A stretch of DNA of 64,000 nucleotides from Jonesiaceae bacterium BS-20 (GTDB lineage: Bacteria > Actinomycetota > Actinomycetes > Actinomycetales > Cellulomonadaceae). Every line of letters starts with the position of its first letter. Within the stretch, counting starts at the first letter, position 1. The notes under the pieces were generated by a model. It did not search any database and was not told where the DNA came from. It saw only the letters and a list, made by a program, of their open reading frames with translations. The position numbers were made by a program, and so were the translations under genes. This document shows, piece by piece, positions 1-64,000 of the stretch. The DNA lies in the NCBI GenBank assembly GCA_039995105.1, contig CP146203.1:1488001-1552000 (forward strand), read 5' to 3'.

Positions 1-2497
1 CCACCTGCGGGCGGTCTTTTGCCACGCCTGCGATCGCTACGACACTCGGAGCTGAGTCACCCAGTCGCGCCCGGACGTCAAGTGCCAGCGCGCGCAGCCC
101 CTCGGGGGTTGCTGCATCTCCAAGGTTCTGGGTGACTACCTTGACCGTGCCTACAACCGCGGCTTCAGCAGCAAACTTGCCAGCCGAGGCCAACAATTGA
201 GCCTGCTGTAGCTGTGCGAGTTGCTTCTCGGAGTCTTTCAGCTTTGCCACCAGGTTGCTGACACGGTCTGGCAGCTCTTCTGAACGAACGTTAAGCAGTC
301 CGGACAGTTGGTTGACGAGGGCACGTTCCTTGGCTTGGAATCCATACGCTCCATTGCCAACGAGTGCATCAACACGCCTAACACCGGAACCAATTGAGGC
401 TTCACCCAAAATAGTCACCAAGCCGAGGTCACCGGACTGGCCAACGTGCGTTCCTGCGCAGAGCTCGCGGGACCATTCATCCCCGATCGAAACCACGCGG
501 ACCCGGTCACCATACTTCTCGCCAAAGAGCGCCATGGCACCCATCGCACGGGCCTGATCGAGCGAAGTGGTGATGTCACTGACCTCGAGGTTCTCCCGCA
601 GGCGGTCATTGACGCGTCCCTCAATCTCAACGAGCGCATTTTGTGGCACTGCCTGGCTTTGACGGAAGTCAAAGCGGATACGGCTTGGTGAGTTCTCGGA
701 ACCCGCTTGGGTGGATTCGGCGCCCAGAGTTTCTTGGAGTGCCTTGTGGATCATGTGCGTTGCCGTGTGTGCCTGGCTGATCTGACGGCGTCGGTCACCA
801 TCGATCTCGGCGATCACGGGATCGTTCAGGTGCAGCGATCCCTCAGTCAATCGGCCACGGTGAACGCTCAACCCGTTGACCGGTGACTGAACGTCATCCA
901 CCTCAAACGTTGCCCCGCCATCTGACAGGACCGTGCCGTGGTCAGCTAGTTGCCCACCCTTTTCAGCGTAGAACGGCGTGCGGTCCAAGATAATCTCAAC
1001 ATCTGCAGGTGCGCTTACCGCGTTCTGGCTTACACCGTCAACGAGCATTGCCAAGACTTTGGCTGGTGCCTTCGCGTCGGTATAACCCAAGAACTCGTTT
1101 GGTGCGAGCAGCCCGGCTGCTAGGTCTTGGTAGACCGAAAGGTCAGAGTGGCCCTGCTTCTTAGCCAAGGCATCGGCGCGGGCCCGGTCACGCTGTTCTT
1201 GCATCAGCGACCTGAAGGCCTTCTCATCAACCGCGACGCCCTGTTCCGCGGCAACCTCAAGCGTGAGGTCAATGGGGAACCCGTAGGTGTCATGGAGCGT
1301 AAACGCTTGTGAGCCGGTCAATGAGGCGCCACCCTTGGGGTGGTTTTCCTTAGCGGTGCTCACCGCCGTGTCCAAGATGGTCAGGCCAGCAGTAAGGGTA
1401 CGGCGGAAGGCCTCTTCCTCGGCCGTTGCCGTAGCTAGGATCGTCGCCCAGTTTTCCTCAAGATACGGGTAAGACTCCGCCATAACGTTCTTTGACGTCT
1501 CAAGCAAAGCTGGGATAACCGGTTCGGTCACCCCAAGCAGCCGCATTGACCGAATCACACGGCGCATCAGGCGGCGCAGCACGTAGCCGCGGCCCTCATT
1601 GGATGGGCGAACGCCGTCGCCAATGAGCATCAGTGACGAGCGCACGTGGTCAGCAACTACACGGAAACGCACATCGTCATCGTTGTTCTCGCCGTAGACC
1701 TTGCCGGCCTGCTGCATCGCGGTCTCGATCACGGGGAAGATCTGGTCGATCTCGTACATGTTGTTAACGCCCTGCTTCAGCAGCGCCACGCGCTCAAGTC
1801 CCAGGCCGGTGTCGATGTTGTGCTGTTTCAGGGGACCAACAATGTCAAATTTGTCCTTGGCGGTCACGTTTGTCAGCTGGTACTGCATGAACACGAGGTT
1901 CCAAATTTCAAGGTAGCGGTCCTCGTCAACAACGGGTCCGCCTTCTTTACCGAACTCTGGCCCACGGTCGATGTAGATCTCCGAGCATGGTCCACCCGGG
2001 CCAGGCTGACCCGTGTGCCAGTAGTTGTCGTTGTAGCCGCGGCGCTGGATCCGCTCTTGCGGCAAACCAGCAATCGAACGCCACAGGTCGTTTGCCTCGT
2101 CATCGTCTTCGTAGACGGTGACCCAAACAAGTTCTGGGTCAAATCCCAATTTTCCGTCGTCTTCTGAGCCGGTGATGAAGTCCCAGGCGTAAGTGATCGC
2201 CTGTTCCTTGAAGTAATCACCGAACGAGAAGTTTCCGTTCATCTGGAAGAACGTACCGTGCCGGGTCGTCTTGCCAACTTCTTCAATATCGCCCGTGCGG
2301 ATACACTTCTGGACCGAGGTAGCACGTGGCCACGGCGGGGTTTGCTCACCGAGCATGTATGGAATAAATGGAACCATGCCCGCGACCGTGAACAGAAGCG
2401 ATGGGTCCGGGGAAATCAAGGACGCGGATGGCACAACGTGGTGGTCACGTGATTCAAAATAATCTAGCCAGCGCTGGCGAATATCGGCGGTACGCAT
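1..2497 (-). CDS. alaS: Alanyl-tRNA synthetase, 3' end off window
   Basis: Cytoplasmic enzyme that charges tRNA(Ala) with alanine. The translation opens MRTADIRQRWLDYFESRDHH and continues through typical class II AlaRS stretches: FTVAGMVPF, GKTTRHGTFFQMNGNFSFGD, GQPGPGGPCSEIYIDRGPEFG and DTGLGLER. The start is fixed by an AGAGGA ribosome binding site 6 nt before the ATG at 2497. About 832 codons are present. The family usually has about 880-900, so only the C-terminal end lies outside the window. It is the last visible gene of the minus-strand rarA-rpsD-DUF948-DUF6167-alaS block, an order common in Actinomycetota. Identification is secure from the sequence. Confidence 0.97.
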   Translation of the reverse strand, partial: MRTADIRQRWLDYFESRDHHVVPSASLISPDPSLLFTVAGMVPFIPYMLGEQTPPWPRATSVQKCIRTGDIEEVGKTTRHGTFFQMNGNFSFGDYFKEQAITYAWDFITGSEDDGKLGFDPELVWVTVYEDDDEANDLWRSIAGLPQERIQRRGYNDNYWHTGQPGPGGPCSEIYIDRGPEFGKEGGPVVDEDRYLEIWNLVFMQYQLTNVTAKDKFDIVGPLKQHNIDTGLGLERVALLKQGVNNMYEIDQIFPVIETAMQQAGKVYGENNDDDVRFRVVADHVRSSLMLIGDGVRPSNEGRGYVLRRLMRRVIRSMRLLGVTEPVIPALLETSKNVMAESYPYLEENWATILATATAEEEAFRRTLTAGLTILDTAVSTAKENHPKGGASLTGSQAFTLHDTYGFPIDLTLEVAAEQGVAVDEKAFRSLMQEQRDRARADALAKKQGHSDLSVYQDLAAGLLAPNEFLGYTDAKAPAKVLAMLVDGVSQNAVSAPADVEIILDRTPFYAEKGGQLADHGTVLSDGGATFEVDDVQSPVNGLSVHRGRLTEGSLHLNDPVIAEIDGDRRRQISQAHTATHMIHKALQETLGAESTQAGSENSPSRIRFDFRQSQAVPQNALVEIEGRVNDRLRENLEVSDITTSLDQARAMGAMALFGEKYGDRVRVVSIGDEWSRELCAGTHVGQSGDLGLVTILGEASIGSGVRRVDALVGNGAYGFQAKERALVNQLSGLLNVRSEELPDRVSNLVAKLKDSEKQLAQLQQAQLLASAGKFAAEAAVVGTVKVVTQNLGDAATPEGLRALALDVRARLGDSAPSVVAIAGVAKDRPQV

Positions 2498-2669
2498 GAA
2501 ATCCTCTATCAAATCTTTGAAGTAAAAGTACCCAGATCAATTTGGGCACTAGATAATCTTAAGCGGACTGGGCCAAAAGCCTGCCATCAAGTCCATAACT
2601 CACACACTTTGACCGCGAAATAATCGACGATCTGACGTTTTTAGCACATCTGACCCGCTCAAGGTCACA

Positions 2670-3020
2670 TTAAAAGGAGTATCCCAACTCATCATCCTCG
2701 GAATCATCATCCAAAAAGTCTTGTGCCCGGGGTGCGCGCCGTTGGTATTTATCTCTCCGAGTCCGCAGGTCATCAAGGCTGCCCTGCGAATCTGCCAGGA
2801 GCGAATCACGCAGCTCCTGTTCGCGTGCTTTGGCAGCGGCCTTGAAATCGGCGACAAAGCCGGTCGCGGCGTCCTTTGCCTGTTCGCCAAATTCTGCGGC
2901 TTGCTCCCCTACTCGCTCGGTCAGCGCCGAAGGCGTGTACTGGGCAATGATCTTGCGGCCCTTGACCATGACAAAAATGGTCAGAGCCACTCCGGTTGAA
3001 ATCCAAAACAAACGCTTCAT
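2670..3020 (-). CDS. Small membrane-anchored protein, DUF6167-like
   Basis: A protein of 116 residues with an N-terminal membrane segment (about residues 3-20, LFWISTGVALTIFVMVKG). A charged, Ala/Glu-rich helix follows (about 35-90) and the tail is acidic (DDDSEDDELGYSF). Its start overlaps the stop of the DUF948 gene upstream (TAATG), so the two are translationally coupled. Position between rpsD and alaS, length and layout match the DUF6167 proteins found there in actinobacteria. The function is unknown; a cell-envelope role is only inferred from the anchor. Confidence 0.8.
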   Translation of the reverse strand: MKRLFWISTGVALTIFVMVKGRKIIAQYTPSALTERVGEQAAEFGEQAKDAATGFVADFKAAAKAREQELRDSLLADSQGSLDDLRTRRDKYQRRAPRAQDFLDDDSEDDELGYSF

Positions 3021-3424
3021 TATCGACGCTTCCTCCCACTCATTTTGGCGCCTACATTTCCAACGGCTTTTCGCACGCCGTAGCTGAAGGAGGCAGCCTT
3101 GATTAGGGGGCCGCCAAGGACTGCTGAGTACAGGCCAGTCAAGGCTGAGATGTTCTGGCTCACCTCGGCGGCTGAGGTTGTCACCGTATCCACCTTTGCC
3201 AGCTGCTGATTCGCGGCTGTCACTGCGTCGGCGGATTCATCCAAAATCGGGAGGGTATGTTCGGTGACTTCTTCGATCGACTGGGTTGCGGCATCGAATA
3301 CCTTACCCAGTTTAATCAGCGGCACAGCAATGAAAACCACCAAGGCCACAAAGGCAAGGGCGGCGATAAGTGAGGCAATGTCACCTAGCAAAACATTCTC
3401 CTGAACTTGGCTGGAAATATTCAC
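3020..3424 (-). CDS. DUF948 family membrane protein
   Basis: A protein of 134 residues with one membrane segment near the N-terminus (about 17-38, IASLIAALAFVALVVFIAVPL). A long amphipathic helix rich in Ala, Thr and Val follows (about 40-105), ending in a basic tail GAKMSGRKRR. This is the usual shape of DUF948 proteins, which occur between rpsD and alaS in actinobacteria and resemble the single-span coiled-coil proteins of Gram-positive envelopes. It is coupled to the DUF6167-like gene by a one-base overlap. The function is not established. Confidence 0.8.
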   Translation of the reverse strand: MNISSQVQENVLLGDIASLIAALAFVALVVFIAVPLIKLGKVFDAATQSIEEVTEHTLPILDESADAVTAANQQLAKVDTVTTSAAEVSQNISALTGLYSAVLGGPLIKAASFSYGVRKAVGNVGAKMSGRKRR

Positions 3425-3504
3425 TTAGAACACTACCCGCTGAATCCAATTTTTCAGAGCCCGCGTGGCTAGCAACGCGCAACCAAGTTACGCTCTCGAG
3501 ATAC

Positions 3505-3542
3505 AACGAAGCCCCAAACACCATAGTGTTTGGGGCTTCGTT
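3505..3542 (-). terminator. Rho-independent terminator after rpsD
   Basis: A perfect 17-bp stem (AACGAAGCCCCAAACAC and its complement) with a 4-nt loop lies 30 nt past the rpsD stop. It separates rpsD from the DUF948 gene. The downstream T-run is short. Confidence 0.8.
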
Positions 3543-3571
3543 GGTACTGCAATGGTTATATACCCGCCGGA

Positions 3572-4198
3572 TCAGCGTGCGTAGAACTCAACAACCAGGT
3601 TAACTTCACACTGGACCGGAACCTCGGCGCGAACAGGCTTGCGGGTCAGCACAAAGCTGAGCTTTTCAAGCTGTACGTCAAGGTAACCAGGAACGGCTGG
3701 CAGAACGTCGCGGTGTGCGCCGGCTGCTGCGATCTGGTAAGGGGTAGTGGTCTGCATCTTTGGTGCAATCTGAACGGTCTGTCCAGGCTTTACCTTGAAT
3801 GAAGGGCGGTCAACCAGCTTGCCGTCAACCAGGATGTGGCGGTGAACCACGGTCTGGCGAGCCTGCAGGATGGTGCGAGCGAATCCGGCACGCAGAACCA
3901 GTGCGTCCAGGCGGGTCTCAAGGAGTTCCACCATGGTCTCACCGGTCAGACCATCGAGCTTGCGCGCGAGGTCGTAGGTTGCACGAAGTTGCTTCTCACG
4001 CAGGGCGTACTGGGCGCGAAGACGCTGCTTCTCGCGCAGACGAACTGCATAGTCAGACTCGGTGCGGCGGCGTGAACGGCCGTGCTCGCCCGGAGGGTAC
4101 GGGCGCTTTTCAAAGTGCTTTACAGCTTTTGGAGTAAGCGCAATGCCCAGTGCGCGGCTCAGGCGAACCTGGCGGCGCGAGCGGGTTACAGAAGACAT
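3572..4198 (-). CDS. rpsD: 30S ribosomal protein S4
   Basis: S4 is a primary 16S rRNA-binding protein that nucleates small-subunit assembly. The 208-residue product starts MSSVTRSRRQVRLSRALGIA at 4198; an upstream in-frame extension to 4351 does not look like S4. It shows the KHFEKRPYPPGEHGRSRRR region, then the S4 RNA-binding fold (LETRLDALVLRAGFARTILQ, RQTVVHRHILVDGKLVDRPS). GGAAC lies 11 nt before the ATG. This is the zinc-free type without N-terminal cysteines. About 180 nt upstream contain no gene and could hold its promoter or leader; I see no clear structure there. Confidence 0.97.
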   Translation of the reverse strand: MSSVTRSRRQVRLSRALGIALTPKAVKHFEKRPYPPGEHGRSRRRTESDYAVRLREKQRLRAQYALREKQLRATYDLARKLDGLTGETMVELLETRLDALVLRAGFARTILQARQTVVHRHILVDGKLVDRPSFKVKPGQTVQIAPKMQTTTPYQIAAAGAHRDVLPAVPGYLDVQLEKLSFVLTRKPVRAEVPVQCEVNLVVEFYAR

Positions 4199-4376
4199 AA
4201 AGTTTTCCGTTCCTGTCGTTAATATAGACGTCACATACCCGCACGGTTGTACGAGCATGTGGGACCAGCCGCATGAACCGCTTCGACGGATGCTTAATTT
4301 CTTAAAGCAACGGCTTCTACGGTGCGGGCCAAGGTCCCAGGTGGCTGCCAATTAGGCAACCTTAGAAGTCTAACAG

Positions 4377-5768
4377 TTACTTTTTGTCACCGGAATCTAA
4401 AATCCCCCTGATGACCTCAAGCCGCTGTGTGATGTTGCGCTCAAAGCCGCGGTCGGTCGGCTCGTAATATCGCACCCCAAGTAGGTCATCCGGCAAATAC
4501 TGTTGCGGGGCAACCGCGTGATCATAGTCGTGGGCGTACTTATAACCGGACCCGTGCCCCAAAGCCTTTGCCCCCGCGTAGTGGGAGTCTCGCAGGTGAT
4601 TGGGTACCTGCCCGATCTTGCCCGCCTGAACATCAGCAATTGCGGCGTTGATAGCGTCATGGCTGCGGTTGGATTTGGGCGCGCTAGCAATATGGACCAC
4701 GGCCTGGGCGAGAGCAAACCGACCCTCGGGCATACCAATCATCGCGACCGTCTGAGCGGCTGCGATCGCCGTTTGCAGCGCGGACGGGTCTGCCATCCCA
4801 ACGTCTTCCGAGGCGTGGACAATGATCCGCCGGGCAATGAACCTCGGGTCCTCCCCCGCCACAATCATTCGCGCCAAATAGTGCAGTGCGGCATCCACGT
4901 CGGAACCGCGCATGGACTTGATAAACGCGGAGATGACGTCGTAATGCTGATCTCCGTCACGGTCATACTGGACAGCTGCGACATCAATTGCGCGCTGCAT
5001 GGTGTCGAGGTCAATATTGACGACCTTACCGGACCGAATCTGCTCGTCTTGGCGGGCATCGAGAGCCGCACCGGCCGCGGCTTCGAGAATCGTGAGCGAC
5101 TTACGCGCGTCTCCCCCGGCCAGCCGCAACAGATGCTCGCGGGCCGGGTCACTCAGGGTGACGGTATTGGCCAGGCCCCGATCATCGGTCAGTGCCCGGT
5201 CCACAACCGCGGCCACGTCCTTGGTTTCCAAGGACCGCAGCGTAAGCAGGAGCGAACGCGATAGCAACGGAGAGTTCACCGAGAACGAGGGGTTCTCCGT
5301 TGTGGCGGCAACGAGCGTAACCCAACGGTTCTCAACCGAAGGCAGCAGGGCGTCCTGTTGAGTTTTAGAGAATCGGTGGACCTCATCAATGAACAACACC
5401 GTCTCAAGCCCACCGGTTGCCAACCGGCGCCGCGCATCCTCAATCACCAAACGTACGTCCTTGACCCCAGCGGTTACCGCGGACAGTTCGACAAACTTTC
5501 GCCCGGAAGTCTGGGCGATCAAATACGCAAGGGTCGTTTTGCCCGTCCCCGGAGGGCCCCACAAAATGACCGACCCGGGTGCAGCACGTAGTGACCGCTC
5601 ATCGCTAGGCTCAACCAATCTGCGCAGCGGCGACCCCTGCTCAAGCAGGTGTTCCTGTCCAGCTACCTCGGCCAAGGTTTGCGGACGCATCCGCACCGCA
5701 AGGGGCGCTGAGGCATTGACCGCGGGGATTCCGCTGGCCGCCTGATTGGTCGCGTCAAATAGGTCCAT
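4377..5768 (-). CDS. rarA: Replication-associated recombination protein A (RarA/MgsA AAA+ ATPase)
   Basis: A cytoplasmic AAA+ ATPase related to clamp loaders, acting at stalled replication forks. The protein has 463 residues, the usual length. Visible motifs: [15 protein letters not shown] near the start, Walker [10 protein letters not shown] at 71-79, Walker [11 protein letters not shown], sensor-1 region [14 protein letters not shown], and the MgsA C-terminal region ([25 protein letters not shown]-like [15 protein letters not shown]). It lies just upstream of rpsD and divergent from the MMPL gene. The assignment is strong. Confidence 0.95.
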
Positions 5769-5859
5769 ACCCTTAAGCCTATGCGCAATGGCCGACAGAA
5801 CTGTCCACTAAAACCGTCCACCTGCCAAATAGTCGTACCCATCTCATTATTTATCTGAG

Positions 5860-8085
5860 ATGCTTGGGCATGTGTTCGAACGCATAGGTAAATCCGTAGA
5901 CCGCCGTCCCATCATGACGATTGCCATTTGGTTGATTGTCGTTGCCCTTTCCGGGGCGTTTGCCATCATCGGGGTGAACGGCGAGTCCATATTTGAGCGT
6001 CTCACCACGGGTGAGCCCGCCATACCCGGGTCTCAAAGCGACCGGGGCATGGAAATTCTGCGGGAAAATTCAACCCAGGGTGAAGCCATCACGCTCATGG
6101 TTCTGGGAGTTGGGCCGGATTCGCAGGCCATGGTCAAACCAATGACGGACCTGACCCATAAGTTAGCCGAGGTTCCGGGCCTCGAGAGTTTCCACCACCC
6201 CATGTTGGACTTTGAGGGTGCGCAATCCGAGATCGGCGCACTGTTCACCGCGGCCGACGGCAAGGGCTTCCTCGCTATTGCAACCCTCGATCATGGCTTG
6301 ACCGAGGCGCAGGCAACCGCGGCCCACCAAACGGTTGTGACCGAGATGCGAACTGCGGGCCAATCGATCGTGAGTGCCGATTCAAACGCCCAAGCAACCA
6401 TTGGCAGCAACCAGTTGGTTATCGATGAGATCACCGCCCAGATCAAGAGCGACCTCATCACCGGCGAGTTACTAGCGCTCCCACTCGCGCTGATTATTAT
6501 GGTCCTGGTGTTTGGTGGCTTCCTTGCTGCCGCGATGCCGCTTGCCGGTGCCGGGGCGTCAATCGTTGCCGGGCTCGGGGTCATTCTGGGGATGTCCTAC
6601 CTGCTGACCATCGACGCCAGCATCATCAACGTGGCAACCATCTTGGGCCTAGGGCTGTCAATTGATTACGGTCTGTTGATCGTCTCTCGGTTCCGCGAGG
6701 AGATTACCAAGGCCACCTCGGCCGATTCGAATGATCGTTTGGCGGTCCGTGCGGCTCTTATCAAGACCCTTGGCACCGCTGGGCGCACCGTAGCGTTCTC
6801 CGGTTTGACCGTGGCGATCTCGATTGCCGGCCTCATGCTATTCACCCCGGATATTTTACGCGCGATCGGCGCCGTGGGCGTGGTCATTGTCCTGTTGGCA
6901 GTCCTGACCGCGTTGTTCTTGGTCCCTGCCCTGCTGCGGCTCACTGGCACCCGGCTGGCGCGTCCTTCCGTGTTGGACAAGATTCCCGGTCTGCGCACCG
7001 TCATCCGCCACACCGCCGATGTGAAGTCAGATGAGGGCGTCTTTTCAAAGCTGGCCTTGCAGGTACAGAAGCATCCGGTAATCGTCCTTGTTTCTTGCGT
7101 CCTGCTCCTCGTTTTCTTGGCTCTTCCGGCGGCGAACCTGCACATGCGCAACTCCGGCATTGAGTTACTGCCCACGAGCTCTTCCCAGCGTCAGTTCACC
7201 GCCACGTTGGGCAAGGAATTCCCGCAGACTCGCGGGGCAGACATCATGGTTGTTACCGATGCTTCATCGGCCGGGTCGAACTCGCTTGCTCAGCAGATTG
7301 GCCAGGTCGAAGGCATTGACAAGGTCCTGAGCGTCGCACCGGTCGGTGATTATCACGTCATCGGTGCCACCATCACGGACCAGGACCCTGCGGGGCCCCA
7401 GGCCGTGTCAGCGGTCAAGGAGATTCGTAGTCTCGACACTCGCCACGAGGTGATGGTCGTGGGTCAGGCCGCCGGCCAAATAGACTTCACCGAGGCCCTC
7501 ATGGACCGCGTCTGGTACGTGGTGGGCATCATTGCAGCGGCCACGTTTATCTTGCTATTTTTGATGACCGGTTCGATCGTCATTCCGCTGAAGGCGCTGC
7601 TGACCAATATCATCTCGTTGGGCGCCTCAATGGGAATCCTGGTGTGGACGTTCCAAGAAGGTCACCTCACGGGTTTGCTCAATTACACCCCGACGGGCGG
7701 CATTGAAACCTTCGTGGTTGCGCTCGTGCTCGCGTTCGCCTTTGGGTTGGCGATGGACTACGAGGTGTTCCTGCTGTCCCGCATCAAGGAGCTCGTAGAC
7801 AAGGGTATGGACTCCGAGGAAGCCGTGCGCAAGGGACTGCAGCGCTCCGGCCGGATCATTACGTCGGCTGCCGCAATCATCATCGTAGTCTTTGCCGGGT
7901 TTGTTGCCGGCGACCTCATCATTATCAAGCAGGTTGGCTTTGCCCTGGCCGTTGCGATCTTCATTGACGCCACGGTCGTGCGCATGCTCCTGGTTCCCGC
8001 AACCATGACGCTCCTGGGCAAATACAACTGGTGGGCTCCGGCTCCCCTAGCCAAGGTCTACAACAAGTTCAAGATCATTCACTAG
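5860..8085 (+). CDS. MMPL family RND-type membrane transporter
   Basis: A protein of 741 residues with the two-halved layout of MMPL transporters. Each half has one N-terminal span, a large extracytoplasmic domain, then five packed membrane segments. The two characteristic repeats are visible: GLSIDYGLLIVSRFREE in the first half and FGLAMDYEVFLLSRIKE in the second. Family members export lipids or hydrophobic compounds with proton motive force. The substrate cannot be read from sequence. The start has only a weak upstream purine run (CTGAG), so initiation may be inefficient. It is transcribed alone and ends in a strong terminator. Confidence 0.92.
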   Translation: MLGHVFERIGKSVDRRPIMTIAIWLIVVALSGAFAIIGVNGESIFERLTTGEPAIPGSQSDRGMEILRENSTQGEAITLMVLGVGPDSQAMVKPMTDLTHKLAEVPGLESFHHPMLDFEGAQSEIGALFTAADGKGFLAIATLDHGLTEAQATAAHQTVVTEMRTAGQSIVSADSNAQATIGSNQLVIDEITAQIKSDLITGELLALPLALIIMVLVFGGFLAAAMPLAGAGASIVAGLGVILGMSYLLTIDASIINVATILGLGLSIDYGLLIVSRFREEITKATSADSNDRLAVRAALIKTLGTAGRTVAFSGLTVAISIAGLMLFTPDILRAIGAVGVVIVLLAVLTALFLVPALLRLTGTRLARPSVLDKIPGLRTVIRHTADVKSDEGVFSKLALQVQKHPVIVLVSCVLLLVFLALPAANLHMRNSGIELLPTSSSQRQFTATLGKEFPQTRGADIMVVTDASSAGSNSLAQQIGQVEGIDKVLSVAPVGDYHVIGATITDQDPAGPQAVSAVKEIRSLDTRHEVMVVGQAAGQIDFTEALMDRVWYVVGIIAAATFILLFLMTGSIVIPLKALLTNIISLGASMGILVWTFQEGHLTGLLNYTPTGGIETFVVALVLAFAFGLAMDYEVFLLSRIKELVDKGMDSEEAVRKGLQRSGRIITSAAAIIIVVFAGFVAGDLIIIKQVGFALAVAIFIDATVVRMLLVPATMTLLGKYNWWAPAPLAKVYNKFKIIH

Positions 8086-8104
8086 GCCACAGCGAGCAAA
8101 CAGC

Positions 8105-8143
8105 ATGGTGCCTGCCAGAACTATCTGGCAGGCACCATTTTTT
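8105..8143 (+). terminator. Rho-independent terminator after MMPL gene
   Basis: A perfect 15-bp stem (ATGGTGCCTGCCAGA and its complement) with a 4-nt loop is followed by a run of T. It lies 20 nt past the MMPL stop. The group II intron remnant lies just beyond it. Confidence 0.92.
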
Positions 8144-8225
8144 GTGTCTATAGCAGGGATTGCCGATGCCTGACTTGCGTTGGCAACTGATCAGCACGCA
8201 AGCGGTGGCTAGGCTCGTCCCAAAA

Positions 8226-8298
8226 ATCGAGTAGGCGGGAGGGTTTGCCTCCCGCCTCTCACACCACCGTACATGCGGGCCTCGCATACGGCGGTTCG
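8226..8298 (-). ncRNA. 3' end of a group II intron (domains V and VI)
   Basis: Read on the minus strand just after the maturase stop. ACCGCCGTATGCG pairs with CGCATGTACGGTGGT to form a short domain-V-like hairpin. It is followed by a second stem (GGCGGGAGG with CCTCCCGCC) like domain VI, and the RNA ends CTACTCGAT. This resembles bacterial class C introns, which tend to insert beside terminators; here it lies about 80 bp from the MMPL terminator. The 5' part is gone, so it cannot splice on its own. Confidence 0.7.
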
Positions 8299-8766
8299 CT
8301 AGGTCGTTTGAAATTTGTCCCATGCAGGGCGAAAGAGGACCAGACCTTGATCGGTCCAGTATTGGTTTGGTAACGCTCGGGTAAGCACCGGAGATGCTGC
8401 GATACGCCAGTACGCACGACTGCTCATTGCCCATTGATACGCCAGATCTGGTCGAATCCCTAGGCGACGCAGTTGTGTTACTCGCGTTCGTGGACGTTTC
8501 CATTGCTTCCACAGGATTTGCCGCATCCGACGCCGAAACCACTGGTCAAGTTTGGAGAACTTCCTTGGTGTCGAAGACAACCTGAAGTAGCCCATCCAAC
8601 CTCGAACATATTGGTTCAGTTTCATGATGCGGTATTCCATCGACACACTCCACTTACGAGAGGTCAGTTTCCGAATGTGGTCCTTCATGCGTGTAAACGC
8701 TTTCGGAGCCACCCGGATCTTGACGCCCTTGTTGGTGAAGTAGAACCCGAAACTGTGCACGTCAAG
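8299..8766 (-). pseudogene. Group II intron reverse transcriptase/maturase, C-terminal remnant
   Basis: About 155 codons remain of an intron-encoded protein: the end of the reverse transcriptase and the maturase (GIIM) region. FGFYFTNKGVKIRVAPKAF and LNQYVRGWMGYFRLSS are typical of these proteins, as is the basic tail RRRMRQILWKQWKRP. The N-terminal catalytic part, including the YADD motif, is absent because IS3-family element A cuts in at about 8767. The first residues of the open frame derive from that element. It is not functional as a reverse transcriptase. Confidence 0.85.
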
Positions 8767-8795
8767 GATTTGAGACACTCTAATGTTGTTTTCTT

Positions 8796-9653
8796 TTAAG
8801 CTGCCTTGATCTGGCGGTGGTTTTGGTAGTTCTGTAACGCTGTTTCTGGTGGTATCCCATTGTTGCGGGCGTGAGGCCGTTTACGGTTGTACCAAACTTC
8901 GATATATTCCATCACCGCGGTGCGAGCTGCGAGGTGATTGGGGAACGACCGTTGATGATACATTTCAGTCTTAAAATGCGAAAAGAATGATTCAGCCACA
9001 GCATTGTCCCAAGCCACCCCCGTCTCTCCCATGGACTGAGTGACCTTGTTGTTTTTGCACCATTTCTGAAATTCGCTCGAAGTGTATTGTGAGCCACGAT
9101 CTGAGTGAAATATGGCTCCATTGGGATCCAACTGTCCGTGATCTCTGGCCATCGCTAGGGCTTGAATAACAAGATCTCGTCGCATATGGCTGTCCATTGA
9201 CCAACCAATTACCTTGCCGTTTGCTAGGTCAATAACGGTGGCCAAATACAACCACCCTGACCCAGTGCGAAGATAGGTTATATCGCCACAAAGCCTTGTC
9301 CCGGGCACCGTTGAAGAGAAGTCGCGATTGCCATCGGCGTCAAGCATATGGTTCTTAATATGCTCGGTTCGGGCATCAGGATCAGGGGCCGTGGTCTTCT
9401 TCCAAGCCCGCTTCCGCACTGCTTCAAGCTTGTGATCAGCCATAATTGAACCGACTGTGCCGGCACTGATCTTGACCCCTTTATTGCCTAATATCAACGT
9501 GAGTTGATCGCGGCCCGCCATACCCTTGGCATCATGGAACTCCGTAGTCACAAGGGTCTCTAACTCTTCATGACGAACCTGGGTTGCAGTCTTTGGCTTC
9601 GGGTGAAGCCGCCGATAATATGAGGCCCGAGAGATACCAAGTTTGCGACACAT
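8796..9653 (-). CDS. IS3-family transposase OrfB (DDE catalytic part)
   Basis: A polypeptide of 285 residues with the HTH_21-like start (MCRKLGISRASYYRR) and an integrase core. The catalytic DDE is visible: D in RLCGDITYLRTGSGWLYLATV, D in FHSDRGSQYTSSEF, and E in DNAVAESFFSHFKTE. The end (RKRPHARNNGIPPETAL) is typical. In this family OrfB is normally made as an OrfA-OrfB fusion by a -1 ribosomal frameshift; its own start has no obvious strong ribosome binding site. No disruption is visible, so the element may still be active. Confidence 0.92.
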   Translation of the reverse strand: MCRKLGISRASYYRRLHPKPKTATQVRHEELETLVTTEFHDAKGMAGRDQLTLILGNKGVKISAGTVGSIMADHKLEAVRKRAWKKTTAPDPDARTEHIKNHMLDADGNRDFSSTVPGTRLCGDITYLRTGSGWLYLATVIDLANGKVIGWSMDSHMRRDLVIQALAMARDHGQLDPNGAIFHSDRGSQYTSSEFQKWCKNNKVTQSMGETGVAWDNAVAESFFSHFKTEMYHQRSFPNHLAARTAVMEYIEVWYNRKRPHARNNGIPPETALQNYQNHRQIKAA

Positions 9654-9706
9654 CCAGGCAACCGGGAAATAAGCCTTCTGAGCAGCGACGAAATCGAAGT
9701 AATCTT

Positions 9707-10018
9707 TTACTGTTGCTTCGCGGCAAAGAAGGCGCTGACTTTTCCCAAAAATGCGATCTCCCTCTTCAGTTCCGCATTCTCAGCTTCTAAGGCCTTGTAC
9801 TGAGCCCACTCAACCGGCCCACGGTCATCACCACCAGCGTCAGGATGCTCTTTTTTCCAAGCCCTGACCCAATTCCCCAACGAACCATCACTAACACCAA
9901 TTTCCTCAGCAACCTGAACAATTGGTCGGCCAGAAGAAATCACCAACTCAACCGCATCTGCCTTAAACTCCGCACTAAACTTACGACGACTGGACATAAA
10001 CCCGATTCTCCTAAGCAC
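9707..10018 (-). CDS. IS3-family transposase OrfA (helix-turn-helix)
   Basis: A protein of 103 residues. It carries the HTH_Tnp_1 fold (RRKFSAEFKADAVELVISSG, then VAEEIGVSDGSLGNWVRAW) and a C-terminal leucine-zipper-like helix (YKALEAENAELKREIAFLGK). It binds the element ends and is fused to OrfB by frameshifting in this family. It ends about 50 nt before the annotated OrfB start, and the two frames overlap if read through. Confidence 0.92.
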   Translation of the reverse strand: MLRRIGFMSSRRKFSAEFKADAVELVISSGRPIVQVAEEIGVSDGSLGNWVRAWKKEHPDAGGDDRGPVEWAQYKALEAENAELKREIAFLGKVSAFFAAKQQ

Positions 10019-10029
10019 TGTCTCAAATC

Positions 10030-10497
10030 ATTGTACGAGCGCAGAAACAGGAATGTTCTGATTCGAGACAGGCAGATTGTTCTGATGGCTTCTGCGCGCC
10101 CGACCACCGTTTGTGTAACGGAAGCCATTTCGACACGGAGAATTCCTCTGCTAAACCTACCCTGGGCACGGCGAAGGGACATCGAGACTTCTGCATATGA
10201 AGTGTCTGCCGGCTGGGAATTTTAAGCAGCCAATGGAACGCGATCTAAGCTGGGAACCTTCGCGAACCGGCGACATCATCGATTTCTAACAAGTAGGGGC
10301 TTTGCTACGGCAGGGCCCCTTTTGTTCTACCCCATGGGTGCTCAGTGTCCGCGCATGAGAAGTAGTAGAAGCAAAAATCTACAGGACGGACACTTACATG
10401 GCGCTGGTGTTTAGCCGAGCTATTTGGTAGCGGGTGTGGGTTGAACCGGTAGCGCGGGCGGGTGCAATTGGAGCACTGCTCCGCCCGCGCTAAATCA
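10030..10497. other. Gap between mobile elements, no gene supported
   Basis: About 470 bp between IS3 element A and the IstB remnant. I see no convincing coding frame. It holds an 11-bp inverted repeat (AGCGCGGGCGG at 10451-10461 with its complement at 10481-10491), which could terminate the IstB transcript. Near 10345-10395 it also has a loose pair of ends (AGTGTCCG and CGGACACT) that may be the border of the old IS21-type element. Confidence 0.4.
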
Positions 10498-10683
10498 TTA
10501 GTCGGTGTCACCTCTCTCAACGTTCAGGGTAGCGTGTCTGCGCATGTTGGGGCCTGCTAGTTGCACGATCTCTGCGTTCGACACGATCCTGTTCAGGATG
10601 GATTCAGCAATCACCGCGTCGTGCAGCGATTTATACCAGTCCTGGGGATCGAACTGGTTTGTTACCACAGTTGCTCCTTGAGG
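10498..10683 (-). pseudogene. IstB-like ATP-binding protein, C-terminal remnant (IS21 family)
   Basis: About 60 codons (PQGATVVTNQFDPQDWYKSL and then AVIAESILNRIVSNAEIVQL) match the end of IstB helper ATPases of IS21-type elements, where the pattern is xQxPxxxWxxxxxDxxxAxAIxDRxVxxA. The rest of the gene was removed by insertion of IS3-family element B at 10684. The first few residues of the open frame belong to that insertion. Confidence 0.75.
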
Positions 10684-10727
10684 TGTGTCAAATTTCTTAG
10701 ACACTCATCTTCTAGATTTGTTGTTTC

Positions 10728-11602
10728 TTATGCTGCTTGCTGGTCTTGAGTTTGGATCTTTTGGACCCAGGTTTGGAAGGGTGTTTGATATCCCAAGGAA
10801 GAGTGGATCCGTTTTCTGTTGTAGAAAATCTCGATGTAATCAGCGACTGCGAAGCGTGCTCTGGCCCGGGTAGGAAAGACCTGGTGGTGGTACATCTCGT
10901 TCTTCAATGACGAGAAGAAGCTCTCGGCGACGGAATTATCCCAGCACACACCCGTGCGCCCCATGGATTGAATGAACCCGTTCTCCTTGCAGTATTTATG
11001 AAAATCATCCGAGGTGTATTGGCTGCCTCGATCGCTACGGAATATTGCTTTTGGGGCGACTCTTCCGTGTGTTCTCGCCAGTTTCAGGGCATCAATAATT
11101 AGCGGTGTACGCACTGGTACCAATACCAAAGTCGCAGCCGTATTGGATTGTCAGCGAGCTGCCAGCCCACAACCATCCGGGTGGCTAGGTCAATAACGGT
11201 GGCCAGGTAGAGCCATCCTTGCCCTGTTCGAAGGTAGGTAATGTCGCCAACGAGGCGCTCACCGGGTAAGCCCGTATCAGGGCTGAAATCACGGCCTATG
11301 AGGTCGGGAATGTCATGATCACAGTCCCCTTGAGTCGTAGTTCGTTTCCACGCCCGAGGTTGGATAGCCACGAGGTCCTTTTCTCGCATGATCGAGGCCA
11401 CCAGGCCCACTGAACAGGCAATACCTGCACTGTTGAGCTCAGCTGTAATACGCCGGCACCCATAGACTTTAAGACGATCTATAAAGATCAGTTTGATCTG
11501 GTCACCTAGATCCTTGCGCCGTGCGGCACTGGCCGTAGTGACGTCAACACGTGCACGCCAGGCATAAAAAGAGGACCGTGGAATATCAAGTTTTTGGCAC
11601 AT
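10728..11602 (-). pseudogene. IS3-family transposase OrfB, frameshifted
   Basis: The N-terminal half (from MCQKLDIPRSSFYAWRARVD to GWQLADN, with the first Asp in VGDITYLRTGQGWLYLATV) and the C-terminal half (RTPLIIDALKLARTHGRVAP, FRSDRGSQYTSDDF, ESFFSSLKNEMYHH) lie in different frames. They are separated near 11,109-11,145 by about 32 extra nt relative to the expected protein. The extra stretch contains a 7-bp inverted repeat (CCAATAC...GTATTGG). All three catalytic acids are still encoded, but no complete enzyme can be made. Confidence 0.85.
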
Positions 11603-11651
11603 CCAAGCAATCGGGAAGTTGTCCTTCTCCGCTTCAATCAGGTCTGATTTC

Positions 11652-11954
11652 TCATTCAGTCCTGCTGACGGGCGAAGAAGGCCGCTGCTTTTTTAGGAAA
11701 TCATTCTCCATCCGCAACCGACGCACTTCAACTTCCAATTCACTGAGTCGCACCCGGTCAGAAACCGATAACGGCTGATCTACTTCCTCAACAGCGTTTT
11801 CCCGCCGATATTTACCTACCCAGTTTCCCAAAGTCCCTGGCAAGATCCCCAACTCTTGGGCGACTTCTGTGATCATTCGATCACTCATCACCACGAGTTG
11901 TACTGCTTCTGCCTTGAACTGCGGACTAAACCGCTTCTTCGATCCTGCTGCCAT
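11652..11954 (-). CDS. IS3-family transposase OrfA
   Basis: A protein of 100 residues with a helix-turn-helix (KKRFSPQFKAEAVQLVVMSD, then VAQELGILPGTLGNWVGKYR) and a C-terminal helix (LSELEVEVRRLRMENDFLKK). Near its end the sequence CTAAAAAAGC is a plausible -1 slippery site that would fuse it to OrfB, as usual in the family. OrfA itself looks intact, but its OrfB partner is broken. Confidence 0.88.
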   Translation of the reverse strand: MAAGSKKRFSPQFKAEAVQLVVMSDRMITEVAQELGILPGTLGNWVGKYRRENAVEEVDQPLSVSDRVRLSELEVEVRRLRMENDFLKKQRPSSPVSRTE

Positions 11955-12001
11955 GTTCTCTATCTTCTCTCATATGAAGACTGTCCAAGAACATTAGTAC
12001 A

Positions 12002-12215
12002 CCCCATTATCAAGAAACAAGAAGAATCCCACCGGTCCATATCAGTGCGAGCCATCAGAATTTGGTGCCCAGGAATTCAGCAAATACATGGCGGCAACCA
12101 CCAGCGCTTACACACAAACTTTTGCGCAACTAGGCAACCAAAACGAGGAATTTATGACGCTCATGCGCTCATTTGTCGCCTCATTCACCCACAGTGTTCG
12201 GGACCTGGTGCCATA
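12002..12215 (+). pseudogene. Stranded 3' tail of an unknown gene next to IS element B
   Basis: An open frame runs from the right end of IS element B to a TAA at 12,213-12,215. The last 43 codons begin at an ATG at 12,088 (MAATTSAYTQTFAQLGNQNE). The composition looks like real helical protein. No ribosome binding site precedes the ATG, and the frame continues upstream to the IS border. It is best read as the end of a gene whose front was lost. I do not recognise the family. Confidence 0.35.
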
Positions 12216-12244
12216 AAACTCCAAGGGCCCTTACGTGACGCAGC

Positions 12245-13342
12245 TCAGCGCTGTTGGAAGTATTTGATGAGCCGTTGCTCCTTGGTCAGTACGGTTACCG
12301 CACAGACGCCCACAAGCCACCCCGCTGCACTCGCTGCGATAACTCGTGCCCCGGCCTGCCAAGCGGGCCAGTACGGGTCAGGGTTTGCGTAGTGTGCACC
12401 CCAGACCAACCCACCCAGCAACAGCCCAACCGCTGGGCCCAGCCAAATGAAAACCTCAACAGCACTGATACTTGTCAGCGACCAGCGATCCGCACCGGCA
12501 TGTAAGGCACTGGACATTTCGAGTTTGCGCAGCCTAGTCAGGATGGCCCCAAGTACAATTCCCAAGACTCCACCGGCGGCGATCAACCATCCTAAAGGCA
12601 GGTTTGCAAACGCCTGCCCTGGATCAAGGGTTGCACCCAATGAAGTGTTCCATTGCACCGGCGCTATTACTTGATCCTCACCGCCAAATTTTTCAGGTAG
12701 CAGCGCCAGCCCCATAACCTTCATGGGATTATCGATCGGCGGGATGTAGCGCACCCAACACGCGTCATAGACTCCGTGATTACTGATTGCTAGAGCGCCA
12801 CTCGACAGCGCGGTGTCTCGTCCGTCATCAGGCGACAGGTACGTTCCAAGCACGGGAACTGGATCTGGCTTACCCACCACAGCAAGTGCCGCGGGTAGTG
12901 CCACTAGGCCTAGAGAATCTGCTAGGTCGACGTCGAGAATAATCCCTTGGCTCGTCGGATCGTTTTGTTCCGCCCCGACGAGTTGAATAAACCCGGGGGT
13001 CACTTCAGATACTGCGATTGGTAGCCCCCGCAGGAGGGCGAAGGTAAGGTCGGTGGCCTGCCTACTCGCGCCGGCGGCAAGTACTCCGGGCATGTGGCTA
13101 ATCTGGTCGCAGGCTTGGGAATCAATACGGCCAGGTAGATCCACCCGGTAGACGGAGGCACCGGCAGTTTGGTAGTTGGCGGCCTCTTGGGAAACCCCGA
13201 CCACCATGCGTGTTGCGATTGTTCCAAGTATCCCCGCCACGAATATGAACACAATCAGGCTTGTAAGGGCTCGGCTGGTTCCGGCTCCATGATTTCTCGC
13301 CCCCTCCCGCAGTACCTCAAGTGCGCGCATGTTTCGGTTCAA
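12245..13342 (-). CDS. ABC transporter permease, FtsX/MacB-like
   Basis: A protein of 365 residues with an N-terminal membrane segment (about 24-46, RALTSLIVFIFVAGILGTIA). A large extracytoplasmic domain (about 50-250) follows, then three C-terminal spans (LGWLIAAGGVLGIVLGAILT, VFIWLGPAVGLLLGGLVWGA, VIAASAAGWLVGVCAVTVLT). This four-span plan is that of MacB/FtsX permeases, which move substrates outside the membrane by mechanotransmission. Its start overlaps the ATPase stop by 4 nt. It is the last gene of the five-gene operon and pairs with the ATPase at 13,339. Confidence 0.8.
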   Translation of the reverse strand: MNRNMRALEVLREGARNHGAGTSRALTSLIVFIFVAGILGTIATRMVVGVSQEAANYQTAGASVYRVDLPGRIDSQACDQISHMPGVLAAGASRQATDLTFALLRGLPIAVSEVTPGFIQLVGAEQNDPTSQGIILDVDLADSLGLVALPAALAVVGKPDPVPVLGTYLSPDDGRDTALSSGALAISNHGVYDACWVRYIPPIDNPMKVMGLALLPEKFGGEDQVIAPVQWNTSLGATLDPGQAFANLPLGWLIAAGGVLGIVLGAILTRLRKLEMSSALHAGADRWSLTSISAVEVFIWLGPAVGLLLGGLVWGAHYANPDPYWPAWQAGARVIAASAAGWLVGVCAVTVLTKEQRLIKYFQQR

Positions 13343-13992
13343 TGCGTTTCACCCAACAGAGGTAGCCGGTGCGCCACGGGTTGATCAATCAACTCAAGAG
13401 TCAAGAGGTCAAGGACCTTAGTGCAGGAGTTACTGACACGTTGGTCGTGTGTTGCTACGAATACGATTGCAGATTGTGCACCAAGCCGCGCGATAGATTT
13501 GCTGACCACGTCCCCTGAATGAGCGTCCAGTTGGGCAGTTGGCTCATCTACAAGCAGTAATTGGGGATCCCCCATAAGGGCACGGGCCAGGAGCATGCGT
13601 TGGCGCTCACCGCCGGAAAGCCGACCATACAGTGTGTGGGCAACACTGGTTAGTTGGAACTTCTCAAGGAATTGCATTGCCTGCTCGTTTGCAACTTTGC
13701 GGCGAGCACCCTGGCTGATCTTTGGGTAAGCAACGTGATCAAGTGCGGTTCTGCCCGCAACACCGTGCGGGTTTTGTGTAACAAGTGTGAGCCGGTCAAT
13801 CCCCTGTCTGGTCAATGTGCCACCGGTGGGCTCGAGCCATCCGGCCAATAGCGACAGTAGGGTCGACTTACCAGCACCTGATGGGCCTACCAAGCCAATG
13901 ACATCCCCGGGAACGGCTGTAAAGCTTAGGTCGGTGAATAGTGGCTCTCGCTGGGCAAACGCATGAGTGAGCCCTTGGGCAACTATCCGCAT
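13339..13992 (-). CDS. ABC transporter ATP-binding protein, MacB/LolD type
   Basis: A nucleotide-binding domain of 217 residues. Walker A GPSGAGKSTLLS, Q-loop LVTQNPHGV, signature LSGGERQRMLLARAL, Walker B LLLVDEPTAQLD and switch ATHD are all present. It overlaps the adaptor gene upstream by 10 nt and the permease downstream by 4 nt, so the three proteins are made together. With the adaptor they resemble a MacAB-like tripartite system adapted to a Gram-positive wall. Confidence 0.93.
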   Translation of the reverse strand: MRIVAQGLTHAFAQREPLFTDLSFTAVPGDVIGLVGPSGAGKSTLLSLLAGWLEPTGGTLTRQGIDRLTLVTQNPHGVAGRTALDHVAYPKISQGARRKVANEQAMQFLEKFQLTSVAHTLYGRLSGGERQRMLLARALMGDPQLLLVDEPTAQLDAHSGDVVSKSIARLGAQSAIVFVATHDQRVSNSCTKVLDLLTLELIDQPVAHRLPLLGETH

Positions 13993-14999
13993 TGCAATCC
14001 GGTTTCTACAGCCGGAACAGTCACCGTTGCAACAGGTATTTTAGGTATGACAAAAACAGTGCCAAGTTCGGAGTTCACAATACTTACAGATACCGTTTGT
14101 CCATCTGAAACCACGCAACCCAATACGTCCGTTACGGTGAGGACCGCTCCCGGCGGAACCCCAATGGTTTCAAACGGTTGGGCGAACCGCGTGGCAACCG
14201 TAAATGGTTCAGTTTGCTCCCCTAACCAACGTTGGAACTTGCTACTTTGAGTAATCTCCAACAAAAATGCTGGGTCGGTGATATTGCCATCTTTTGGAAC
14301 CTCGGCCGTCACTTCCTCAAACACCGCTACCCGGGCATTATCCTCTTCAGCGATGTCACCTGCGGGAGGAACCGTCACCGAGGATAGTGCCCCTTGTAAG
14401 GTAACTACCTTGTCACCCGCGCTGACTAAGGCTCCCGGTACCAAGTGACACGCGTTGACCGGCTCGCTGCCTTGGGGCACCCACACAATAGATTCGAGTT
14501 TAAGCACCCCGGTACGCTTCATACCGCTGGCTACTTGTAGTTCTCCCACCGCCTTGCGGGTTTGGGAATCAACCACAGCAGATTTGGAGACAGAGTACCC
14601 TAAACGTTCCAGTTCCTCTTGCAGGGATTCAACATCTACCCCCTTAACACCGGCACTGAAATCCCGCCAAAATGGGACTTTCGTGGTTAGCCCAACGACC
14701 GGTGAGTTACCAACCCGGTACAGTACCTCACCACTGGCTATGGGCTGACCCAGCCGACAATTCACGTCAGTGATCACTCCCGTCACCGCCGCCCCGAACA
14801 CGTCTTGGTCGGGTTGGACAGCAAGGGTAACCGCTTCATTGCGTGCATCATCGTAACTACGTGCTACGGGCTGAACCTCATAGGTTTGCACTGTCTCGGT
14901 GACCGCATCGGGTGCTTGCGGTGGAAACAGTAGCGCGCCGAGCGCCACGCCACCACCGCAAGCAAAAAGGGCCACGATTGTTACCCAGCGCATCTGCAT
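13983..14999 (-). CDS. Membrane-anchored adaptor with peptidoglycan-binding domain
   Basis: A protein of 338 residues with one N-terminal span (about 5-25). A barrel-like hairpin region (VTGVITDVNCRLGQPIASGE) follows, then a PG_binding_1 domain (about 115-160, VDVESLQEELERLGYSVSKS), and then more beta-rich sequence to the end. Gram-positive adaptors of this kind accompany MacB-like ABC transporters and are thought to contact the cell wall. It lies between the lipoprotein and the ATPase in one operon. The transported molecule is unknown, but the secreted peptide that heads the operon is an obvious candidate. Confidence 0.78.
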   Translation of the reverse strand: MQMRWVTIVALFACGGGVALGALLFPPQAPDAVTETVQTYEVQPVARSYDDARNEAVTLAVQPDQDVFGAAVTGVITDVNCRLGQPIASGEVLYRVGNSPVVGLTTKVPFWRDFSAGVKGVDVESLQEELERLGYSVSKSAVVDSQTRKAVGELQVASGMKRTGVLKLESIVWVPQGSEPVNACHLVPGALVSAGDKVVTLQGALSSVTVPPAGDIAEEDNARVAVFEEVTAEVPKDGNITDPAFLLEITQSSKFQRWLGEQTEPFTVATRFAQPFETIGVPPGAVLTVTDVLGCVVSDGQTVSVSIVNSELGTVFVIPKIPVATVTVPAVETGLQCG

Positions 15000-15002
15000 T
15001 AC

Positions 15003-15611
15003 CTAATACCCCTGCGGATTCCATGAGCACTCTGACACAGCTGGGTCATCCATCGGAGTCCCACCAGGCAGTTTAGGAATCTCACCCTCGGGCATTTCAA
15101 CGGAGCCCGTTCCCTCTTCAGTAATGACTGAAGGAAATTGTGACTCCAAAAGTTTGTATTCCTTTGCCGTGAAGTCCTTACTCACAAGGTCCTTGCGTTG
15201 CAGGCATTCAACAATGACTTCAGTAAAGTCAATGTTCTTGGGGTTATTCCTGACCGCGTAATACAACGGTTCAATTGGCATGATCGAATCATCCAGGCAG
15301 CCCATATCAATGTCGGTTTCTGCCTCTGTCATCTCCGCAAAAACCGTGTAACCGCCCTCAGGAATCATCTCGGCCTTAATACCCGCATCGTTAAGACAAG
15401 CGATATGCAATTGGCGCAGTTCAAGAAACTCTTCATCGGTAATCACTTGATCTGCCAAGATCTCCCGCTGCAAATCGGTTGTTGACTCAGCAAGAGCCTC
15501 CTCAAACTCCACCGCATATGGGAACGGGAGCTCCTCTTTAGTTTGAGAACCGCACCCTACCAACAGCACAACAGAGAGCAAAGTTGTTAGAGCCAGTCTC
15601 CAATGGACCAT
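15003..15611 (-). CDS. Secreted lipoprotein of unknown function
   Basis: A protein of 202 residues with a lipoprotein signal peptide (LTTLLSVVLLVGCGSQ), so Cys20 is the predicted lipid anchor. The mature part is acidic, with EEALAESTTDLQREIL, and has three further cysteines. It starts directly after the stop of the secreted-peptide gene (TAGATG). Its place between a secreted peptide and an ABC export complex suggests an immunity or chaperone role. That is inference from position only. Confidence 0.75.
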   Translation of the reverse strand: MVHWRLALTTLLSVVLLVGCGSQTKEELPFPYAVEFEEALAESTTDLQREILADQVITDEEFLELRQLHIACLNDAGIKAEMIPEGGYTVFAEMTEAETDIDMGCLDDSIMPIEPLYYAVRNNPKNIDFTEVIVECLQRKDLVSKDFTAKEYKLLESQFPSVITEEGTGSVEMPEGEIPKLPGGTPMDDPAVSECSWNPQGY

Positions 15612-15944
15612 CTAGCCCAGACCCAGGTAGTTAGCCTTGTGGAACCTACCGGTAGGCAAAGTTACTCTAGATGTTTGAGATGACTGGGTTATGTAGGGCC
15701 CATAACTGTTGCCAATGCTACCGTTTACATTGTCGGTGTAGTACCACACTTTGTGCGCACGCACTTTACTGGTACCCGTGCAATTGTTATACAGCTTCGC
15801 TTGAGCCTCTTTGACAGTATCGACTGAAAGATACCCAGAACAGGCAGCTTGAGCGGGCGCAGCTACTACCAGCGGCGCAATTGCAAGTCCCAATACTAGA
15901 GCTACGGCGCTTGCGGCGCGGTGGATGGAATTTTTCCTGATCAT
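15612..15944 (-). CDS. Small secreted peptide heading an ABC-transporter operon
   Basis: A precursor of 110 residues. The start at 15,944 is chosen because GGAAGAGGAAAA lies right before the ATG and a signal peptide begins there (MIRKNSIHRAASAVALVLGL, cleavage likely after APAQA). The mature product is about 78 residues and basic, with two cysteines (ACSGY and NNCTG) that could pair. It is rich in Tyr, Ser and Gly (VWYYTDNVNGSIGNSYGPYI). The size, export signal and dedicated ABC neighbours fit a bacteriocin or signalling peptide. I find no family signature, and it is not a clear lactococcin 972 relative. Confidence 0.7.
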   Translation of the reverse strand: MIRKNSIHRAASAVALVLGLAIAPLVVAAPAQAACSGYLSVDTVKEAQAKLYNNCTGTSKVRAHKVWYYTDNVNGSIGNSYGPYITQSSQTSRVTLPTGRFHKANYLGLG

Positions 15945-16124
15945 TTTTCCTCTTCCTTGAAGATCTACGAACTTTGGATCATTTATGATGATAACGAACA
16001 AATCTTGTTATCTCAATCACCCAAACTGCCATGCACGATTGGTCTAATAATAAAACAGTGCTCATAGTCGCCGCTCTTGAGTTGAATTAGCTAGGGAAAC
16101 CTATTCACGAGAAGTAAACCTTAG

Positions 16125-16301
16125 TTATTTACCGCCGACGCAGACCCAGAGTTCACAGCCGGAACCGCGGTCGTAAATAGCTTCGCACAGCTGGTCTCCC
16201 CGCCACCCTCCAAGCCAGCAGCAGCGGCCCCCGCACCAGTACGGGAAACCGAGGCACGCGCTAAGGAACTCGCAGCCAAAAGGGCACTCCTCTTCGGCTA
16301 G
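16125..16301 (+). pseudogene. Orphan gene tail at the left border of the accessory element
   Basis: A 58-codon open stretch ends at TAG 16,299-16,301. It encodes ADADPEFTAGTAVVNSFAQL followed by a Pro/Ala linker and EARAKELAAKRALLFG. No start codon or ribosome binding site exists in frame. The composition is that of a true protein C-terminus. It probably marks where an older gene was cut at the edge of the element. The rest of the 16,002-16,368 interval holds only the two motif copies described next. Confidence 0.4.
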
Positions 16302-16321
16302 GTGCCCAGCCACCAGATTGC

Positions 16322-16331
16322 CCCGCACATA
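16322..16331 (+). promoter_or_regulatory. Start-associated motif, variant CCCGCACATA
   Basis: Outer of two tandem copies upstream of the prepilin gene, 29 nt before the second. No ATG lies 8 nt downstream of this one. Confidence 0.5.
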
Positions 16332-16350
16332 TATTGGTGACAATAATGTC

Positions 16351-16360
16351 GCCGCACATA
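16351..16360 (+). promoter_or_regulatory. Start-associated motif GCCGCACATA, 8 nt before the prepilin ATG
   Basis: Exact core of the repeated motif; 8 nt (TATAAGGT) separate it from the ATG at 16,369. This fixes the start of the prepilin-like gene. The transcript is probably leaderless. Confidence 0.75.
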
Positions 16361-16368
16361 TATAAGGT

Positions 16369-17859
16369 ATGCCGATAACCGCGTGCCTCAAAACGTTTGC
16401 CACTCGAATCGTGAACCGCTTTCAAGCGGCACAAACCCGCGACACCGGGTACACCCTTGTGGAAACACTGTCAGCCATTTTTCTTGTCACACTCGTTAGC
16501 ATCTCCACCGCCAGCAGTGGGATCCAGCAAGCTCGGATCACCGGGTACACCCAACACTTATCGGTCGCCCAGGGGCACGCCACCAAGATCATCTCGGACG
16601 GCCGTAAAGCAAACTTTGAAGACCTTGGCTTCTACCAAAGTGACCCTGGAGCTCCCACCGGTACGGTGAACCTCCCCCTGACAACAGTGGACGGGCCACC
16701 CGAGCCCGTAAAAGAAGATGCAGTGGTCCTAGGCGCTCAGCGCCCCACCACAGCTTCAACATTTACTGCAGGCCCACATGAAACATTCAAGTCCGGTGGG
16801 CACATTTTTAAAGCCGCAACCTACGTCACCGAGGTAAACCCACAGCCAGGCGCGGACCGGTCACGCGGTAAACGTATTACCGTGGTCATGCAGTGGGCCC
16901 CTGAGAACCAAGAAGAAACCCTCACTGGCCAATGCACCCTTGACAGCCGAAACTGCGCGGTTGAAAGTATCGTACGGACAGCGTCAGGGTCCGACATTGA
17001 CCCCATCAGCGGTGACTACGCCTCATCAACGTCCACCTGCACACTGGCAGCCGCAGCCGTATGCGAAAGCTATGTGCGCTCGGGACGAGTACTGGACGGC
17101 GCCACCATGGCCTCTGCCTACTCCTCCCCGGTCCAAAATGACGATGTAGACCTGCACGCCCGGGTAACCCAACCCGCGCGTGCAATGACAGCCACTTGGA
17201 CCCACCAAGTCCCAACCCCAAAAGGGATTCAAGCCAAGACAGTCACCAAGGAACTTAGCAGTACAGACGGCGGGACCCGATGGTCCGTTACCGTTCCAGC
17301 TGACAACCTCACCGACCTAAACAACGGCGCCGGCCCCAAGGGCGAGATTCGGGCAGGCGACGTGAAAGTCACCTTCACCGCACAGTTCGACAACGCCCCC
17401 GCCCACACCCGCTCCACAGATTCATTCTGGGCCTACCAAATGTCCACAGGCGACACCGTTGACCACGTCGACGCTTCCCTGTCTCCAGAGTCCGCCACCG
17501 CAACCACATGGTGCTCCCCCATTACCCCGCAACCTCTCACGTTTGAAGTCACAGGGCATTCCGTTGGACTAAAAACCACAAACTCCCCGACCTCAGCTGC
17601 AGACCGCGTGTACGTCGTATTCACCACCAAAAACGGGACAACAACTTCAACTACAAAAGTTGAAGCCTCCATCATCGAAGCGCGTGACGTCACCAGAAAC
17701 ATCTCAGGAACGCTCGTGACAATTTCCGCAAACGCTGACTGGAAGGTGACACCTCCACCTACCGCAAACTGCGATGTCACCTCAACCGCAGTCGTCATAG
17801 TTGAACGAGCCGTTGACCGGTCCACCACCACACTTCCCCTGACACTAACCGTCGCTTAA
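16369..17859 (+). CDS. Large prepilin-like protein (type IV pilus minor pilin)
   Basis: A protein of 496 residues with a class III (prepilin) leader. Residues 1-27 end in Gly27, followed by YTLVETLSAIFLVTLVSIST, so Glu falls at position +5 of the mature protein as required for assembly. The hydrophobic helix is about 30-50. The remainder is an extracellular beta-rich domain with paired cysteines (CTLDSRNC, STCTLAAAAVC). At about 470 mature residues it is far larger than a normal major pilin, so a minor or tip-associated role is likely. It is followed at 9 nt by the giant adhesin gene, in the same operon. A prepilin peptidase must come from elsewhere. Confidence 0.8.
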   Translation: MPITACLKTFATRIVNRFQAAQTRDTGYTLVETLSAIFLVTLVSISTASSGIQQARITGYTQHLSVAQGHATKIISDGRKANFEDLGFYQSDPGAPTGTVNLPLTTVDGPPEPVKEDAVVLGAQRPTTASTFTAGPHETFKSGGHIFKAATYVTEVNPQPGADRSRGKRITVVMQWAPENQEETLTGQCTLDSRNCAVESIVRTASGSDIDPISGDYASSTSTCTLAAAAVCESYVRSGRVLDGATMASAYSSPVQNDDVDLHARVTQPARAMTATWTHQVPTPKGIQAKTVTKELSSTDGGTRWSVTVPADNLTDLNNGAGPKGEIRAGDVKVTFTAQFDNAPAHTRSTDSFWAYQMSTGDTVDHVDASLSPESATATTWCSPITPQPLTFEVTGHSVGLKTTNSPTSAADRVYVVFTTKNGTTTSTTKVEASIIEARDVTRNISGTLVTISANADWKVTPPPTANCDVTSTAVVIVERAVDRSTTTLPLTLTVA

Positions 17860-17868
17860 GGACACCTG

Positions 17869-20800
17869 ATGAAACAAATCATCCTCACGCGCCTGCACGC
17901 ACTACGCCGCGACGCAGGTCAGATCGCCCCCGTTATCGTCCTATCAGCCATCATGGCGCTCATCGGTATAAGCACCACCGCGGCTGTCTACATGCAGATC
18001 AAATCCACGAACATTGCCATAGACGACATCGCCACCGTGCAACGTACAGACGCAGCAGTCGCTGACGGTCTGGACCGGCTCAGTGCAGGTCAGTCCTTGC
18101 CCGTGGACCGGGCAAACGCAGTCGTCAGCTGCCAGCTTGTCCAGACCAGGCCCGTGTGCTTTGAGTACTGGGCGCTGCCAAACCCTGGCAACGCTGTCGA
18201 CCCCACGAAGTATGACCTCATCGTCAACACGTGGGCTGACCCAGACCGAGACAACCGTCCACCATCAAACCCGCGCGACGTACGGACCCACAAAATCCAG
18301 CTTGAGGCAGCGTCCTACCAAACTGGCAACGGGTCGGCCCCGAGCAACATCGACGGCAAGATCGTGTATGAGGCAACACCAAAGGCCCTCTTCGGCAACG
18401 CAATCCATGGGTTTTCCTCAGTCCTATTGAACGGCCCCGATGGGACCGTCACAGGGTATAACTCCATCACCGGCGCGAACACCCCCAGCAAAGGGATCGT
18501 ATCCACTTCTGGGTGGGCTATGTACGGCTCAGACATCACCGTCGGACAGACCACCTTGTACGGCAGCCAAGACAACGCCGGAACCATCACACCCTCCCGC
18601 TGCACAGGAGACGCCTGCGAAGACTCTGGCATCACTACTGCCGGGCATACCTACGCCAAGGCAACCGCAGAATCAGTAGCTTGGATGGGTGACCTTACAT
18701 GCACGGAACGTATCGAAGGTAACTGGATAGCTTCCGAGCACAACGGCACAATTACCGCCAACACATTGTGCGTTGAAGGCAACTTCATTATTGACATGCC
18801 AACGGTCGTTGCCGCACCTAAATCTCGGGTGGTGATTAAGGGTGCCACAGTCATTCAAGATTCCCTCAACACCCCCGGCCAACCAGGCAGCTTGATCGTT
18901 TACTCCCAAGGTCAGACCGTCACATTCAACGCCACAGCGGGTCGTGACCCAGGCCTTGGAATTTCGGCCATGATCTTTGCCCCTCGAGCCGCTTGCACTA
19001 GCGACCCGGGCAGTAACCAGCACGTCACCAACTACTTCGGTTCACTTGTGTGCGACACCGTTTCCCTCGGTGGTGAATGGACCCACGCCCACGATGAAGC
19101 GGCAGTAGCCACATTAACGAACGATGTGCCGGCCTCAGCTAACGCATGGACGGTTGGCCCCTACACCAAGGTAGACGGTTCAGATAAGTGGGACTCCCCT
19201 ACCGACTGGGAAACAAATCAATGCCCCGTACCAGCCCCAGTCTCTGCCGCATCGCACTGGAGACTGTCTGAATCAGCTGGGCTCCTTGCCGCAGACTCCA
19301 CAGGGCGCCGCGACGCAACCTGGGCCTCCAGCTTCGCAGGGCGAGCTAGCACCTTCTGCGGTACAGGCGCACAGCTAACACCAGGCGGCCAAGTTTCATC
19401 CACCCAGGCTGTCCACTCCACCAGCGGTAACGTCACCATTGAATGGTGGGGCAAAGGCACCGTTGGCACCATCGCAAACACCGCCGGCGTCACCATCGAC
19501 ATGGACTCCACCGGACACATCGCGGTCACCTCAGGCGGCAAAAAGGCAACCCTGCCATTCACCGTTCAAAACGCAACCAAAACCCACCTGTACACCGTTA
19601 CCGTCACCTCCGACGGAACAACCACCTTGCACGTCAACGGTGCACTCAAGGCCACTGCCACCACAGCAGCACCAGCAGGCGGGCCAACCACAATCGCCGA
19701 CGGTACAGCTGGCGTCATGCACAACGTCGCTGTGTACACACGAGCTCTGACACAAACCGAAATTTCCGCACGTTGGGCCAAATGGAATGAAGTCGCCGAG
19801 TTCGACGTCACCAATCCCGGAACCCCATTTACTGCACCTACAAACGTCACGGACAACAACTCCACCGGCGACAAGCTCAGCCTGCACTGGGACGCACCAA
19901 CTGGAACATTCCCAGATGACTCCCTCTACACCGTCCAGTCCGCTGAACTGCGCACCGACCCGTACAGTGACGTGGCGTCCGTCAAGGCCCCTGCACTGAC
20001 CCTGGCTCAGCAAAACCCAGAACAGGGAGACTTCTGGTACCGAGTATGCGCAACGTACAACGGTGACACCCAGTGCTCTGACCCTGTCAACATTCTCACC
20101 ATCCCGGAACCAACCACCCCTCCGGTGCACGTTGCCTCCGCAACGCAAAAGACCGTCACATTCAACTGGACCGAAGTTCCAGGAAGCAAACGCTACGAAT
20201 ACCGGTACCGCATCGACCGCGGCAACTGGTCAGCGCCAACTAGCGCTGCAACCAACGTGACCGCAACCGTAACCTCACCAACCGGGGACACCCGCATTGA
20301 CCTGCAAATGCGTGTCCTCAACGGACCAGCAATCTCCAACTGGTCCCCAATGGTGACCGGGTACGTGACACCATCAGCGCCGGCCCCAGCCGTCAAGAAC
20401 GTCACCATGACAACCGCTGACATCCAATGGGCTGCAATTCCGCACGTTACCGAATACACCACCCGTCACCGCGTTAACGGCGGACAGTGGGTCACCGGAA
20501 CAACAGCAACCCCGGACCTCACATTGAAGTCCTTGTCAGCAAACCAGCGCGTGGAACTGCAAGTGCAGTCCATCAACCCGTCAGGCGTATCAACATGGTC
20601 GACAACCCTGCCGGTCATCACCCAGCCATCAGCCCCAGTCGTCCGCACAGGAACCGCTACTACAACCAGCGCACCATTCCTGTGGGACCCAATTGCCAAC
20701 GCCACCAAGTACGAGACCCAATCACGTATCAACGGGGGCAACTGGGCTAATACCGATTCGACCACATCCACTCACACGACAATCACACACGAGGGTAAAC

Positions 20801-23800
20801 CCAACACCCTTGTGGAACTGCGCGTACGCACGGTCAACCCAACAGGGACATCCGACTGGTCCGAAGTGGCTGCTTCCACCGTCAAGCCTTCAGCTCCTAC
20901 CGTTGAAGTAACCGACACCACTGCCACAACCGTTACCTTCGGTTGGGGCGCAATCCCAAACGCAGCGAGTTATGAATATCGGTACAAAATTAACGCCAGT
21001 TCCTGGTCCGGTGCCCTAACAAACAGTTCTGCTTTGACACGTCGCATTGACGCGCTCTCCAACAACGACTCTGTAGAGTTCCAAGTTCGCACAGTGAACC
21101 AGTCAGGTACATCCGACTGGTCAACAAGTGTGCACGGGCAAGCCGCACCGCTGCCACCCGAACCAGCATTTGCTTCAGGTTCCAGCACAGGCACAACCTT
21201 CACCTGGAACGCCGTACCTAACGCCACCGGGTATGAATACCAGTACAAGACCAACACTGGCGCGTGGACAAAACCCTTGCCAGTGAAGGCCGGTCCTACC
21301 CAGAGCATTGATGAGCTAGGCCCTAACACCAAAATTGAGTTCCAGGTGCGAACCCTGAACAAGTCTGGGGTCTCAACCTGGTCATCATCAGCCACCGGGT
21401 ACACGCTCCCAACTGCCCCACAACTGCGTGAAAGCGGGCACACTGACAACAGCGTTGACCTCGCATGGGACCACGTGGCCTATGCAACTAACTACGAGTA
21501 CCGGTACCTCACCGATGGCCAGTGGTCGGACATTCAAACCACGGAAGAGCCAGCAGTCATCCTGGAGGGACTGGAACAAAACAGCACCATATCAGTGGAA
21601 GTTTTCACCGTGAACGCTGCAGGTACATCGCAGAACTTCACCGCACTGAAAACGCACACCACCCCTCAAACCCCAGAGTTCGTGCACACTGAATCCACCC
21701 AGGACTCAGCCACATTCGAATGGGAGCAGATCCCTGGGGTCACGGACTATCAGTTCCAGTTCAAGGTCAACAGCGGGGAATGGAACCCCGAAATTCAGGT
21801 CACTGACTACACCAAGACATTGACCGGCCTTAACGCCAGCGACCAGATTACAGCTCGAGTACAAGCTGTCGGCCCATGGTCATCCTCACCATGGTCACTG
21901 TCCTCATGGTCGCAACCAATGACTGTGCACACCACACCAAGCGCTCCAGTTGTAAAACTCAAAACCATGAATGAAGCTGAACCCACTTTCGAGTGGACGG
22001 AAGTTCCCGGTGCAACCGCATACGAGGTTCAGTACTCCATCAACAACGGTGAATCGGCGCAGGAAACTGCTGCAGAAACCACAACCGAGTTCACGGTCCA
22101 AGGCGCCCAGCCAGGACAGACCGTCCTGTTTGAAGTGCGCGTCATCACCGATGCAGGTACGTCTGACTGGTCGGCAACTGCTGAGGTGAGGATCCCGCCG
22201 GCAGCGCCAACAGTTCAACACGATGAGTCCAGCAGCAGTGCTGCCGAGTTCTCCTGGCAAAACGTTGCCTCCGCAGAGCACTATGAATACCAGTACATGA
22301 TCGACAACGGACGGTGGACACCAGTGACCACCATTGAGACCCCGTTCCTCATCATTGACGACCTACAAACAGATCAGTCCGTCAGGGTGCGAGTCCGCAC
22401 TGTTGACGATCAGGGAACAATCTCTGCATGGTCAACCGAAGTTATTGGGTACACGTCCCCGAGCGCCCCATCCAACCTCCTAGGAGACCTCACCAACCCA
22501 AGCACAGCCGAGTTCACTTGGGACAGCGTCCCTCACGCGACCGGGTACGAAGTGCAGTACCTCTTTGGTGACACGGACACCGGCCAGTGGGTACAGGCAA
22601 CCGTCTCAGAAGGGGAACGTACCTTCACGGTCAACGACCTGCCTGCCTCACAGGATGTGAACCTATCTGTACGCACAGTAAGCCCAGGTGGCACATCTGA
22701 GTGGTCTGACGCGGTCACGGCCTTGACGTTGCCAGACGCCCCCGTAGTTACTGTTCCAGACACAGGTGTGAGCGCCAGCGCGATCCCATTTGAATGGACT
22801 CACGTGAGCGACGCCGAATGGTACGAGTACCGTACGTCCAAGAATGACGGTCCATGGTCCGCACCAGAAAATGTTGAGCTCGATGAGTCCATCACCATTG
22901 AGGACCTAACCGAGGACCAGAAGATCACCATTGAGGTTCGAGCAGTTAATGCTGCAGGCCCTTCACCTTGGTCTGCTCCAGCGTCAGGGTACACATCGCC
23001 CAGCACACCGCTGAACTTGGCCGGCTTCGGCACCCCGTTCGGAACCATCTTTGAATGGCAACCTGTACCGCACTCCACACACTATGAAGTTCGGTACCTC
23101 AAGGGTGGCGAGAGTGGTGACTGGGTTGAATCGGTAACCCCAGATGACATCCCTGCGTTCATCATTCCTGATTCCGTGGATGACGAAAGTGCTGTGCAGC
23201 TTGCAGTGCGTGCCATCTCACCTGGTGGTGAGTCCTCGTGGTCTGAGGTAGCTGTAACTGATGCCATTCCGGGTGTACCTGACCTGGGGCAACCGGACAC
23301 CGAATCCAGCGAAACGAGCATCAACTTTACGTGGGCTCCAATTCCAGGCATCAGCTGGTATGAATACCAGTACAAGATCAACGATGGTGACTGGTCACCA
23401 GTGCTCATGAACGGTACTGAAACTTCGGTCACTATCAACGAGCTGCAGAGCAATGACCACGTGATGGTGCAAGTACGGGCCGTGAATGAGATTGGATCTT
23501 CTGCATGGTCAGACCCAGTCTTGAGGTACACCGCGCCGCAGACCCCGGTTGGCTCACTAGTGCAGGTTACCGCCACGCAAGCGGTGTTCACATGGGAGCC
23601 CGTGTCCAGTGCACTGGGTTATGAATACCAAACCCGAACCGGTGATGAACCCTGGTCCGCACCGGTTGCCACCACCGAGGTGGAACTCGTGGAGGCCGGC
23701 CCCGTTGAACCCGAGACATTAACTCGGTTCCGTGTACGGGCAGTTGGCCTGGGTGGTACCGGGGCGTGGTCAGAAGTTGTTCGCGCCACCACTACACAAG

Positions 23801-23901
23801 CAGAAGAGCCAGAACCTGGGCCTCCTGTAGTCGATGACCCGCAAGTCTGGAACAAGCTCCGCTCGGAGCACCTGTACTGGAAGCCTGTCTTTACCAACTA
23901 A
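17869..23901 (+). CDS. Giant pilus-associated adhesin with about 15 FN3-like repeats
   Basis: A protein of 2010 residues. The N-terminus is pilin- or PilX/TadG-like: a basic stretch, then a single hydrophobic helix (about 17-43, GQIAPVIVLSAIMALIGIST) without the usual Glu5. A beta-rich passenger follows (about 50-450). Next comes a LamG/concanavalin-like domain (about 455-645; SGNVTIEWWGKGTVG and TRALTQTEISARW). About 15 fibronectin-III-like repeats of about 90 residues then run to residue 1985. Each repeat has the pattern F-x-W-x-x-(V/I)-P-x-A-x-x-Y-E-Y-x-Y-x-I-N-x-G-x-W. The C-terminus has no LPxTG anchor. Coupled to the prepilin gene, it is best explained as a pilus-tip or pilus-displayed adhesin. 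Ligand unknown. Confidence 0.8.
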   Translation: MKQIILTRLHALRRDAGQIAPVIVLSAIMALIGISTTAAVYMQIKSTNIAIDDIATVQRTDAAVADGLDRLSAGQSLPVDRANAVVSCQLVQTRPVCFEYWALPNPGNAVDPTKYDLIVNTWADPDRDNRPPSNPRDVRTHKIQLEAASYQTGNGSAPSNIDGKIVYEATPKALFGNAIHGFSSVLLNGPDGTVTGYNSITGANTPSKGIVSTSGWAMYGSDITVGQTTLYGSQDNAGTITPSRCTGDACEDSGITTAGHTYAKATAESVAWMGDLTCTERIEGNWIASEHNGTITANTLCVEGNFIIDMPTVVAAPKSRVVIKGATVIQDSLNTPGQPGSLIVYSQGQTVTFNATAGRDPGLGISAMIFAPRAACTSDPGSNQHVTNYFGSLVCDTVSLGGEWTHAHDEAAVATLTNDVPASANAWTVGPYTKVDGSDKWDSPTDWETNQCPVPAPVSAASHWRLSESAGLLAADSTGRRDATWASSFAGRASTFCGTGAQLTPGGQVSSTQAVHSTSGNVTIEWWGKGTVGTIANTAGVTIDMDSTGHIAVTSGGKKATLPFTVQNATKTHLYTVTVTSDGTTTLHVNGALKATATTAAPAGGPTTIADGTAGVMHNVAVYTRALTQTEISARWAKWNEVAEFDVTNPGTPFTAPTNVTDNNSTGDKLSLHWDAPTGTFPDDSLYTVQSAELRTDPYSDVASVKAPALTLAQQNPEQGDFWYRVCATYNGDTQCSDPVNILTIPEPTTPPVHVASATQKTVTFNWTEVPGSKRYEYRYRIDRGNWSAPTSAATNVTATVTSPTGDTRIDLQMRVLNGPAISNWSPMVTGYVTPSAPAPAVKNVTMTTADIQWAAIPHVTEYTTRHRVNGGQWVTGTTATPDLTLKSLSANQRVELQVQSINPSGVSTWSTTLPVITQPSAPVVRTGTATTTSAPFLWDPIANATKYETQSRINGGNWANTDSTTSTHTTITHEGKPNTLVELRVRTVNPTGTSDWSEVAASTVKPSAPTVEVTDTTATTVTFGWGAIPNAASYEYRYKINASSWSGALTNSSALTRRIDALSNNDSVEFQVRTVNQSGTSDWSTSVHGQAAPLPPEPAFASGSSTGTTFTWNAVPNATGYEYQYKTNTGAWTKPLPVKAGPTQSIDELGPNTKIEFQVRTLNKSGVSTWSSSATGYTLPTAPQLRESGHTDNSVDLAWDHVAYATNYEYRYLTDGQWSDIQTTEEPAVILEGLEQNSTISVEVFTVNAAGTSQNFTALKTHTTPQTPEFVHTESTQDSATFEWEQIPGVTDYQFQFKVNSGEWNPEIQVTDYTKTLTGLNASDQITARVQAVGPWSSSPWSLSSWSQPMTVHTTPSAPVVKLKTMNEAEPTFEWTEVPGATAYEVQYSINNGESAQETAAETTTEFTVQGAQPGQTVLFEVRVITDAGTSDWSATAEVRIPPAAPTVQHDESSSSAAEFSWQNVASAEHYEYQYMIDNGRWTPVTTIETPFLIIDDLQTDQSVRVRVRTVDDQGTISAWSTEVIGYTSPSAPSNLLGDLTNPSTAEFTWDSVPHATGYEVQYLFGDTDTGQWVQATVSEGERTFTVNDLPASQDVNLSVRTVSPGGTSEWSDAVTALTLPDAPVVTVPDTGVSASAIPFEWTHVSDAEWYEYRTSKNDGPWSAPENVELDESITIEDLTEDQKITIEVRAVNAAGPSPWSAPASGYTSPSTPLNLAGFGTPFGTIFEWQPVPHSTHYEVRYLKGGESGDWVESVTPDDIPAFIIPDSVDDESAVQLAVRAISPGGESSWSEVAVTDAIPGVPDLGQPDTESSETSINFTWAPIPGISWYEYQYKINDGDWSPVLMNGTETSVTINELQSNDHVMVQVRAVNEIGSSAWSDPVLRYTAPQTPVGSLVQVTATQAVFTWEPVSSALGYEYQTRTGDEPWSAPVATTEVELVEAGPVEPETLTRFRVRAVGLGGTGAWSEVVRATTTQAEEPEPGPPVVDDPQVWNKLRSEHLYWKPVFTN

Positions 23902-23907
23902 ACCCCT

Positions 23908-23947
23908 CCCATAGCAGGCGCTCAGCACACTGATCGCCTGCTATGGG
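23908..23947 (+). terminator. Hairpin after the adhesin gene
   Basis: A perfect 13-bp stem (CCCATAGCAGGCG and its complement) with a 14-nt loop lies 7 nt past the adhesin stop. There is no T-run, so termination may be partial and allow the next small gene to be read. Confidence 0.6.
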
Positions 23948-23972
23948 CCCCACAATTGAAGGGCGCAACTCC

Positions 23973-24311
23973 ATGGATCTTGCAAGCACACTGGGTTTTG
24001 ACCCGCACCCCGTTACACCTGAACCATCCTTGGCAAACCCGAGGCCCTCCACCATTCATCAGCCCGTGCTGGCCGCCTCTACACAGGGATACGGCTTTAC
24101 GCAGAGTGACAGGGCACCGCGCCAGGTCAACCGCTCACGAGAACCTGCCAGCCCGGGGATCATGACCGCGCTGGTCAACATTGCAGCCAGCGCCATCTCA
24201 GTTCAGCAACCACGCCGCACAGAGAACCTGACCCGGCTGCAGATAGATGGGATTAGCGACCAGGCGCTGAATGTCCAAGTCCAAAACGACATGGCGGGGC
24301 TACTGATCTAG
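23973..24311 (+). CDS. Small unknown protein downstream of the adhesin
   Basis: A protein of 112 residues starting MDLASTLGFDPHPVTPEPSL. I chose the ATG at 23,973 because GAAGGG lies 9 nt upstream; a longer frame to 23,943 would begin inside the hairpin. The protein is soluble, Pro/Ser/Gln-rich and probably unstructured at the start. It ends in a more regular helix-strand region (GIMTALVNIAASAISV). No family is recognised. It lies last in the adhesin operon and is closed by a bidirectional terminator. Confidence 0.5.
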   Translation: MDLASTLGFDPHPVTPEPSLANPRPSTIHQPVLAASTQGYGFTQSDRAPRQVNRSREPASPGIMTALVNIAASAISVQQPRRTENLTRLQIDGISDQALNVQVQNDMAGLLI

Positions 24312-24317
24312 CACTCC

Positions 24318-24373
24318 CCTGCACACGGCAATGGCCCCACCTCAGTTGAGATGGGGCCATTGCCGTGTGCAGG
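24318..24373. terminator. Bidirectional terminator between convergent genes
   Basis: A perfect 22-bp stem (arms 24,318-24,339 and 24,352-24,373) with a 12-nt loop lies between the stops of the small plus-strand gene and the minus-strand gene at 24,387. Confidence 0.85.
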
Positions 24374-24386
24374 TATATACACCGTT

Positions 24387-25106
24387 CTAGGACGGTGCAA
24401 AGGACAAGGTGAAACCGAAGTCTTGCAAGACCAGGCAAAAACGGGTCCATTCCACCGGGCCGAGCACGAGTTCAGTCCTGCCAAGCAGTTCAGTAAGATC
24501 CGCGGACCTCACCTCACCGGTGATCATGTTCATGCGCATCTGTACCCGAGCTAATGCTTCATCCCCGGTCGCCTGCGAAACTGAGGTGAGGTACACCCAC
24601 AAGGCGCTCACCACCGCATCGTAAGTACCTGGCTCAACTGCGCTTGCACGCACCCCATCAACCCAGTCGTTCACTGTGGCGCCATGGGTAAGTTGAGAAG
24701 CGACAAGGGTGAAGTCAATTGCAGGAGCGTCAGCGAAATGGTTCAACGCACCAAACGTCACCAGGACATTATGTGGGTCCAGTGCGTCCGTCCAAGCGTC
24801 ACGCAACTGGGCAAAGGCGGTCACCACCGAAACGTCCTCAGCAACGGCCAGCGGAGCCACCCTTTCCATCAACTGCGCCATCGTCGCAAAGAACTCGGCA
24901 GCAGGGTCCCCCAAGCGAGAACTTACCTTCGCCCAGACACGAGCCATTACCCTGTTCACGTCAGCTTCAACCTGGCATGCCACTGCTTCAACCCATTGCG
25001 CTTCAGTAAGCTGTTCACCTTGCATTCCGAGCCGAACTGCACGCTGCTCATAGCTGCTGGCGTTCGTCGCATAAAACTGTCGTGTGCGTAACGCTGAACT
25101 GCTCAT
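24387..25106 (-). CDS. Unknown helical protein in the pilus locus
   Basis: A protein of 239 residues starting MSSSALRTRQFYATNASSYE. The start at 25,106 is supported by GAAAGGATG 6 nt upstream; longer in-frame extensions have no support. It is predicted all-helical, rich in Ala, Val and Glu, with no signal peptide or membrane span. It is preceded by a 13-residue leader ORF and one copy of the TGCCGCACATA motif. I recognise no family. Position suggests a cytoplasmic partner of the pilus machine, but this is only contextual. Confidence 0.65.
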   Translation of the reverse strand: MSSSALRTRQFYATNASSYEQRAVRLGMQGEQLTEAQWVEAVACQVEADVNRVMARVWAKVSSRLGDPAAEFFATMAQLMERVAPLAVAEDVSVVTAFAQLRDAWTDALDPHNVLVTFGALNHFADAPAIDFTLVASQLTHGATVNDWVDGVRASAVEPGTYDAVVSALWVYLTSVSQATGDEALARVQMRMNMITGEVRSADLTELLGRTELVLGPVEWTRFCLVLQDFGFTLSFAPS

Positions 25107-25128
25107 GGAGACATCCTTTCGTTTGGCC

Positions 25129-25170
25129 CTACCTGCAAGGTTCTTGTCCAAGAAACACTAAGAGGGGCAT
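25129..25170 (-). CDS. Leader ORF of 13 codons after the start-associated motif
   Basis: ATG at 25,170 lies exactly 8 nt downstream of a motif copy, as at the full-length genes. It encodes MPLLVFLGQEPCR and stops at 25,129, about 22 nt before the ribosome binding site and start of the next gene. It may simply be the leaderless first ORF of that mRNA, or a translational leader. No amino-acid bias points to attenuation. Confidence 0.35.
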   Translation of the reverse strand: MPLLVFLGQEPCR

Positions 25171-25201
25171 GCCACTCCTATGTGCGGCAAGCCCCTCTTA
25201 G
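25158..25201 (-). terminator. Hairpin with the motif in its loop
   Basis: An 11-bp perfect stem (CTAAGAGGGGC at 25,158-25,168 with its complement at 25,191-25,201) encloses a 22-nt loop that contains most of the motif copy at 25,179-25,189. It could terminate transcription from the pilC operon while the same DNA starts the next gene. Confidence 0.5.
25179..25189 (-). promoter_or_regulatory. Start-associated motif TGCCGCACATA
   Basis: Exact copy, 8 nt before the ATG at 25,170 of the 13-codon leader ORF. Confidence 0.7.
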
Positions 25202-25212
25202 CTAACTGTTCG

Positions 25213-25731
25213 TTACAGCGGTTCTACACGCACCACAGATGCGGGCTGCACAAGCACACTGCGGCCGTCCTGCATTGTGATTGTCAGGCCCCAACCTCCC
25301 GTGGCTAGGGTCCCTTCAACGCTCCCTCCTGTGGTTAACCTCAGCCGGACGTTCTGCCCATTCGCCTCTGACAGGTCCAGGACAGTGCCGTTTTGAAGGG
25401 TGTACATGTGCGAAGCGCGCGTACCCAGACCAAGATGCGGGGCGGCGGTTGCAAATGACTTGCCCACTGTTTCCAACACCTGCTGTTCACAGTGGTCAAA
25501 GTCCATGCCCTGCCCCTGTCGAAGCCTGACGGTTTGGCCTCCACCGTTGGCCACGACGTCCCACTCCCACAGGTCACCTTGACGGGTAATTGAGGCAACA
25601 AAATGCTCTTGAGCTGCCGCTGAATGATCGCCGTCCCAGGTCCATTGAGTGAAGCTGCCGGCACTGCTGTACATCCATGGTGGTGTTTGCTTGGCAGCGA
25701 CATTTGTCGTTCGTACAGTGTTCACGTCCAC
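25213..25731 (-). CDS. Unknown protein at the end of the pilB-pilT-pilC operon
   Basis: A protein of 172 residues starting at a GTG. Either GTG 25,731 or 25,725 is possible; AAGGGA, 6 nt before the second, favours the shorter form. It begins 4 nt after the pilC stop, so it is co-transcribed. It has no signal peptide or membrane span. The sequence is Gly/Gln/Thr-rich and beta-like, and the C-terminal half (VRLRLTTGGSVEGTLATGGW) looks like a small barrel that ends VQPASVVRVEPL. No family is recognised. A role in pilus biogenesis is inferred from operon context only. Confidence 0.65.
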   Translation of the reverse strand: MDVNTVRTTNVAAKQTPPWMYSSAGSFTQWTWDGDHSAAAQEHFVASITRQGDLWEWDVVANGGGQTVRLRQGQGMDFDHCEQQVLETVGKSFATAAPHLGLGTRASHMYTLQNGTVLDLSEANGQNVRLRLTTGGSVEGTLATGGWGLTITMQDGRSVLVQPASVVRVEPL

Positions 25732-25735
25732 TCCC

Positions 25736-26941
25736 TTACTGGATGAGGTCCATTACGGCGAATGTCGGCAGGTACATCGCAATCACAATTGAACCGATAA
25801 GCGCGCTAATCAGAACAATGAGAAACGGCTCTAACCGGCTCGATAGAACCGCGGTCTCGGCAGCTACTCGTTCGTCATAGTAATCAGCAATTTTGAGCAA
25901 CATCGTGTCAGTGTTTGCTGACTCTTCACCTGCTGCAACCATTTGCGTAAACATGTATGGAATGTGTTCAGGTGCGTCAGCCAATGCTCGAGCAACCCCT
26001 CCACCGGTATTGACACTGTGGCGAGCCTCCATGAACACCCTGGACAGCACGACATTATCTGCCACAGGAGCTGCACCCTCCAGGGCTGTAAGCACAGGCA
26101 CCCCTGAACTCATCATGACGGAAAGAGTGCGAGCTACACGGGTCAAACCAATCATCGTTAATAGCGGACCGAACACAGGTAACCGCAACTTGATCGGATC
26201 CAACTTGTTTCGAATCCAGTCGCTATTTTTGTTTGCACGCCACCAAGGAATTGCAATAGCAATCGCAATGATCAGCGGGATGGCAATGGTCCCCGCTACG
26301 TCAGAGATGGCCATAACGAGTTGAGTGAAAGCCGGCAGCTCCCCGTCAAGGTCGTCAAAAATTTTGGCAAAGACTGGCATGCCCCATGTCAAGAGCGCGA
26401 ACAATGCAACCAGCCCAAAGATCAGCACCGTTAACGGGTAGGTTGTAGCCTTCTTAATGTCCCCACGCAGTTTGACGTTCGCTTCAAAGTTATCGGCCAG
26501 CGACAGCAATGCCCGTTCCAGGAACCCTGCCTCCTCACCAGCGCGCACCAGCATCACCATGAGCGGGGGAAACACCTTTGGGGATGCTTCAAACGCGTGA
26601 CCCAAGGACCGTCCGCTGGCCACTTCCGTGTGTGCGGTTTCAACGGCCGCACGCAGCGTTTCGTTCGCCTCTCCTCGGTACAGGATTTCCAGTGCCCGCA
26701 ACACCGGAATTTGCGATTCCACCAAGGTTGCGAACATGCGGGCAAACGTGGCGAGTTCACGGGGCTTGACGTGCTTGCTACCAAACTTGAAGTTAAGGCC
26801 GGCACTGCGTTCGGTGACAGACATGACCTTCAACCCTGACGCGGATACTTGCGCGCGAGCTTCATCCATGTTGATTGCAACGATGTTACGCACAACAATT
26901 TCTTGCGCGCTCTCATCGAAGAGTCGAGCTTCAAATTTCAC
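25736..26941 (-). CDS. pilC: Type IV pilus inner-membrane platform protein PilC
   Basis: A protein of 401 residues with two T2SSF domains (about 65-190 and 270-390) and three membrane regions (TTYPLTVLIFGLVALFALLT, GTIAIPLIIAIAIAIPWW and IVLISALIGSIVIAMYLPTF). The characteristic FARMFATLVESQIPVLRALE and SVMMSSGVPVLTALEGAAP segments are present. It forms the platform that couples the PilB and PilT motors to pilin addition and removal. It overlaps pilT by 4 nt. Confidence 0.95.
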   Translation of the reverse strand: MKFEARLFDESAQEIVVRNIVAINMDEARAQVSASGLKVMSVTERSAGLNFKFGSKHVKPRELATFARMFATLVESQIPVLRALEILYRGEANETLRAAVETAHTEVASGRSLGHAFEASPKVFPPLMVMLVRAGEEAGFLERALLSLADNFEANVKLRGDIKKATTYPLTVLIFGLVALFALLTWGMPVFAKIFDDLDGELPAFTQLVMAISDVAGTIAIPLIIAIAIAIPWWRANKNSDWIRNKLDPIKLRLPVFGPLLTMIGLTRVARTLSVMMSSGVPVLTALEGAAPVADNVVLSRVFMEARHSVNTGGGVARALADAPEHIPYMFTQMVAAGEESANTDTMLLKIADYYDERVAAETAVLSSRLEPFLIVLISALIGSIVIAMYLPTFAVMDLIQ

Positions 26942-28176
26942 AGTGCCACTCCCTTACACTTTGTTTCCAATTCGGTGATGTCTCTGGTGGCGATTGCAGC
27001 TGACTCAAAGGTGATCTTGCCTTCTCTAACTAAACGAGCAAGGTCATCGTTCAGTGTTTGCATGCCTTCGCTAGCGCCGGTCTGCAAGGCAGAGTTCAAC
27101 TGGTTCAACTTTCCTTGCTGAATGAGGCTGCGGATTGCCCAGTTTGCGATAAGAATCTCCCGGGCAGCGTGCCGTTTCGTACCGTCAACACTGGGAATCA
27201 ACGCCTGGACAACCACGGCCTGCAACACTGAACCCAGCACTGACTGAACCTGGTTGCGGGATTCATCAGGGAACAAGTTGACATACCGTTCAACCGTTTG
27301 AGCCGCTGAGTTTGTGTGCAAGGTAGCGATGACTAGGTGCCCTGTCTCAGCAGCTTCGAGGGCGACCTGAGCAGTTTGATAGTCACGAATTTCCCCAACA
27401 AACATGATGTTCGGGTCCTGGCGCAACCCCGCACGCAGAGCAGATTCGAATGAAACGGTATCTACATGGAGCTCACGCTGGCGGATCGTGGACTTCTTTG
27501 GGTGGTGCACATATTCAATGGGGTCTTCAATGGTCAAAATGTGCGCTGCTAATACTTCATTGGCAATGTCAATGATCGCTGCAGAAGTGGTGGATTTTCC
27601 TGAGTTAGTGGATCCGCACACTAGAACGAGCCCTTGTTTCTGGAGGGCTAACCCGCGCACCGCTTGTGGCAGTCCCAGGCTCTCTGCCGATGGCACCTTA
27701 GTGGGGATTGCACGCATGACAGCACCAATCTCACCTCTAGAACGCAGGAGGTTCACGCGGAATCGAGTATCTCCACCTTGTGGGGCATACGCCAGGTCAA
27801 TATCACCTGTTTCCTCAAAAGACTGACGCTGAAACTCGCTGAGCAAAGGCAAGAGCATGTCGTTCAAGTCTTGAGCAGAGAGTGTGGCACTTCCAGGAAT
27901 CTCAATGAGCCGTCCCTGTACCCGAGCCCAGGCAACCTGCCCCGCAATCAGGTGCAGGTCAGAAGCACGTTGCTGCACAATCCACTGTAATAACCCATCA
28001 AGGGTCGTTTCATTCTCAGCACTTAAGCCCGCTACAGCAGGAATGAACTGCACAGCTGGCTGATCTGCGGCAGGCGCAGGTGTTGGCGCCCGCGGGGCCT
28101 GCACCGGTGGTGCCGCGCGCCGATTCAGGGGCGCAGGCGCAGGCGGCTGATAGTTATGTCCGAAGAACGATCCCAT
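26938..28176 (-). CDS. pilT: Type IV pilus retraction ATPase PilT
   Basis: A hexameric cytoplasmic ATPase that depolymerises the pilus. The protein has 412 residues. A Pro/Ala-rich extension of about 50 residues precedes the usual PilT body. Walker A is GSTNSGKST (near residue 193), the Asp box region is HILTIEDPIEYVHHPKKSTI, Walker B is MFVGEIRDYQT, and the His box is LVIATLHTNSAAQTVERYVN. The AIRSLIQQGKLNQLNSALQT stretch typical of PilT is also present. It lies between pilB and pilC in one operon. Its presence implies a retractable pilus. Confidence 0.95.
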   Translation of the reverse strand: MGSFFGHNYQPPAPAPLNRRAAPPVQAPRAPTPAPAADQPAVQFIPAVAGLSAENETTLDGLLQWIVQQRASDLHLIAGQVAWARVQGRLIEIPGSATLSAQDLNDMLLPLLSEFQRQSFEETGDIDLAYAPQGGDTRFRVNLLRSRGEIGAVMRAIPTKVPSAESLGLPQAVRGLALQKQGLVLVCGSTNSGKSTTSAAIIDIANEVLAAHILTIEDPIEYVHHPKKSTIRQRELHVDTVSFESALRAGLRQDPNIMFVGEIRDYQTAQVALEAAETGHLVIATLHTNSAAQTVERYVNLFPDESRNQVQSVLGSVLQAVVVQALIPSVDGTKRHAAREILIANWAIRSLIQQGKLNQLNSALQTGASEGMQTLNDDLARLVREGKITFESAAIATRDITELETKCKGVAL

Positions 28177-28191
28177 GGTAGTTATAGCTCC

Positions 28192-29862
28192 TTAAGAAAC
28201 CGCTCGGCGGATTTCATTGATAGTGGTTAGTCCTGCAGCAACTTTGAGCCACCCATCTTCACGCAGCGGCACCATGCCCTCTTCGCAAGCAATGGCCGTA
28301 ATTTGTGATGGTGGGATGTTGGGATTACAAATCGCCTCCGCAATACGGTCGGTCATTGCCATTGCCTCATGTACGGCAATGCGCCCCCGGTACCCGTCGT
28401 GGCACAGTTGGCATCCAATAGCTTCAAAGAGGTTCACGTCCGTGCCGGCAGGAACAGTGAACCCCACCTGCTTCAACAAGGCCTCGTCTGTTTCTACCGG
28501 TTGTTTACATGCCTTGCATAGCGCACGTACCAAACGTTGAGCGAGGACGCACCGGATGGTATCGGCCAGAAGGAATGGTTCAATGCCCATCTTGACAAGC
28601 CTTGAGACTGCTGCGGGCGCTGAGTTCGTGTGCAACGTAGACATCACCAGGTGACCCGTTTGGGCTGACTCAATTGCAATGGAGGCGGTCTCCTTATTGC
28701 GGATCTCTCCAACCAAAATGATGTGCGGGTCTGCACGCATGAACCCGTCTAGTGCAGTTTCAAACGTCAACCCCGCCTTGCGGTTCATTTGCACCTGGGA
28801 GATACCTGGGATCTGATATTCAACAGGGTCTTCCGCGGTGATGATCTTGACCTCGGGTGAAGCTTTCTCAAGCAGGGTTGAGTTCAAGGTTGTGGTCTTG
28901 CCGGCACCGGTAGGTCCACTTACGATGATCATGCCGATAGGGTTGCTGTACGCGTCCTGCCAAGTCTTGAGCACTGACTCGGACATCCCAAGTTCTTCAA
29001 CTGCCAGTGCCTTACCGGAGTCGTCCAGGATTCGAATAATGACTTCCTCACCAAACTGGGCCGGCAACGTCGTGATACGAAGGTTGACCTTGGTGCCATC
29101 AACCATGTGGGTAATGCGCCCGTCTTGGCTGACACGTTTTTCTTCAACCTTCATGTTGGCCATTACCTTGACCCGCGCAATGACCAGGTCAGCCACTTCC
29201 TTCCTGATGGGGGTGCGCACGGCAAGCACTCCGTCAATGCGATACCGCACACGAAGTTTTTCTCCATCTGGTTCAAAGTGCACATCTGAAGCGCCATCAC
29301 GCAGTGCCTGTTCAAGGTGCAGTGCTACGATCCGCACGCCCGTTTGGCTACCCGTTTCACCAACATGCTCAGCTGAAAGTTCCGCAATCTCGCTGTCGTT
29401 ACGGTACACAATTGAGCGCATTTCATCGATTTGCTTGGACGTCGCTAGCAGGAAATCAATTTGGTACCCCTGCAAGGCAATCTGCAGGTCTGAACGTACC
29501 TGCGAACTGCGGTACGCCTTCGGCCCCCATGCGATCGTTACTGCATTGCCAGCGATTCGAAGTGGAACAACACCTAAAGTTTCAGCTCGCTTTTGTGTAA
29601 TCAGGGAACTGGCGTCAGCAGAATGGGTTTCAGCCCGCAGGTTGTAGGTGGCAGCAACACCTTCACTTGCTTTGGTACCTGCTATATAAACGACCTCGCG
29701 GTCAAGCCCTGCTAGCTCGGCAATGGTTACACCTAGTGCCTGCGCTCCTGGCCGGGCTGAAGCCTGACGAGCTGCAGCCGCAACCTCTGGTGAGATAAGG
29801 CCATCTGCAACAAGCAGGTCCGCAATATCTGACTTTGTTTGGGGCAATACCGAAGTGCTCAT
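28192..29862 (-). CDS. pilB: Type IV pilus extension ATPase PilB
   Basis: A protein of 556 residues. An N-terminal MshEN/T2SSE_N region (DIADLLVADGLISPEVAAAA) leads to the ATPase core. Walker A is GPTGAGKTTTL (near residue 319), followed by KIITAEDPVEYQIPGISQVQ, Walker B HIILVGEIRNKETA and His box LVMSTLHTNSAPAAVSRLVK. A zinc-binding tetracysteine (CKAC and CQLC) is typical of PilB/GspE. It powers pilus polymerisation. It heads the pilB-pilT-pilC-unknown operon and is divergent from pilM. No copy of the start-associated motif precedes it. Confidence 0.95.
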   Translation of the reverse strand: MSTSVLPQTKSDIADLLVADGLISPEVAAAARQASARPGAQALGVTIAELAGLDREVVYIAGTKASEGVAATYNLRAETHSADASSLITQKRAETLGVVPLRIAGNAVTIAWGPKAYRSSQVRSDLQIALQGYQIDFLLATSKQIDEMRSIVYRNDSEIAELSAEHVGETGSQTGVRIVALHLEQALRDGASDVHFEPDGEKLRVRYRIDGVLAVRTPIRKEVADLVIARVKVMANMKVEEKRVSQDGRITHMVDGTKVNLRITTLPAQFGEEVIIRILDDSGKALAVEELGMSESVLKTWQDAYSNPIGMIIVSGPTGAGKTTTLNSTLLEKASPEVKIITAEDPVEYQIPGISQVQMNRKAGLTFETALDGFMRADPHIILVGEIRNKETASIAIESAQTGHLVMSTLHTNSAPAAVSRLVKMGIEPFLLADTIRCVLAQRLVRALCKACKQPVETDEALLKQVGFTVPAGTDVNLFEAIGCQLCHDGYRGRIAVHEAMAMTDRIAEAICNPNIPPSQITAIACEEGMVPLREDGWLKVAAGLTTINEIRRAVS

Positions 29863-30066
29863 ATCAGTGAAGTTGTCCTTGAAAATAGTGACTCAGGTGC
29901 AGGGGAAAGTTACGTCTATCTATCAACATGCGCAGGAGTGGTGGACACGCCGCAGACCGTTCCTCTTTGGGTTAAAACCTTGTTTTGCGTGACAGGCTTG
30001 GCACATTAAAAGGCTGCGCCAGTCACGCGCGCGCTCAACTATTCCAATAACGATTGGCGAGGTTCC
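29863..30066. promoter_or_regulatory. Divergent pilB/pilM intergenic region
   Basis: 204 bp that must hold promoters for the pilB and pilM operons. For pilM, TTGCGTGACAGGC followed by GGCACATTAAAAGG is a possible ordinary promoter (about 29,992-30,014). This is a guess by eye. No TGCCGCACATA motif occurs here. Confidence 0.35.
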
Positions 30067-31128
30067 ATGGCGACATTGGTCGGCCTAGACATCGGCACAG
30101 ATGGTGTGCGCGCGGTAGAAACGACTACCACGGCACGTTCCATTACGGTCCGTAAAGCTCACGCAATTCCCCTTGACCCGGGGGTCTTCACTGGCGGGAA
30201 GGTTTCAGACCCAGCTGGCTTAACCGCAGCTTTACGTTTGCTATGGAAGTACGGGAAATTCTCGACTAAAAAAGCGAACCTTGTTGTTGGTTCGCACCCA
30301 AGTGTGGTTGTTCGCGGTGCAGCCATCGCTTACCTTCCCAAGAAGGATGACCGCAATGTTTTTGTTGCCGAAACAGCCCGGCACACCATGCCAGTGAACT
30401 CTGAAACCCTGTACCTCGATCATCATGTGGCTAACGTCTATACGTCCCCACAGGTTGAAGGGCCGGATCACACCATGGCGGACATTGCACTTGCCGGGGT
30501 TGACCGGGAAAGCTTGGACGGCATTCTTAACTGCACGATCCAGGCAGGATTGGCACCACATTCGGTTGATGTGACCACGTTCGCTCTCGCCCGTCTCGTC
30601 ACTGCCTCAACGTCGAGCAGCCACAGCATTGATGTTCTGGTACACATCGGCGCCACTACCGTGACTGTCACCGGTATCTTGGCGAACCAGTTTGCCTACC
30701 AGTCTGCAATGAATCACTTCTGCGGCCAGGACTTAACCGCGGACATTGCCGAGCACTTTGGTGTCCCAGTTCCAGAAGCAGAGCAGTTAAAAGTCTCCTT
30801 TACCCAAAATCAGGCGGAGAGATTTGACCCCTTCGCGTTGGATCCGCAAACGATCATCGCCCAGTGGACAACTGCGCTAGTGCGCGAAATTCAGTCGGCC
30901 ATCACTGAAATGACCCAAGGCATTGGGCACCCCGTGGGTCGAATTTGGATTTCTGGGGGTGGGTCTGGGTTGCCAAACCTTGCTGCGCGAGTCAGCGCCT
31001 CCCAGCCGGCACAGGTCAAGGTCACCGTTCTGGACGCCACAACCTGGGTATCCAATCCGCAACGTCTAGTCAGCGCGCATGTGCAAGGCCAAGACCTTAC
31101 AGCGGCCCTTGCCGCGTCAGTTCAGTAG
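30067..31128 (+). CDS. pilM: Type IV pilus assembly protein PilM
   Basis: A cytoplasmic actin-like (ASKHA) protein of 353 residues that binds the N-terminus of PilN. The phosphate-1 loop (LVGLDIGTDGVRAVE), a second nucleotide loop (VLVHIGATTVTVTG) and the adenosine motif (RIWISGGGSGLPNLAARVS) are visible. It is the first gene of the pilM-N-O operon, followed by pilN after 8 nt. Confidence 0.92.
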   Translation: MATLVGLDIGTDGVRAVETTTTARSITVRKAHAIPLDPGVFTGGKVSDPAGLTAALRLLWKYGKFSTKKANLVVGSHPSVVVRGAAIAYLPKKDDRNVFVAETARHTMPVNSETLYLDHHVANVYTSPQVEGPDHTMADIALAGVDRESLDGILNCTIQAGLAPHSVDVTTFALARLVTASTSSSHSIDVLVHIGATTVTVTGILANQFAYQSAMNHFCGQDLTADIAEHFGVPVPEAEQLKVSFTQNQAERFDPFALDPQTIIAQWTTALVREIQSAITEMTQGIGHPVGRIWISGGGSGLPNLAARVSASQPAQVKVTVLDATTWVSNPQRLVSAHVQGQDLTAALAASVQ

Positions 31129-31136
31129 GAGCTCCC

Positions 31137-31913
31137 GTGAACTTGAAAATCGACCTAAATGACCTTTCCATTGCGAAACTCTTAGAGAAGTTCAAACCCA
31201 AGGCAGACAGCACCAGTGATGAGGCTTCCTCTGCAAGCGGGAAGGTACAGCCAGCACCGCGCGTGAACCTCATGCCACCAAAGTATGCCCAGCTGGTCAA
31301 AGATTCTTATGTCATGCGTGCTTCCCTCACGAGCGTGGGGGTCGGCGCCTTGGTAATTGCAGGTGCATGGGGATTAACGCAAGGCACTGGGGCTTCAGTT
31401 AAAGCGGAGTTAGAGGGCGCGCGTCAAACAAATGCTCAACTTACGGAGCGAGTGGCTGCCCTGGCCCCTGTCACTAACCTTGCCCGTCAAACCGAATCAC
31501 TTACTGAAACTGTTGAGCGCCAGTCCCAAGACCTTGTACCCCACGATGCGGTCATTGAGCGGTTTGTTGAACTAACTGCAGGGCGCCTGGACGTCACCGC
31601 CATCACTTTGACCTCAGGCACTGATGGCACGGGCGCTTGCCGCTCCACGGATGGGTTTAACGATGTGCCACTGCTCGCGTGCGTGCAGTTTAATGGCGAT
31701 GCAGCGGGCGGCCGGGATGGCGTAGCTGCAGTCCTTAGCGCACTGTCCAGCGACCCGTGGTTCACGGACGCGTATGTCCCCAACATCACCGACGCAGACA
31801 CCGAAGACGCCAAGCTAAGCATTTCAGGTGAAGTGGGCGTCACAGCATCTGCCGTTACATCTCTCAGCGCCCCCGAAGCTGAGGGTGTCGTTTCCCAGGA
31901 GGACTCACAGTGA
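31137..31913 (+). CDS. pilN: PilN-like pilus assembly protein
   Basis: A protein of 258 residues starting at GTG 31,137 with AGGAG 6 nt upstream; the longer frame to 30,945 overlaps pilM and is rejected. The N-terminus carries the conserved PilM-binding RVNLMPPKYAQL. A membrane span follows (about 63-83, GVGALVIAGAWGLTQG), then a coiled coil (TNAQLTERVAALAPVTNLAR) and a PilN-type alpha-beta domain. The 60-residue extension before the NLMP motif is longer than usual. It forms the alignment complex with PilO. Confidence 0.85.
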   Translation: MNLKIDLNDLSIAKLLEKFKPKADSTSDEASSASGKVQPAPRVNLMPPKYAQLVKDSYVMRASLTSVGVGALVIAGAWGLTQGTGASVKAELEGARQTNAQLTERVAALAPVTNLARQTESLTETVERQSQDLVPHDAVIERFVELTAGRLDVTAITLTSGTDGTGACRSTDGFNDVPLLACVQFNGDAAGGRDGVAAVLSALSSDPWFTDAYVPNITDADTEDAKLSISGEVGVTASAVTSLSAPEAEGVVSQEDSQ

Positions 31914-32860
31914 TTTCACGACTGACACGGAACATCTCTTCGCGTACCAGGCAGGAGTCAAACTCTGTGAACGCGTATGACCGCCGCGAGTATGAGCGTC
32001 TGCGCGCCCAGTTGGGTGGAGTGCAAAAGGATGCGAAGTCTTCCCCACTGCGTGACCTGTTCCGTAAACACCCAGTTGCTGTGTGTTCCACCGGGATTGC
32101 AGCTCTGGGCCTTTTGGGATGGGTAACGTTGATTGGCCCGCAACTGGAGGCCACGAGCGTCGCACGTGATGAGTTGTCATTCACCCAGACACAGAACGCT
32201 ACGATGGCGGCACATGCGCCGGCGCTGCAGGCGCAGTTAACCAGTGTTGCCCCTCGAATTGCTGAGCTGTATGAACTTTCAGCGCGTGTGCCAAACATGA
32301 TTGATCAGCCAGAGCTCATCCGTCAGTTGCACACTATTGCAAAGGATTCGGGGGTCACTTCATTGCAGTCAATTGAAGTGGGCCTGCCGCAACCCGTTGC
32401 TAATGTCGTGCCAGAAGAGCAGTCGCAGGAGCTGCCGATGCCTAGCGTGGAGGATGCAGAGCAAGCGGGGCAGCCTGAGGCCCCGCAGGTAGAGACTGCC
32501 GCGATTGCGCAGTACAACGTCACAATGCGCGTAAATGGGTCGCCGGACTCCGTGAATAAGTTTGTGACCAACTTGCGCACGGGCCCGCGCCTCTCAGTGG
32601 TTACGCGTACCTCTGTCGACATCGGCCAGGATGGGGTCGCAACCTCATCTGTCAGTGCAACATTTTACCTCCAGCAGGTGGACGTTTCTGGCCTTGCATC
32701 GCAGTTGCAGGACCTACTGATCGCGTCTGGGCTTGAGAAGCCTGACCTGCCTGCTGATCAGGGTTCTGATTCTGAGGAAGGTGCTGATACCGAACCTCCT
32801 GCAGCTGAGCAGGGCAATGAAGGGGACGCCGTGGATCTGCCGCTCCCTGATGGGTTGTAG
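31910..32860 (+). CDS. pilO: PilO-like pilus assembly protein
   Basis: A protein of 316 residues whose GTG start overlaps the pilN stop (GTGA). The layout is a basic cytoplasmic tail, one span (about 54-75, VAVCSTGIAALGLLGWVTLI), a coiled coil, then a PilO-type ferredoxin-like domain (IDQPELIRQLHTIAKDSGVT, followed by VTMRVNGSPDSVNKFVTNL). The C-terminal 40 residues are acidic and disordered. Gene order pilM-pilN-pilO and shape support the call although identity to PilO is weak by eye. Confidence 0.82.
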   Translation: MISRLTRNISSRTRQESNSVNAYDRREYERLRAQLGGVQKDAKSSPLRDLFRKHPVAVCSTGIAALGLLGWVTLIGPQLEATSVARDELSFTQTQNATMAAHAPALQAQLTSVAPRIAELYELSARVPNMIDQPELIRQLHTIAKDSGVTSLQSIEVGLPQPVANVVPEEQSQELPMPSVEDAEQAGQPEAPQVETAAIAQYNVTMRVNGSPDSVNKFVTNLRTGPRLSVVTRTSVDIGQDGVATSSVSATFYLQQVDVSGLASQLQDLLIASGLEKPDLPADQGSDSEEGADTEPPAAEQGNEGDAVDLPLPDGL

Positions 32861-32869
32861 TTCGTCCAA

Positions 32870-32920
32870 CACATAAGAAAGGGTCACCGTAGGATTTCTA
32901 CGGTGACCCTTTCTTATGTG
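32870..32920. terminator. Bidirectional terminator after pilO
   Basis: A perfect 23-bp stem (arms 32,870-32,892 and 32,898-32,920) with a GATTT loop lies between the convergent pilO and 32,930 genes. Confidence 0.92.
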
Positions 32921-32929
32921 TGCTAGCAC

Positions 32930-35059
32930 CTATGCCATGACCTTGTCCCATGATCTGGGGACGCTGTCTACCTTGCTGCTGTTACTCGTATCAGCGCCGG
33001 TCCCATGGATCAAAGCGTCAAAGTCAACCTGGGTTGTAGGTGCAGCCATCGGCGCTGGGATCTTTGTTCCCGGGGTGATGTCATCTTCTACTTCCAGGGT
33101 TTCTTCCTGGTCATCGTCGTCATCCTCATCGTCCAGGAGCCCTTCAAGGCCAGTGCGGTCGAACTGTGGCTCCACTGGTGCAACAGGTGTCGATGGGGGC
33201 TCTGAAAGATCGGCGACTTGGTTTGCTCGAGTGCGTAGTTCACCGAGCTCATTGGTGAGCTGGTTCAATTCAGGTGACTGGGAATCCAGGTCGGCGACCA
33301 CTTGCACTGCCAGCGCACTGCCACGGCCTGAGACGTCTACACGAGCCCTAACTTCTCGGTGACGGGCTACTGCTGCGTCAAGGGATTCACGTGCTTCTAG
33401 GGCGCTTTGCGATGCCGGTTCGACTAGCTCGTTGTGAACTTCCTCGAGTGCTGCTTGGGCGGCGCGAAGTGCTGGGCCCACCTTGCTCTCTACGGCTGCG
33501 TCCGCTTCCGTGGCTGCGTTCTGGGCGTTCTCAAGTTCAGCGGCCATTGCGGCTAACTGCGCTTCAGCGGCCTTGACCGCAGCGATAGCTTCACGGTGTC
33601 GAGCGTGCGCTGCACTCAAGTTTTCCTGGGAGGTTGCCGCCCTGGTGAGGTGGTCACGACCGCCCTCTCGAACTTGTTCAAGGGCGTTAGCTGCCGCCTG
33701 CTCTTCGCTAGTAGCGTCGTGCAGGGTTCCGTTGGCGGCACTGCTTGCTGCCGATGCTGCGAGCATATCTGCATGCTGCACTTCAAGTTCAGCCACATCA
33801 GCGGCCAAGGTGTTCAGTGCGGTGAATGCCGAGGTGGTTGCTGCTTCAGCTGCGTGACGTAGCACTGCAGAGCGTAGGTCCTGCTCGTCGGTGCCTTCTG
33901 CCTGCGCGACCCACTGGGCCAGCACGTTTACATCTGTGTGCTCCGTTCCATGTTCAGTTTGGGCGGGTGCGGTCTCTGGGGCTGGTGTGATCACCGGCGC
34001 TGGGGCCACTGGGGCTGATATGAGGTTCTGGCTAGCCTCTGGTTCTAGGTCTAGCAGGTCCGGTTCAATGTCCTGCACGACCTCAGGCTCACGATCAACG
34101 ACCGGCTCGGCAGTGTACTCCACCTCTGGTTCAGGGGTGTCTTGCTCATCGTTCATTGCCTCTGCCTCTGGCTCATGCAGTGGCTCTACAGGTGCGCTAG
34201 CGGCAACTTCATCCACCTCTGAAGCGAGGGACTTGGGGGTTGAGGCCCATTCGTTTTCAAGGGACTCTAGCGCCTCAGGGATGGGGAACTCTGGCAGTTC
34301 AACGGTGCCATGCCCAATAGTCATAAGGACTTCAACATTCTGCATGAGCGAACGTGAGAGTTCCTTGAGCAGAGCGTGTCGGGTGGTTCCAGTGGTGTAG
34401 GCCAGTTCGTCTACCGGGTGCTTTCCCGCGAACAGGGCGTGGCCTGCAATGCTTGGCACAAGAACCCGGCACGCCTTTGAAGCTGGCCTTGGGGGAAGGT
34501 TGTGCTCCGCAAGTACCTGGGTGATGATCCCCCAGTTTTCTGTCAGTTCCCGAATGCGAGTGGCGGTGTCTGTAAAAACTGATGCAAACTTTGTTGGGTA
34601 AAAGCGTCCGTGTGCAGCGGTGTCTTTACGGGTTTTTGCTACCCGTACATCAGGCCAGCTGAGTGCAGATGCGAACAGGCCGTAGGACCAGTCGCGCACG
34701 CTGGCGTCCAGTACGTCAGGGTCAATTCCTTGGTTGCTGAGCCACAAGAGCCCGTCCTGGTCTGGTGGGGGTGTTTGCCCGGTCAGTTGACGAGCAAGAG
34801 CGTCGATGGGGAATGCGAACTGCGGAGAGTGGATCGCGGTAACCTCACCGGCAGCGAGGTAGACAATGATGTCTTTCCCCATGCTGGTTGCTGTTACCGA
34901 ACCCGTGAAGCCTTTATCCGCGAGTCCGCGCACCTCGCGCACAAGTGCTGACTTGGCGCCGATGGAGGATGTGGTCAAAGTAGTTGTCCAGGTTTGCGGG
35001 CCGCTGAGCGGCGTGGATAGGGGTTTCCCTGATTTTATTGCAGGGGTGTCGCGTTTCAC
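32930..35059 (-). CDS. Large coiled-coil protein with DUF4388-like N-terminal domain
   Basis: A protein of 709 residues starting at GTG 35,059. Residues about 40-85 (GFTGSVTATSMGKDIIVYLA, then GEVTAIHSP) resemble the DUF4388/PATAN domain found in regulators of motility. About 90-260 looks like winged-helix or helical sequence. About 280-370 is an acidic Glu/Pro-rich linker. About 385-600 is a long Ala/Glu coiled coil. The C-terminus is acidic (LLDDEDDDDDQEETLEVEDD) and then basic. There is no signal peptide. It is convergent with pilO and preceded by a motif copy 61 nt upstream. A cytoplasmic pilus regulator or scaffold is inferred. Confidence 0.65.
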   Translation of the reverse strand: MKRDTPAIKSGKPLSTPLSGPQTWTTTLTTSSIGAKSALVREVRGLADKGFTGSVTATSMGKDIIVYLAAGEVTAIHSPQFAFPIDALARQLTGQTPPPDQDGLLWLSNQGIDPDVLDASVRDWSYGLFASALSWPDVRVAKTRKDTAAHGRFYPTKFASVFTDTATRIRELTENWGIITQVLAEHNLPPRPASKACRVLVPSIAGHALFAGKHPVDELAYTTGTTRHALLKELSRSLMQNVEVLMTIGHGTVELPEFPIPEALESLENEWASTPKSLASEVDEVAASAPVEPLHEPEAEAMNDEQDTPEPEVEYTAEPVVDREPEVVQDIEPDLLDLEPEASQNLISAPVAPAPVITPAPETAPAQTEHGTEHTDVNVLAQWVAQAEGTDEQDLRSAVLRHAAEAATTSAFTALNTLAADVAELEVQHADMLAASAASSAANGTLHDATSEEQAAANALEQVREGGRDHLTRAATSQENLSAAHARHREAIAAVKAAEAQLAAMAAELENAQNAATEADAAVESKVGPALRAAQAALEEVHNELVEPASQSALEARESLDAAVARHREVRARVDVSGRGSALAVQVVADLDSQSPELNQLTNELGELRTRANQVADLSEPPSTPVAPVEPQFDRTGLEGLLDDEDDDDDQEETLEVEDDITPGTKIPAPMAAPTTQVDFDALIHGTGADTSNSSKVDSVPRSWDKVMA

Positions 35060-35120
35060 CCAAGGAGGACCTAGCTCGCGACAAGGTGTGTCGCTGGTTG
35101 GATACCTTGGGTGATGTTCC

Positions 35121-35131
35121 TATGTGCGGCA
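35121..35131 (-). promoter_or_regulatory. Start-associated motif TGCCGCACATA
   Basis: Exact copy pointing at the coiled-coil gene, but with 61 nt to its GTG start and no start codon 8 nt downstream. This mRNA would have a leader. Confidence 0.6.
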
Positions 35132-35574
35132 TTGCTGGCAACGTGAGCGCTGGAGAGCTGAACGGTCTTGGGACGGACTGAACGGGCAGTTTAGGCGGGC
35201 AAACGGACCGTTTCACAACCAAGTCCGTTGGTAAAGAAATGGTAAAGTTTGCAGGTCAAAAGGGGTGCAGAGGGGGCCCCTTATATATATAAACGGATAA
35301 ACGTACTTCGTTTACTACTATATATAGGGGACTATACAGATACTCCCTACCCCCATAGGACCCCCTTCTCTTACGTCTATATCTCTATCTCTCTATACCC
35401 CTATAGGGGGTGGGGTGCGCAAAACCGTCCGTTAGTCCGTTTACTCGATTTATGGGGTCTGACCTGCACAAACGCAGTCTGACGGCCAACGGGCGAACGG
35501 ACCGTTCCGGTCGTTTGCAGTAAAAAGAGCTGGAAAGTCGAACGTAGCGGGGCCTCTCAGGGCACAGATTTCGT
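35132..35574. other. Structured AT-rich region with repeated ACGGAC sites, candidate origin
   Basis: About 440 bp without a gene. AACGGACCGTT palindromes occur at about 35,202-35,212 and 35,496-35,506, with half sites in both orientations near 35,161, 35,173, 35,181, 35,223, 35,292, 35,425 and 35,435. A 13-bp inverted repeat (CCCC-TATATATA arms at 35,277-35,289 and 35,319-35,330) encloses AAACG...CGTTT. A CCCCTATAGGGG palindrome sits at 35,398-35,409. AT-rich DNA plus iteron-like repeats is the usual look of a replication or partition origin. No Rep gene is recognised nearby. Confidence 0.45.
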
Positions 35575-35584
35575 CCCGCACATC
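35575..35584 (+). promoter_or_regulatory. Start-associated motif, variant CCCGCACATC
   Basis: 8 nt before the ATG at 35,593 of a 14-codon leader ORF that is coupled to the zinc-finger protein gene. Confidence 0.6.
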
Positions 35585-35592
35585 CACTAGTC

Positions 35593-35637
35593 ATGGACCA
35601 GCACGATCACACTTACACACCCGTGGCCCCACGGTGA
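35593..35637 (+). CDS. Leader ORF of 14 codons coupled to the next gene
   Basis: It encodes MDQHDHTYTPVAPR. Its ATG lies 8 nt after a motif variant, and its stop overlaps the GTG start of the following gene (GTGA). Ribosomes loading on the leaderless ATG would terminate on the next start. Three of the first eight residues are His or Asp-His pairs, which may be chance. Confidence 0.45.
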   Translation: MDQHDHTYTPVAPR

Positions 35638-36260
35638 CCCCATTAAAAACCCCTCGCGTAGCTGCCGGGGTGACCACAGGGGGTCAGTTCACAACCGCCG
35701 CCCGCACTGAACCCACGCTCAGTCTGCGTACTCCAGCATCAAAAACACATGACGCTGAGGGGTTCCCAGTCGTAACATGCGGCCGCTGCAAAGGCACGGG
35801 CAAGTCCGAATACTCCCGCACAAGCGGTCACAACCAATGCTTCAACTGTGGCGGAACCGGGTTCACCCACGAGGCCGGCCCGGTAGCCAATGCTGTAAAA
35901 GCCCTCGCAAAGGCACGCCTGACCGCTGCCCGCCCACGCGCACACCAGATAGCAGCTGGAGACCTCATCTCACCCGTGCACAAGGAATATGGGCGCACCC
36001 AATGGGCAACCGTCGCAGCAATGCACGTGTCCCTCGCCCATCCTTCCAGGACCGTGCGTACATTGACCGGCGAACGCCCAACGGCCTACCACGCGATCAT
36101 CAAAATGACCGACGGTTCCCTCATTCGCACCACCACAGACACCGTCTTTGCGCGCCGTGGAGCAAACGTCGACCTCACCCCGTTTCATGACATGGCCGCC
36201 GGCAAACCTGTGGATCCGCGGTTACTGGCGAACCCTAAGATCCTCCCCAACCATCTGTAG
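35634..36260 (+). CDS. Small protein with DnaJ-type half zinc finger
   Basis: A protein of 208 residues starting at GTG 35,634, coupled to the leader ORF. The N-terminus has the motif RVAAGVTTGGQF, shared with the protein at 36,718 (RTPAGVSSGGEF). Residues about 47-77 contain CGRCKGTGKSEY and CFNCGGTGF, two CxxCxGxG units as in the DnaJ zinc domain. The C-terminal half (about 105-208) is a basic alpha-beta region. It is cytoplasmic by appearance. No full family is recognised. Confidence 0.65.
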   Translation: MTPLKTPRVAAGVTTGGQFTTAARTEPTLSLRTPASKTHDAEGFPVVTCGRCKGTGKSEYSRTSGHNQCFNCGGTGFTHEAGPVANAVKALAKARLTAARPRAHQIAAGDLISPVHKEYGRTQWATVAAMHVSLAHPSRTVRTLTGERPTAYHAIIKMTDGSLIRTTTDTVFARRGANVDLTPFHDMAAGKPVDPRLLANPKILPNHL

Positions 36261-36289
36261 CCAAGGCCTACCCAGGGGCCCAAAATGCA

Positions 36290-36299
36290 CCCGCACATC
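36290..36299 (+). promoter_or_regulatory. Start-associated motif, variant CCCGCACATC
   Basis: 8 nt before the ATG at 36,308. It shares CCCGCACATCCACTA with the copy at 35,575, a 15-nt match. Confidence 0.65.
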
Positions 36300-36307
36300 C
36301 ACTATGT

Positions 36308-36721
36308 ATGACCATCACAATGATTGCCCCGCCAATAACTCCTGACCCGCCACGACACATCGTTCTTGACCGGCACTTGCACCAAGACTCCGCAATTACC
36401 ACCATCACCTTGATGACTGGCGGACCCCACCCAGACGCGCTCCTTGCGATTGCGTCTGTCGCTATGCCGCAACTGGACGGGGTTCCTGCAGGTCACCTTG
36501 AGGCGTATTGTGCCCGGGCCTACAACACGTTAGCTGTCAATCAAATGCCCGGTTCAGCCCAACTTGAAGCGCACTTTGCAGTTTCTGCTTCCACCATGTT
36601 CACCGCGGCCGAGCACGCAGCTTTTATTCGAGGGCGTACCTACATTGACGCGCTCATTAAAGACCTCGCATCGGGAGCTTTGCTCGGTGCTTTTGCAACT
36701 ACTGATTGGAAACTGCCATGA
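36308..36721 (+). CDS. Unknown small protein
   Basis: A protein of 137 residues (MTITMIAPPITPDPPRHIVL...). It is mostly helical in the second half, without a signal peptide or membrane span. The start is fixed by the motif 8 nt upstream; there is no ribosome binding site. It overlaps the next gene by 4 nt (ATGA). I do not recognise a family. Confidence 0.6.
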   Translation: MTITMIAPPITPDPPRHIVLDRHLHQDSAITTITLMTGGPHPDALLAIASVAMPQLDGVPAGHLEAYCARAYNTLAVNQMPGSAQLEAHFAVSASTMFTAAEHAAFIRGRTYIDALIKDLASGALLGAFATTDWKLP

Positions 36722-37248
36722 CAAACGTAAAGTCACGTAAGCGAACCCCCGCAGGCGTGAGCAGCGGGGGTGAGTTCGCCATCGAACCAAAACAAGACCC
36801 AAATATTGACCTTGCCTCTTGGCAAAAGCAAGTGGCATCGCCCAAGTCAGTGCCAGAGCTTGATCAGGCCATGTCTGACGCTTTGGATGCATGGGATGAC
36901 GACCGAACCCAAGAAGCCAGCGACACCCTTGACCGCGCATCCCTGGAAGCGTTCAGCGGCACCATACGAGACACCTACCCCGATGCAACTCACGTCGACA
37001 TCGACTGGTCAGATCAAGGCGACTTCCTAGCCCCCGGCGCAGTGCGCAGCCACGATGGGACCGTGATTGGGTACGCCCAGGACGTGGAGACCCCGGGTGG
37101 GAACAACCCTGACTCCATCTTGTCCAACATCGCCGGGTTTGATGCCCGCTCAGTCCTCATGGGTGAAGCAGCCGACGGCCGGCCAACCGCCCCACGCGCT
37201 GCACCGCTTATCGAGATCGACCAGTGGCTGCAAGCCCACAAAGCGTAA
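36718..37248 (+). CDS. Unknown protein with N-terminal PAGVSSGGEF motif
   Basis: A protein of 176 residues whose ATG overlaps the previous stop. It has a basic start (MTNVKSRKRTPAGVSSGGEF), an acidic middle (MSDALDAWDDDRTQEASDTL) and a mixed C-terminal domain (GAVRSHDGTVIGYAQDVETP). The short N-terminal motif recurs in the zinc-finger protein at 35,634 and in assorted actinobacterial mobile-element proteins in my experience; its role is unknown. It is followed by a strong terminator. Confidence 0.6.
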   Translation: MTNVKSRKRTPAGVSSGGEFAIEPKQDPNIDLASWQKQVASPKSVPELDQAMSDALDAWDDDRTQEASDTLDRASLEAFSGTIRDTYPDATHVDIDWSDQGDFLAPGAVRSHDGTVIGYAQDVETPGGNNPDSILSNIAGFDARSVLMGEAADGRPTAPRAAPLIEIDQWLQAHKA

Positions 37249-37269
37249 ACACCTGATCCAAGGTACGAC

Positions 37270-37308
37270 AAAAAGGCTGGACACCCGTGTGGGTGCCCAG
37301 CCTTTTTT
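37270..37308. terminator. Terminator between convergent genes
   Basis: The stem AAAAAGGCTGG-A-CACCC pairs with GGGTG-CCCAGCCTTTTT, with a T-run on the plus side and A-run (T on minus) on the other. It works for both strands. Confidence 0.88.
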
Positions 37309-37327
37309 GTTAACTCACAGTGCTAGT

Positions 37328-38308
37328 TCAGCTGCACTTGCCAGCCTTAATCTTCTTGGCAATGGCATAGTCCGAAGCCTTTGGCATGCCGGTTCCCTTG
37401 ATCTTAGGGGCTCCCAAATTGTGTGCGTAGGCGTCCGTAACGTTCTCCACCCGCTTGCCAACAATGGGCGGGATAGGAGTCCCGCACGTCTTCATCATGG
37501 CACGGTGTGACAGCTCATGCAGGGTGACGTACTTTACCCAGGCACTGGACCGGTCCAAGGCACGGTTGGTCAGGTAAATCGTGTCAGGGGTACCTGCACC
37601 GAAGCAACCAAGAAGATTTGCCACACCTGGGCACTGGTTCGTCACCAGGGCGACCTTGGCGCCATACGGCTTAGCAATCTGATTTGCGTACGCTAGTTGC
37701 TTGGCACGTGCGCTTGTAGGCTTCTTTGCGGCCGGCTTGGCAGCTGCTGGCTTGGAGGACTTAAGGTACGACGTAGATACGTACCCACCAGTGGATAGCT
37801 TTGCCCACTTACCCTTGGTGGAAACAACGGTAACCTTGGAGCCTTTCTTCAACGACTTGATGACGCGGTGCTTGGTGCCCTCACCAGCACGCACGTTCAA
37901 GTTACCTGTGGTGTACATGGTCTTGGACTTCGAGGAGCTAGCCGCGGCTGGCAAGTTTGTTTTCTTGGCACTTGGCTTTGCGGCAGGCTTCTTGGAAGCA
38001 GGCTTTGACGCTGGTGCCGCCTTCAGATACGAGGTGGATACGTAACCGCCGGCGGACAGTTCTGCCCACTTACCCTTGGTGGAAACAACGGTAACCTTCG
38101 TACCTTTCTTCAACGACTTGATGACGCGGTACTTGGTGCCCGCCCCAGCACGCACGTTCAAATTGGACGTCGTGACCTTCACGGACGTAGATTTCTTTGC
38201 TGACACCACAACTTGGTGGGTTACAGCCTGAGCTGGGGTGGCGGTGGCCATTGGTGCCACCATCATCAGTGCAGCACCTAGGAGTACTGTCGTAGTCATT
38301 TTCTTCAT
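37328..38308 (-). CDS. Secreted protein with two SH3b domains and an HExxH motif
   Basis: A protein of 326 residues. The start at 38,308 is set by the motif 8 nt upstream and by the signal peptide MKKMTTTVLLGAALMMVAPM, cleaved after TPAQA. Two near-identical bacterial SH3 domains follow (about 45-100 and 130-185, each with NLNVRAG.GTK.RVIKSLKKG and GGYVSTSYLK), joined by Lys/Ala/Pro-rich linkers. The C-terminal domain (about 205-326) has VTLHELSHRAM, a zinc-metallopeptidase HExxH, plus four cysteines. SH3b domains usually bind peptidoglycan. A wall-bound peptidase or wall-remodelling role is inferred. The metallopeptidase family is not identified. Confidence 0.72.
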   Translation of the reverse strand: MKKMTTTVLLGAALMMVAPMATATPAQAVTHQVVVSAKKSTSVKVTTSNLNVRAGAGTKYRVIKSLKKGTKVTVVSTKGKWAELSAGGYVSTSYLKAAPASKPASKKPAAKPSAKKTNLPAAASSSKSKTMYTTGNLNVRAGEGTKHRVIKSLKKGSKVTVVSTKGKWAKLSTGGYVSTSYLKSSKPAAAKPAAKKPTSARAKQLAYANQIAKPYGAKVALVTNQCPGVANLLGCFGAGTPDTIYLTNRALDRSSAWVKYVTLHELSHRAMMKTCGTPIPPIVGKRVENVTDAYAHNLGAPKIKGTGMPKASDYAIAKKIKAGKCS

Positions 38309-38316
38309 GCTGGACT

Positions 38317-38327
38317 TATGTGCGGCA
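38317..38327 (-). promoter_or_regulatory. Start-associated motif TGCCGCACATA
   Basis: Exact copy, 8 nt before the ATG at 38,308. Confidence 0.75.
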
Positions 38328-38371
38328 CTTTTGCGGTTTAGGTTCCGGGCGTACAAATATGGCCCACCTCA

Positions 38372-38587
38372 CTAAGACCTACCGGTATGGGCCAGGATTG
38401 TGAACGGCCCATACCTGCGCGCATAAGCCAAGGTCAGCGCTGCCGTCTCTGGGTAATGGATGAACCCTTCCAGTACCGTGCCGGTGTCCCCAATGCGATC
38501 AAGCACGACTGTGCCGTCAGGCAGTCCTATTAACGTTTTGACAGTTCTTGGCGTGCTGGTGCCAGTGCCGTTCACATTTGTTTTCAT
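38372..38587 (-). CDS. Unknown protein of 71 residues
   Basis: It starts MKTNVNGTGTSTPRTVKTLI at 38,587, 8 nt after a motif copy, with no ribosome binding site. The short alpha-beta sequence has no signal peptide, span or cysteines. It is real because of the motif placement and even codon use. The family is unknown. Confidence 0.55.
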   Translation of the reverse strand: MKTNVNGTGTSTPRTVKTLIGLPDGTVVLDRIGDTGTVLEGFIHYPETAALTLAYARRYGPFTILAHTGRS

Positions 38588-38595
38588 ACTCTGAA

Positions 38596-38605
38596 TATGT
38601 GCGGC
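38596..38605 (-). promoter_or_regulatory. Start-associated motif GCCGCACATA
   Basis: Core copy (preceded by C instead of T), 8 nt before the ATG at 38,587. Confidence 0.72.
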
Positions 38606-38620
38606 GGCACTGGCCAGGCG

Positions 38621-39070
38621 CTACTGCAGTTGCAGCTCCTGCCATGCACTGCGCAGTAATGCTTCCGCTGCATCCGCGGATGAAGTGTACACATATCCGC
38701 TTCGGCGCACGCTAATTCTCAGTCCCGTTGCCCGGGCGATGAGCTCTACTGTAGTTACTTCCAACCCGTCCAGCTCTGCCGATAACAAGGCTTCAACCCC
38801 ATGTCGCCCCTCCTCCTCAAGGGCTCCCAGAAGCCAGGCTGAAAGGCCACTTTGATCGGCGTCGTCCACAGGGCTCAAATATGAGTTAGCCAAACTGAAC
38901 GACGTCACGATAAACCCGTGCATGCAAGCGAACGCTGCTAGCTGCACCAGCGCTCTGGTGTCAAAGCTCGGGGCAGGCTGGGCAAGATCATGCCCGCTCA
39001 TTGGTACGCAACGCACGTCCACACCACCGTCAAGGCCAGTGCCTACAACTGCTCGATACATTTTCGCCAT
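38621..39070 (-). CDS. Unknown protein of 149 residues
   Basis: The start at 39,070 (MAKMYRAVVGTGLDGGVDVR) is chosen because a motif variant lies exactly 8 nt upstream. A longer frame to 39,220 would run into the helicase gene and lacks support. The sequence is mixed alpha-beta, ending in an acidic helix pair (SADAAEALLRSAWQELQLQ). It has no signal peptide or span. No family is recognised. Confidence 0.6.
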   Translation of the reverse strand: MAKMYRAVVGTGLDGGVDVRCVPMSGHDLAQPAPSFDTRALVQLAAFACMHGFIVTSFSLANSYLSPVDDADQSGLSAWLLGALEEEGRHGVEALLSAELDGLEVTTVELIARATGLRISVRRSGYVYTSSADAAEALLRSAWQELQLQ

Positions 39071-39078
39071 GAACAGTA

Positions 39079-39088
39079 CATGTGCGGG
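39079..39088 (-). promoter_or_regulatory. Start-associated motif, variant CCCGCACATG
   Basis: 8 nt before the ATG at 39,070. The G at the last position is unique among the copies. Confidence 0.55.
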
Positions 39089-39185
39089 CAAAAAACCTCC
39101 CGCCCTGACAAGCTGCTCAACGGCGAAGTTATCACTGACCGCAGACCATGGAAGCACAGCCCTAGCACCCCTACTTTGCCCGAGG

Positions 39186-42100
39186 TTAGGCGGCAGCCAG
39201 CTCAACCGCGGTTTCTGCAATCTCCGCCGTAATGCTCGTCAGCAAGGCGGTGGCCCCACGCAGTTCATCAGCCTTAGCAAACACTGACTCATCCGCCAAT
39301 CGTTCAGATTCCTGAGCGCGTTCGAGCAGTTCGCCAGCTTGACCAGAAAGGAGGTTTTGGTGCGCTGCGCATGAGGCAAAGAATGCTTCCATCGCGTTCA
39401 TAACCGTTTCGGTTGGCTGGTGTCGCAGTGCCTTGCGGATCACCTGAACGCTACCGATTTCGGCGTAACGGTACAGCACCTTAAATACCACCAGCTTGCG
39501 AGTGGACAGGACCTCGTTCACGCAAAGCCGCACTGGCCCCCACGCATGGGACTCCGCGGATTGCCAAGATGGTTTCGATGCCGGCTCTATTGCCCCGTTA
39601 CCGGCCCGGGCTGCTTCTGACTGCCGCTGGGAAAGAGTTTGATCCCTGTTCAGCGTCGCAAGTTCAGCCGCTGCTTCACCCAAGCCTGTGTGCATGCGGT
39701 CCAGCACACCCGCACGGCTCCGGTCCGCTCGTGCGCTGGAGCGCAGGGCCCCAACGTTTTGGTTATGCATTGCTTCCAAGACGCGCAACTGCCGCACGTT
39801 CACAGCCACCTTAGCCTGGTCCAAGAGCAGCGGGTTGCCGGCCGCCAGTGCCTTTACCTCGCCAAAAGATAGGGTCTGTTCACCAATGTCAGTAATCGTG
39901 TCCGCGGTTACGACTGCGCGCATGAGCTGATGAATAAACCGTGCCTTGGTCTCAAGGGTTTGCCACATGTACGCGTCAAACGTTCCCTGGGTGACGTACC
40001 GGTAAATGTCCACGTCAGTGTTCAAGTTCCCTGGACGCAATGCTCGACCTTCACGTTGCTCTACATCAGCAGGACGCCATGGAGCGTCAACATGGTGCAA
40101 GGCTCGCAGTCGGGTTTGAATGTTCGTACCCACACCCACCTTGGAAGTGGATCCCAGCAGGACGTTCACCGAACCGTCTCGGCAAGCAGCAAATAGTGCT
40201 GCCCTTGCTTTGTCCGTAGTTGCTTCATGAACAAACCGGATCCGGGATGGATCAACTCCACGGGCAATAAGCGCAGCTTTAATTCGCCCATACGTTTGCG
40301 CGCCCTTATCCCCTGGGGTGCCCTGGTCACACACCACCAGTTGCAGGACTCCTGGGCTCGTGGCGCCCTCAATCGTGACGTCTGCGTACTTGTGGTGCAC
40401 GGCGGCCACATTAGCTGCCACAGCATTGACCTTGGGTGAAGGTTCCTGAATCCCGACCAGCTGCGGGTCCAGTGCAACCCGGCGCCCATCGCCACAGATT
40501 GCCAGCATATTGTCATCACTCGAGTTGCTCCCCCGTACACGGTCAGCACGGACAACGAGGTTGTTCACGTACTCCTTTTGTGCGGGTGAAGGGTCAACAA
40601 CGTTGGTCTTCCGGTTCGCGTTAGGGATGACGAATGCATGGGTTTCGTTAGGGTCGATGAAGTCTGCAATCTCAGTAAACATGTCCATCAGTACGCGGGC
40701 ATTGGTCACCTCAGCAGGTCGTGTGTGTACTCGGAACCCGGAACCGTCAGGGGCTACTTCAACAGCAGTCACGAACTTGACGAACATGGAAGCCCATTCA
40801 CCGAACGTGTGGATCCCGCTGGCGGTCAGTCGGTCCGGTTGGAAGAACTGCTGCCACACGTACGTTTCAGCTAAGGTGTTCGACCATGGGGTGCCGGTAA
40901 AGCCTGCAAAGTGGGGCTTGCCTGGGCGGCGCAGCCCTAATGAGTGCACCTTCAAGAGCAGGTCGGTGGCGCGCTTGGATGAACCGAATGAGAACCCGCT
41001 GCCCCTGCCACCGGTGGGCAGGCGACGGAACATGTGAACCTCGTCCACGGCCAGGAAATCCACGCCAAGTTGTTCAAAGGTCACGATGTCATCGGCGCCC
41101 ATTCCGGCGCGCAAACTTTGGGTACGGGTGTCAAAGCGTTTGAGAGCAGATGCAATGGCTTTGGCGCCCCGGCCCCGGGCGGACAGGGCGTCGTTGCTTT
41201 GAATGGTGCTGATCAGGGCGTGCTTTTGGTCCGCAATCCACGCTTGTTCAACTTGTGTGTCAACGGGGATGGAACCAAGGGCTTCATGGGTCATCACGAC
41301 TGCGTCCCAGTCCCCTGTTGCGCAGCGAGCTGCGAAGAGTTTGCGGTTCTCTTTGGTTAAATCTTCCTTCGTGGCAACTAACACCGAAGCTGAGGGGAAC
41401 GCTTGTAGTGCTTCTGTGGCGATCTGCTCGAGCAAGTGACTAGGTACGGCAATAAGTGGTTTGGTCGCTAAACCAAGTTGGCGCAACGTTACCGCGGCAC
41501 CGATCATTGACAGTGTCTTCCCTCGCCCAACCTGGTGGTTGCACATGGTTCGAGGGCTCGACACGATGCGTTCAATGACTGATTTTTGCCACGGCCACAG
41601 GTGTACATCTGGGGCCAGTGTGGGAAGTAGCGCTGTTGAACCGTCAAACTTGCGTGGAACGTGGGAACGGAACTGATCATTGAACTGACGCACTAGTTGT
41701 GCTGAGCAGTCTTTACCCTCCCAGACCCAGATGCTGAACCGTTCCTGCAGTGCATCAATTTTTGATGCGGCGGCTAGGGTAGCTGCGTTGTCCCTGACCT
41801 TCTTGTATGCACGTGAGGATGGGTCGTACACCTCGTCGTAGATGATGACGGTCCGGGCGTTCAATGCCGCATCGAGGAGCTGCAATGGGTTGCGTTCACT
41901 GGTGCCGTACAGAAGGGAAGCTTCGGTTTTGCGGTCATACCAAGAGTCGTTCACTTCCCAGACTGCAACGCCTGGGGTGTAAGTGACTGTTGCCCTGGTG
42001 TTGAGCACTTCGGAGATGAAGTCCATGACAACTTGAGGGGATACCCATGGGGCTCCCAGCGACACATGAATTTGCAGCGGCCCGTAGTCTGCCGGCACTA

Positions 42101-43934
42101 CTTCGGTGAGGGCCGCGACGTTCACGTGTTGGGTCGGGTCGTGCTGCAGCGCGGCTTGCGCCTGTTCAAGTTTGGTGCGCACGTTACCGGATAGGTATTG
42201 GGCAGCTGGGACAAGTTCACTGGTTACCGGGTCTTTGAACACGAGGGTGTCCAGGGCGGTGCGTGCCGCAGCGGTATTGGGCAGGTTTAGCAGGCCGGCA
42301 ATGCGAGCTAGGTCAATGTTGCCTGTTTCTCCCAGGCTGACGGCCAGGGCTTGAGCTGGGGTTTGTGCACGTGTGATTGGTTGTGGGCGGCGGTTTACTG
42401 GGTGGCTGAGCATTGCTGCTGGCTTCCCCTGCTGGGTGTCTGGGTTGTACACCTCGAGGGCGGCGACGATCATCCAGTCTGGATCTTTGCGGAACCCTCC
42501 CAGCGTTGGGCGGCGCCATGACCACTTTGGTTCGCCGCTCTCTGCGTCAACGGCACCTTCAATCAGGTGTCCGCGGCCCAGGTACCCGAACTGGTTCACA
42601 TAGGTTTCATAGGCTGCGCGTACCGTGGTTCGCAGGTCGTGATGCTGATCTGGTGCGCTGGCAAGTTCAGTTGCATGCAGCGCGTCCTTGGCGATCAGTG
42701 TTGTTGCTAGGTCGCGCAGGCGAATGAGTGCTTTGAGCTCCTTACCTGCACGAGCGACGGGTTGCGGTGCACCATCAATAATGCGGACAACTTTGTCACC
42801 GTCAAGGTGGTATGCGCCTTCTTTGCGGCCAAGCTGGTCCGCCAGGGTGACATCTTCAAAAGGATTTCCGGTGCTGGCAGGGCGTGCTGGCAGGGCCGGC
42901 AAGTGTGCAGTCGCAGCAGCAATAGCGGCAAGGCCAGCTTGCTGGGGGTCACTAGCTGTGACAGTAATTGGGGCTTGGTCAAACCCTGTCGCTGACATGG
43001 TTCCAGCTACATGTTGCGGGTATCGGTCGAAGTAGATATTGACCTCTGCGGAGCGCCACTGATGTTCTGGGTGCACGACTCGCAGCCGGTTGTACCGGGC
43101 TGAGTGGGAGAGGTAAGAGTAAGAAATTTCGCCACGTTCGGCACGGTCGTTCCATCCCGCGGGCTCCGTGCCTTGCGCACGTTTTTGAATGACGATCAGG
43201 TCTGCGACGGCTGATGTTCCCACGAACGTACCTGACGCCAGCCGGACGACAGCGTGCAGGTCGCCCTCTTCGGCAAGCGCGTCCATTTGGGTGCCGTCAA
43301 ACAGTGCCCGTGAGGTCAGCGCGATAAGGTACCCGCCTGGTCGCAAGGCTTTCAAGGCCCTGAGAAGGAAGTACTGGTGCAAGGACGCTGACTCGCATGC
43401 TGGGTCGAATGGTGCGTGTGCGCTGAAGGGAACGTTGGCAAGCACGGCGTCGAAGGTACCCTCGCGCAATGCCGTCTTCTGCAGGGGCTTGTTGATGACG
43501 GTGGCTTCAGGGTGCAGTGCGCTGGCCATGGCCGCGGATACGCTGTCTTGCTCAATGCCTGTGAACTGCGTGTTTGGGAGGTTTACTCCCAGGAATCTTC
43601 CGTTACCGCAACCGGGTTCGAGTATGTTGCCACCGGTGTAGCCAACGCTGGTTAAGATTGCGGCCATTGCTTCAACAAGCCATGTTGGGGTGTAGAAGCT
43701 TGTGTCTGGGGCTTCGGCCGCGGACTGTACCCAAGTGGGGTTGGTTTCGAACAGCTGGGTGAGCTGGTCGGCGGTGGCTTCCCATTCTGGTTTTGGGTTG
43801 ATGTGCAGTGCTGGGGCTATCGGTCCCCACCCTGACCATTGGGTAAGTGCAGTGCGCTGCTCGGTTGTTAGTGGGCCGGCCAGCGTACTCAGAGTGGTCA
43901 ATGCGTTTAGGGCTGCCTTAGCGGTTGCGTTCAT
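39186..43934 (-). CDS. N6-adenine methyltransferase-like / SNF2-type helicase fusion
   Basis: A protein of 1582 residues. The N-terminal methyltransferase-like domain has the SAM motif LEPGCGNGRF (105-114) and, at motif IV, FDAVLANVPF (161-170), where NVPF replaces NPPY. A long middle region follows. A superfamily 2 helicase then has Walker A VGRGKTLS (near 800), motif II FLAVDEVHMF (near 963) and motif VI EQREGRALRPG (near 1295). The C-terminus is a coiled coil. Such fusions are typical of plasmids, conjugative elements and phages, and some act in anti-restriction or DNA processing. The relaxed motif IV leaves methylation activity uncertain. It is the largest element gene after the adhesin and starts 8 nt after a motif copy. 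Confidence 0.85.
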   Translation of the reverse strand: MNATAKAALNALTTLSTLAGPLTTEQRTALTQWSGWGPIAPALHINPKPEWEATADQLTQLFETNPTWVQSAAEAPDTSFYTPTWLVEAMAAILTSVGYTGGNILEPGCGNGRFLGVNLPNTQFTGIEQDSVSAAMASALHPEATVINKPLQKTALREGTFDAVLANVPFSAHAPFDPACESASLHQYFLLRALKALRPGGYLIALTSRALFDGTQMDALAEEGDLHAVVRLASGTFVGTSAVADLIVIQKRAQGTEPAGWNDRAERGEISYSYLSHSARYNRLRVVHPEHQWRSAEVNIYFDRYPQHVAGTMSATGFDQAPITVTASDPQQAGLAAIAAATAHLPALPARPASTGNPFEDVTLADQLGRKEGAYHLDGDKVVRIIDGAPQPVARAGKELKALIRLRDLATTLIAKDALHATELASAPDQHHDLRTTVRAAYETYVNQFGYLGRGHLIEGAVDAESGEPKWSWRRPTLGGFRKDPDWMIVAALEVYNPDTQQGKPAAMLSHPVNRRPQPITRAQTPAQALAVSLGETGNIDLARIAGLLNLPNTAAARTALDTLVFKDPVTSELVPAAQYLSGNVRTKLEQAQAALQHDPTQHVNVAALTEVVPADYGPLQIHVSLGAPWVSPQVVMDFISEVLNTRATVTYTPGVAVWEVNDSWYDRKTEASLLYGTSERNPLQLLDAALNARTVIIYDEVYDPSSRAYKKVRDNAATLAAASKIDALQERFSIWVWEGKDCSAQLVRQFNDQFRSHVPRKFDGSTALLPTLAPDVHLWPWQKSVIERIVSSPRTMCNHQVGRGKTLSMIGAAVTLRQLGLATKPLIAVPSHLLEQIATEALQAFPSASVLVATKEDLTKENRKLFAARCATGDWDAVVMTHEALGSIPVDTQVEQAWIADQKHALISTIQSNDALSARGRGAKAIASALKRFDTRTQSLRAGMGADDIVTFEQLGVDFLAVDEVHMFRRLPTGGRGSGFSFGSSKRATDLLLKVHSLGLRRPGKPHFAGFTGTPWSNTLAETYVWQQFFQPDRLTASGIHTFGEWASMFVKFVTAVEVAPDGSGFRVHTRPAEVTNARVLMDMFTEIADFIDPNETHAFVIPNANRKTNVVDPSPAQKEYVNNLVVRADRVRGSNSSDDNMLAICGDGRRVALDPQLVGIQEPSPKVNAVAANVAAVHHKYADVTIEGATSPGVLQLVVCDQGTPGDKGAQTYGRIKAALIARGVDPSRIRFVHEATTDKARAALFAACRDGSVNVLLGSTSKVGVGTNIQTRLRALHHVDAPWRPADVEQREGRALRPGNLNTDVDIYRYVTQGTFDAYMWQTLETKARFIHQLMRAVVTADTITDIGEQTLSFGEVKALAAGNPLLLDQAKVAVNVRQLRVLEAMHNQNVGALRSSARADRSRAGVLDRMHTGLGEAAAELATLNRDQTLSQRQSEAARAGNGAIEPASKPSWQSAESHAWGPVRLCVNEVLSTRKLVVFKVLYRYAEIGSVQVIRKALRHQPTETVMNAMEAFFASCAAHQNLLSGQAGELLERAQESERLADESVFAKADELRGATALLTSITAEIAETAVELAAA

Positions 43935-43942
43935 GCATGACG

Positions 43943-43953
43943 TATGTGCGGCA
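43943..43953 (-). promoter_or_regulatory. Start-associated motif TGCCGCACATA
   Basis: Exact copy, 8 nt before the ATG at 43,934. A second ATG lies 4 nt after the motif, out of frame with the helicase gene. Confidence 0.75.
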
Positions 43954-44006
43954 CCTGCCGGGCTGCCAGCGCAACGTTTGGTGGGTCAGGTTGGCAGCCC
44001 TGCGGG

Positions 44007-44513
44007 TTAGAACCCTATTTTGTATTGAGCTCCGCCTACACGGTACTCCTCATGAGGGATGGCTTGGCGGGTTGGGCATGGGTGAGGAACGGTGGCGTTG
44101 CCGTGTTCGTTGGTACCGCACCCGGTGCAGCAGCCGGCACTGTCAGGTACGTGAAGTTCGCAGATCGTGTCGATGGCTGCTAGTTCACCTTGTGGCCACC
44201 CGCTGATTTTCGAGAGGTTCAGTAAAGGTTCAGCGTCACTGTATGGCAGCATTCCCCGCTCCGGTCCGCCCGGGTACTCGGGTGCATGCACGCCACGGGA
44301 GACAAGGTATCCGTTCACAATTTCAAGCTCTGTATTAGCGTTCGGTTCCTGCTGCTGAGCTTGCCAGCGTGCGAACTCTGCCCGGGCAATGCTTTCACCG
44401 TTGCGCCCCATGGGCAGGCCCCCGGGGTTACCGGACGCCCTTGCGATCACGTAGTGGTCACGCACGGTCTCCGTGTCTGGGGTGTACTCGTCTGGGTTAC
44501 CGTTGGTTTCCAT
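44007..44513 (-). CDS. Unknown protein with C-terminal cysteine cluster
   Basis: A protein of 168 residues. It begins METNGNPDEYTPDTETVRDH immediately after the stop of the gene at 44,514 (TAGATG), so it is co-translated. Near the end it has CELHVPDSAGCCTGCGTNEH and a later Cys, which could bind zinc. There is no signal peptide or span. The family is not recognised. Confidence 0.6.
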   Translation of the reverse strand: METNGNPDEYTPDTETVRDHYVIARASGNPGGLPMGRNGESIARAEFARWQAQQQEPNANTELEIVNGYLVSRGVHAPEYPGGPERGMLPYSDAEPLLNLSKISGWPQGELAAIDTICELHVPDSAGCCTGCGTNEHGNATVPHPCPTRQAIPHEEYRVGGAQYKIGF

Positions 44514-45011
44514 CTAGTTTTCCTCAGGTTGTGGCAGCAGGTCGTTGGTAATGTCCTTGAGCAGGTGTGGCAGGTCAGCCAGGGTGATGTTGCCCTGTTC
44601 TGCATGGCCTACTAGGTGGTCAAAGATTGTGGACGCCAGGTCGTGGGCGGTTAAGTCCAGTTCGAGTGGCTCATGTTTGATGAGGTCACGTATGGCGGTG
44701 TGCACGGTGTTGACGTGGGTGCTGAACTCTTCCTTTTGTAACCCAAATCGTGCAGTGCCGATTGTGGCTCCAGGAGCCCCTGGCAGTGTGTCTGGGTTGT
44801 ACAGGACAGTCACCGGTAGCCGCACGGCGCCGGTCGGTTCCACACCATCCAAGAGGTACCAATGGTCGCCGAACTTATGGAACATCTTGGGTTCAATGAC
44901 CGCACCATCGGGGGTGGTGGAAGGGTTTGGGAGTCCGTCTTTCCCTTCCACAATGAAAGTGCCGGTTGGTAGGGCGTTGAGTTGCGTACGTCTGGTTAGT
45001 ACTTCAGCCAT
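44514..45011 (-). CDS. Unknown protein, paralogue of the 47,153 gene
   Basis: A protein of 165 residues. ATG 45,011 follows AAGGAGCATC, a clear ribosome binding site, so the longer frame to 45,149 is rejected. TQLNALPTGTFIVEG...HWYLLDG...AVRLPVTVLYNPD aligns with TQLQLGALPAGSVILG...HWYKAG...TVALPAVLLHNPQ of the protein at 47,153. The C-terminal half is helical (LTAHDLASTIFDHLVGHAEQ). It is downstream of the 45,043 gene, and the pair repeats as 47,582 and 47,153. Function unknown. Confidence 0.65.
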   Translation of the reverse strand: MAEVLTRRTQLNALPTGTFIVEGKDGLPNPSTTPDGAVIEPKMFHKFGDHWYLLDGVEPTGAVRLPVTVLYNPDTLPGAPGATIGTARFGLQKEEFSTHVNTVHTAIRDLIKHEPLELDLTAHDLASTIFDHLVGHAEQGNITLADLPHLLKDITNDLLPQPEEN

Positions 45012-45042
45012 GATGCTCCTTGGTTTGGTGTGAATACTTTGT

Positions 45043-45765
45043 TCAAGCGGATGGGAGGGCCCGGATTTGGTCAGCAATGTGCTGGCGCGGGGTCTTGCCG
45101 GCAGGAAGGTACCCGTCGCCAGTTGCAACTTCTTGGGCAATTTGTTCACGAGCGTGAACCATGATCAACGGCAAGGCTTCACTTAAAGCGGTATTAGCTT
45201 CTTCAACGGCACCGTCGCAATGAGTACCGTCAGTGAACCCGTGATCTTGATGTTCAAGGCATCGGAATGTTTCGTCCTCGTCACGGAAGCACCCGTGCTG
45301 CTTCATGATGGAACTTGCTGCCGCGTGTAGAGCTGCCTGCGGCACTGGGCCTGCTGGGACGAGGGTGGAATCCTCACTTTGACGCTGATCAGTGGTTCGT
45401 GGCGCGGTTTCTACGACCTCGATACCTGCACCTCGAGCCCACCGCTCTAACCTGGGCAGGCCCCCAATAAGGATTTCTGCCTTCATGACTTCCACGACCG
45501 TTAGTGACCAGATTCTGGTCATCATGTCCTGGGCCCGATTTACCCTGCAGTACACAGGAGACACATCTATGGAACGTTCAAAGTGCATGGTGATTCCACT
45601 GAAATGCAGTTTAAGGTCGAACGGCAGCTCGTCATCCACATCAAGGGTGAGGTGCGCGTTTTCATCTGGGATGAATTGGGTGGTTAAGGTGGCCGATAGG
45701 AACTCTGGCATCCCTTCCTCAGCTGCGGGGAGGGACGGGTTGGTTTTCGACTTGAGTGCTGTCAT
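45043..45765 (-). CDS. Unknown protein, paralogue of the 47,582 gene
   Basis: A protein of 240 residues starting MTALKSKTNPSLPAAEEGMP, 8 nt after a motif copy. The block LPFDLKLHFSGITMHFERSI...GGLPRLERWARGAGIEV aligns with APFELKVDFVRGFTVEIHRD...GGLPALESWALERGIDV of the protein at 47,582. It also has a unique C-terminal half with His/Cys residues (HGCFRDEDETFRCLEHQDHG, then HCDGAVEEA). Family unknown. It is the first gene of a small operon with 44,514 and 44,007. Confidence 0.65.
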   Translation of the reverse strand: MTALKSKTNPSLPAAEEGMPEFLSATLTTQFIPDENAHLTLDVDDELPFDLKLHFSGITMHFERSIDVSPVYCRVNRAQDMMTRIWSLTVVEVMKAEILIGGLPRLERWARGAGIEVVETAPRTTDQRQSEDSTLVPAGPVPQAALHAAASSIMKQHGCFRDEDETFRCLEHQDHGFTDGTHCDGAVEEANTALSEALPLIMVHAREQIAQEVATGDGYLPAGKTPRQHIADQIRALPSA

Positions 45766-45773
45766 GTACTGCT

Positions 45774-45784
45774 TATGTGCGGCA
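45774..45784 (-). promoter_or_regulatory. Start-associated motif TGCCGCACATA
   Basis: Exact copy, 8 nt before the ATG at 45,765. Confidence 0.75.
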
Positions 45785-45844
45785 TTACAAAGAAAGGTCA
45801 GACATCGGTTGCCCAGTGTCTGACCTGCCTATGTGGTTGAGCAG

Positions 45845-46624
45845 TTAGCTTGCACCCCAGCCGTGAATAACCCAGCCGCCGAGCTCTGTACCCATTTCAG
45901 CTGGAGTGAGTACCTTGCGCGTACTTACCGAGAATGTTGCCTGCACCAGATTGCGCACTGTTGCCTTTGCGGACAGGAGTGCTTTACCACTGCTACGGCG
46001 GGTGATCGCGATGACTTCAAAGCTGCTCTCCCCCGTGATGGGGCAACTGTAGGTCAGTTCTTGGCGTGCTGCGGCATCTAGTGCGGCACGCGCTGCGGCC
46101 TGAGTGGGGTACCCTTTATCCCATTTTGGCATCATAGAGATGCGGGGACCCATGATGAAGTATAGGGTTTCAGTGGTTTCCCTGGGCACTGAAACGGTGA
46201 CGCGGGGGATAACTTCTTGGACATTGGTGCGGTGAAATTCGGTAATCTCTAAGTCTTTGCCGAACTTACCAGCTTTGCGAATCGCGGCCAGCAAACTTGT
46301 CTGGTCCTGCAGTTCTGATTCCTTAAGGTCCAACGTAACGTTCACGACTTGCACTGCGTCCCGCATGGCCTTGGTTTCTTTCAGGAACGGTATCGCTTCA
46401 CATTCACGTTTTGCCAAGGAGTCGTACCGGGACTCAGCGAGCCGAATCGCGTCATCAAGAGGCATGGGCTTGATGTTTAAGGCCTTAATTCCTTCGGTTG
46501 TGGAAATGCTCCCGTTGTAGCTGTCGTAACCGAACTCGTGCCTTGCCCCGTCAACTAGCATGTCGTAGGTGTCGCTTGCGCTTGCTGTTGTTGCAACCTG
46601 TTGACGGAAGTATTCTGCGCCCAT
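45845..46624 (-). CDS. Unknown protein of 259 residues
   Basis: The likely start is ATG 46,624 (MGAEYFRQQVATTASASDTY), with only AGGCAG nearby; a longer frame to 46,873 overlaps the Panacea gene and is rejected. A motif copy lies 56 nt upstream. The protein is soluble, with an alpha-beta N-terminal half (DMLVDGARHEFGYDSYNGSI) and a beta-rich C-terminal half ending LGGWVIHGWGAS. No family is recognised; proteins like this are common in mobile DNA. Confidence 0.6.
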   Translation of the reverse strand: MGAEYFRQQVATTASASDTYDMLVDGARHEFGYDSYNGSISTTEGIKALNIKPMPLDDAIRLAESRYDSLAKRECEAIPFLKETKAMRDAVQVVNVTLDLKESELQDQTSLLAAIRKAGKFGKDLEITEFHRTNVQEVIPRVTVSVPRETTETLYFIMGPRISMMPKWDKGYPTQAAARAALDAAARQELTYSCPITGESSFEVIAITRRSSGKALLSAKATVRNLVQATFSVSTRKVLTPAEMGTELGGWVIHGWGAS

Positions 46625-46679
46625 GAGTTCTGCCTGCCTGTTCGTGTTGAGGGGCCGTGTTGCCCCGTGCTCACAACAC

Positions 46680-47156
46680 TTATGTGCGGCATAAGCCAAG
46701 CGGGACGCAGTACGTTCTGTCCATCGCCATGTCCTTGGGGTCGATGAGTCTACGATCTGCTTGGAATGCTTTGTCCCAAGCGGAATCCTGTGCACACAGG
46801 AGCCGGGAGAGTTCCATGCCACTGCGGTCCCAGGTTGCTGCCCAAACCCGTGCGAACACTGTTGCAAGGCCATGATGCTTCGACAGGATCACCGCTTTGG
46901 GTTCCTCGCCGGCGTGGTGGGCAAGCTTAGTAATCGGCTGGTCTTTAAACCATGACCATTTCGTGTCCACTGAGAGTAAAGCAGGCCCGTACTTCCATGT
47001 TTCAAACTGTTCTGCGAATAGCTCGCCCCCGGTCTCTTTTGAAAATTCGGACGCCAAAAGGTACATGGTTCGCTGAAGCTTCAGCAGGTTAACTGGCACG
47101 GAAAAGTAATTTGCCTGCACCAGAACCGTGTTGGCTACATCCACTGGGGAAATCAA
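46680..47156 (-). CDS. Panacea-domain (DUF4065/SocA-like) protein
   Basis: A protein of 158 residues starting at TTG 47,156, overlapping the stop of the previous gene (TTGA). LLKLQRTMYLLASEFSKETG followed by GELFAEQFETWKYGPALLSV matches the Panacea domain pattern (KLQKLLYYA...AWKYGPV). That domain occurs in phage and plasmid proteins and as a broad antitoxin. Which role applies here is unclear, as no toxin is recognised beside it. Its last codons are the start-associated motif of the next gene. Confidence 0.72.
   Translation of the reverse strand: MISPVDVANTVLVQANYFSVPVNLLKLQRTMYLLASEFSKETGGELFAEQFETWKYGPALLSVDTKWSWFKDQPITKLAHHAGEEPKAVILSKHHGLATVFARVWAATWDRSGMELSRLLCAQDSAWDKAFQADRRLIDPKDMAMDRTYCVPLGLCRT
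46681..46691 (-). promoter_or_regulatory. Start-associated motif TGCCGCACATA overlapping a stop codon
   Basis: Exact copy. Read in the frame of the upstream Panacea gene it encodes Cys-Arg-Thr and the next base completes TAA, so the motif supplies the last three codons and most of the stop. Confidence 0.65.
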
Positions 47157-47551
47157 GGCAAGGCCTTAGGCTCGACAAATAGTTTGAGGGTACGCCCGTG
47201 GTCTTGCTCGCTCATTTGCGCTATCTCACCTTCGTTTAGGTGACGCACGAACCGGCCACCTCTGTGGTCGATTACTTCGATACGGTCAAAAGCGGTGAGG
47301 TGTGCTGTCGGTATCGATTGGTACGTACTGTCATCACAGCCGGGCCCTTGCGCCTGTGAGACGGGCGAGTCCTGACCTTGAGGGTTGTGTAGCAAGACTG
47401 CGGGCAACGCGACCGTAGTGGCGTGCTCTGCCTGTCCTGCCTTGTACCAATGTTGGTTGATCCGTTGGTACATGTCTGATGTTGGCCCAAGGATGACGCT
47501 ACCTGCTGGTAACGCACCTAACTGCAGCTGCGTGGTGATTATGGTGGTCAT
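47153..47551 (-). CDS. Unknown protein, paralogue of the 44,514 gene
   Basis: About 132 residues from ATG 47,551 (MTTIITTQLQLGALPAGSVI); an ATG three codons earlier is also possible, and neither has a strong ribosome binding site. It aligns with the N-terminal half of the 44,514 protein but lacks its helical tail. It ends instead in LTAFDRIEVIDHRGGRFVRH and EQDHGRTLKLFVEP. It is coupled to the Panacea gene by a 4-nt overlap. Confidence 0.6.
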   Translation of the reverse strand: MTTIITTQLQLGALPAGSVILGPTSDMYQRINQHWYKAGQAEHATTVALPAVLLHNPQGQDSPVSQAQGPGCDDSTYQSIPTAHLTAFDRIEVIDHRGGRFVRHLNEGEIAQMSEQDHGRTLKLFVEPKALP

Positions 47552-47581
47552 GGGGTGCATTTCTTGTTGTTGGGGTTCTGG

Positions 47582-48010
47582 CTATTGGGCGTTGGCTCCA
47601 ACAACTGGTTGGTCACGCCATACGTCGATACCGCGTTCAAGCGCCCATGACTCTAGTGCGGGCAGTCCGCCGTACAGTACTTGCGTGCATGCTGCTGAGA
47701 ACAGCGTCATTGTCCAGTCGCGTGCTGGTTCCTGCAGGGTTTTCAGTTCGCGTTCCGGTAAGGACAGGCCAGGGCCCCAACATTCTGGGATGATCATTTC
47801 GCCATCGCGATGGATTTCTACGGTGAATCCACGTACAAAATCTACCTTCAGTTCAAAGGGTGCCCTGATGATCTGGTAGCTGCGGTGCGGGTTGTTGGCC
47901 AGCAGCTCTAGGGGCTGAGTGCGCATTTTAATGCGCTCAACCGTTGGCATGCCTGTTGGGTATGGAGGTAGGAGTGGAACTGGACGTTGAATGCGAACTG
48001 CGGTGCTCAT
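47582..48010 (-). CDS. Unknown protein, paralogue of the 45,043 gene
   Basis: A protein of 142 residues starting MSTAVRIQRPVPLLPPYPTG, 8 nt after a motif copy. Residues about 65-135 align with about 45-120 of the 45,043 protein, including the GGLPALESWALERGIDV ending. The His/Cys-containing C-terminal half of that paralogue is missing. First gene of the set 47,582 - 47,153 - 46,680. Confidence 0.62.
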   Translation of the reverse strand: MSTAVRIQRPVPLLPPYPTGMPTVERIKMRTQPLELLANNPHRSYQIIRAPFELKVDFVRGFTVEIHRDGEMIIPECWGPGLSLPERELKTLQEPARDWTMTLFSAACTQVLYGGLPALESWALERGIDVWRDQPVVGANAQ

Positions 48011-48017
48011 GACCTTC

Positions 48018-48668
48018 CTATGTGCGGCAGCATTCGTGCATTTCAGATTCGAAATATTGCCAGGATGAAAGGGTCAGCTGGTCACCTGCAAAACCTGGTG
48101 TCCACCATGGGGCAAGTTCCATCATGGCTGGAACATTTGCGCTTGTCAGTACCGTGCCTGTGGTGCCGGTGGGCCCTTCACTAAAGGTTGCCAGCCAAAC
48201 CCCTGCGCTGGAGTACACCCGGTACGCGGTTGCGGCAGGTGGGGCGCTTTGAGGCCCGACTTCGACTGGTGTTTGGGCGTACAGTGCCGCGGACACGTCC
48301 CGGTTGGTGCGGCTCAGCAAGGTGACTAGGTTGTGACCAATGCGCAGTGGCTTCGAACTGTTCCCCGGGTGCAGTTCATGAAAAACCGCGTATACCAGCT
48401 TGCCGTGTTCCATTGTGGCTAGTTGCCGATCAACCTTTGAAGGCCAAAGGTGCACTGCTCTTGTTAAAGCCACTGCCCCAATGGAGGTGAGCACTAGCGT
48501 TCCCATCCAGTGCTCCCGGGTGATCACTGCAATGACGGTACCAATGACCCCAAGTAGAGCCCCTGCCGCTGAAGCCTTACGTGACCTGCCTGGGTTCTGG
48601 TGTAAGTTGGCCGGCACTTGAAGGGCCTGCGAGTCTGCACCTGATGTTCCTTGATTTGCCTGGTTCAT
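48018..48668 (-). CDS. Membrane protein of unknown function
   Basis: A protein of 216 residues with two adjacent spans (about 32-48, AAGALLGVIGTVIAVI, and about 55-75, MGTLVLTSIGAVALTRAVHL). A cytoplasmic or external alpha-beta domain follows (about 80-216). Its ATG overlaps the ligase stop (ATGA), so it is translated with ligA. The C-terminal Cys-Cys-Arg-Thr lies on the start-associated motif of the next gene. Family unknown. Confidence 0.62.
   Translation of the reverse strand: MNQANQGTSGADSQALQVPANLHQNPGRSRKASAAGALLGVIGTVIAVITREHWMGTLVLTSIGAVALTRAVHLWPSKVDRQLATMEHGKLVYAVFHELHPGNSSKPLRIGHNLVTLLSRTNRDVSAALYAQTPVEVGPQSAPPAATAYRVYSSAGVWLATFSEGPTGTTGTVLTSANVPAMMELAPWWTPGFAGDQLTLSSWQYFESEMHECCRT
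48019..48029 (-). promoter_or_regulatory. Start-associated motif TGCCGCACATA overlapping a stop codon
   Basis: Exact copy, 8 nt before the ATG at 48,010. In the upstream membrane-protein frame it reads Cys-Arg-Thr and leads into the TAG stop. Confidence 0.75.
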
Positions 48669-50668
48669 ACCAACATCCCCAAGAAGTCAGCTGGGGTGAC
48701 AATGGTGACGCCTAGGGCCTGCGCTTTAACATACTTGCTGGATGTGGACGGCTCAGACACGAGCAGGCTTGTGTTCGCTGACACGGAGCTTGATGACTTT
48801 CCACCATTGGCTTCGATAAGTTCAGCAACGGTTGTGCGAGTGTACCCAGGCACGGCGCCGCTAACGACAACGGTGAACCCTTGTAGAGGAAGTTCGTCCG
48901 CGTTAACGGTTTCACTTGAAGTGGTGAACCCTGACTGTTCTAGGGCGCCAAGAGTCCCATTGCTGTGCAGTTGGTCAAGACTCGTGCGGATGATTTCTGC
49001 TTTCTTCACAGCAATGCCTTCAACGGTTGCGAGCTGTTCAACGGTTGCTGCGCCCAGCAACGCGAGGCTGGGGAACGCTACGGCAAGCCTGCGGGACATG
49101 GTGCGCCCTGTTGCTCGTAGACCCATTGCGGTGATGACGCGTGCCCAAGGTGCGGTGCGTGCAGTATTTACTTCATCAACTATTTTGGTGGCAGTTTTTA
49201 CCCCGAGAATGCGCCCTTCGCTCAGGGTCAGTTTGCTCAAAGTATCGATAGTCATGGTGGTGAGTTGGGTGAAACTGGTGATACCAGTGTCAACTAATGC
49301 GTCAACAATCTCGGCCCCGATACCTTCAATGTCAAGGGCGTCCCGGGACACTGCGTATAGAAGCGATGCGTTAACGGACAGTGCCGGGTCGGTGGACCTC
49401 CATAGGAGGGTGGTCTTATCCCATGGGTTGCCGTTTGGGTCAGTAGCGGGCGCTTCCCATTTGACTGCGTCCGCTGGCCGGTCTGCAAGGTTCACGGCCT
49501 CGATGTAAGGGATGACGTCGTTTGCGCGCTTAATGGTGACGGTGTCACCAACACGGATGTCTCGTTCTTCCATCCAAGAAACGTTATGCCCGGTGGCGAA
49601 CGTAATGGTGGTGCCACCGACGAACACGGGTTCAACTTCTACGCGAATAGCTAGGCGCCCGGTGCGGCCCACGGTCGTGGTGATGTCAACGACTGTTGTG
49701 GTTGCCATTTCTGCTTCGTACTTGTAGGCGATAGCCCATCGTGGGGCTTTGGAGGTCATCCCTAGTGCATTACGGTCAGCGCTCCTGTCAGCTTTGATCA
49801 CAATGCCGTCAATGGGGTAACTAAGGGTGGGGCGCGCTTCTCCAAGCTCATGAATGGCCGTGTCAATTGCAATCCACTGGTCTTGGTTTGGGTTGATGAT
49901 TACTGGCCTGCCGGTTTGCACCCATGGGGCAAGGGACAGTGCAGTGGTAAACCCGAGGGATTGGAGCTGGCCGGCCCGGTAGTAGTGGCTGTCTAGGTTT
50001 AGGAGGTCTCCAGTGGCGTCATAGACCGCGAAGTCGAGCAGTCCACCAAAGGACAGGTCACCGCGACGGAGTACACCAGCTGCGGCGTTCCGTTGGTTTA
50101 CGAACGCAGGTTCGTTACGTTCTGCGCGCAGTTCGTTCGCTTGAAGGAAGGCCATACGTGTCATGTACACCTCGCCACGAACCTCAAGGAGACCTGGGCA
50201 CGCTGGAATAGTTCGAGGTAGGAAGCCAAGGGCAAGTGCGTTGCTGGTGATGTCTTCACCGGTGTGGCCGTCACCGCGGGTGGAGACTTGCGCCAAGGTG
50301 CCATTGTCGTACACAGCGCGGATTGCCAGCCCGTCCAGTTTTGGCTCTAGGACGAGTGGACCTTCAATGGTGGCAACGAATGCGTTCACTGTTGCAAGGG
50401 TTGTGGCCTTGTCGAGGGACCCCATCATGACTGGGTGGCTGACGTCCCCTGTTGCGGGTTGCCCGGCAGCTACGTTGTGCAGCAGGTCTTCAAACTCTCC
50501 TGCTTGGTGCGGGTTTTGTGCAACGTATGCTTCTACCTCTGCAATGCCTGCATCGTACTCGGCGTCTGTCATGAGTTCGGTGGAGCCGTGGTAGTAACTA
50601 GCCGCAGCGGCGCGCAGCTGATTGGCGAGGTTCGTGACACTGGGGTGGTTCAACAAGGTGACGGTCAT
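48665..50668 (-). CDS. ligA: NAD-dependent DNA ligase lacking zinc-finger cysteines
   Basis: A protein of 667 residues. It has domain Ia (LRAAAASYYHGSTELMTDAE) and the adenylation domain with the catalytic lysine in LEPKLDGLAIRAV (K110). The OB region contains TVGRTGRLAIRVEVEPVFVG, and the helix-hairpin-helix region contains SRDALDIEGIGAEIVDALVD. A C-terminal BRCT domain (about 590-667) follows. Where LigA normally has a Cys4 zinc finger this protein reads WEAPATDPNGNPWDKTTLLW and has no cysteines. AAGGAG precedes the ATG. The host should have its own ligase elsewhere, so this is probably an element-borne enzyme. Confidence 0.92.
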   Translation of the reverse strand: MTVTLLNHPSVTNLANQLRAAAASYYHGSTELMTDAEYDAGIAEVEAYVAQNPHQAGEFEDLLHNVAAGQPATGDVSHPVMMGSLDKATTLATVNAFVATIEGPLVLEPKLDGLAIRAVYDNGTLAQVSTRGDGHTGEDITSNALALGFLPRTIPACPGLLEVRGEVYMTRMAFLQANELRAERNEPAFVNQRNAAAGVLRRGDLSFGGLLDFAVYDATGDLLNLDSHYYRAGQLQSLGFTTALSLAPWVQTGRPVIINPNQDQWIAIDTAIHELGEARPTLSYPIDGIVIKADRSADRNALGMTSKAPRWAIAYKYEAEMATTTVVDITTTVGRTGRLAIRVEVEPVFVGGTTITFATGHNVSWMEERDIRVGDTVTIKRANDVIPYIEAVNLADRPADAVKWEAPATDPNGNPWDKTTLLWRSTDPALSVNASLLYAVSRDALDIEGIGAEIVDALVDTGITSFTQLTTMTIDTLSKLTLSEGRILGVKTATKIVDEVNTARTAPWARVITAMGLRATGRTMSRRLAVAFPSLALLGAATVEQLATVEGIAVKKAEIIRTSLDQLHSNGTLGALEQSGFTTSSETVNADELPLQGFTVVVSGAVPGYTRTTVAELIEANGGKSSSSVSANTSLLVSEPSTSSKYVKAQALGVTIVTPADFLGMLV

Positions 50669-50693
50669 GGGAAGGCTCCTTGGGCAAGGTTGG

Positions 50694-50710
50694 GTAAACC
50701 GTTTGTTTAC
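50694..50710. promoter_or_regulatory. Inverted repeat in the ligA leader
   Basis: GTAAAC and GTTTAC separated by 5 nt, just downstream of the motif copy and upstream of the ligA ribosome binding site. A possible operator. Confidence 0.35.
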
Positions 50711-50718
50711 ACTTCACC

Positions 50719-50729
50719 TATGTGCGGCA
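50719..50729 (-). promoter_or_regulatory. Start-associated motif TGCCGCACATA (ligA side)
   Basis: Exact copy facing ligA, 50 nt from its ATG. It is 34 nt away from and divergent to the copy that serves the YdjM-like gene. Here the mRNA would have a leader with its own ribosome binding site. Confidence 0.65.
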
Positions 50730-50763
50730 TTGTCGGTGTCTGCTGCCCCGTCCTCTTGCTAGA

Positions 50764-50774
50764 TGCCGCACATA
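50764..50774 (+). promoter_or_regulatory. Start-associated motif TGCCGCACATA (YdjM side)
   Basis: Exact copy on the plus strand, 8 nt before the ATG at 50,783. It shows that the motif follows gene direction, not strand. Confidence 0.75.
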
Positions 50775-50782
50775 CATTAGGC

Positions 50783-51565
50783 ATGATGGGAAAACACCAT
50801 GCAGTCAGCGGCGCAGCCGCTTGGATTGCAGTTACCGCAACCGGTCCACTTGCTTTGGGAAGTAATCCCTTGCCTCCATTGGCAGTCATTATTGGGGCCG
50901 GGGTGACGGCCGGAGCGGCACTTTTACCTGATGTAGATCAACACAACGGCACGATTGCTCACAGTGGCGGGCTGGTCACTAAGGCGGTTGCCTCGGTAGC
51001 TCAAGGAGCGTCCGGTGGGCACCGTCATGGACTGCATGGCATTTTGGCGATCGTTGGGTTTTATCTCGCGACCACTTGGTTGGCTGGTTTTTCCGGCGAC
51101 GTGCCATTCCTGGGGACCATTCCTATTGGTTCCGCTTTGCTGTTGCTGGCTTTGGTGGCTTTCGCGCTGAAGGCGTTGAAGTTGAGCAAGGGCGGCATCG
51201 TCAAGCTGTGGCTTTCAGCGTTTGCGCTCACTGTTGGTCTACTGGCGTTTGCCCCGGAACAACTTGAGTGGCTGCCACTGTCAGTCATGGTTGGTGTCGC
51301 TACTCACCTGGTGGGCGATTTTATTACCACGGGTGGACTACCTCTGTTTTGGCCTTGGGTTCCCAAGCCGCCCAAGGTGCTGCATGCCGTTCCGGTGATC
51401 AACCGAATTTGGCAGCCCAACGGGTACATGGCTGTGCCAGTACTGGGGAACACAGGTTCTGCTCGTGAGTGGGTGCTGTTTGTTGTCTTGAGCGGTTACA
51501 CACTTGCTGGCCTGTTAGGTGAAGGGGCACACCTTGTAGGCCAGTCCTTTAGTTGGTGGGGATAG
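50783..51565 (+). CDS. YdjM-like membrane protein (DUF457 metal-dependent hydrolase family)
   Basis: A protein of 260 residues from ATG 50,783 (MMGKHHAVSGAAAWIAVTAT); the motif 8 nt upstream rules out longer starts. It has the family's histidine and aspartate motifs (KHHAVSG, LLPDVDQHNGTIAHSGGL, GGHRHGLHG, THLVGDFITTGGLPLFWPW) and several membrane segments. Family members are inner-membrane proteins induced by DNA damage or linked to envelope work in various bacteria. The substrate is unknown. Divergent from ligA and followed by the RuvC-like gene. Confidence 0.85.
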   Translation: MMGKHHAVSGAAAWIAVTATGPLALGSNPLPPLAVIIGAGVTAGAALLPDVDQHNGTIAHSGGLVTKAVASVAQGASGGHRHGLHGILAIVGFYLATTWLAGFSGDVPFLGTIPIGSALLLLALVAFALKALKLSKGGIVKLWLSAFALTVGLLAFAPEQLEWLPLSVMVGVATHLVGDFITTGGLPLFWPWVPKPPKVLHAVPVINRIWQPNGYMAVPVLGNTGSAREWVLFVVLSGYTLAGLLGEGAHLVGQSFSWWG

Positions 51566-51605
51566 TTGCCCTACCTTCGATTGTCCCTGTTGAAAGGTTG
51601 ATGTC

Positions 51606-52301
51606 ATGAGAATTGTTGGGATTGACCCGTCGTTAAGGAACACCGGTGTTGCCATTATTGATAATGGTGCGCTTGTTGAACTCACTTCGATTCCTACGAA
51701 AAAGTTAACTGGTGAGATGCGTGTCCAATTCATTTTGGAGCACATTGAAAAGTTTGTGCAGGGCGCTGACATTATCGGAATTGAAGGGGTGTCTTATAAC
51801 AGTGTCAGTAGCCGGCTGAATGAGGTGTATGGGCTGTGGGGAATCTTGAATCACTACCTGTGGCAAAACTTCCGCTCTCCCGTGATTGTGACCCCTGCGA
51901 CGCGCGCTAAGTATGCGACGGGCAAGGGGAACGCTAGTAAGGATACGGTTATGGCCGCAGTTATTCGGCGGTACATGGATGAACGCATTACAGGCAATGA
52001 TGAAGCTGATGCGCTGGTCGTTGCAGCGATACTTTCCCGTTTAGCGGGGAGCCCGATTGAGGATTCTTTGCCTGCCACGCATTTGGCAGCCCTGGACAAG
52101 ATGGAACCGTTGGATGCGGTTTCCTTAGGCGCTAGTTTGACGTCTTCTGGGGCCATAACCGCTTCGCTGATAACTAGTGCTAGCGCTCCCCCGTCCCCCC
52201 AGGTTGCCGCTGCCCCAGCCGCGGCCTCTGTAGCTGTTGCTGAACGTCCAGTTGCGGCGCTGGCCCGGGAACGCTGCTTGGGGTGCGCTCGGTTCCACTG
52301 A
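51606..52301 (+). CDS. RuvC-like Holliday-junction resolvase family protein
   Basis: A protein of 231 residues with GAAAGG 10 nt before the ATG. MRIVGIDPSLRNTGVAII holds the first catalytic Asp of the RNase H fold. IIGIEGVSYNSVS supplies the Glu, and TGNDEADALVVAAI the terminal acidic residues. This is the pattern of phage and plasmid RuvC-type nucleases that resolve branched DNA. An Ala/Pro/Ser-rich tail of about 60 residues ends RCLGCARFH, with two cysteines. It may act with the helicase and ligase in element replication or recombination. Confidence 0.82.
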   Translation: MRIVGIDPSLRNTGVAIIDNGALVELTSIPTKKLTGEMRVQFILEHIEKFVQGADIIGIEGVSYNSVSSRLNEVYGLWGILNHYLWQNFRSPVIVTPATRAKYATGKGNASKDTVMAAVIRRYMDERITGNDEADALVVAAILSRLAGSPIEDSLPATHLAALDKMEPLDAVSLGASLTSSGAITASLITSASAPPSPQVAAAPAAASVAVAERPVAALARERCLGCARFH

Positions 52302-52394
52302 CGCTCTGCTTGCAGCTCACGCACCGGTCTCACTACGAGCCGGTGCGTTTGCCATTTCCAGGGATGGTTTGCGCTCGGTGTGCGATCTGACTTG

Positions 52395-52435
52395 ACGAGA
52401 ACGTTTGTGACTGTATTAGTAACAAACGTTTTCGT
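52395..52435. promoter_or_regulatory. Inverted-repeat operator upstream of abiEi
   Basis: ACGAGAACGTTTGT (52,395-52,408) and the arm ACAAACGTTTTCGT (52,422-52,435) are complementary except for one position. AbiEi antitoxins are known to bind inverted repeats in their own promoter; TACGAT at 52,440-52,445 could be the -10. The rest of 52,302-52,478 has no gene. Confidence 0.7.
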
Positions 52436-52478
52436 AGTCTACGATGTTATCAACGATAGCGAACCTTAAGGTGGTGCA

Positions 52479-53096
52479 GTGAAGCAGGTTGAAGCGCTTG
52501 AAATCTTAGAGATGGTTGGAGCTGACACTTATGGCTTGGTGACCACCAGCATGGCCGCGGAATCCGGGGTCCCACGCAGTTGGGTTTCGAGGCTTGCCCG
52601 CAATGGGCACCTTGAACGGCTACGTCAGGGGGTGTACGCACTGCCTTCGGCGACGCTCGACAAGTACACCGATGTTCGAGGGGCTTGGCTGTCCCTGACA
52701 GAAGCAAGCCATGCGTTACCTGGCGATAAGATCGTTGCTTCGGGGCCCACCGCGGCGTTCCTGCACGGCGTTGGGAACCTCATCCCCACAGTGCACGAGT
52801 TCACAACCACTTCCGGCAGGTTAACAAGGCAACATGACATTGTGTTGACGCAAAGTTCCCTGCGAGACGGTGACGTACAAGAGCTTCACGGGGTTGCGGT
52901 TACTACCCCTGCCCGCACTGTTCGTGACCTTGTAAGAGCGGGAATTGATGGTGACCACCTTGGGGATGTAGTGAGGGATTTCCTTGGCCAGGGTGTGGGC
53001 CGGCGTGTGATGTCCGCTGGTCTTGAAAATGGGGCCCCATTGTTTGACGCGGCGAACGGCCGTGAACTTCTTCAACGGTTTGCTCCACGAGGTTAA
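52479..53096 (+). CDS. abiEi: AbiEi-family antitoxin / transcriptional repressor
   Basis: A protein of 205 residues starting at GTG 52,479 with AAGGTGG upstream. The N-terminal winged helix (LVTTSMAAESGVPRSWVSRL followed by ARNGHLERLRQGVYAL) is characteristic of AbiEi. The C-terminal part (VTTPARTVRDLVRAGIDGDH) is the usual AbiEi domain. In this type IV toxin-antitoxin system it represses its operon and counters AbiEii without binding it. It is directly followed by abiEii after 7 nt. Confidence 0.88.
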   Translation: MKQVEALEILEMVGADTYGLVTTSMAAESGVPRSWVSRLARNGHLERLRQGVYALPSATLDKYTDVRGAWLSLTEASHALPGDKIVASGPTAAFLHGVGNLIPTVHEFTTTSGRLTRQHDIVLTQSSLRDGDVQELHGVAVTTPARTVRDLVRAGIDGDHLGDVVRDFLGQGVGRRVMSAGLENGAPLFDAANGRELLQRFAPRG

Positions 53097-53103
53097 GGAA
53101 CCC

Positions 53104-54051
53104 ATGCTAAATAGAGCTGAGCTGCAGCGTCGCCGGGCCAAGTTAAACAAATCGTTCAAGCAGGTTGCAATCGAGCGCGGCAGCTCCGAGATGGACGTTC
53201 GCAAGCAGTTTGTGTTTGCGCTCTTTTGGAAGCGACTGTACCTAGGCGGTGACCCGGGCTGGTTACTTCTGGGTGGAAATGCGCTGCTGATTCGCACGGG
53301 TGGTGGTCGGCACACTAGCGACATCGACTTCGCGCGTGATGAGGTTTGGGAAGACCCGGCTGAGCTGCACAAGGAATTGCAAGAGAAACTGCGGGCTGGT
53401 AACGACCTTGACGACTTCATCCTTGACGTTGTGAACGTGAAGCCACACGCGGACCCTGACGCTTTGGGGTACGGAACGAAGACTGCGGCCGCAACGATCG
53501 TGGTGTCTCTGGGAGGTAAGGAGTTCGACCGGTTCAAGGTTGATATTACGAGCCGGAAGTTCATTGACTCCACTGTCGATTTACTTCCACTGCAGCCGGT
53601 GTTCGCAGATCCGGCACTTGAGAAACTGCCGGCAATCCCTACGGTGCCGGTAGAGCATCACGTCGCAGATAAGATTGCGGCACTTTATGACACTTACGGT
53701 AAGGATGGGGGCCCTTCTACTCGGTATCGTGATCTGGCTGATCTTGTTCGCATTTTTCAAGGGCCACTGCCTGGTAGCGGGCAGGAGATAACAGTTGATG
53801 CTGCCCGTTTGCGCGCCGCGCTCGTTTCGGAAATTGGCCGGCGCAAGATGGTTTGGCCTACCCAGTTTTCAGCCCCTGGGCCTTTGTGGCTGGCTGAGTT
53901 CCCGCGACTAGCTGCACAGTATGCCCAGTACCCTTCTGACTTTATGGACCTCGCAGCGGCTCTCGCCTACGTCTCCGAAGTGCTTGGTGATGTACTCACT
54001 GGCGTGCGAACCAATGGGGTGTGGCATTCGGCTAAAGGAACTTGGATTTAG
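53104..54051 (+). CDS. abiEii: AbiEii-family nucleotidyltransferase toxin
   Basis: A protein of 315 residues from ATG 53,104 with AAGGAAC upstream; a longer frame overlapping abiEi is rejected. WLLLGGNALLIRTGGGRHTS followed by DIDFARD is the nucleotidyltransferase GG..L...R.T.DID signature. It continues with PVEHHVADKIAALYDTYGKD and RYRDLADLVRI, conserved in the family. AbiEii halts growth by nucleotidyl transfer to host targets and gives abortive phage resistance or element stability. Intact by sequence. Confidence 0.9.
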   Translation: MLNRAELQRRRAKLNKSFKQVAIERGSSEMDVRKQFVFALFWKRLYLGGDPGWLLLGGNALLIRTGGGRHTSDIDFARDEVWEDPAELHKELQEKLRAGNDLDDFILDVVNVKPHADPDALGYGTKTAAATIVVSLGGKEFDRFKVDITSRKFIDSTVDLLPLQPVFADPALEKLPAIPTVPVEHHVADKIAALYDTYGKDGGPSTRYRDLADLVRIFQGPLPGSGQEITVDAARLRAALVSEIGRRKMVWPTQFSAPGPLWLAEFPRLAAQYAQYPSDFMDLAAALAYVSEVLGDVLTGVRTNGVWHSAKGTWI

Positions 54052-54099
54052 CTGGTCAGCGCGATGGTGACGCTGCGGTGCGCAACGGTGGCAGGAAGG

Positions 54100-54110
54100 T
54101 GCCGCACATA
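54100..54110 (+). promoter_or_regulatory. Start-associated motif TGCCGCACATA, last copy
   Basis: Exact copy on the plus strand; a GTG follows after 5 nt rather than an ATG after 8. It is the rightmost copy in the window. Confidence 0.6.
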
Positions 54111-54115
54111 GGCTA

Positions 54116-54712
54116 GTGACCCCTTTCGCCTGTCTTTGGAGTGTGCATCTTTTGAGGTACCGTTTGGCCGCCGCGTTGGTGGTTTGTGCAGTAATGACCG
54201 GAACAGTAGCTGGGTGCAGCTCCCCCACTGCCCCACCAGCGGCTGAACCAACCGCGGTCTCCCCTGAACGTACGAGGGACGTTGCACCAGTGGTTGGGGC
54301 CATTATTGGCCGGGACCAGGTTGACGTCCTGCCGGCGGAGTTTATCGGCTTTGAAACACTAACTGGTGACATTGTGACCGTCACTGACAGGCAAGCGTTC
54401 CCTGCCGCTGTTACGAAGGACATACAGGCACGCGCTGCAGCAGCGTTGCAGGACGTCACTGATGGGCAGTTAGCTTTCCTGGAGTTGCAGCGAATGGCCG
54501 TTGACGTGACAAGGCAGACCGGAAGGACTGTTACTTTTGTTGCTCAGGTGCCCGGTTCGGGTGAACCTACGTGGTTTGTTGCGGCACCTCAAGAGACCGT
54601 GACTGTGGATCTTGTTCCGGGTCGTTCCAAGCAGGACGCTCTCGGTGAGCTGCACAAAGCTATCGCATTCCAAGAAAACCCTGACGCTTTTGAGGTCATC
54701 ACTATTTCTTAA
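54116..54712 (+). CDS. Lipoprotein of unknown function, full-length copy
   Basis: Up to 198 residues from GTG 54,116; GTG 54,143 (preceded by GGAG) is an alternative. The lipoprotein signal (LAAALVVCAVMTGTVAGCSS) gives the lipidated Cys about residue 34. The mature part has a disordered Pro/Ala stretch and a compact alpha-beta domain (PAEFIGFETLTGDIVTV, VTFVAQVPGSGEPTWFVAA). It follows the AbiE pair. The region from 54,236 on is repeated, truncated, at 62,690. Function unknown. Confidence 0.72.
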   Translation: MTPFACLWSVHLLRYRLAAALVVCAVMTGTVAGCSSPTAPPAAEPTAVSPERTRDVAPVVGAIIGRDQVDVLPAEFIGFETLTGDIVTVTDRQAFPAAVTKDIQARAAAALQDVTDGQLAFLELQRMAVDVTRQTGRTVTFVAQVPGSGEPTWFVAAPQETVTVDLVPGRSKQDALGELHKAIAFQENPDAFEVITIS

Positions 54713-54736
54713 GCTCCAGTAGAAAACCACCCTTGC
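54236..54736 (+). repeat. Direct repeat copy 1 (about 500 bp)
   Basis: Aligns without gaps to 62,690-63,190 at a constant offset of 8,454 bp, with only scattered substitutions. Covers the mature part of the lipoprotein gene and the start of its terminator. Confidence 0.92.
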
Positions 54737-54764
54737 GCACTAAGTGGGCGGGCGTGGTTTTCTA
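54720..54764 (+). terminator. Terminator after the lipoprotein gene
   Basis: TAGAAAACCAC at 54,720 pairs with GTGGTTTTCTA at 54,754-54,764, with a GC-rich inner loop. The repeat at 62,690 keeps only the left arm. Confidence 0.6.
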
Positions 54765-55003
54765 GTGCAAGGTCTGAGCCGCTCAGGGCTGGGGACCACC
54801 ATAGTTTGTTGAGTAAATGCCTCAAAGAATTCTTGAGCCTTTGCGGTGTGCAGCCTTAAACCACGCGGCTTGAGTTTCGCATCAAAGGATTCAGCCCGAC
54901 TTTACATAACAGTGCGGTGCCAGGGCACGAGGACTTGGAGGGTGGAGTAATGATCAAATCGTGGACCAAGTACTCGTACCAAGGCCTGGTGGATCTGGGC
55001 CAA
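54765..55003. other. Gap without recognised features
   Basis: About 240 bp between the terminator and the IS110 remnant. I see nothing of note. Confidence 0.4.
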
Positions 55004-55475
55004 TTACCCATGAATCCAGTTGGCGGCTTGCTTGATATTGCGAATTTGATCAAGGTCAAACTCTGTCAGCCTCCCCAACGTTGCCTCGTCTTGTTCGCTA
55101 ACTTCCAGGGCATGTAAGGTGTAAAGCAAGGTTATAGCCGCATCGGCATTGATGAACACGTCCTTCTCATCTGCCTTGGCATTGCCCCGGTACAAGTCAG
55201 CGATTCTGCGCTAGGTCAGACCGGGCAAATAAGTCACCTGAATCCCGAGACGCTGGGCCACGGCTGCGGCTAGTAACCCGATCGAAACTGGCTGATCCGC
55301 AAACGCAAACACAGTGCCATGGATCTGCGCATCACGGTGAAGAGCCATTGGCTTACGCTTTCGTTGGGCAATGTAATGCTCCGCACTCGTTTCCCCCACG
55401 GGTCAGAGCGTACGCCCAGTGATCGGTTTTACCGACCTTGATTCCTAGGGCATCTTCTACATCGTCAATGATCAT
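55004..55475 (-). pseudogene. IS110-family transposase, degraded N-terminal part
   Basis: ATG 55,475 with GGAGGAGG upstream opens MIIDDVEDALGIKVGKTDHW. A frame break near 55,400 follows. The next segment (GTVFAFADQPVSIGLLAAAV, then GIQVTYLPGLT) runs to an in-frame TAG near 55,212, and the last part reads RRIADLYRGNAKADEKDVFI and EVSEQDEATLGRLTEFDLD. These are the DEDD-domain segments of IS110 transposases. The C-terminal half is absent. Not functional. Confidence 0.78.
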
Positions 55476-56344
55476 GATGGTCCTCCTCCAAGCAGGGCCA
55501 TGGGGTCTGCGTGTTGGCCAACCAACGGCGGCTAGTCTCACAACCCCGTTACGACAGGCGTTAGAAGTACACGCCAAGCCCCTTCTCGGCAATCACCGGC
55601 TGCCAGACCGGTCTTGGTGGCACCCGTTACTTTATTGACAGGTCCTTTCTCTAGGTAGAGATTGGGCCTGTCAATAAAGTAACGGGTGCCCAGGTAACTG
55701 CCGACGTTGCGTCCGGTAGGCTCAGCCACCATGGCATGCGCCTTTGTCGGGTTGACAACGTCGAACTGGACAGCGCTTAAGTCCTCAAGGGCCATAACCT
55801 GCAGGGCGGTTCCATCAATGACGGTTTCCAACTGGCAGACGCACTAGTTACCATTAATAATGCAGCCACATGGCGAGGTGGTATGCGAGGTCGCGCAGCC
55901 CAAAGAGACGAACAAGCGTGACGAGGCACACGAGTTGTTGACCACGGCGGCTAGTAAAGTTCAGCCGCTGCGATCAGCCGTGAAATAACCTGACCCGCAG
56001 GATAGGGTGGCTGAGCCGTACTCAACAGCTGATCGCTCTGGCGATGTTGCCTGATGCCCTCCAAGTTAATGGGGTTTACTAAGGGGCCGTGGATACTCGG
56101 ATGCGTCCCGACGTCGGAAAGACTACACCTGCAACAGAAAGATTGGCAGACAAACGAGTGAAAGCCTCAAGGCCCGCCCGGTACGGAGCAACTGTGGAGT
56201 ACACGTTCACGGTACGGACTTTCACGCTAAATCTCTTGTGCACTCTATGATCCTCGGGCATAGTCCCTGCTACGTGGGGCTAGCGCATAAAGTACACATA
56301 AGATACGGTAAGTAGTCAATTGCCAAGTCAAAGGAGATTCTGCA
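55476..56344. other. Degraded intergenic stretch, no gene supported
   Basis: About 870 bp. A minus-strand frame at 55,538-55,831 includes GTRYFIDRPNLYLEKGPVNK but crosses a long hairpin and is probably not a gene. Nothing convincing lies in 55,832-56,344 apart from the promoter area of the next gene. Confidence 0.4.
55619..55690. repeat. Perfect 24-bp inverted repeat with 24-nt loop
   Basis: The arms at 55,619-55,642 and 55,667-55,690 are exact complements (GGCACCCGTTACTTTATTGA...). No T-run follows. It could be a relic of paired transposon ends or a hairpin insertion. Confidence 0.85.
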
Positions 56345-57403
56345 ATGTACAAATTATCTGAACGCCCGCAAACTCGGATTCACCGGCACGGGGTCTATGC
56401 CCACAGGAGAGCTCAGGTTGGATTAGCGTCGCTAGTCTCAGGCTTGCTGGTTATCACTTTGTCCTCACCAGCTGTAGCTGACGTCGGCGGCGGCTTGGTG
56501 CCCGATGAGATCTCTAACTTCATTAGTTTAAACGCTCCGGTGAGCATCGAAGGCGTTCCGGGAACCGCCAACCTAGGAACAGCGCAATTCAACGGTGACT
56601 GGGGTACAACCACGATTTCGCTTGATTCCACTTCCCCAGTACTTGAAGTGTCAGTGCGTCTGGATGAGTCCTCAGGTTTTGATGCAGCTAAAGAGGTCAC
56701 TCTTCCGCTGCCAGAGACGATAGAGGGCAGTGGTGAAGTGACCAATGGAGACTCTGTAACTTTTCTTGACACGCAGACCCCCACGATTGTTCAGCCGCTG
56801 ATTAATGGGGCTGTTCGTGTCACTACTGTCATTGAAGAGCAGTCAAGCGCACATGAGATTTCTTATGATTTTAGTGGCTACTCACTCAGTGAAGTCGCGG
56901 ATGGGATGGTCGTAGCATTCTCAAAGTATTCGGAAGATGCACCAGTCATCATTGTTGATGCCCCATGGGCGATGGATAGCAATGGGGATGCTGTTGAGAC
57001 TGAGTATCTAATCTCGAACGACAAGCTTATTCAAGTTGTGTCCCCCGGCAGCGACGTCGAATATCCAATCTACGCGGATCCGACGTATTCAATTGGATTA
57101 GGCTACTATGCGCACTTCAACAGAGCTGAGACTAAAACTATTGCGAATGGTGGGTGGGCTGTTGGCGGTGGGACTGGTGTCTGCACGGTAGTGGGCGCTG
57201 CGATGGGTGGGCCCATCGGAGCCGCAGTGCTTGCTGCAGCTTGCTTCGGTATTGGCTCCTCAATTGTGTACCAGGCCGGTATCGCGGAAAACTCTTCGCC
57301 AAAACGCTGTCTGTTCCTGAAGTACACAGTTATTGGACTGGGAACCCCGATGACCATACCTGTCTACCTAGCCGGCAACTATCGAGATGCGCGGTGTAAA
57401 TGA
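56345..57403 (+). CDS. Secreted protein with glycine-rich hydrophobic C-terminal segment
   Basis: A protein of 352 residues. AAAGGAG lies 9 nt before the ATG. A long basic leader precedes a signal segment (LASLVSGLLVITLSSPAVA), cleaved near residue 46. A beta-rich region (about 50-240) ends in YPIYADPTYSIGLGYYAHFN. Then comes a 40-residue Gly/Ala-rich hydrophobic stretch (about 275-310, CTVVGAAMGGPIGAAVLAAA) and a Cys-containing tail. This arrangement occurs in many uncharacterised secreted actinobacterial proteins. A membrane-active toxin is possible because a small two-span protein follows. Function not known. Confidence 0.7.
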   Translation: MYKLSERPQTRIHRHGVYAHRRAQVGLASLVSGLLVITLSSPAVADVGGGLVPDEISNFISLNAPVSIEGVPGTANLGTAQFNGDWGTTTISLDSTSPVLEVSVRLDESSGFDAAKEVTLPLPETIEGSGEVTNGDSVTFLDTQTPTIVQPLINGAVRVTTVIEEQSSAHEISYDFSGYSLSEVADGMVVAFSKYSEDAPVIIVDAPWAMDSNGDAVETEYLISNDKLIQVVSPGSDVEYPIYADPTYSIGLGYYAHFNRAETKTIANGGWAVGGGTGVCTVVGAAMGGPIGAAVLAAACFGIGSSIVYQAGIAENSSPKRCLFLKYTVIGLGTPMTIPVYLAGNYRDARCK

Positions 57404-57452
57404 ACTTTCGTAGAAGAGCAATCATCGATGATTCATAACAAGGTGGGCATGG

Positions 57453-57665
57453 ATGTACCTTAAAGCCTTCGTAAGTCGGCCCCGAAGAGTAGCTGTGACC
57501 GTTATTTGCCTTGCTTTGTTTGCTCTCACGGGACTTCGGGCGCTGATTTATGGGACAGATCCAGTTCCAACGGAACTGTACTTTAACTGGGTATTTCCAG
57601 TTCTACTGGTAATACAACATTCTGGATGGATTAAGGATGATGCCCACACAGATCAACAAGAGTAA
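57453..57665 (+). CDS. Small membrane protein after the secreted protein gene
   Basis: A protein of 70 residues starting MYLKAFVSRPRRVAVTVICL, with AAGGTGG 8 nt upstream. It has two hydrophobic helices (VAVTVICLALFALTGLRALI and LYFNWVFPVLLVIQ) and a charged tail. It lies 50 nt downstream of the secreted protein, so it is likely co-transcribed. It has the size and place of an immunity protein, but that is inference. Confidence 0.55.
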   Translation: MYLKAFVSRPRRVAVTVICLALFALTGLRALIYGTDPVPTELYFNWVFPVLLVIQHSGWIKDDAHTDQQE

Positions 57666-57787
57666 TCGACGAGTGTTTTGTGGGGCTCTCCGGTGTCGGC
57701 CCATCCCCTCATCAATAGATAGCACGGTGCGACCTGACTTGGACCACCGTGGCCACCTTTTAGCAAGGTTTTCCACAGACCCGTGTT

Positions 57788-59344
57788 TTAGTTAGGGGTT
57801 TTGAGTTTGGTCAGGATCTCTTGGGCTCTTTTGGGTATTTGTGGGTCAGCAATCAGATCGTGACCACTGATGCTGATGGTGACTTGCCGTAAGGGCCTTA
57901 GGAGTTTGACCAGTGCTTTATGGCGATTCCTGACCTTGTTTGCAGGTATCTGGCTATTGCTAAGGCCACAAAAACAATAGTGAAGTGGGCGTCGACACCG
58001 TCTTTGGTGTGGTGAAAAATGGGTCTGGCTCGTAGGTCTGTTTTAGACATCCGAAACGACTGCTCGACTTGCCACAGGTCATGGTAGGACGAGACAACTT
58101 CAGCTGCGGGCATGAGGGTTGCGGGGATGTTGGTGACGTACCCTTTCCACCCGGCCATGTCATAGGCACGGAAGAAACTTGCCTGGTCAAAGGCTTTTTG
58201 GCCGCCTTTGTTTTGGACAAACCGTGCTGATTTTGCGGGCTTGTTCCCGTCAATAATCGCGGTTGCTCGGTCGCGTTGTAGGTCAAGGGGGTGGTGGTCG
58301 CGCACGGCTCGTTTCCGTCGGTATTGCCACACCGCTCGCCAGTGCTTGACACCCGTTCCAGGAACCCACACAGTCTCGTGAGCGGTGGTGACACGGTTTG
58401 GGTCGGGGCGGCCTCTGCGCATCGTATTGGTATCGACAAGGTCTCTATCGTCAGGCACGATGCCTTGGTAGTGAAAATGGTGTGCTAGGTCGTCAGGGGC
58501 ATCGACCATCCTGGATCCCACAATGAACCGCAACCCTGCCTGATCTGGTGCGTCTAGGTTGCCTGCCGAGAGCATCCCAGTTTCAGGAACCACGACCATG
58601 TCAGCGACCTGGTTACGTTCTTGGAATGCTTTAACCACCGGGATAATGGTTTGGGTTTCAACCTTATTGCCCGGGAACGCATGGATTTCTAGGGGAATCC
58701 GGTGCGGTCCACCAGGAGCCCCACTATGATTTGTGGATCAACCCGGCGCTCTTTAGAGAACCCAACTTTGCGCAGGTCATCCTCATTTCCTGCTTCAAAA
58801 CACAAAGTGGTGACATGATAAAGAAGCAGGCTGAGCCCTGAAGTTTTCAGGCTGTAATCAAAATACGTAGAAGCCACCACAGCCCGGTAATCACGCTGTA
58901 CACACCGGATCAGCGGACGCTTAAACGTTGATAAATGAGCGGCTTGAAGGCCGAGCTCTTCAACGACTCGGACGCTATCAAATTTTGATGTTGGTTCCAC
59001 CAAGCTGGCCAACACCAACTGGAAAAATGCGTCATCCTCAAGAACATCAAACTCCAACGTTTGGTAGGCTCCACCAGTTACGTCAGGTAGAACTCGTGAA
59101 GCTGAGCCCTGCACCACCGCGTGCCCCGGATCAGGAGCAGTCTTATGACCAAAATCGAGATTAGGTTCTGCTTGCCCGGGCAGCAGACATATCTGCTTCC
59201 CACCTGCATTAACGCAGCAATCACAGCCTCAGAACGACCAGAACCAATATGCTTGATAACCCGGTACTTCCCACCAGATTTATCAATCACTTGGACCGAA
59301 GTCGCCCCCGAAGGCAACTTCTTCTTACGCAAAAACGGTGACAT
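57788..59344 (-). pseudogene. IS1634-family transposase with at least three frameshifts
   Basis: Starts at 59,344 (MSPFLRKKKLPSGATSVQVI, typical of IS1634). The frame breaks near 59,205 (single-base loss), again near 58,690 (one C lost in GGATTCCCCTAG) and again near 57,940. Summed across frames it encodes QTIIPVVKAFQERNQVADMV, VVPETGMLSAGNLDAPDQAG, LWQVEQSFRMSKTDLRARPI and HHTKDGVDAHFTIVFVALAI, the DDE core and YREK-like region of the family. It ends near 57,788. Terminal inverted repeats are not clear to me. Confidence 0.85.
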
Positions 59345-59454
59345 CCACCCATTCTAACGCCCACGTGGTCACCCAAAACAGAAACCCAAAACCCTGTGAC
59401 CAGCCAAAACATTAACGCCAACCCTTAGAATCCACTTAGGTGGTCCAATTCAGG

Positions 59455-59677
59455 TTGAAGAACGAGATGTGCCATCACCAGATCTTTGCAACCCGGGCTA
59501 GAGCACGGTTTACCGTGGCTGATTACATCGAGATTTTCTACAACAGAAAACGACTGCATTCTAGCTTGGGATATTAAACTCTAGGTCAAGCATGGGCTGA
59601 GAAGACTCAACTCTTAATCAACCAAGCAGCATAAGAACACCGAAATCAAAAGGCGAGTGTCTAAGAACTTTGACACA
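59455..59677 (+). pseudogene. 3' remnant of an IS3-family element related to element B
   Basis: LKNEMCHHQIFATRARARFT and VADYIEIFYNRKRLHSSLGY match the end of element B's OrfB (MYHHQVFPTRARARFAVADY), with an in-frame stop after SLGY. The element end GTGTCTAAGAACTTTGACAC at 59,658-59,677 matches the left end of element B. The 5' part is missing. Confidence 0.85.
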
Positions 59678-59989
59678 CCCCACCCGTATTCTCGTCCTCA
59701 ACCGTGGCGGTAACTTTGTGCCCACCAAAAGTTCTTTGTCCACGTTCACCCTTACGCACGTGACCGCCAAGTACGATAGCCAGCAACTTGGGAACCCATA
59801 GGGGGGGGCTACGAAAGAACCAAAGTCAGGCTGGCGCCTTCTCTATCCCTCAAGGCGTAGAGGGATAGAGAAGGAGCCAACCATCCGCAAGACTGTCCAG
59901 ACAGTCGAACAGCTGCGAATGCGCAACGAGAGCTAGACCCACATTTCAAATCCAGACGTGGGACTACTTCCAGGTAGGAACGCGTCTTG
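59678..59989. other. Gap with one hairpin, no gene
   Basis: A perfect 15-bp stem (CCTTCTCTATCCCTC at 59,837-59,851 with its complement at 59,860-59,874) and an 8-nt loop. It may be the terminator of the minus-strand operon that ends at 59,990 or of an old plus-strand gene. No coding frame stands out. Confidence 0.5.
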
Positions 59990-60493
59990 CTAAGTACAGG
60001 TAGTTCCGTATGGAACCATCTTCAATGACACTGGAGCATCCATGACATGGTGACCGGAATCTGTAAGAGCCCGATGCCTGATAGACAAACCAGAAGATGC
60101 GCCCTCGTTTCCGGGGGTTACAACTTCGATTTGCGCCACGATGGACGCGAATTGTCCAGGAGCGAGGGTCGCTGTATCCGATGACAAGATCGGACGATCT
60201 TCCGGAGAATAACCGCTACCCGTTGACTCCGCGGTGAGTAACACAATCTCAAACGACTTCAGGCGAAGATTCTTGGAATCCTTTAGCTCAATTCCAGTAA
60301 TTTCGATGTCGCTTGAAGTTGGGTTCTCTACGGTTGTTGTCTCGAAAAGTCGGATGTTATCAGCAGCCGTCACCAAACAAGTTTCACCAACCATTCCTCC
60401 ATTGGCGAGTAAACTCGGTTTTGTTGAGGAACAGCTACACAGCATGAGACTGAAGCTGGCAAAAGTAACGAAAACAACGACAGAACGCAACAC
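59990..60493 (-). CDS. Secreted lipoprotein of unknown function
   Basis: A protein of 167 residues starting at GTG 60,493, overlapping the stop of the upstream gene (TAGTG). The signal VVVFVTFASFSLMLCSCSST is a lipoprotein signal, with the lipidated Cys likely at 19 or 21. The mature domain is a beta-sandwich-like sequence (ETTTVENPTSSDIEITGIEL) with two cysteines. It is probably surface-exposed and works with the co-transcribed secreted protein. Family unknown. Confidence 0.68.
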   Translation of the reverse strand: MLRSVVVFVTFASFSLMLCSCSSTKPSLLANGGMVGETCLVTAADNIRLFETTTVENPTSSDIEITGIELKDSKNLRLKSFEIVLLTAESTGSGYSPEDRPILSSDTATLAPGQFASIVAQIEVVTPGNEGASSGLSIRHRALTDSGHHVMDAPVSLKMVPYGTTCT

Positions 60494-61728
60494 TATTTCA
60501 CTACCACCCTGCCGGGATTGCTCATGTTACCGGTAGTGCCACATATCTTTGAGGAACTCTTGATGGCAACCTTCTGGGTGACTTTTGTCGTGAATCCAGC
60601 TCGTGAGGTTACGCTCAGTCCCACTGGTGAGATGGTCGCTCCTGCAGAAATATTCTGCGATGTGGAGTTTGCGAACGTCTGTACATCGCCATTTGAGTAT
60701 GAGTAGCAGTAGGTGGCAGCCGGAATAGCTTTGGAGGTGTAATTTGTACCACCAGCCCATGAATCGACCACAACTTTGTAGTAGTAGGTTCCAGTAGTGC
60801 CAAGTACACATCTGACTTTAAGATAATCAAACTTTGTTCGATACAACTCACCGCCATACTTAGCGTGGCTTCGGAACGTCAAAGTGTTCGATGTCGATGC
60901 AGTACGACTGCCAGAGACTGAGAATGATCCAATTGCTCCAGACGTAGAGAACCCCGAACCTACAGTCACTTCTGAACTGTTCCCGAAAGTTAGCGTCTGG
61001 GTTGCAAAACCAGAGACCTTTGTGCTTGAAATATGCCCGACTGCCGTATTGATGTCTTTGTACGATAGGAGCGGATAACAACCAACTGGAGCGCCCTTGC
61101 TTACCGTGCCGGACTCTGCGGGCTGAAGCGTGAGATCCAAAGGAATACCTGCATCCTTTGCTACCGATTGCTCGACCGCTGCCACGGACTTCGAATCGAC
61201 CATCAAAGATTGACTCGATGCCTCGACAAGCATATCCGCAGCAATGGTCGGAGAATCGTTTCCGGAACCTAGCCAGATCGTTGTGTCGTAAATCGAGAGC
61301 GCTTCGTCGCCTTCAGCCACGATCTCAACGTTGATGTAGGGCGATTTTGTGTCTTGACCCAACTTCTCATTTGTAGTGACACGACTGTAGTCCGCAGAAA
61401 GCCTGTACCTTCCCTTGTCGTCTGTTGTCGTTGCACCGAGCTCTATCGGCTCGAATCGCGTATCAACTTCGGGTAGAACTGCTGGATAAGCGACGACTCG
61501 TATTATCGTGTTCGCAACCGGAGTGCCATCAGCATCTTCCACAGTTCCACTAGCCAGCGTGTCTGATAACGTTACCCGGCCGACGATTTCTTCACTTGCG
61601 TTCAACGAACTTGATGCTGTTGCTGGTAGAGAAGTGGCAGTCATGGAAAGCGCGACGAGCGTCAACGTCGTGGCTACCGAAACAACCGACCGCAGGGTGG
61701 GACAATGAAAAACTGGCGTTTCCTTCAT
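60493..61728 (-). CDS. Secreted protein with carboxypeptidase-regulatory-like domain
   Basis: A protein of 411 residues. The start at 61,728 follows GAGAGGAAG and opens a signal peptide (LRSVVSVATTLTLVALSMTA, cleaved after ATA). Residues about 50-130 (GTVEDADGTPVANTIIRVVA, TTDDKGRYRLSADYS) look like a CarboxypepD_reg/CNA-B type beta-sandwich. The C-terminal half is Ser/Thr/Gly/Tyr-rich (YYYKVVVDSWAGGTNYTSKA) with paired cysteines. Typical of a secreted surface protein. It is coupled to the lipoprotein gene downstream. Role unknown. Confidence 0.7.
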   Translation of the reverse strand: MKETPVFHCPTLRSVVSVATTLTLVALSMTATSLPATASSSLNASEEIVGRVTLSDTLASGTVEDADGTPVANTIIRVVAYPAVLPEVDTRFEPIELGATTTDDKGRYRLSADYSRVTTNEKLGQDTKSPYINVEIVAEGDEALSIYDTTIWLGSGNDSPTIAADMLVEASSQSLMVDSKSVAAVEQSVAKDAGIPLDLTLQPAESGTVSKGAPVGCYPLLSYKDINTAVGHISSTKVSGFATQTLTFGNSSEVTVGSGFSTSGAIGSFSVSGSRTASTSNTLTFRSHAKYGGELYRTKFDYLKVRCVLGTTGTYYYKVVVDSWAGGTNYTSKAIPAATYCYSYSNGDVQTFANSTSQNISAGATISPVGLSVTSRAGFTTKVTQKVAIKSSSKICGTTGNMSNPGRVVVK

Positions 61729-61976
61729 AAATCTTCCTCTCATTCAGATGACTTCTTTGTCATGTGTATTGCGGGTCATTAAAGCAAAACATGAAATTCA
61801 TGGTAGGTCAATGAACTTTTATGGAACTGGTAGATTTATGCCCCGTAAATCAAACTGTCAGTCTTGAGATCTTTGCGCCCTACGACTGTTCCGATCACAA
61901 GTTGAAACGGCTAGGATCGCGGCCACCACCCCCTGTTATTCTTCAACATTCTGCCCAACCAATGTGAAACCACCGG

Positions 61977-62411
61977 TCATTTGAACCCTGTGGCACACGG
62001 GCTTGACCTGTCAACATCTTCGGCAGGTATGCCCTCTAAAACGTAAGCATCGAGGGAAACTTCCAAACAGAGATCCTCAACCACCTCATCGTGTTCTAGA
62101 TCCTGCTCGGCTAACTCCTTGGTCGTAAACGAACCAACAGCAAAGTCCCCGGCCTCTTGGCGCACGATGTGTACCCGGAACTGCTTCGACTCAACCGCAA
62201 TGCACAACGTCTCCACCGCGCCAAGTGGTGCGGTCGCAACCTTCGTTGCCTCAAGACCCTAACGGCGAGTGAAATCAGCAGCCACGATGGCAAAGATCGC
62301 ACGTGTGCCTTCGTCAGTCTTTGCTTGATCAGCCTTGCCTGCCAACATGTCTAGCAATTGCACTTCGGTCATACTGGCAGCTAGGTAGCGGATTTCTGCA
62401 ACAGCGTTCAT
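61977..62411 (-). pseudogene. Small gene interrupted by an in-frame TAG
   Basis: One frame runs from ATG 62,411 (MNAVAEIRYLAASMTEVQLL, then ADFTRR) to TAG at 62,259-62,261, and continues without a shift (GLEATKVATAPLGAVETLCI) to the end at 61,977 (145 codons in all). The second part has no ribosome binding site of its own. A single nonsense change in a real gene is the simplest reading; a 50-residue functional product is the alternative. Family not recognised. Confidence 0.5.
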
Positions 62412-62689
62412 GATGGTCTGAAGAGTCCGAGGGTAGCCGGATGTGGTTTTTTCCAGTGCCAGTTTTGACGTTGATCAAACAGAACCGGTTGAAGGTGGCG
62501 ATCTGCCAGTCGATCAGATTGTGTAGTTACTGACCGGCACCGATGAATTTGGGATCTTGACGCGGTGGCTGATTGCCTCACGGGCATTGGGTGGACCATA
62601 ACCCGTGAGGCAAATGCCGGTGGCGGGAACGGGTAACGGTCCACGGACAGGACGAAAAAGTTGTCGCGGAAGCGGCACTAGCACCAGCA
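62412..62689. other. Gap between pseudogenes
   Basis: About 280 bp with no supported feature. Confidence 0.4.
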
Positions 62690-63166
62690 CCAGCGGCTGA
62701 ACCAACCGCGGTCTCCCCTGAACGCACGAGGGACGTTGCACCAGTGGTTGGGGCCATTATTGGCCGGGACCAGGTTGACGCCCTGCCGGCGGAGTTTATC
62801 GGCTTTGAAACACTGACTGGTGACATTGTGACCGTCACTGCCAGGCAAGCGTTCCCTGCCGCTGTTACGAAGGATATACAGGCACACGCTGCAGCAGCGT
62901 TGCAGGACGTCACTGATGGGCAGTTAGCTTTCCTGGAGCTGCAGCGAATGGCCGTTGACGTGACAGGGCTGACCGGAAGGACTGTTACTTTTGTTGCTCA
63001 GGCGCCCGGCACGGGTGAACCTACGTGGTTTGTTGCGGCACCTCAAGAGACCGTGACTGTGGATCTTGTTCCGGGTCGTTCCAAGCAGGACGCTCTCGGT
63101 GAGCTGCACAAAACTATCGCATTCCAAGAAAACCCCGACGTTTTCGAGGTCATCACTATTTCTTGA
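62690..63166 (+). pseudogene. Truncated second copy of the lipoprotein gene
   Basis: The frame is open to the stop at 63,164-63,166 and matches the 54,116 protein from its Ala/Pro linker to ITIS. The signal peptide and promoter are replaced by unrelated sequence. The first possible start is GTG 62,744, without a ribosome binding site, and the frame closes upstream at a TGA. Without export the product is unlikely to work. Confidence 0.75.
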
Positions 63167-63190
63167 GCACCAGTAGAAATCCACCCTTGC
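62690..63190 (+). repeat. Direct repeat copy 2 (about 500 bp)
   Basis: Gap-free match to 54,236-54,736. The copies frame 8 kb of degraded IS and secreted-protein genes. Confidence 0.92.
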
Positions 63191-63511
63191 TCGTCCGACA
63201 GTTGGTCGTCCATATGGCGATGGACCAAGTTCGTGCTAAACGGTTGTAATTTTCGAAAACTTCCTAAGCATATTTCAGTCTAACCGCGCAGTCGACTGCG
63301 CCCTTCCCTGAGCCGTGAAACCTGAAAATCTAGGCCCACATACCTGATGGCACGATATGGACTATATGTCGGTTTTGGCGATCAAGATCTGGCTTGACCG
63401 CATACTGAATCTTATATATCGTATCTACTGAAATCCTTGGACCCCAAAAAGCTGCTTTAGTATGGGTCCGGCGGAAGGTCATGGTTTGTGCAGCATACAA
63501 AGGAGAGTAAG
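63191..63511. other. Intergenic region before the I36-like gene
   Basis: About 320 bp with no coding frame. It presumably contains the promoter of the next gene; I cannot place it with confidence. Confidence 0.4.
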
Positions 63512-63931
63512 TTGATTAGGCGAGTGTTAATTTCTGCATTTGTGGCCATTGCGGTTTTGCTGGGCGGTGGAACCGCAGCGCAAGCTGGCACGGGGAACTG
63601 CCTTCTGGGGTATTCGTGTTTGTGGGACCTGAGGAACTTTGATGGGGACGACTACGGAACTGCGCGAAGCAAGACTTCAGTAGCCTCTTGGCTACACAAG
63701 AAGGGAGAGTCAGCCGCTGCTAATGGGCAGGCATGCCGGGATACACGCTATTACGAAAATTGGTCGATCATTACAGGCAACCCTACAGGCAGTTATTTCA
63801 CTCTAAACAGTAAGACTAAGGTCGGTTCAAACTACCGTGACCCCAACCTGTCAAACGGGGCTGGGTTTGATGGTGTGGGAATTAACTGGGCGAACAGAGT
63901 CGGTGCAGTCAGCCACACCAGTTGTTACTGA
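63512..63931 (+). CDS. Secreted peptidase-inhibitor I36-like protein
   Basis: A protein of 139 residues from TTG 63,512, chosen because AAGGAG lies 7 nt upstream; the GTG at 63,488 has no such site. Signal peptide MIRRVLISAFVAIAVLLGGG, cleaved after AAQA. The mature protein begins GTGNCLLGYSCLWDLRNFDG, the G.C..G..CLW....F.G pattern of the I36 (SMPI-like) beta/gamma-crystallin-type fold. It has four cysteines. An extracellular protease inhibitor or crystallin-like protein is the best guess. It overlaps the next gene by one base. Confidence 0.7.
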   Translation: MIRRVLISAFVAIAVLLGGGTAAQAGTGNCLLGYSCLWDLRNFDGDDYGTARSKTSVASWLHKKGESAAANGQACRDTRYYENWSIITGNPTGSYFTLNSKTKVGSNYRDPNLSNGAGFDGVGINWANRVGAVSHTSCY

Positions 63932-64000
63932 TGTCGAGAGAGTTCGGACCGGTCCTGTTCACCCTAGTAGGCACGTTATTGCTTGCTAGTGGATGCGGGG
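63931..64000 (+). CDS. Lipoprotein, 5' end only
   Basis: ATG 63,931 overlaps the TGA of the I36-like gene. The visible 23 codons encode MSREFGPVLFTLVGTLLLAS followed by GCG, a lipoprotein signal with its lipobox. The rest lies beyond the window. A lipoprotein partner of the I36-like protein is inferred. Confidence 0.6.
   Translation, partial: MSREFGPVLFTLVGTLLLASGCG

Follow-up and report, generated by a model that had tools for sequence, protein, structure and literature searches.

A start-codon-anchored motif in a mobile element of Jonesiaceae bacterium BS-20 and in related actinobacterial megaplasmids: an apparent private promoter, probably read by an element-encoded sigma factor

Dozens of genes in a mobile-element family of soil actinobacteria appear to be run from a private promoter, which is probably read by the elements' own diverged sigma factor. 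The motif, its spacing, its restriction to the element, a -35 box, a bias in the base at +1 and the co-occurrence with a sigma-like gene are all seen in the DNA itself, and they make it quite probable, in our judgement, that the motif forms the core of a promoter specific to the element, whose mRNA would start on the ATG and which would be read by a sigma factor of the g144 family in a positive loop. Counting from the first C of CCGCACA, the start point would lie 17 nt further down and, at about 30 of the element's called genes, would coincide with the A of the ATG, so that these mRNAs would be leaderless; at other copies, that of ligA among them, the start codon comes later and a leadered transcript would result. 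Host core RNA polymerase would be directed by the diverged g144-family sigma, and since the gene for that sigma is predicted to stand under the same promoter, a positive loop would arise; start point, sigma function, autoregulation and loop are in this sense what we infer. Two classes of putative promoter are seen: class A (TGCCGCACATA-type in this element) has an added -35 box, CGGKGAG, in two plasmids of Micrococcaceae, and class B (CCGCACATnYAC...) has none.

CCGCACAT occurs 17 times in the window (the whole 64,000-nt stretch analysed), against a mean of 3.35 and a largest count of 8 in 100 shuffles, and CCGCACAT-N9-ATG exactly 11 times, against a shuffle mean of 0.06 and a largest count of 1. 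The initial annotation had listed 11 ATGs at fixed spacing from the motif, and precisely these coordinates were recovered. Its reading of these ATGs as gene starts holds for nine, where ORFs of 71-1582 codons begin; the two at 25,170 and 35,593 open short frames of 13 and 14 codons, with called genes following at 25,106 and 35,634. Sixteen of the 17 CCGCACAT copies lie upstream of genes; the remaining one, at 28,721-28,728, lies within the called gene 28,192-29,862. Five further gene-directed copies comprise a tandem at 16,323 and leadered copies before 35,059, 46,624, 50,668 (ligA, where the leader that had been proposed measures 42 nt) and the gene downstream of 54,102. The features are as follows.

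16323..16331, + strand: tandem copy CCGCACATA lying upstream; transcript predicted from 16,340 (A)
16352..16371, + strand: class A motif, 9 nt and ATG; 496-aa gene 16,369-17,859, N-terminus pilin-like by eye
25168..25187, - strand: motif and ATG 25,170; 13-codon frame; next called gene, 25,106, has a Shine-Dalgarno-like site
35112..35131, - strand: TGCCGCACATA; transcript predicted from 35,112 (A), with a leader before the 709-aa gene called at 35,059
35576..35595, + strand: class B motif (CCCGCACATCCACTAGTC) and ATG 35,593; 14-codon frame to 35,637, overlapping the GTG (35,634) of a GGQF-tagged gene
36291..36310, + strand: class B motif and ATG 36,308; 137-aa gene
38306..38325, - strand: class A motif and ATG 38,308; 326 aa, SH3 domains
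38585..38604, - strand: class A motif and ATG 38,587; 71 aa
39068..39087, - strand: class B motif and ATG 39,070; 149 aa
43932..43951, - strand: class A motif and ATG 43,934; 1582-aa methyltransferase-helicase, annotated as DarB-like in some phage relatives
45763..45782, - strand: class A motif and ATG 45,765; 240 aa
46672..46691, - strand: TGCCGCACATA; transcript predicted from 46,672 (G), with a leader before the gene called at 46,624
48008..48027, - strand: class A motif and ATG 48,010; 142 aa
48665..50668, - strand: the element's NAD-dependent DNA ligase LigA; matches on 214 plasmid records
50710..50729, - strand: TGCCGCACATA; transcript predicted from 50,710 (G), with a 42-nt leader that contains AAGGAG before ligA (50,668)
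50766..50785, + strand: class A motif and ATG 50,783; 260 aa, YdjM family
54100..54119, + strand: TGCCGCACATA; transcript predicted from 54,119 (A), with a leader before a downstream gene

The motif sites extend past the window, over a stretch of about 145 kb (C1:1,504,352-1,649,586) of the 3.53-Mb genome, designated G000. Scanned over its whole length, as had been suggested, this genome holds 38 matches to CCGCACAT-N9-RTG, 35 of them in this stretch, so that the motif is not equally frequent along the chromosome; two of the other three lie at 2.116 Mb and are identical in their letters to two of the 35, and one lies elsewhere. A reversed-pattern control gave a single match. The same geometry, with the first C at -17 and the ATG at +1, was found on scanning related elements, in Cellulosimicrobium and relatives and in 375-608-kb plasmids of Arthrobacter, Pseudarthrobacter, Paenarthrobacter and Curtobacterium; the spelling of the motif is clade-specific and the geometry constant. 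CCGCRYA is followed by ATG exactly 10 nt on at 34 sites in G000 (30 in one gene-level count from which frames of fewer than 30 codons were removed), 60 in G043 and 37 in G125, and in the plasmids at 86 (pACHL01), 35 (pYJN5-1), 13 (caox), 14 (B2242), 28 (D40), 12 (pS16) and 18 (pCPAA3), against means of 0.7-4.0 at the other distances from 2 to 30 in the same ten data sets and 0, 1, 0 and 0 sites at distance 10 in four controls. Distances 0 and 1 were excluded because CCGCACACATG itself contains ATG; the counts at distance 1 are 75 in pACHL01, 39 in pYJN5-1, 18 in B2242, 14 in D40 and 7 in pCPAA3, and exceed those at distance 10 in pYJN5-1 and B2242. G004 has 12 motif sites. The LigA-bearing megaplasmids had at first seemed to lack the motif, the exact spelling of the BS-20 element matching just once each in two of 11 records; a de novo k-mer search of them found a different spelling at the same distance, so that the initial negative was an effect of spelling. 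(The same kind of search on a stretch of the G000 chromosome, run as a control, returned strong tandem-repeat signals (TCGGATGC...) unrelated to the motif.)

In the simplest model of the initial annotation, the motif was a promoter core and transcription began 8 nt below it; the base at the predicted +1 argues for this. Where no ATG or GTG stands there, +1 is a purine at 16 of 17 sites in the BS-20 element and at 32/36, 9/11, 49/62 and 36/40 in four other data sets, the neighbouring positions in pACHL01 being purine-rich as well (40-48 of 62 at most of them). Pooled, this amounts to 142/166 purines at +1 versus 55/166 at -1 (p 4e-9 against a 65% purine background). The 17 sites in G000 are those GCCGCACATA sites that lack a start codon; two lie deep within called genes, and the sole non-purine among the 17 has an ATG one base further on; nine other CCGCACAT sites without a start codon in G000 give seven purines. 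Under other site definitions the counts are 15/19 (G043, CCGCACATCT) and 34/40 (pACHL01, GCCGCACACA). Bacterial promoters have a core at a fixed distance from a purine start point, usually with a pyrimidine before it, and this arrangement is found around the predicted start point.

A -35 element at the canonical distance is present in the class A sites of two Micrococcaceae plasmids, pACHL01 of Pseudarthrobacter chlorophenolicus A6 and pYJN5-1, as a CGGKGAG box at -38. At least five of its seven letters are matched at 48/77 leaderless and 50/72 other sites in pACHL01 and at 18/30 leaderless and 30/46 other sites in pYJN5-1, with a random rate of 3-4%; the consensus was derived from the pACHL01 leaderless sites, and the independent counts are those for the 72 other sites and for pYJN5-1. 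The box was not seen at class B sites or in the pooled sites of G000, G043, G125 and D40. The motif core itself (-17 to -9) is GC-rich, contains no TANNNT-like hexamer and is unlike the usual -10 hexamer. The several motif genes that had been said to have no ribosome binding site belong to a general pattern, as Shine-Dalgarno-like sites precede one of 30 motif genes versus 43 of 114 other genes and, at annotated plasmid starts, 0/7 and 0/4 motif genes versus 26/57 and 15/54 others. This scarcity is consistent with the leaderless mRNAs that had been predicted to begin at the putative start point.

The annotation had also predicted an element-specific factor and had called for a search for a co-occurring sigma or activator. 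Such a candidate is g144 (C1:1,613,122-1,614,144, outside the window), a diverged sigma-like gene that would fill the role. Homologues were found for all but one of the 11 motif-rich elements or plasmids, and family matches occur in four of 221 family genomes, including the three most motif-rich (Fisher 9e-6); the eight plasmid records with a homologue are the eight that head the ligA listing. The motif stands upstream of the g144-family gene in G000, G043, G125 (two copies) and all eight plasmids, at 17 nt in seven of these and 16 nt in one. In G125 the family genes are on contig C9 and the counted motif sites on C3; G004, a 630-contig assembly, has no family match, and G037 has a weak relative with no motif sites. 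Order-wide, the profile matched in nine of 396 genomes, and 40-100 kb were inspected in each of the eight newly found. G450 has the same motif, with six sites at the predicted distance and no more than 2 at any other; G382 has a variant with five sites and as many at distance 1, and its sigma relative is not preceded by one; G241 and G480 have CCGCACGT-N9-ATG at four and three sites, sigma relative included; G333 has a weak GGCACATA variant at three sites, and G167 two other motifs near ATG at 12 and 11 sites. In G351 and G404, which have sigma relatives, no motif could be detected over the 100 kb inspected.

That g144 is a diverged sigma factor reading the motif is likely, to judge from weak homology together with this co-occurrence. 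A profile built from 12 members gives 19 PDB hits, of which 16 are sigma factors (best E 0.012); with a four-member profile, three malaria surface proteins (E 0.028-0.030) outrank two sigma hits (0.21, 0.4). Pfam Sigma70_r2 is touched by five of the 12 members (best 3.1e-4), all of the matches found lying below the curated cut-off, and g144 itself has no Pfam hit. Aligned by hhalign with five host ECF sigmas, the family gives E 5.3e-6 and probability 86, and its profile matches ECF sigma region 2. The region-4 family is absent from the 11 Pfam families touched by the 12 members, and none of the four PF08281 matches on pACHL01 falls in its g144-family gene (ACHL_RS22220; 357,317-358,354), although that plasmid carries the -35 box. 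An AlphaFold model of g144 from two sequences is poor (pLDDT 49), and a fold search with it placed sigma chains at ranks 2, 3, 4 and 6 amid unrelated folds, with E at least 0.25. In PHROGs, one of four members matched a sigma family marginally, and unrelated families scored better. A further candidate, g155, was rejected as a second sigma when its five-member profile gave no PDB hit at E up to 10.

The promoter might be as described and yet have another reader, either the host housekeeping sigma with an element activator or another plasmid-borne sigma; we regard this as unlikely, if still a serious candidate. A possible activator, g149, adjoins the element helicase (WhiB-like by eye here, and annotated in D40), and all seven plasmids searched carry at least one additional sigma above the Pfam curated cut-off, RpoD-like in the four Micrococcaceae plasmids (E 2e-25 to 5e-23; ACHL_RS23625 in pACHL01) and weaker in the three Curtobacterium ones; the motif precedes the additional gene in two of three examined (17 nt in caox, 18 nt in pACHL01, none in B2242). 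Against such a reader, the search for Sigma70_r2 proteins within the G000 and G043 elements found none that is recognised, the motif has no TANNNT-like hexamer, and it is absent from two 100-kb host chromosome stretches and nearly absent from the rest of the BS-20 genome.

It is improbable that the motif is instead an operator for an element-wide repressor or activator lying beside start codons. It is indeed directional, repeated, close to starts and spread over the element, and a plasmid-wide motif overlapping the -10 in pMP7017 was read by its authors as a regulator site (PMC10832533), but the exact ATG spacing, the purine bias at sites without a start codon and the fixed-distance -35 box are features of a start point, and in the pooled logos of four elements nothing else stands out strongly upstream. 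Still less credible, to the point of being very improbable, is a translation or start-associated signal (SAS) like that of cluster K mycobacteriophages; the initial annotation had offered a sequence like those of some mycobacteriophages as its alternative. The SAS are likewise repeated, directional sequences just upstream of start codons, and occupy the position of the ribosome site, but they hold a Shine-Dalgarno core, AGGAG, there (PMC3203893), so that the comparison fits poorly: the logo of the motif has no such core, and of the 17 GCCGCACATA copies in the BS-20 element that lack a start codon at +1, 16 still have a purine there.

Element-encoded sigma factors are already known. T4 late promoters consist of a core with no -35 box, a point of likeness to the present ones. 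The proposed system resembles T4 late transcription by gp55, gp45 and gp33 (PMC7892883, PMC2988020) in that a specificity factor from a mobile element would redirect host RNA polymerase. For the g144 system no clamp or co-activator partner is known; it differs further in its GC-rich core and, in two Micrococcaceae plasmids, in having a -35 box. SigN (ZpdN) of Bacillus subtilis plasmid pBS32 is a plasmid sigma of weak ECF homology whose regulon includes its own gene, with 19 promoters in Table 2, two of them predicted (PMC6751061). The putative g144 sigma would be alike in being element-encoded, weakly ECF-homologous and in charge of an element regulon; SigN promoters, however, have a -35 and an AT-rich -10, as opposed to the GC-rich core and predicted ATG start here, and the g144 system spans several actinobacterial families. 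The Bifidobacterium conjugative megaplasmid pMP7017, with its tRNA array and tmRNA, is another actinobacterial megaplasmid with a repeated, plasmid-only motif (34 bp, 19 sites), but that motif overlaps a canonical TATACT -10 and has ribosome sites downstream (PMC10832533). No description of the present motif or regulon was found in the searches made of open-licence papers.

If the reading is right, large actinobacterial elements and 375-608-kb plasmids share one geometry that fuses start point and start codon, and promoter spelling shifts along with the sigma relative, providing a natural series for sigma-promoter co-evolution. It would offer a first way into how large and mostly unannotated megaplasmids are expressed, some gene starts would be corrected, and leaderless translation would become testable in dozens of genes together.

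Among the class B genes are the sigma genes of three elements and the majority of those encoding proteins with an R(V/I)xAGVxxGGQF tag at the N-terminus; the sigma factor has this tag as R(V/I)PAGVxxGGQF, in common with some 20-30 other frames on a relative's element. A speculative and rather doubtful suggestion is that the tag is a translocation or packaging signal by which the sigma and its partners are delivered to the recipient with the incoming element, as a portable transcription system; leaderless genes would then be on at once in the recipient, independent of host sigma and ribosome-site preferences. A phage origin of the system found no support, as the sigma profile found no g144-family relatives in viral contigs and a phage collection gave no match; the viral-contig search used peptide patterns, and as these were those of the tag its sensitivity is limited. 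The strict class B pattern gave two single matches in the viral contigs.

With the pattern CCGCACAT-N9-ATG, the 11 coordinates at which the initial annotation had placed the motif at fixed spacing from a start codon were recovered exactly, compared with a mean of 0.06 matches in shuffled sequence. CCGCACAT itself occurs 17 times in the window (shuffle mean 3.35); one copy, at 28,721, lies within a called gene and is probably there by chance. Nine of the 11 ATGs start frames of 71 to 1582 codons. The other two, at 25,170 and 35,593, give frames of just 13 and 14 codons; the 35,593 frame overlaps the GTG at 35,634 that starts a called gene, whose product bears the GGQF tag discussed below. In the whole 3.53-Mb genome, a single contig (C1) that contains the window, CCGCACAT-N9-RTG has 38 matches, and the reversed-pattern control has one. 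Thirty-five of the 38 lie in C1:1,504,352-1,649,586, so that the motif is confined rather than chromosome-wide and the element runs about 100 kb beyond the window; two more, with the same letters as two of the 35, are at 2.116 Mb, and one is elsewhere. The sites in C1:2,115,613-2,116,161 match those at 1,580,640-1,581,188 in letters and spacing, which suggests a second copy of that block. A simple gene caller written for this analysis gave 144 genes for the element, and in 30 of these the motif sits right at the start codon.

The motif is very probably a promoter whose start point falls on the ATG (A at +1, first C of the core at -17); the promoter-core model with leaderless mRNAs originally put forward stands, on the strength of the bases at +1, a box at -38 and the rarity of Shine-Dalgarno-like sequences. 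Where a motif copy has neither ATG nor GTG at the predicted +1, that position is a purine in 16/17 copies in the own genome, 32/36 in family genome G043, 9/11 in G125 (Cellulosimicrobium sp. Marseille-Q4280), 49/62 in megaplasmid pACHL01 of Pseudarthrobacter chlorophenolicus A6 and 36/40 in the related pYJN5-1; pooled, there are 142 purines in 166 copies at +1 versus 55 in 166 at -1. This bias is not explained by start codons, with the caveat that the pACHL01 neighbourhood is generally purine-rich. In pACHL01 the box CGGKGAG, a consensus derived from the 77 leaderless sites themselves, starts at -38 in 48 of those 77 and, among the 72 other sites, in 50, with a background of 0 to 8/77 at other positions and 3.8% in random stretches; in pYJN5-1 it is found at -38 in 18/30 leaderless and 30/46 other sites. 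This is the expected place for a -35 box, provided that transcription starts on the A of ATG. Several motif genes had been said to have no ribosome binding site, and Shine-Dalgarno-like sequences indeed precede 1 of 30 motif genes in the element versus 43 of 114 others (Fisher p 1e-4). In two plasmids, each covered over a 50-kb stretch, the figures for annotated motif starts are 0/7 and 0/4, versus 26/57 and 15/54 for other annotated starts, and the start codon at motif distance is the annotated one in 7/9 and 4/6 cases.

Only four of 221 family genomes are rich in CCGCACAT-N9-ATG: the own genome (37), G043 (59), G125 (105) and G004 (12). G043 and G125 have pilus, LigA, methyltransferase-helicase and other genes in common with the element, at about 25-65% protein identity, and G004 has five. 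Logos of sites picked by CGCACA-N10-ATG agree outside the picked letters, with T at -19 and G at -18 favoured, C at -17, T at -10, a purine at -7 and a pyrimidine at -1, which is C in 97-100% of the G043 and G125 sites; upstream of -20, the maximum at any position is 0.32 bits over background in sites pooled from the own genome, G043, G125 and the Curtobacterium megaplasmid D40. A LigA search turned up circular megaplasmids in Curtobacterium, Pseudarthrobacter, Paenarthrobacter and Arthrobacter, from which the exact own-element spelling is absent; their motif was recovered by searching for 6- and 7-mers at fixed distance before ATG. At the same distance, CCGCACA was observed 79 times in pACHL01 (2.9 expected) and 31 times in pYJN5-1 (1.4 expected), running on as CCGCACACAT in both, and the D40 spelling is CCGCGCA (18 observed, 1.6 expected). 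Distances 0 and 1 being set aside because the CCGCACACATG spelling itself includes ATG, the joint pattern CCGCRYA peaks at distance 10 in all ten elements and plasmids with a homologue of the sigma candidate described below and in G004 (11 sites), with no such peak in four controls (stretches of two homologue-free plasmids and two host chromosomes). Coverage was mostly 100-200 kb of plasmids of 375-608 kb, and 400 of 427 kb for pACHL01.

Two of these plasmids also carry large tRNA arrays: 40 tRNAs and a tmRNA gene in pACHL01 (L094:7520-16918, about 27.5-37 kb), and 34 tRNAs and a tmRNA in D40 stretches L126 and L127. Six pieces of the own genome scanned from 1,548 to 1,668 kb hold one tRNA, and the window none. 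A PLSDB prediction of NDM-19 resistance in D40 (L191:29657-29758) covers 102 bases in a gene gap, far below beta-lactamase length, and is probably an artefact.

An element-specific factor had been proposed, with a search for a co-occurring sigma factor or activator; the candidate found is the family of g144, a 340-aa protein encoded at C1:1,613,122-1,614,144, with the motif before its genes and a sigma role suggested by weak homology. Of 221 family genomes, 4 have a match (the own genome, G043, G125 and, weakly, G037), as do eight plasmid records, the same eight that head the ligA listing. The local form of the motif precedes every g144-family gene on the elements and plasmids. The distance between its first C and the ATG is 17 nt in the own genome, G043, both G125 copies and seven of eight plasmids, and 16 nt in pPA-B-2242. 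Only g144 and g140 among the element genes have a homologue in each of the seven plasmid stretches compared, and g144 is the only widely shared gene whose features hint at a transcription factor. The family resembles region 2 of ECF sigmas, and no member seen reaches a curated cut-off: of 12 members, five touch Sigma70_r2 and two Sigma70_r3 in Pfam, and one matches TIGR02937 (E 0.001) and FecI (0.0003), all below it. Compared with five host ECF sigmas, the family gives E 5.3e-6; a 12-member profile has sigmas as 16 of its 19 PDB matches (best E 0.012), and a four-member profile ranked three unrelated proteins first. The g144 family is a probable reader of the motif in elements of the own and G043 type and, since its own gene carries the motif, g144 would then be autoregulated. 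The five Micrococcaceae sigma genes of this family (L133-L137) have TGCGC(G/A)TTT in common shortly ahead of the motif, and it may serve them as a separate -35 box.

A further sigma factor exceeds the Pfam cut-off in all seven plasmids searched. In the four Micrococcaceae plasmids it is RpoD-like and may itself read the class A sites there, the class that has the CGGKGAG box in pACHL01 and pYJN5-1; the motif precedes its gene in two of three Micrococcaceae cases, once at 18 nt. In pACHL01 it belongs to a 990-aa protein that bears a sigma-70 factor annotation (L261:250-3222; pACHL01 377,249-380,221). An apparent Walker A motif close to the N-terminus and additional sequence at the C-terminus make this protein look like a fusion of helicase and sigma. 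Inside the own element and that of G043, searches found no recognised Sigma70_r2 protein. G004 has the motif and no sigma match, and in an order-wide search two of the eight additional genomes that have the sigma family showed no motif nearby. Because all seven plasmids, those outside Micrococcaceae included, have a further recognisable sigma, an element-specific promoter read by a diverged g144-family sigma has become slightly less likely, and is still considered probable. A WhiB-like gene adjoins a large helicase-type gene at L005:8121-8471 (called by eye) and at L191:14736-15113 (D40, annotated).

Sites of the CCGCACATnYAC type, without a -35 box (class B), precede the sigma genes of the own genome, G043 and G125 and, at a much higher rate than other sites, genes whose products carry the N-terminal GGQF tag, R(V/I)xAGVxxGGQF. 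This tag recurs on otherwise dissimilar proteins, in 7 frames of the own element, 29 of G043 and 20 of the G125 C3 stretch, for example:
Window 35,634-36,260, GGQF-tagged frame
L002:17806-18831, GGQF-tagged frame
L003:3356-4246, GGQF-tagged frame
L005:5122-6144, GGQF-tagged frame
Tagged genes follow CCGCACATnYAC versus other sites in 20/31 versus 1/28 cases in G043, 12/15 versus 1/19 in G125 C3 and 4/9 versus 1/21 in the own genome (Fisher 0.02); at three loci of G125 C9 the figures, 17/19 versus 1/3, are not significant. In pACHL01 and pYJN5-1 they follow 16/29 and 6/12 sites without the box, and 0/48 and 0/18 with it. The tag is possibly a delivery or packaging signal. Two class B sites lie in a near-identical block duplicated within the element (window 35,576-36,310 and C1:1,634,876-1,635,609).

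G167, a genome from the order-wide search, has two different motifs at fixed distance from ATG in C3:20001-120000 (L201-L205): CGCATAGG, with 12 sites by CGCATA-N9-ATG, and GTCAAC, with 11 sites, one of them ahead of the G167 sigma relative. The pair suggests two promoter classes whose spelling has diverged.
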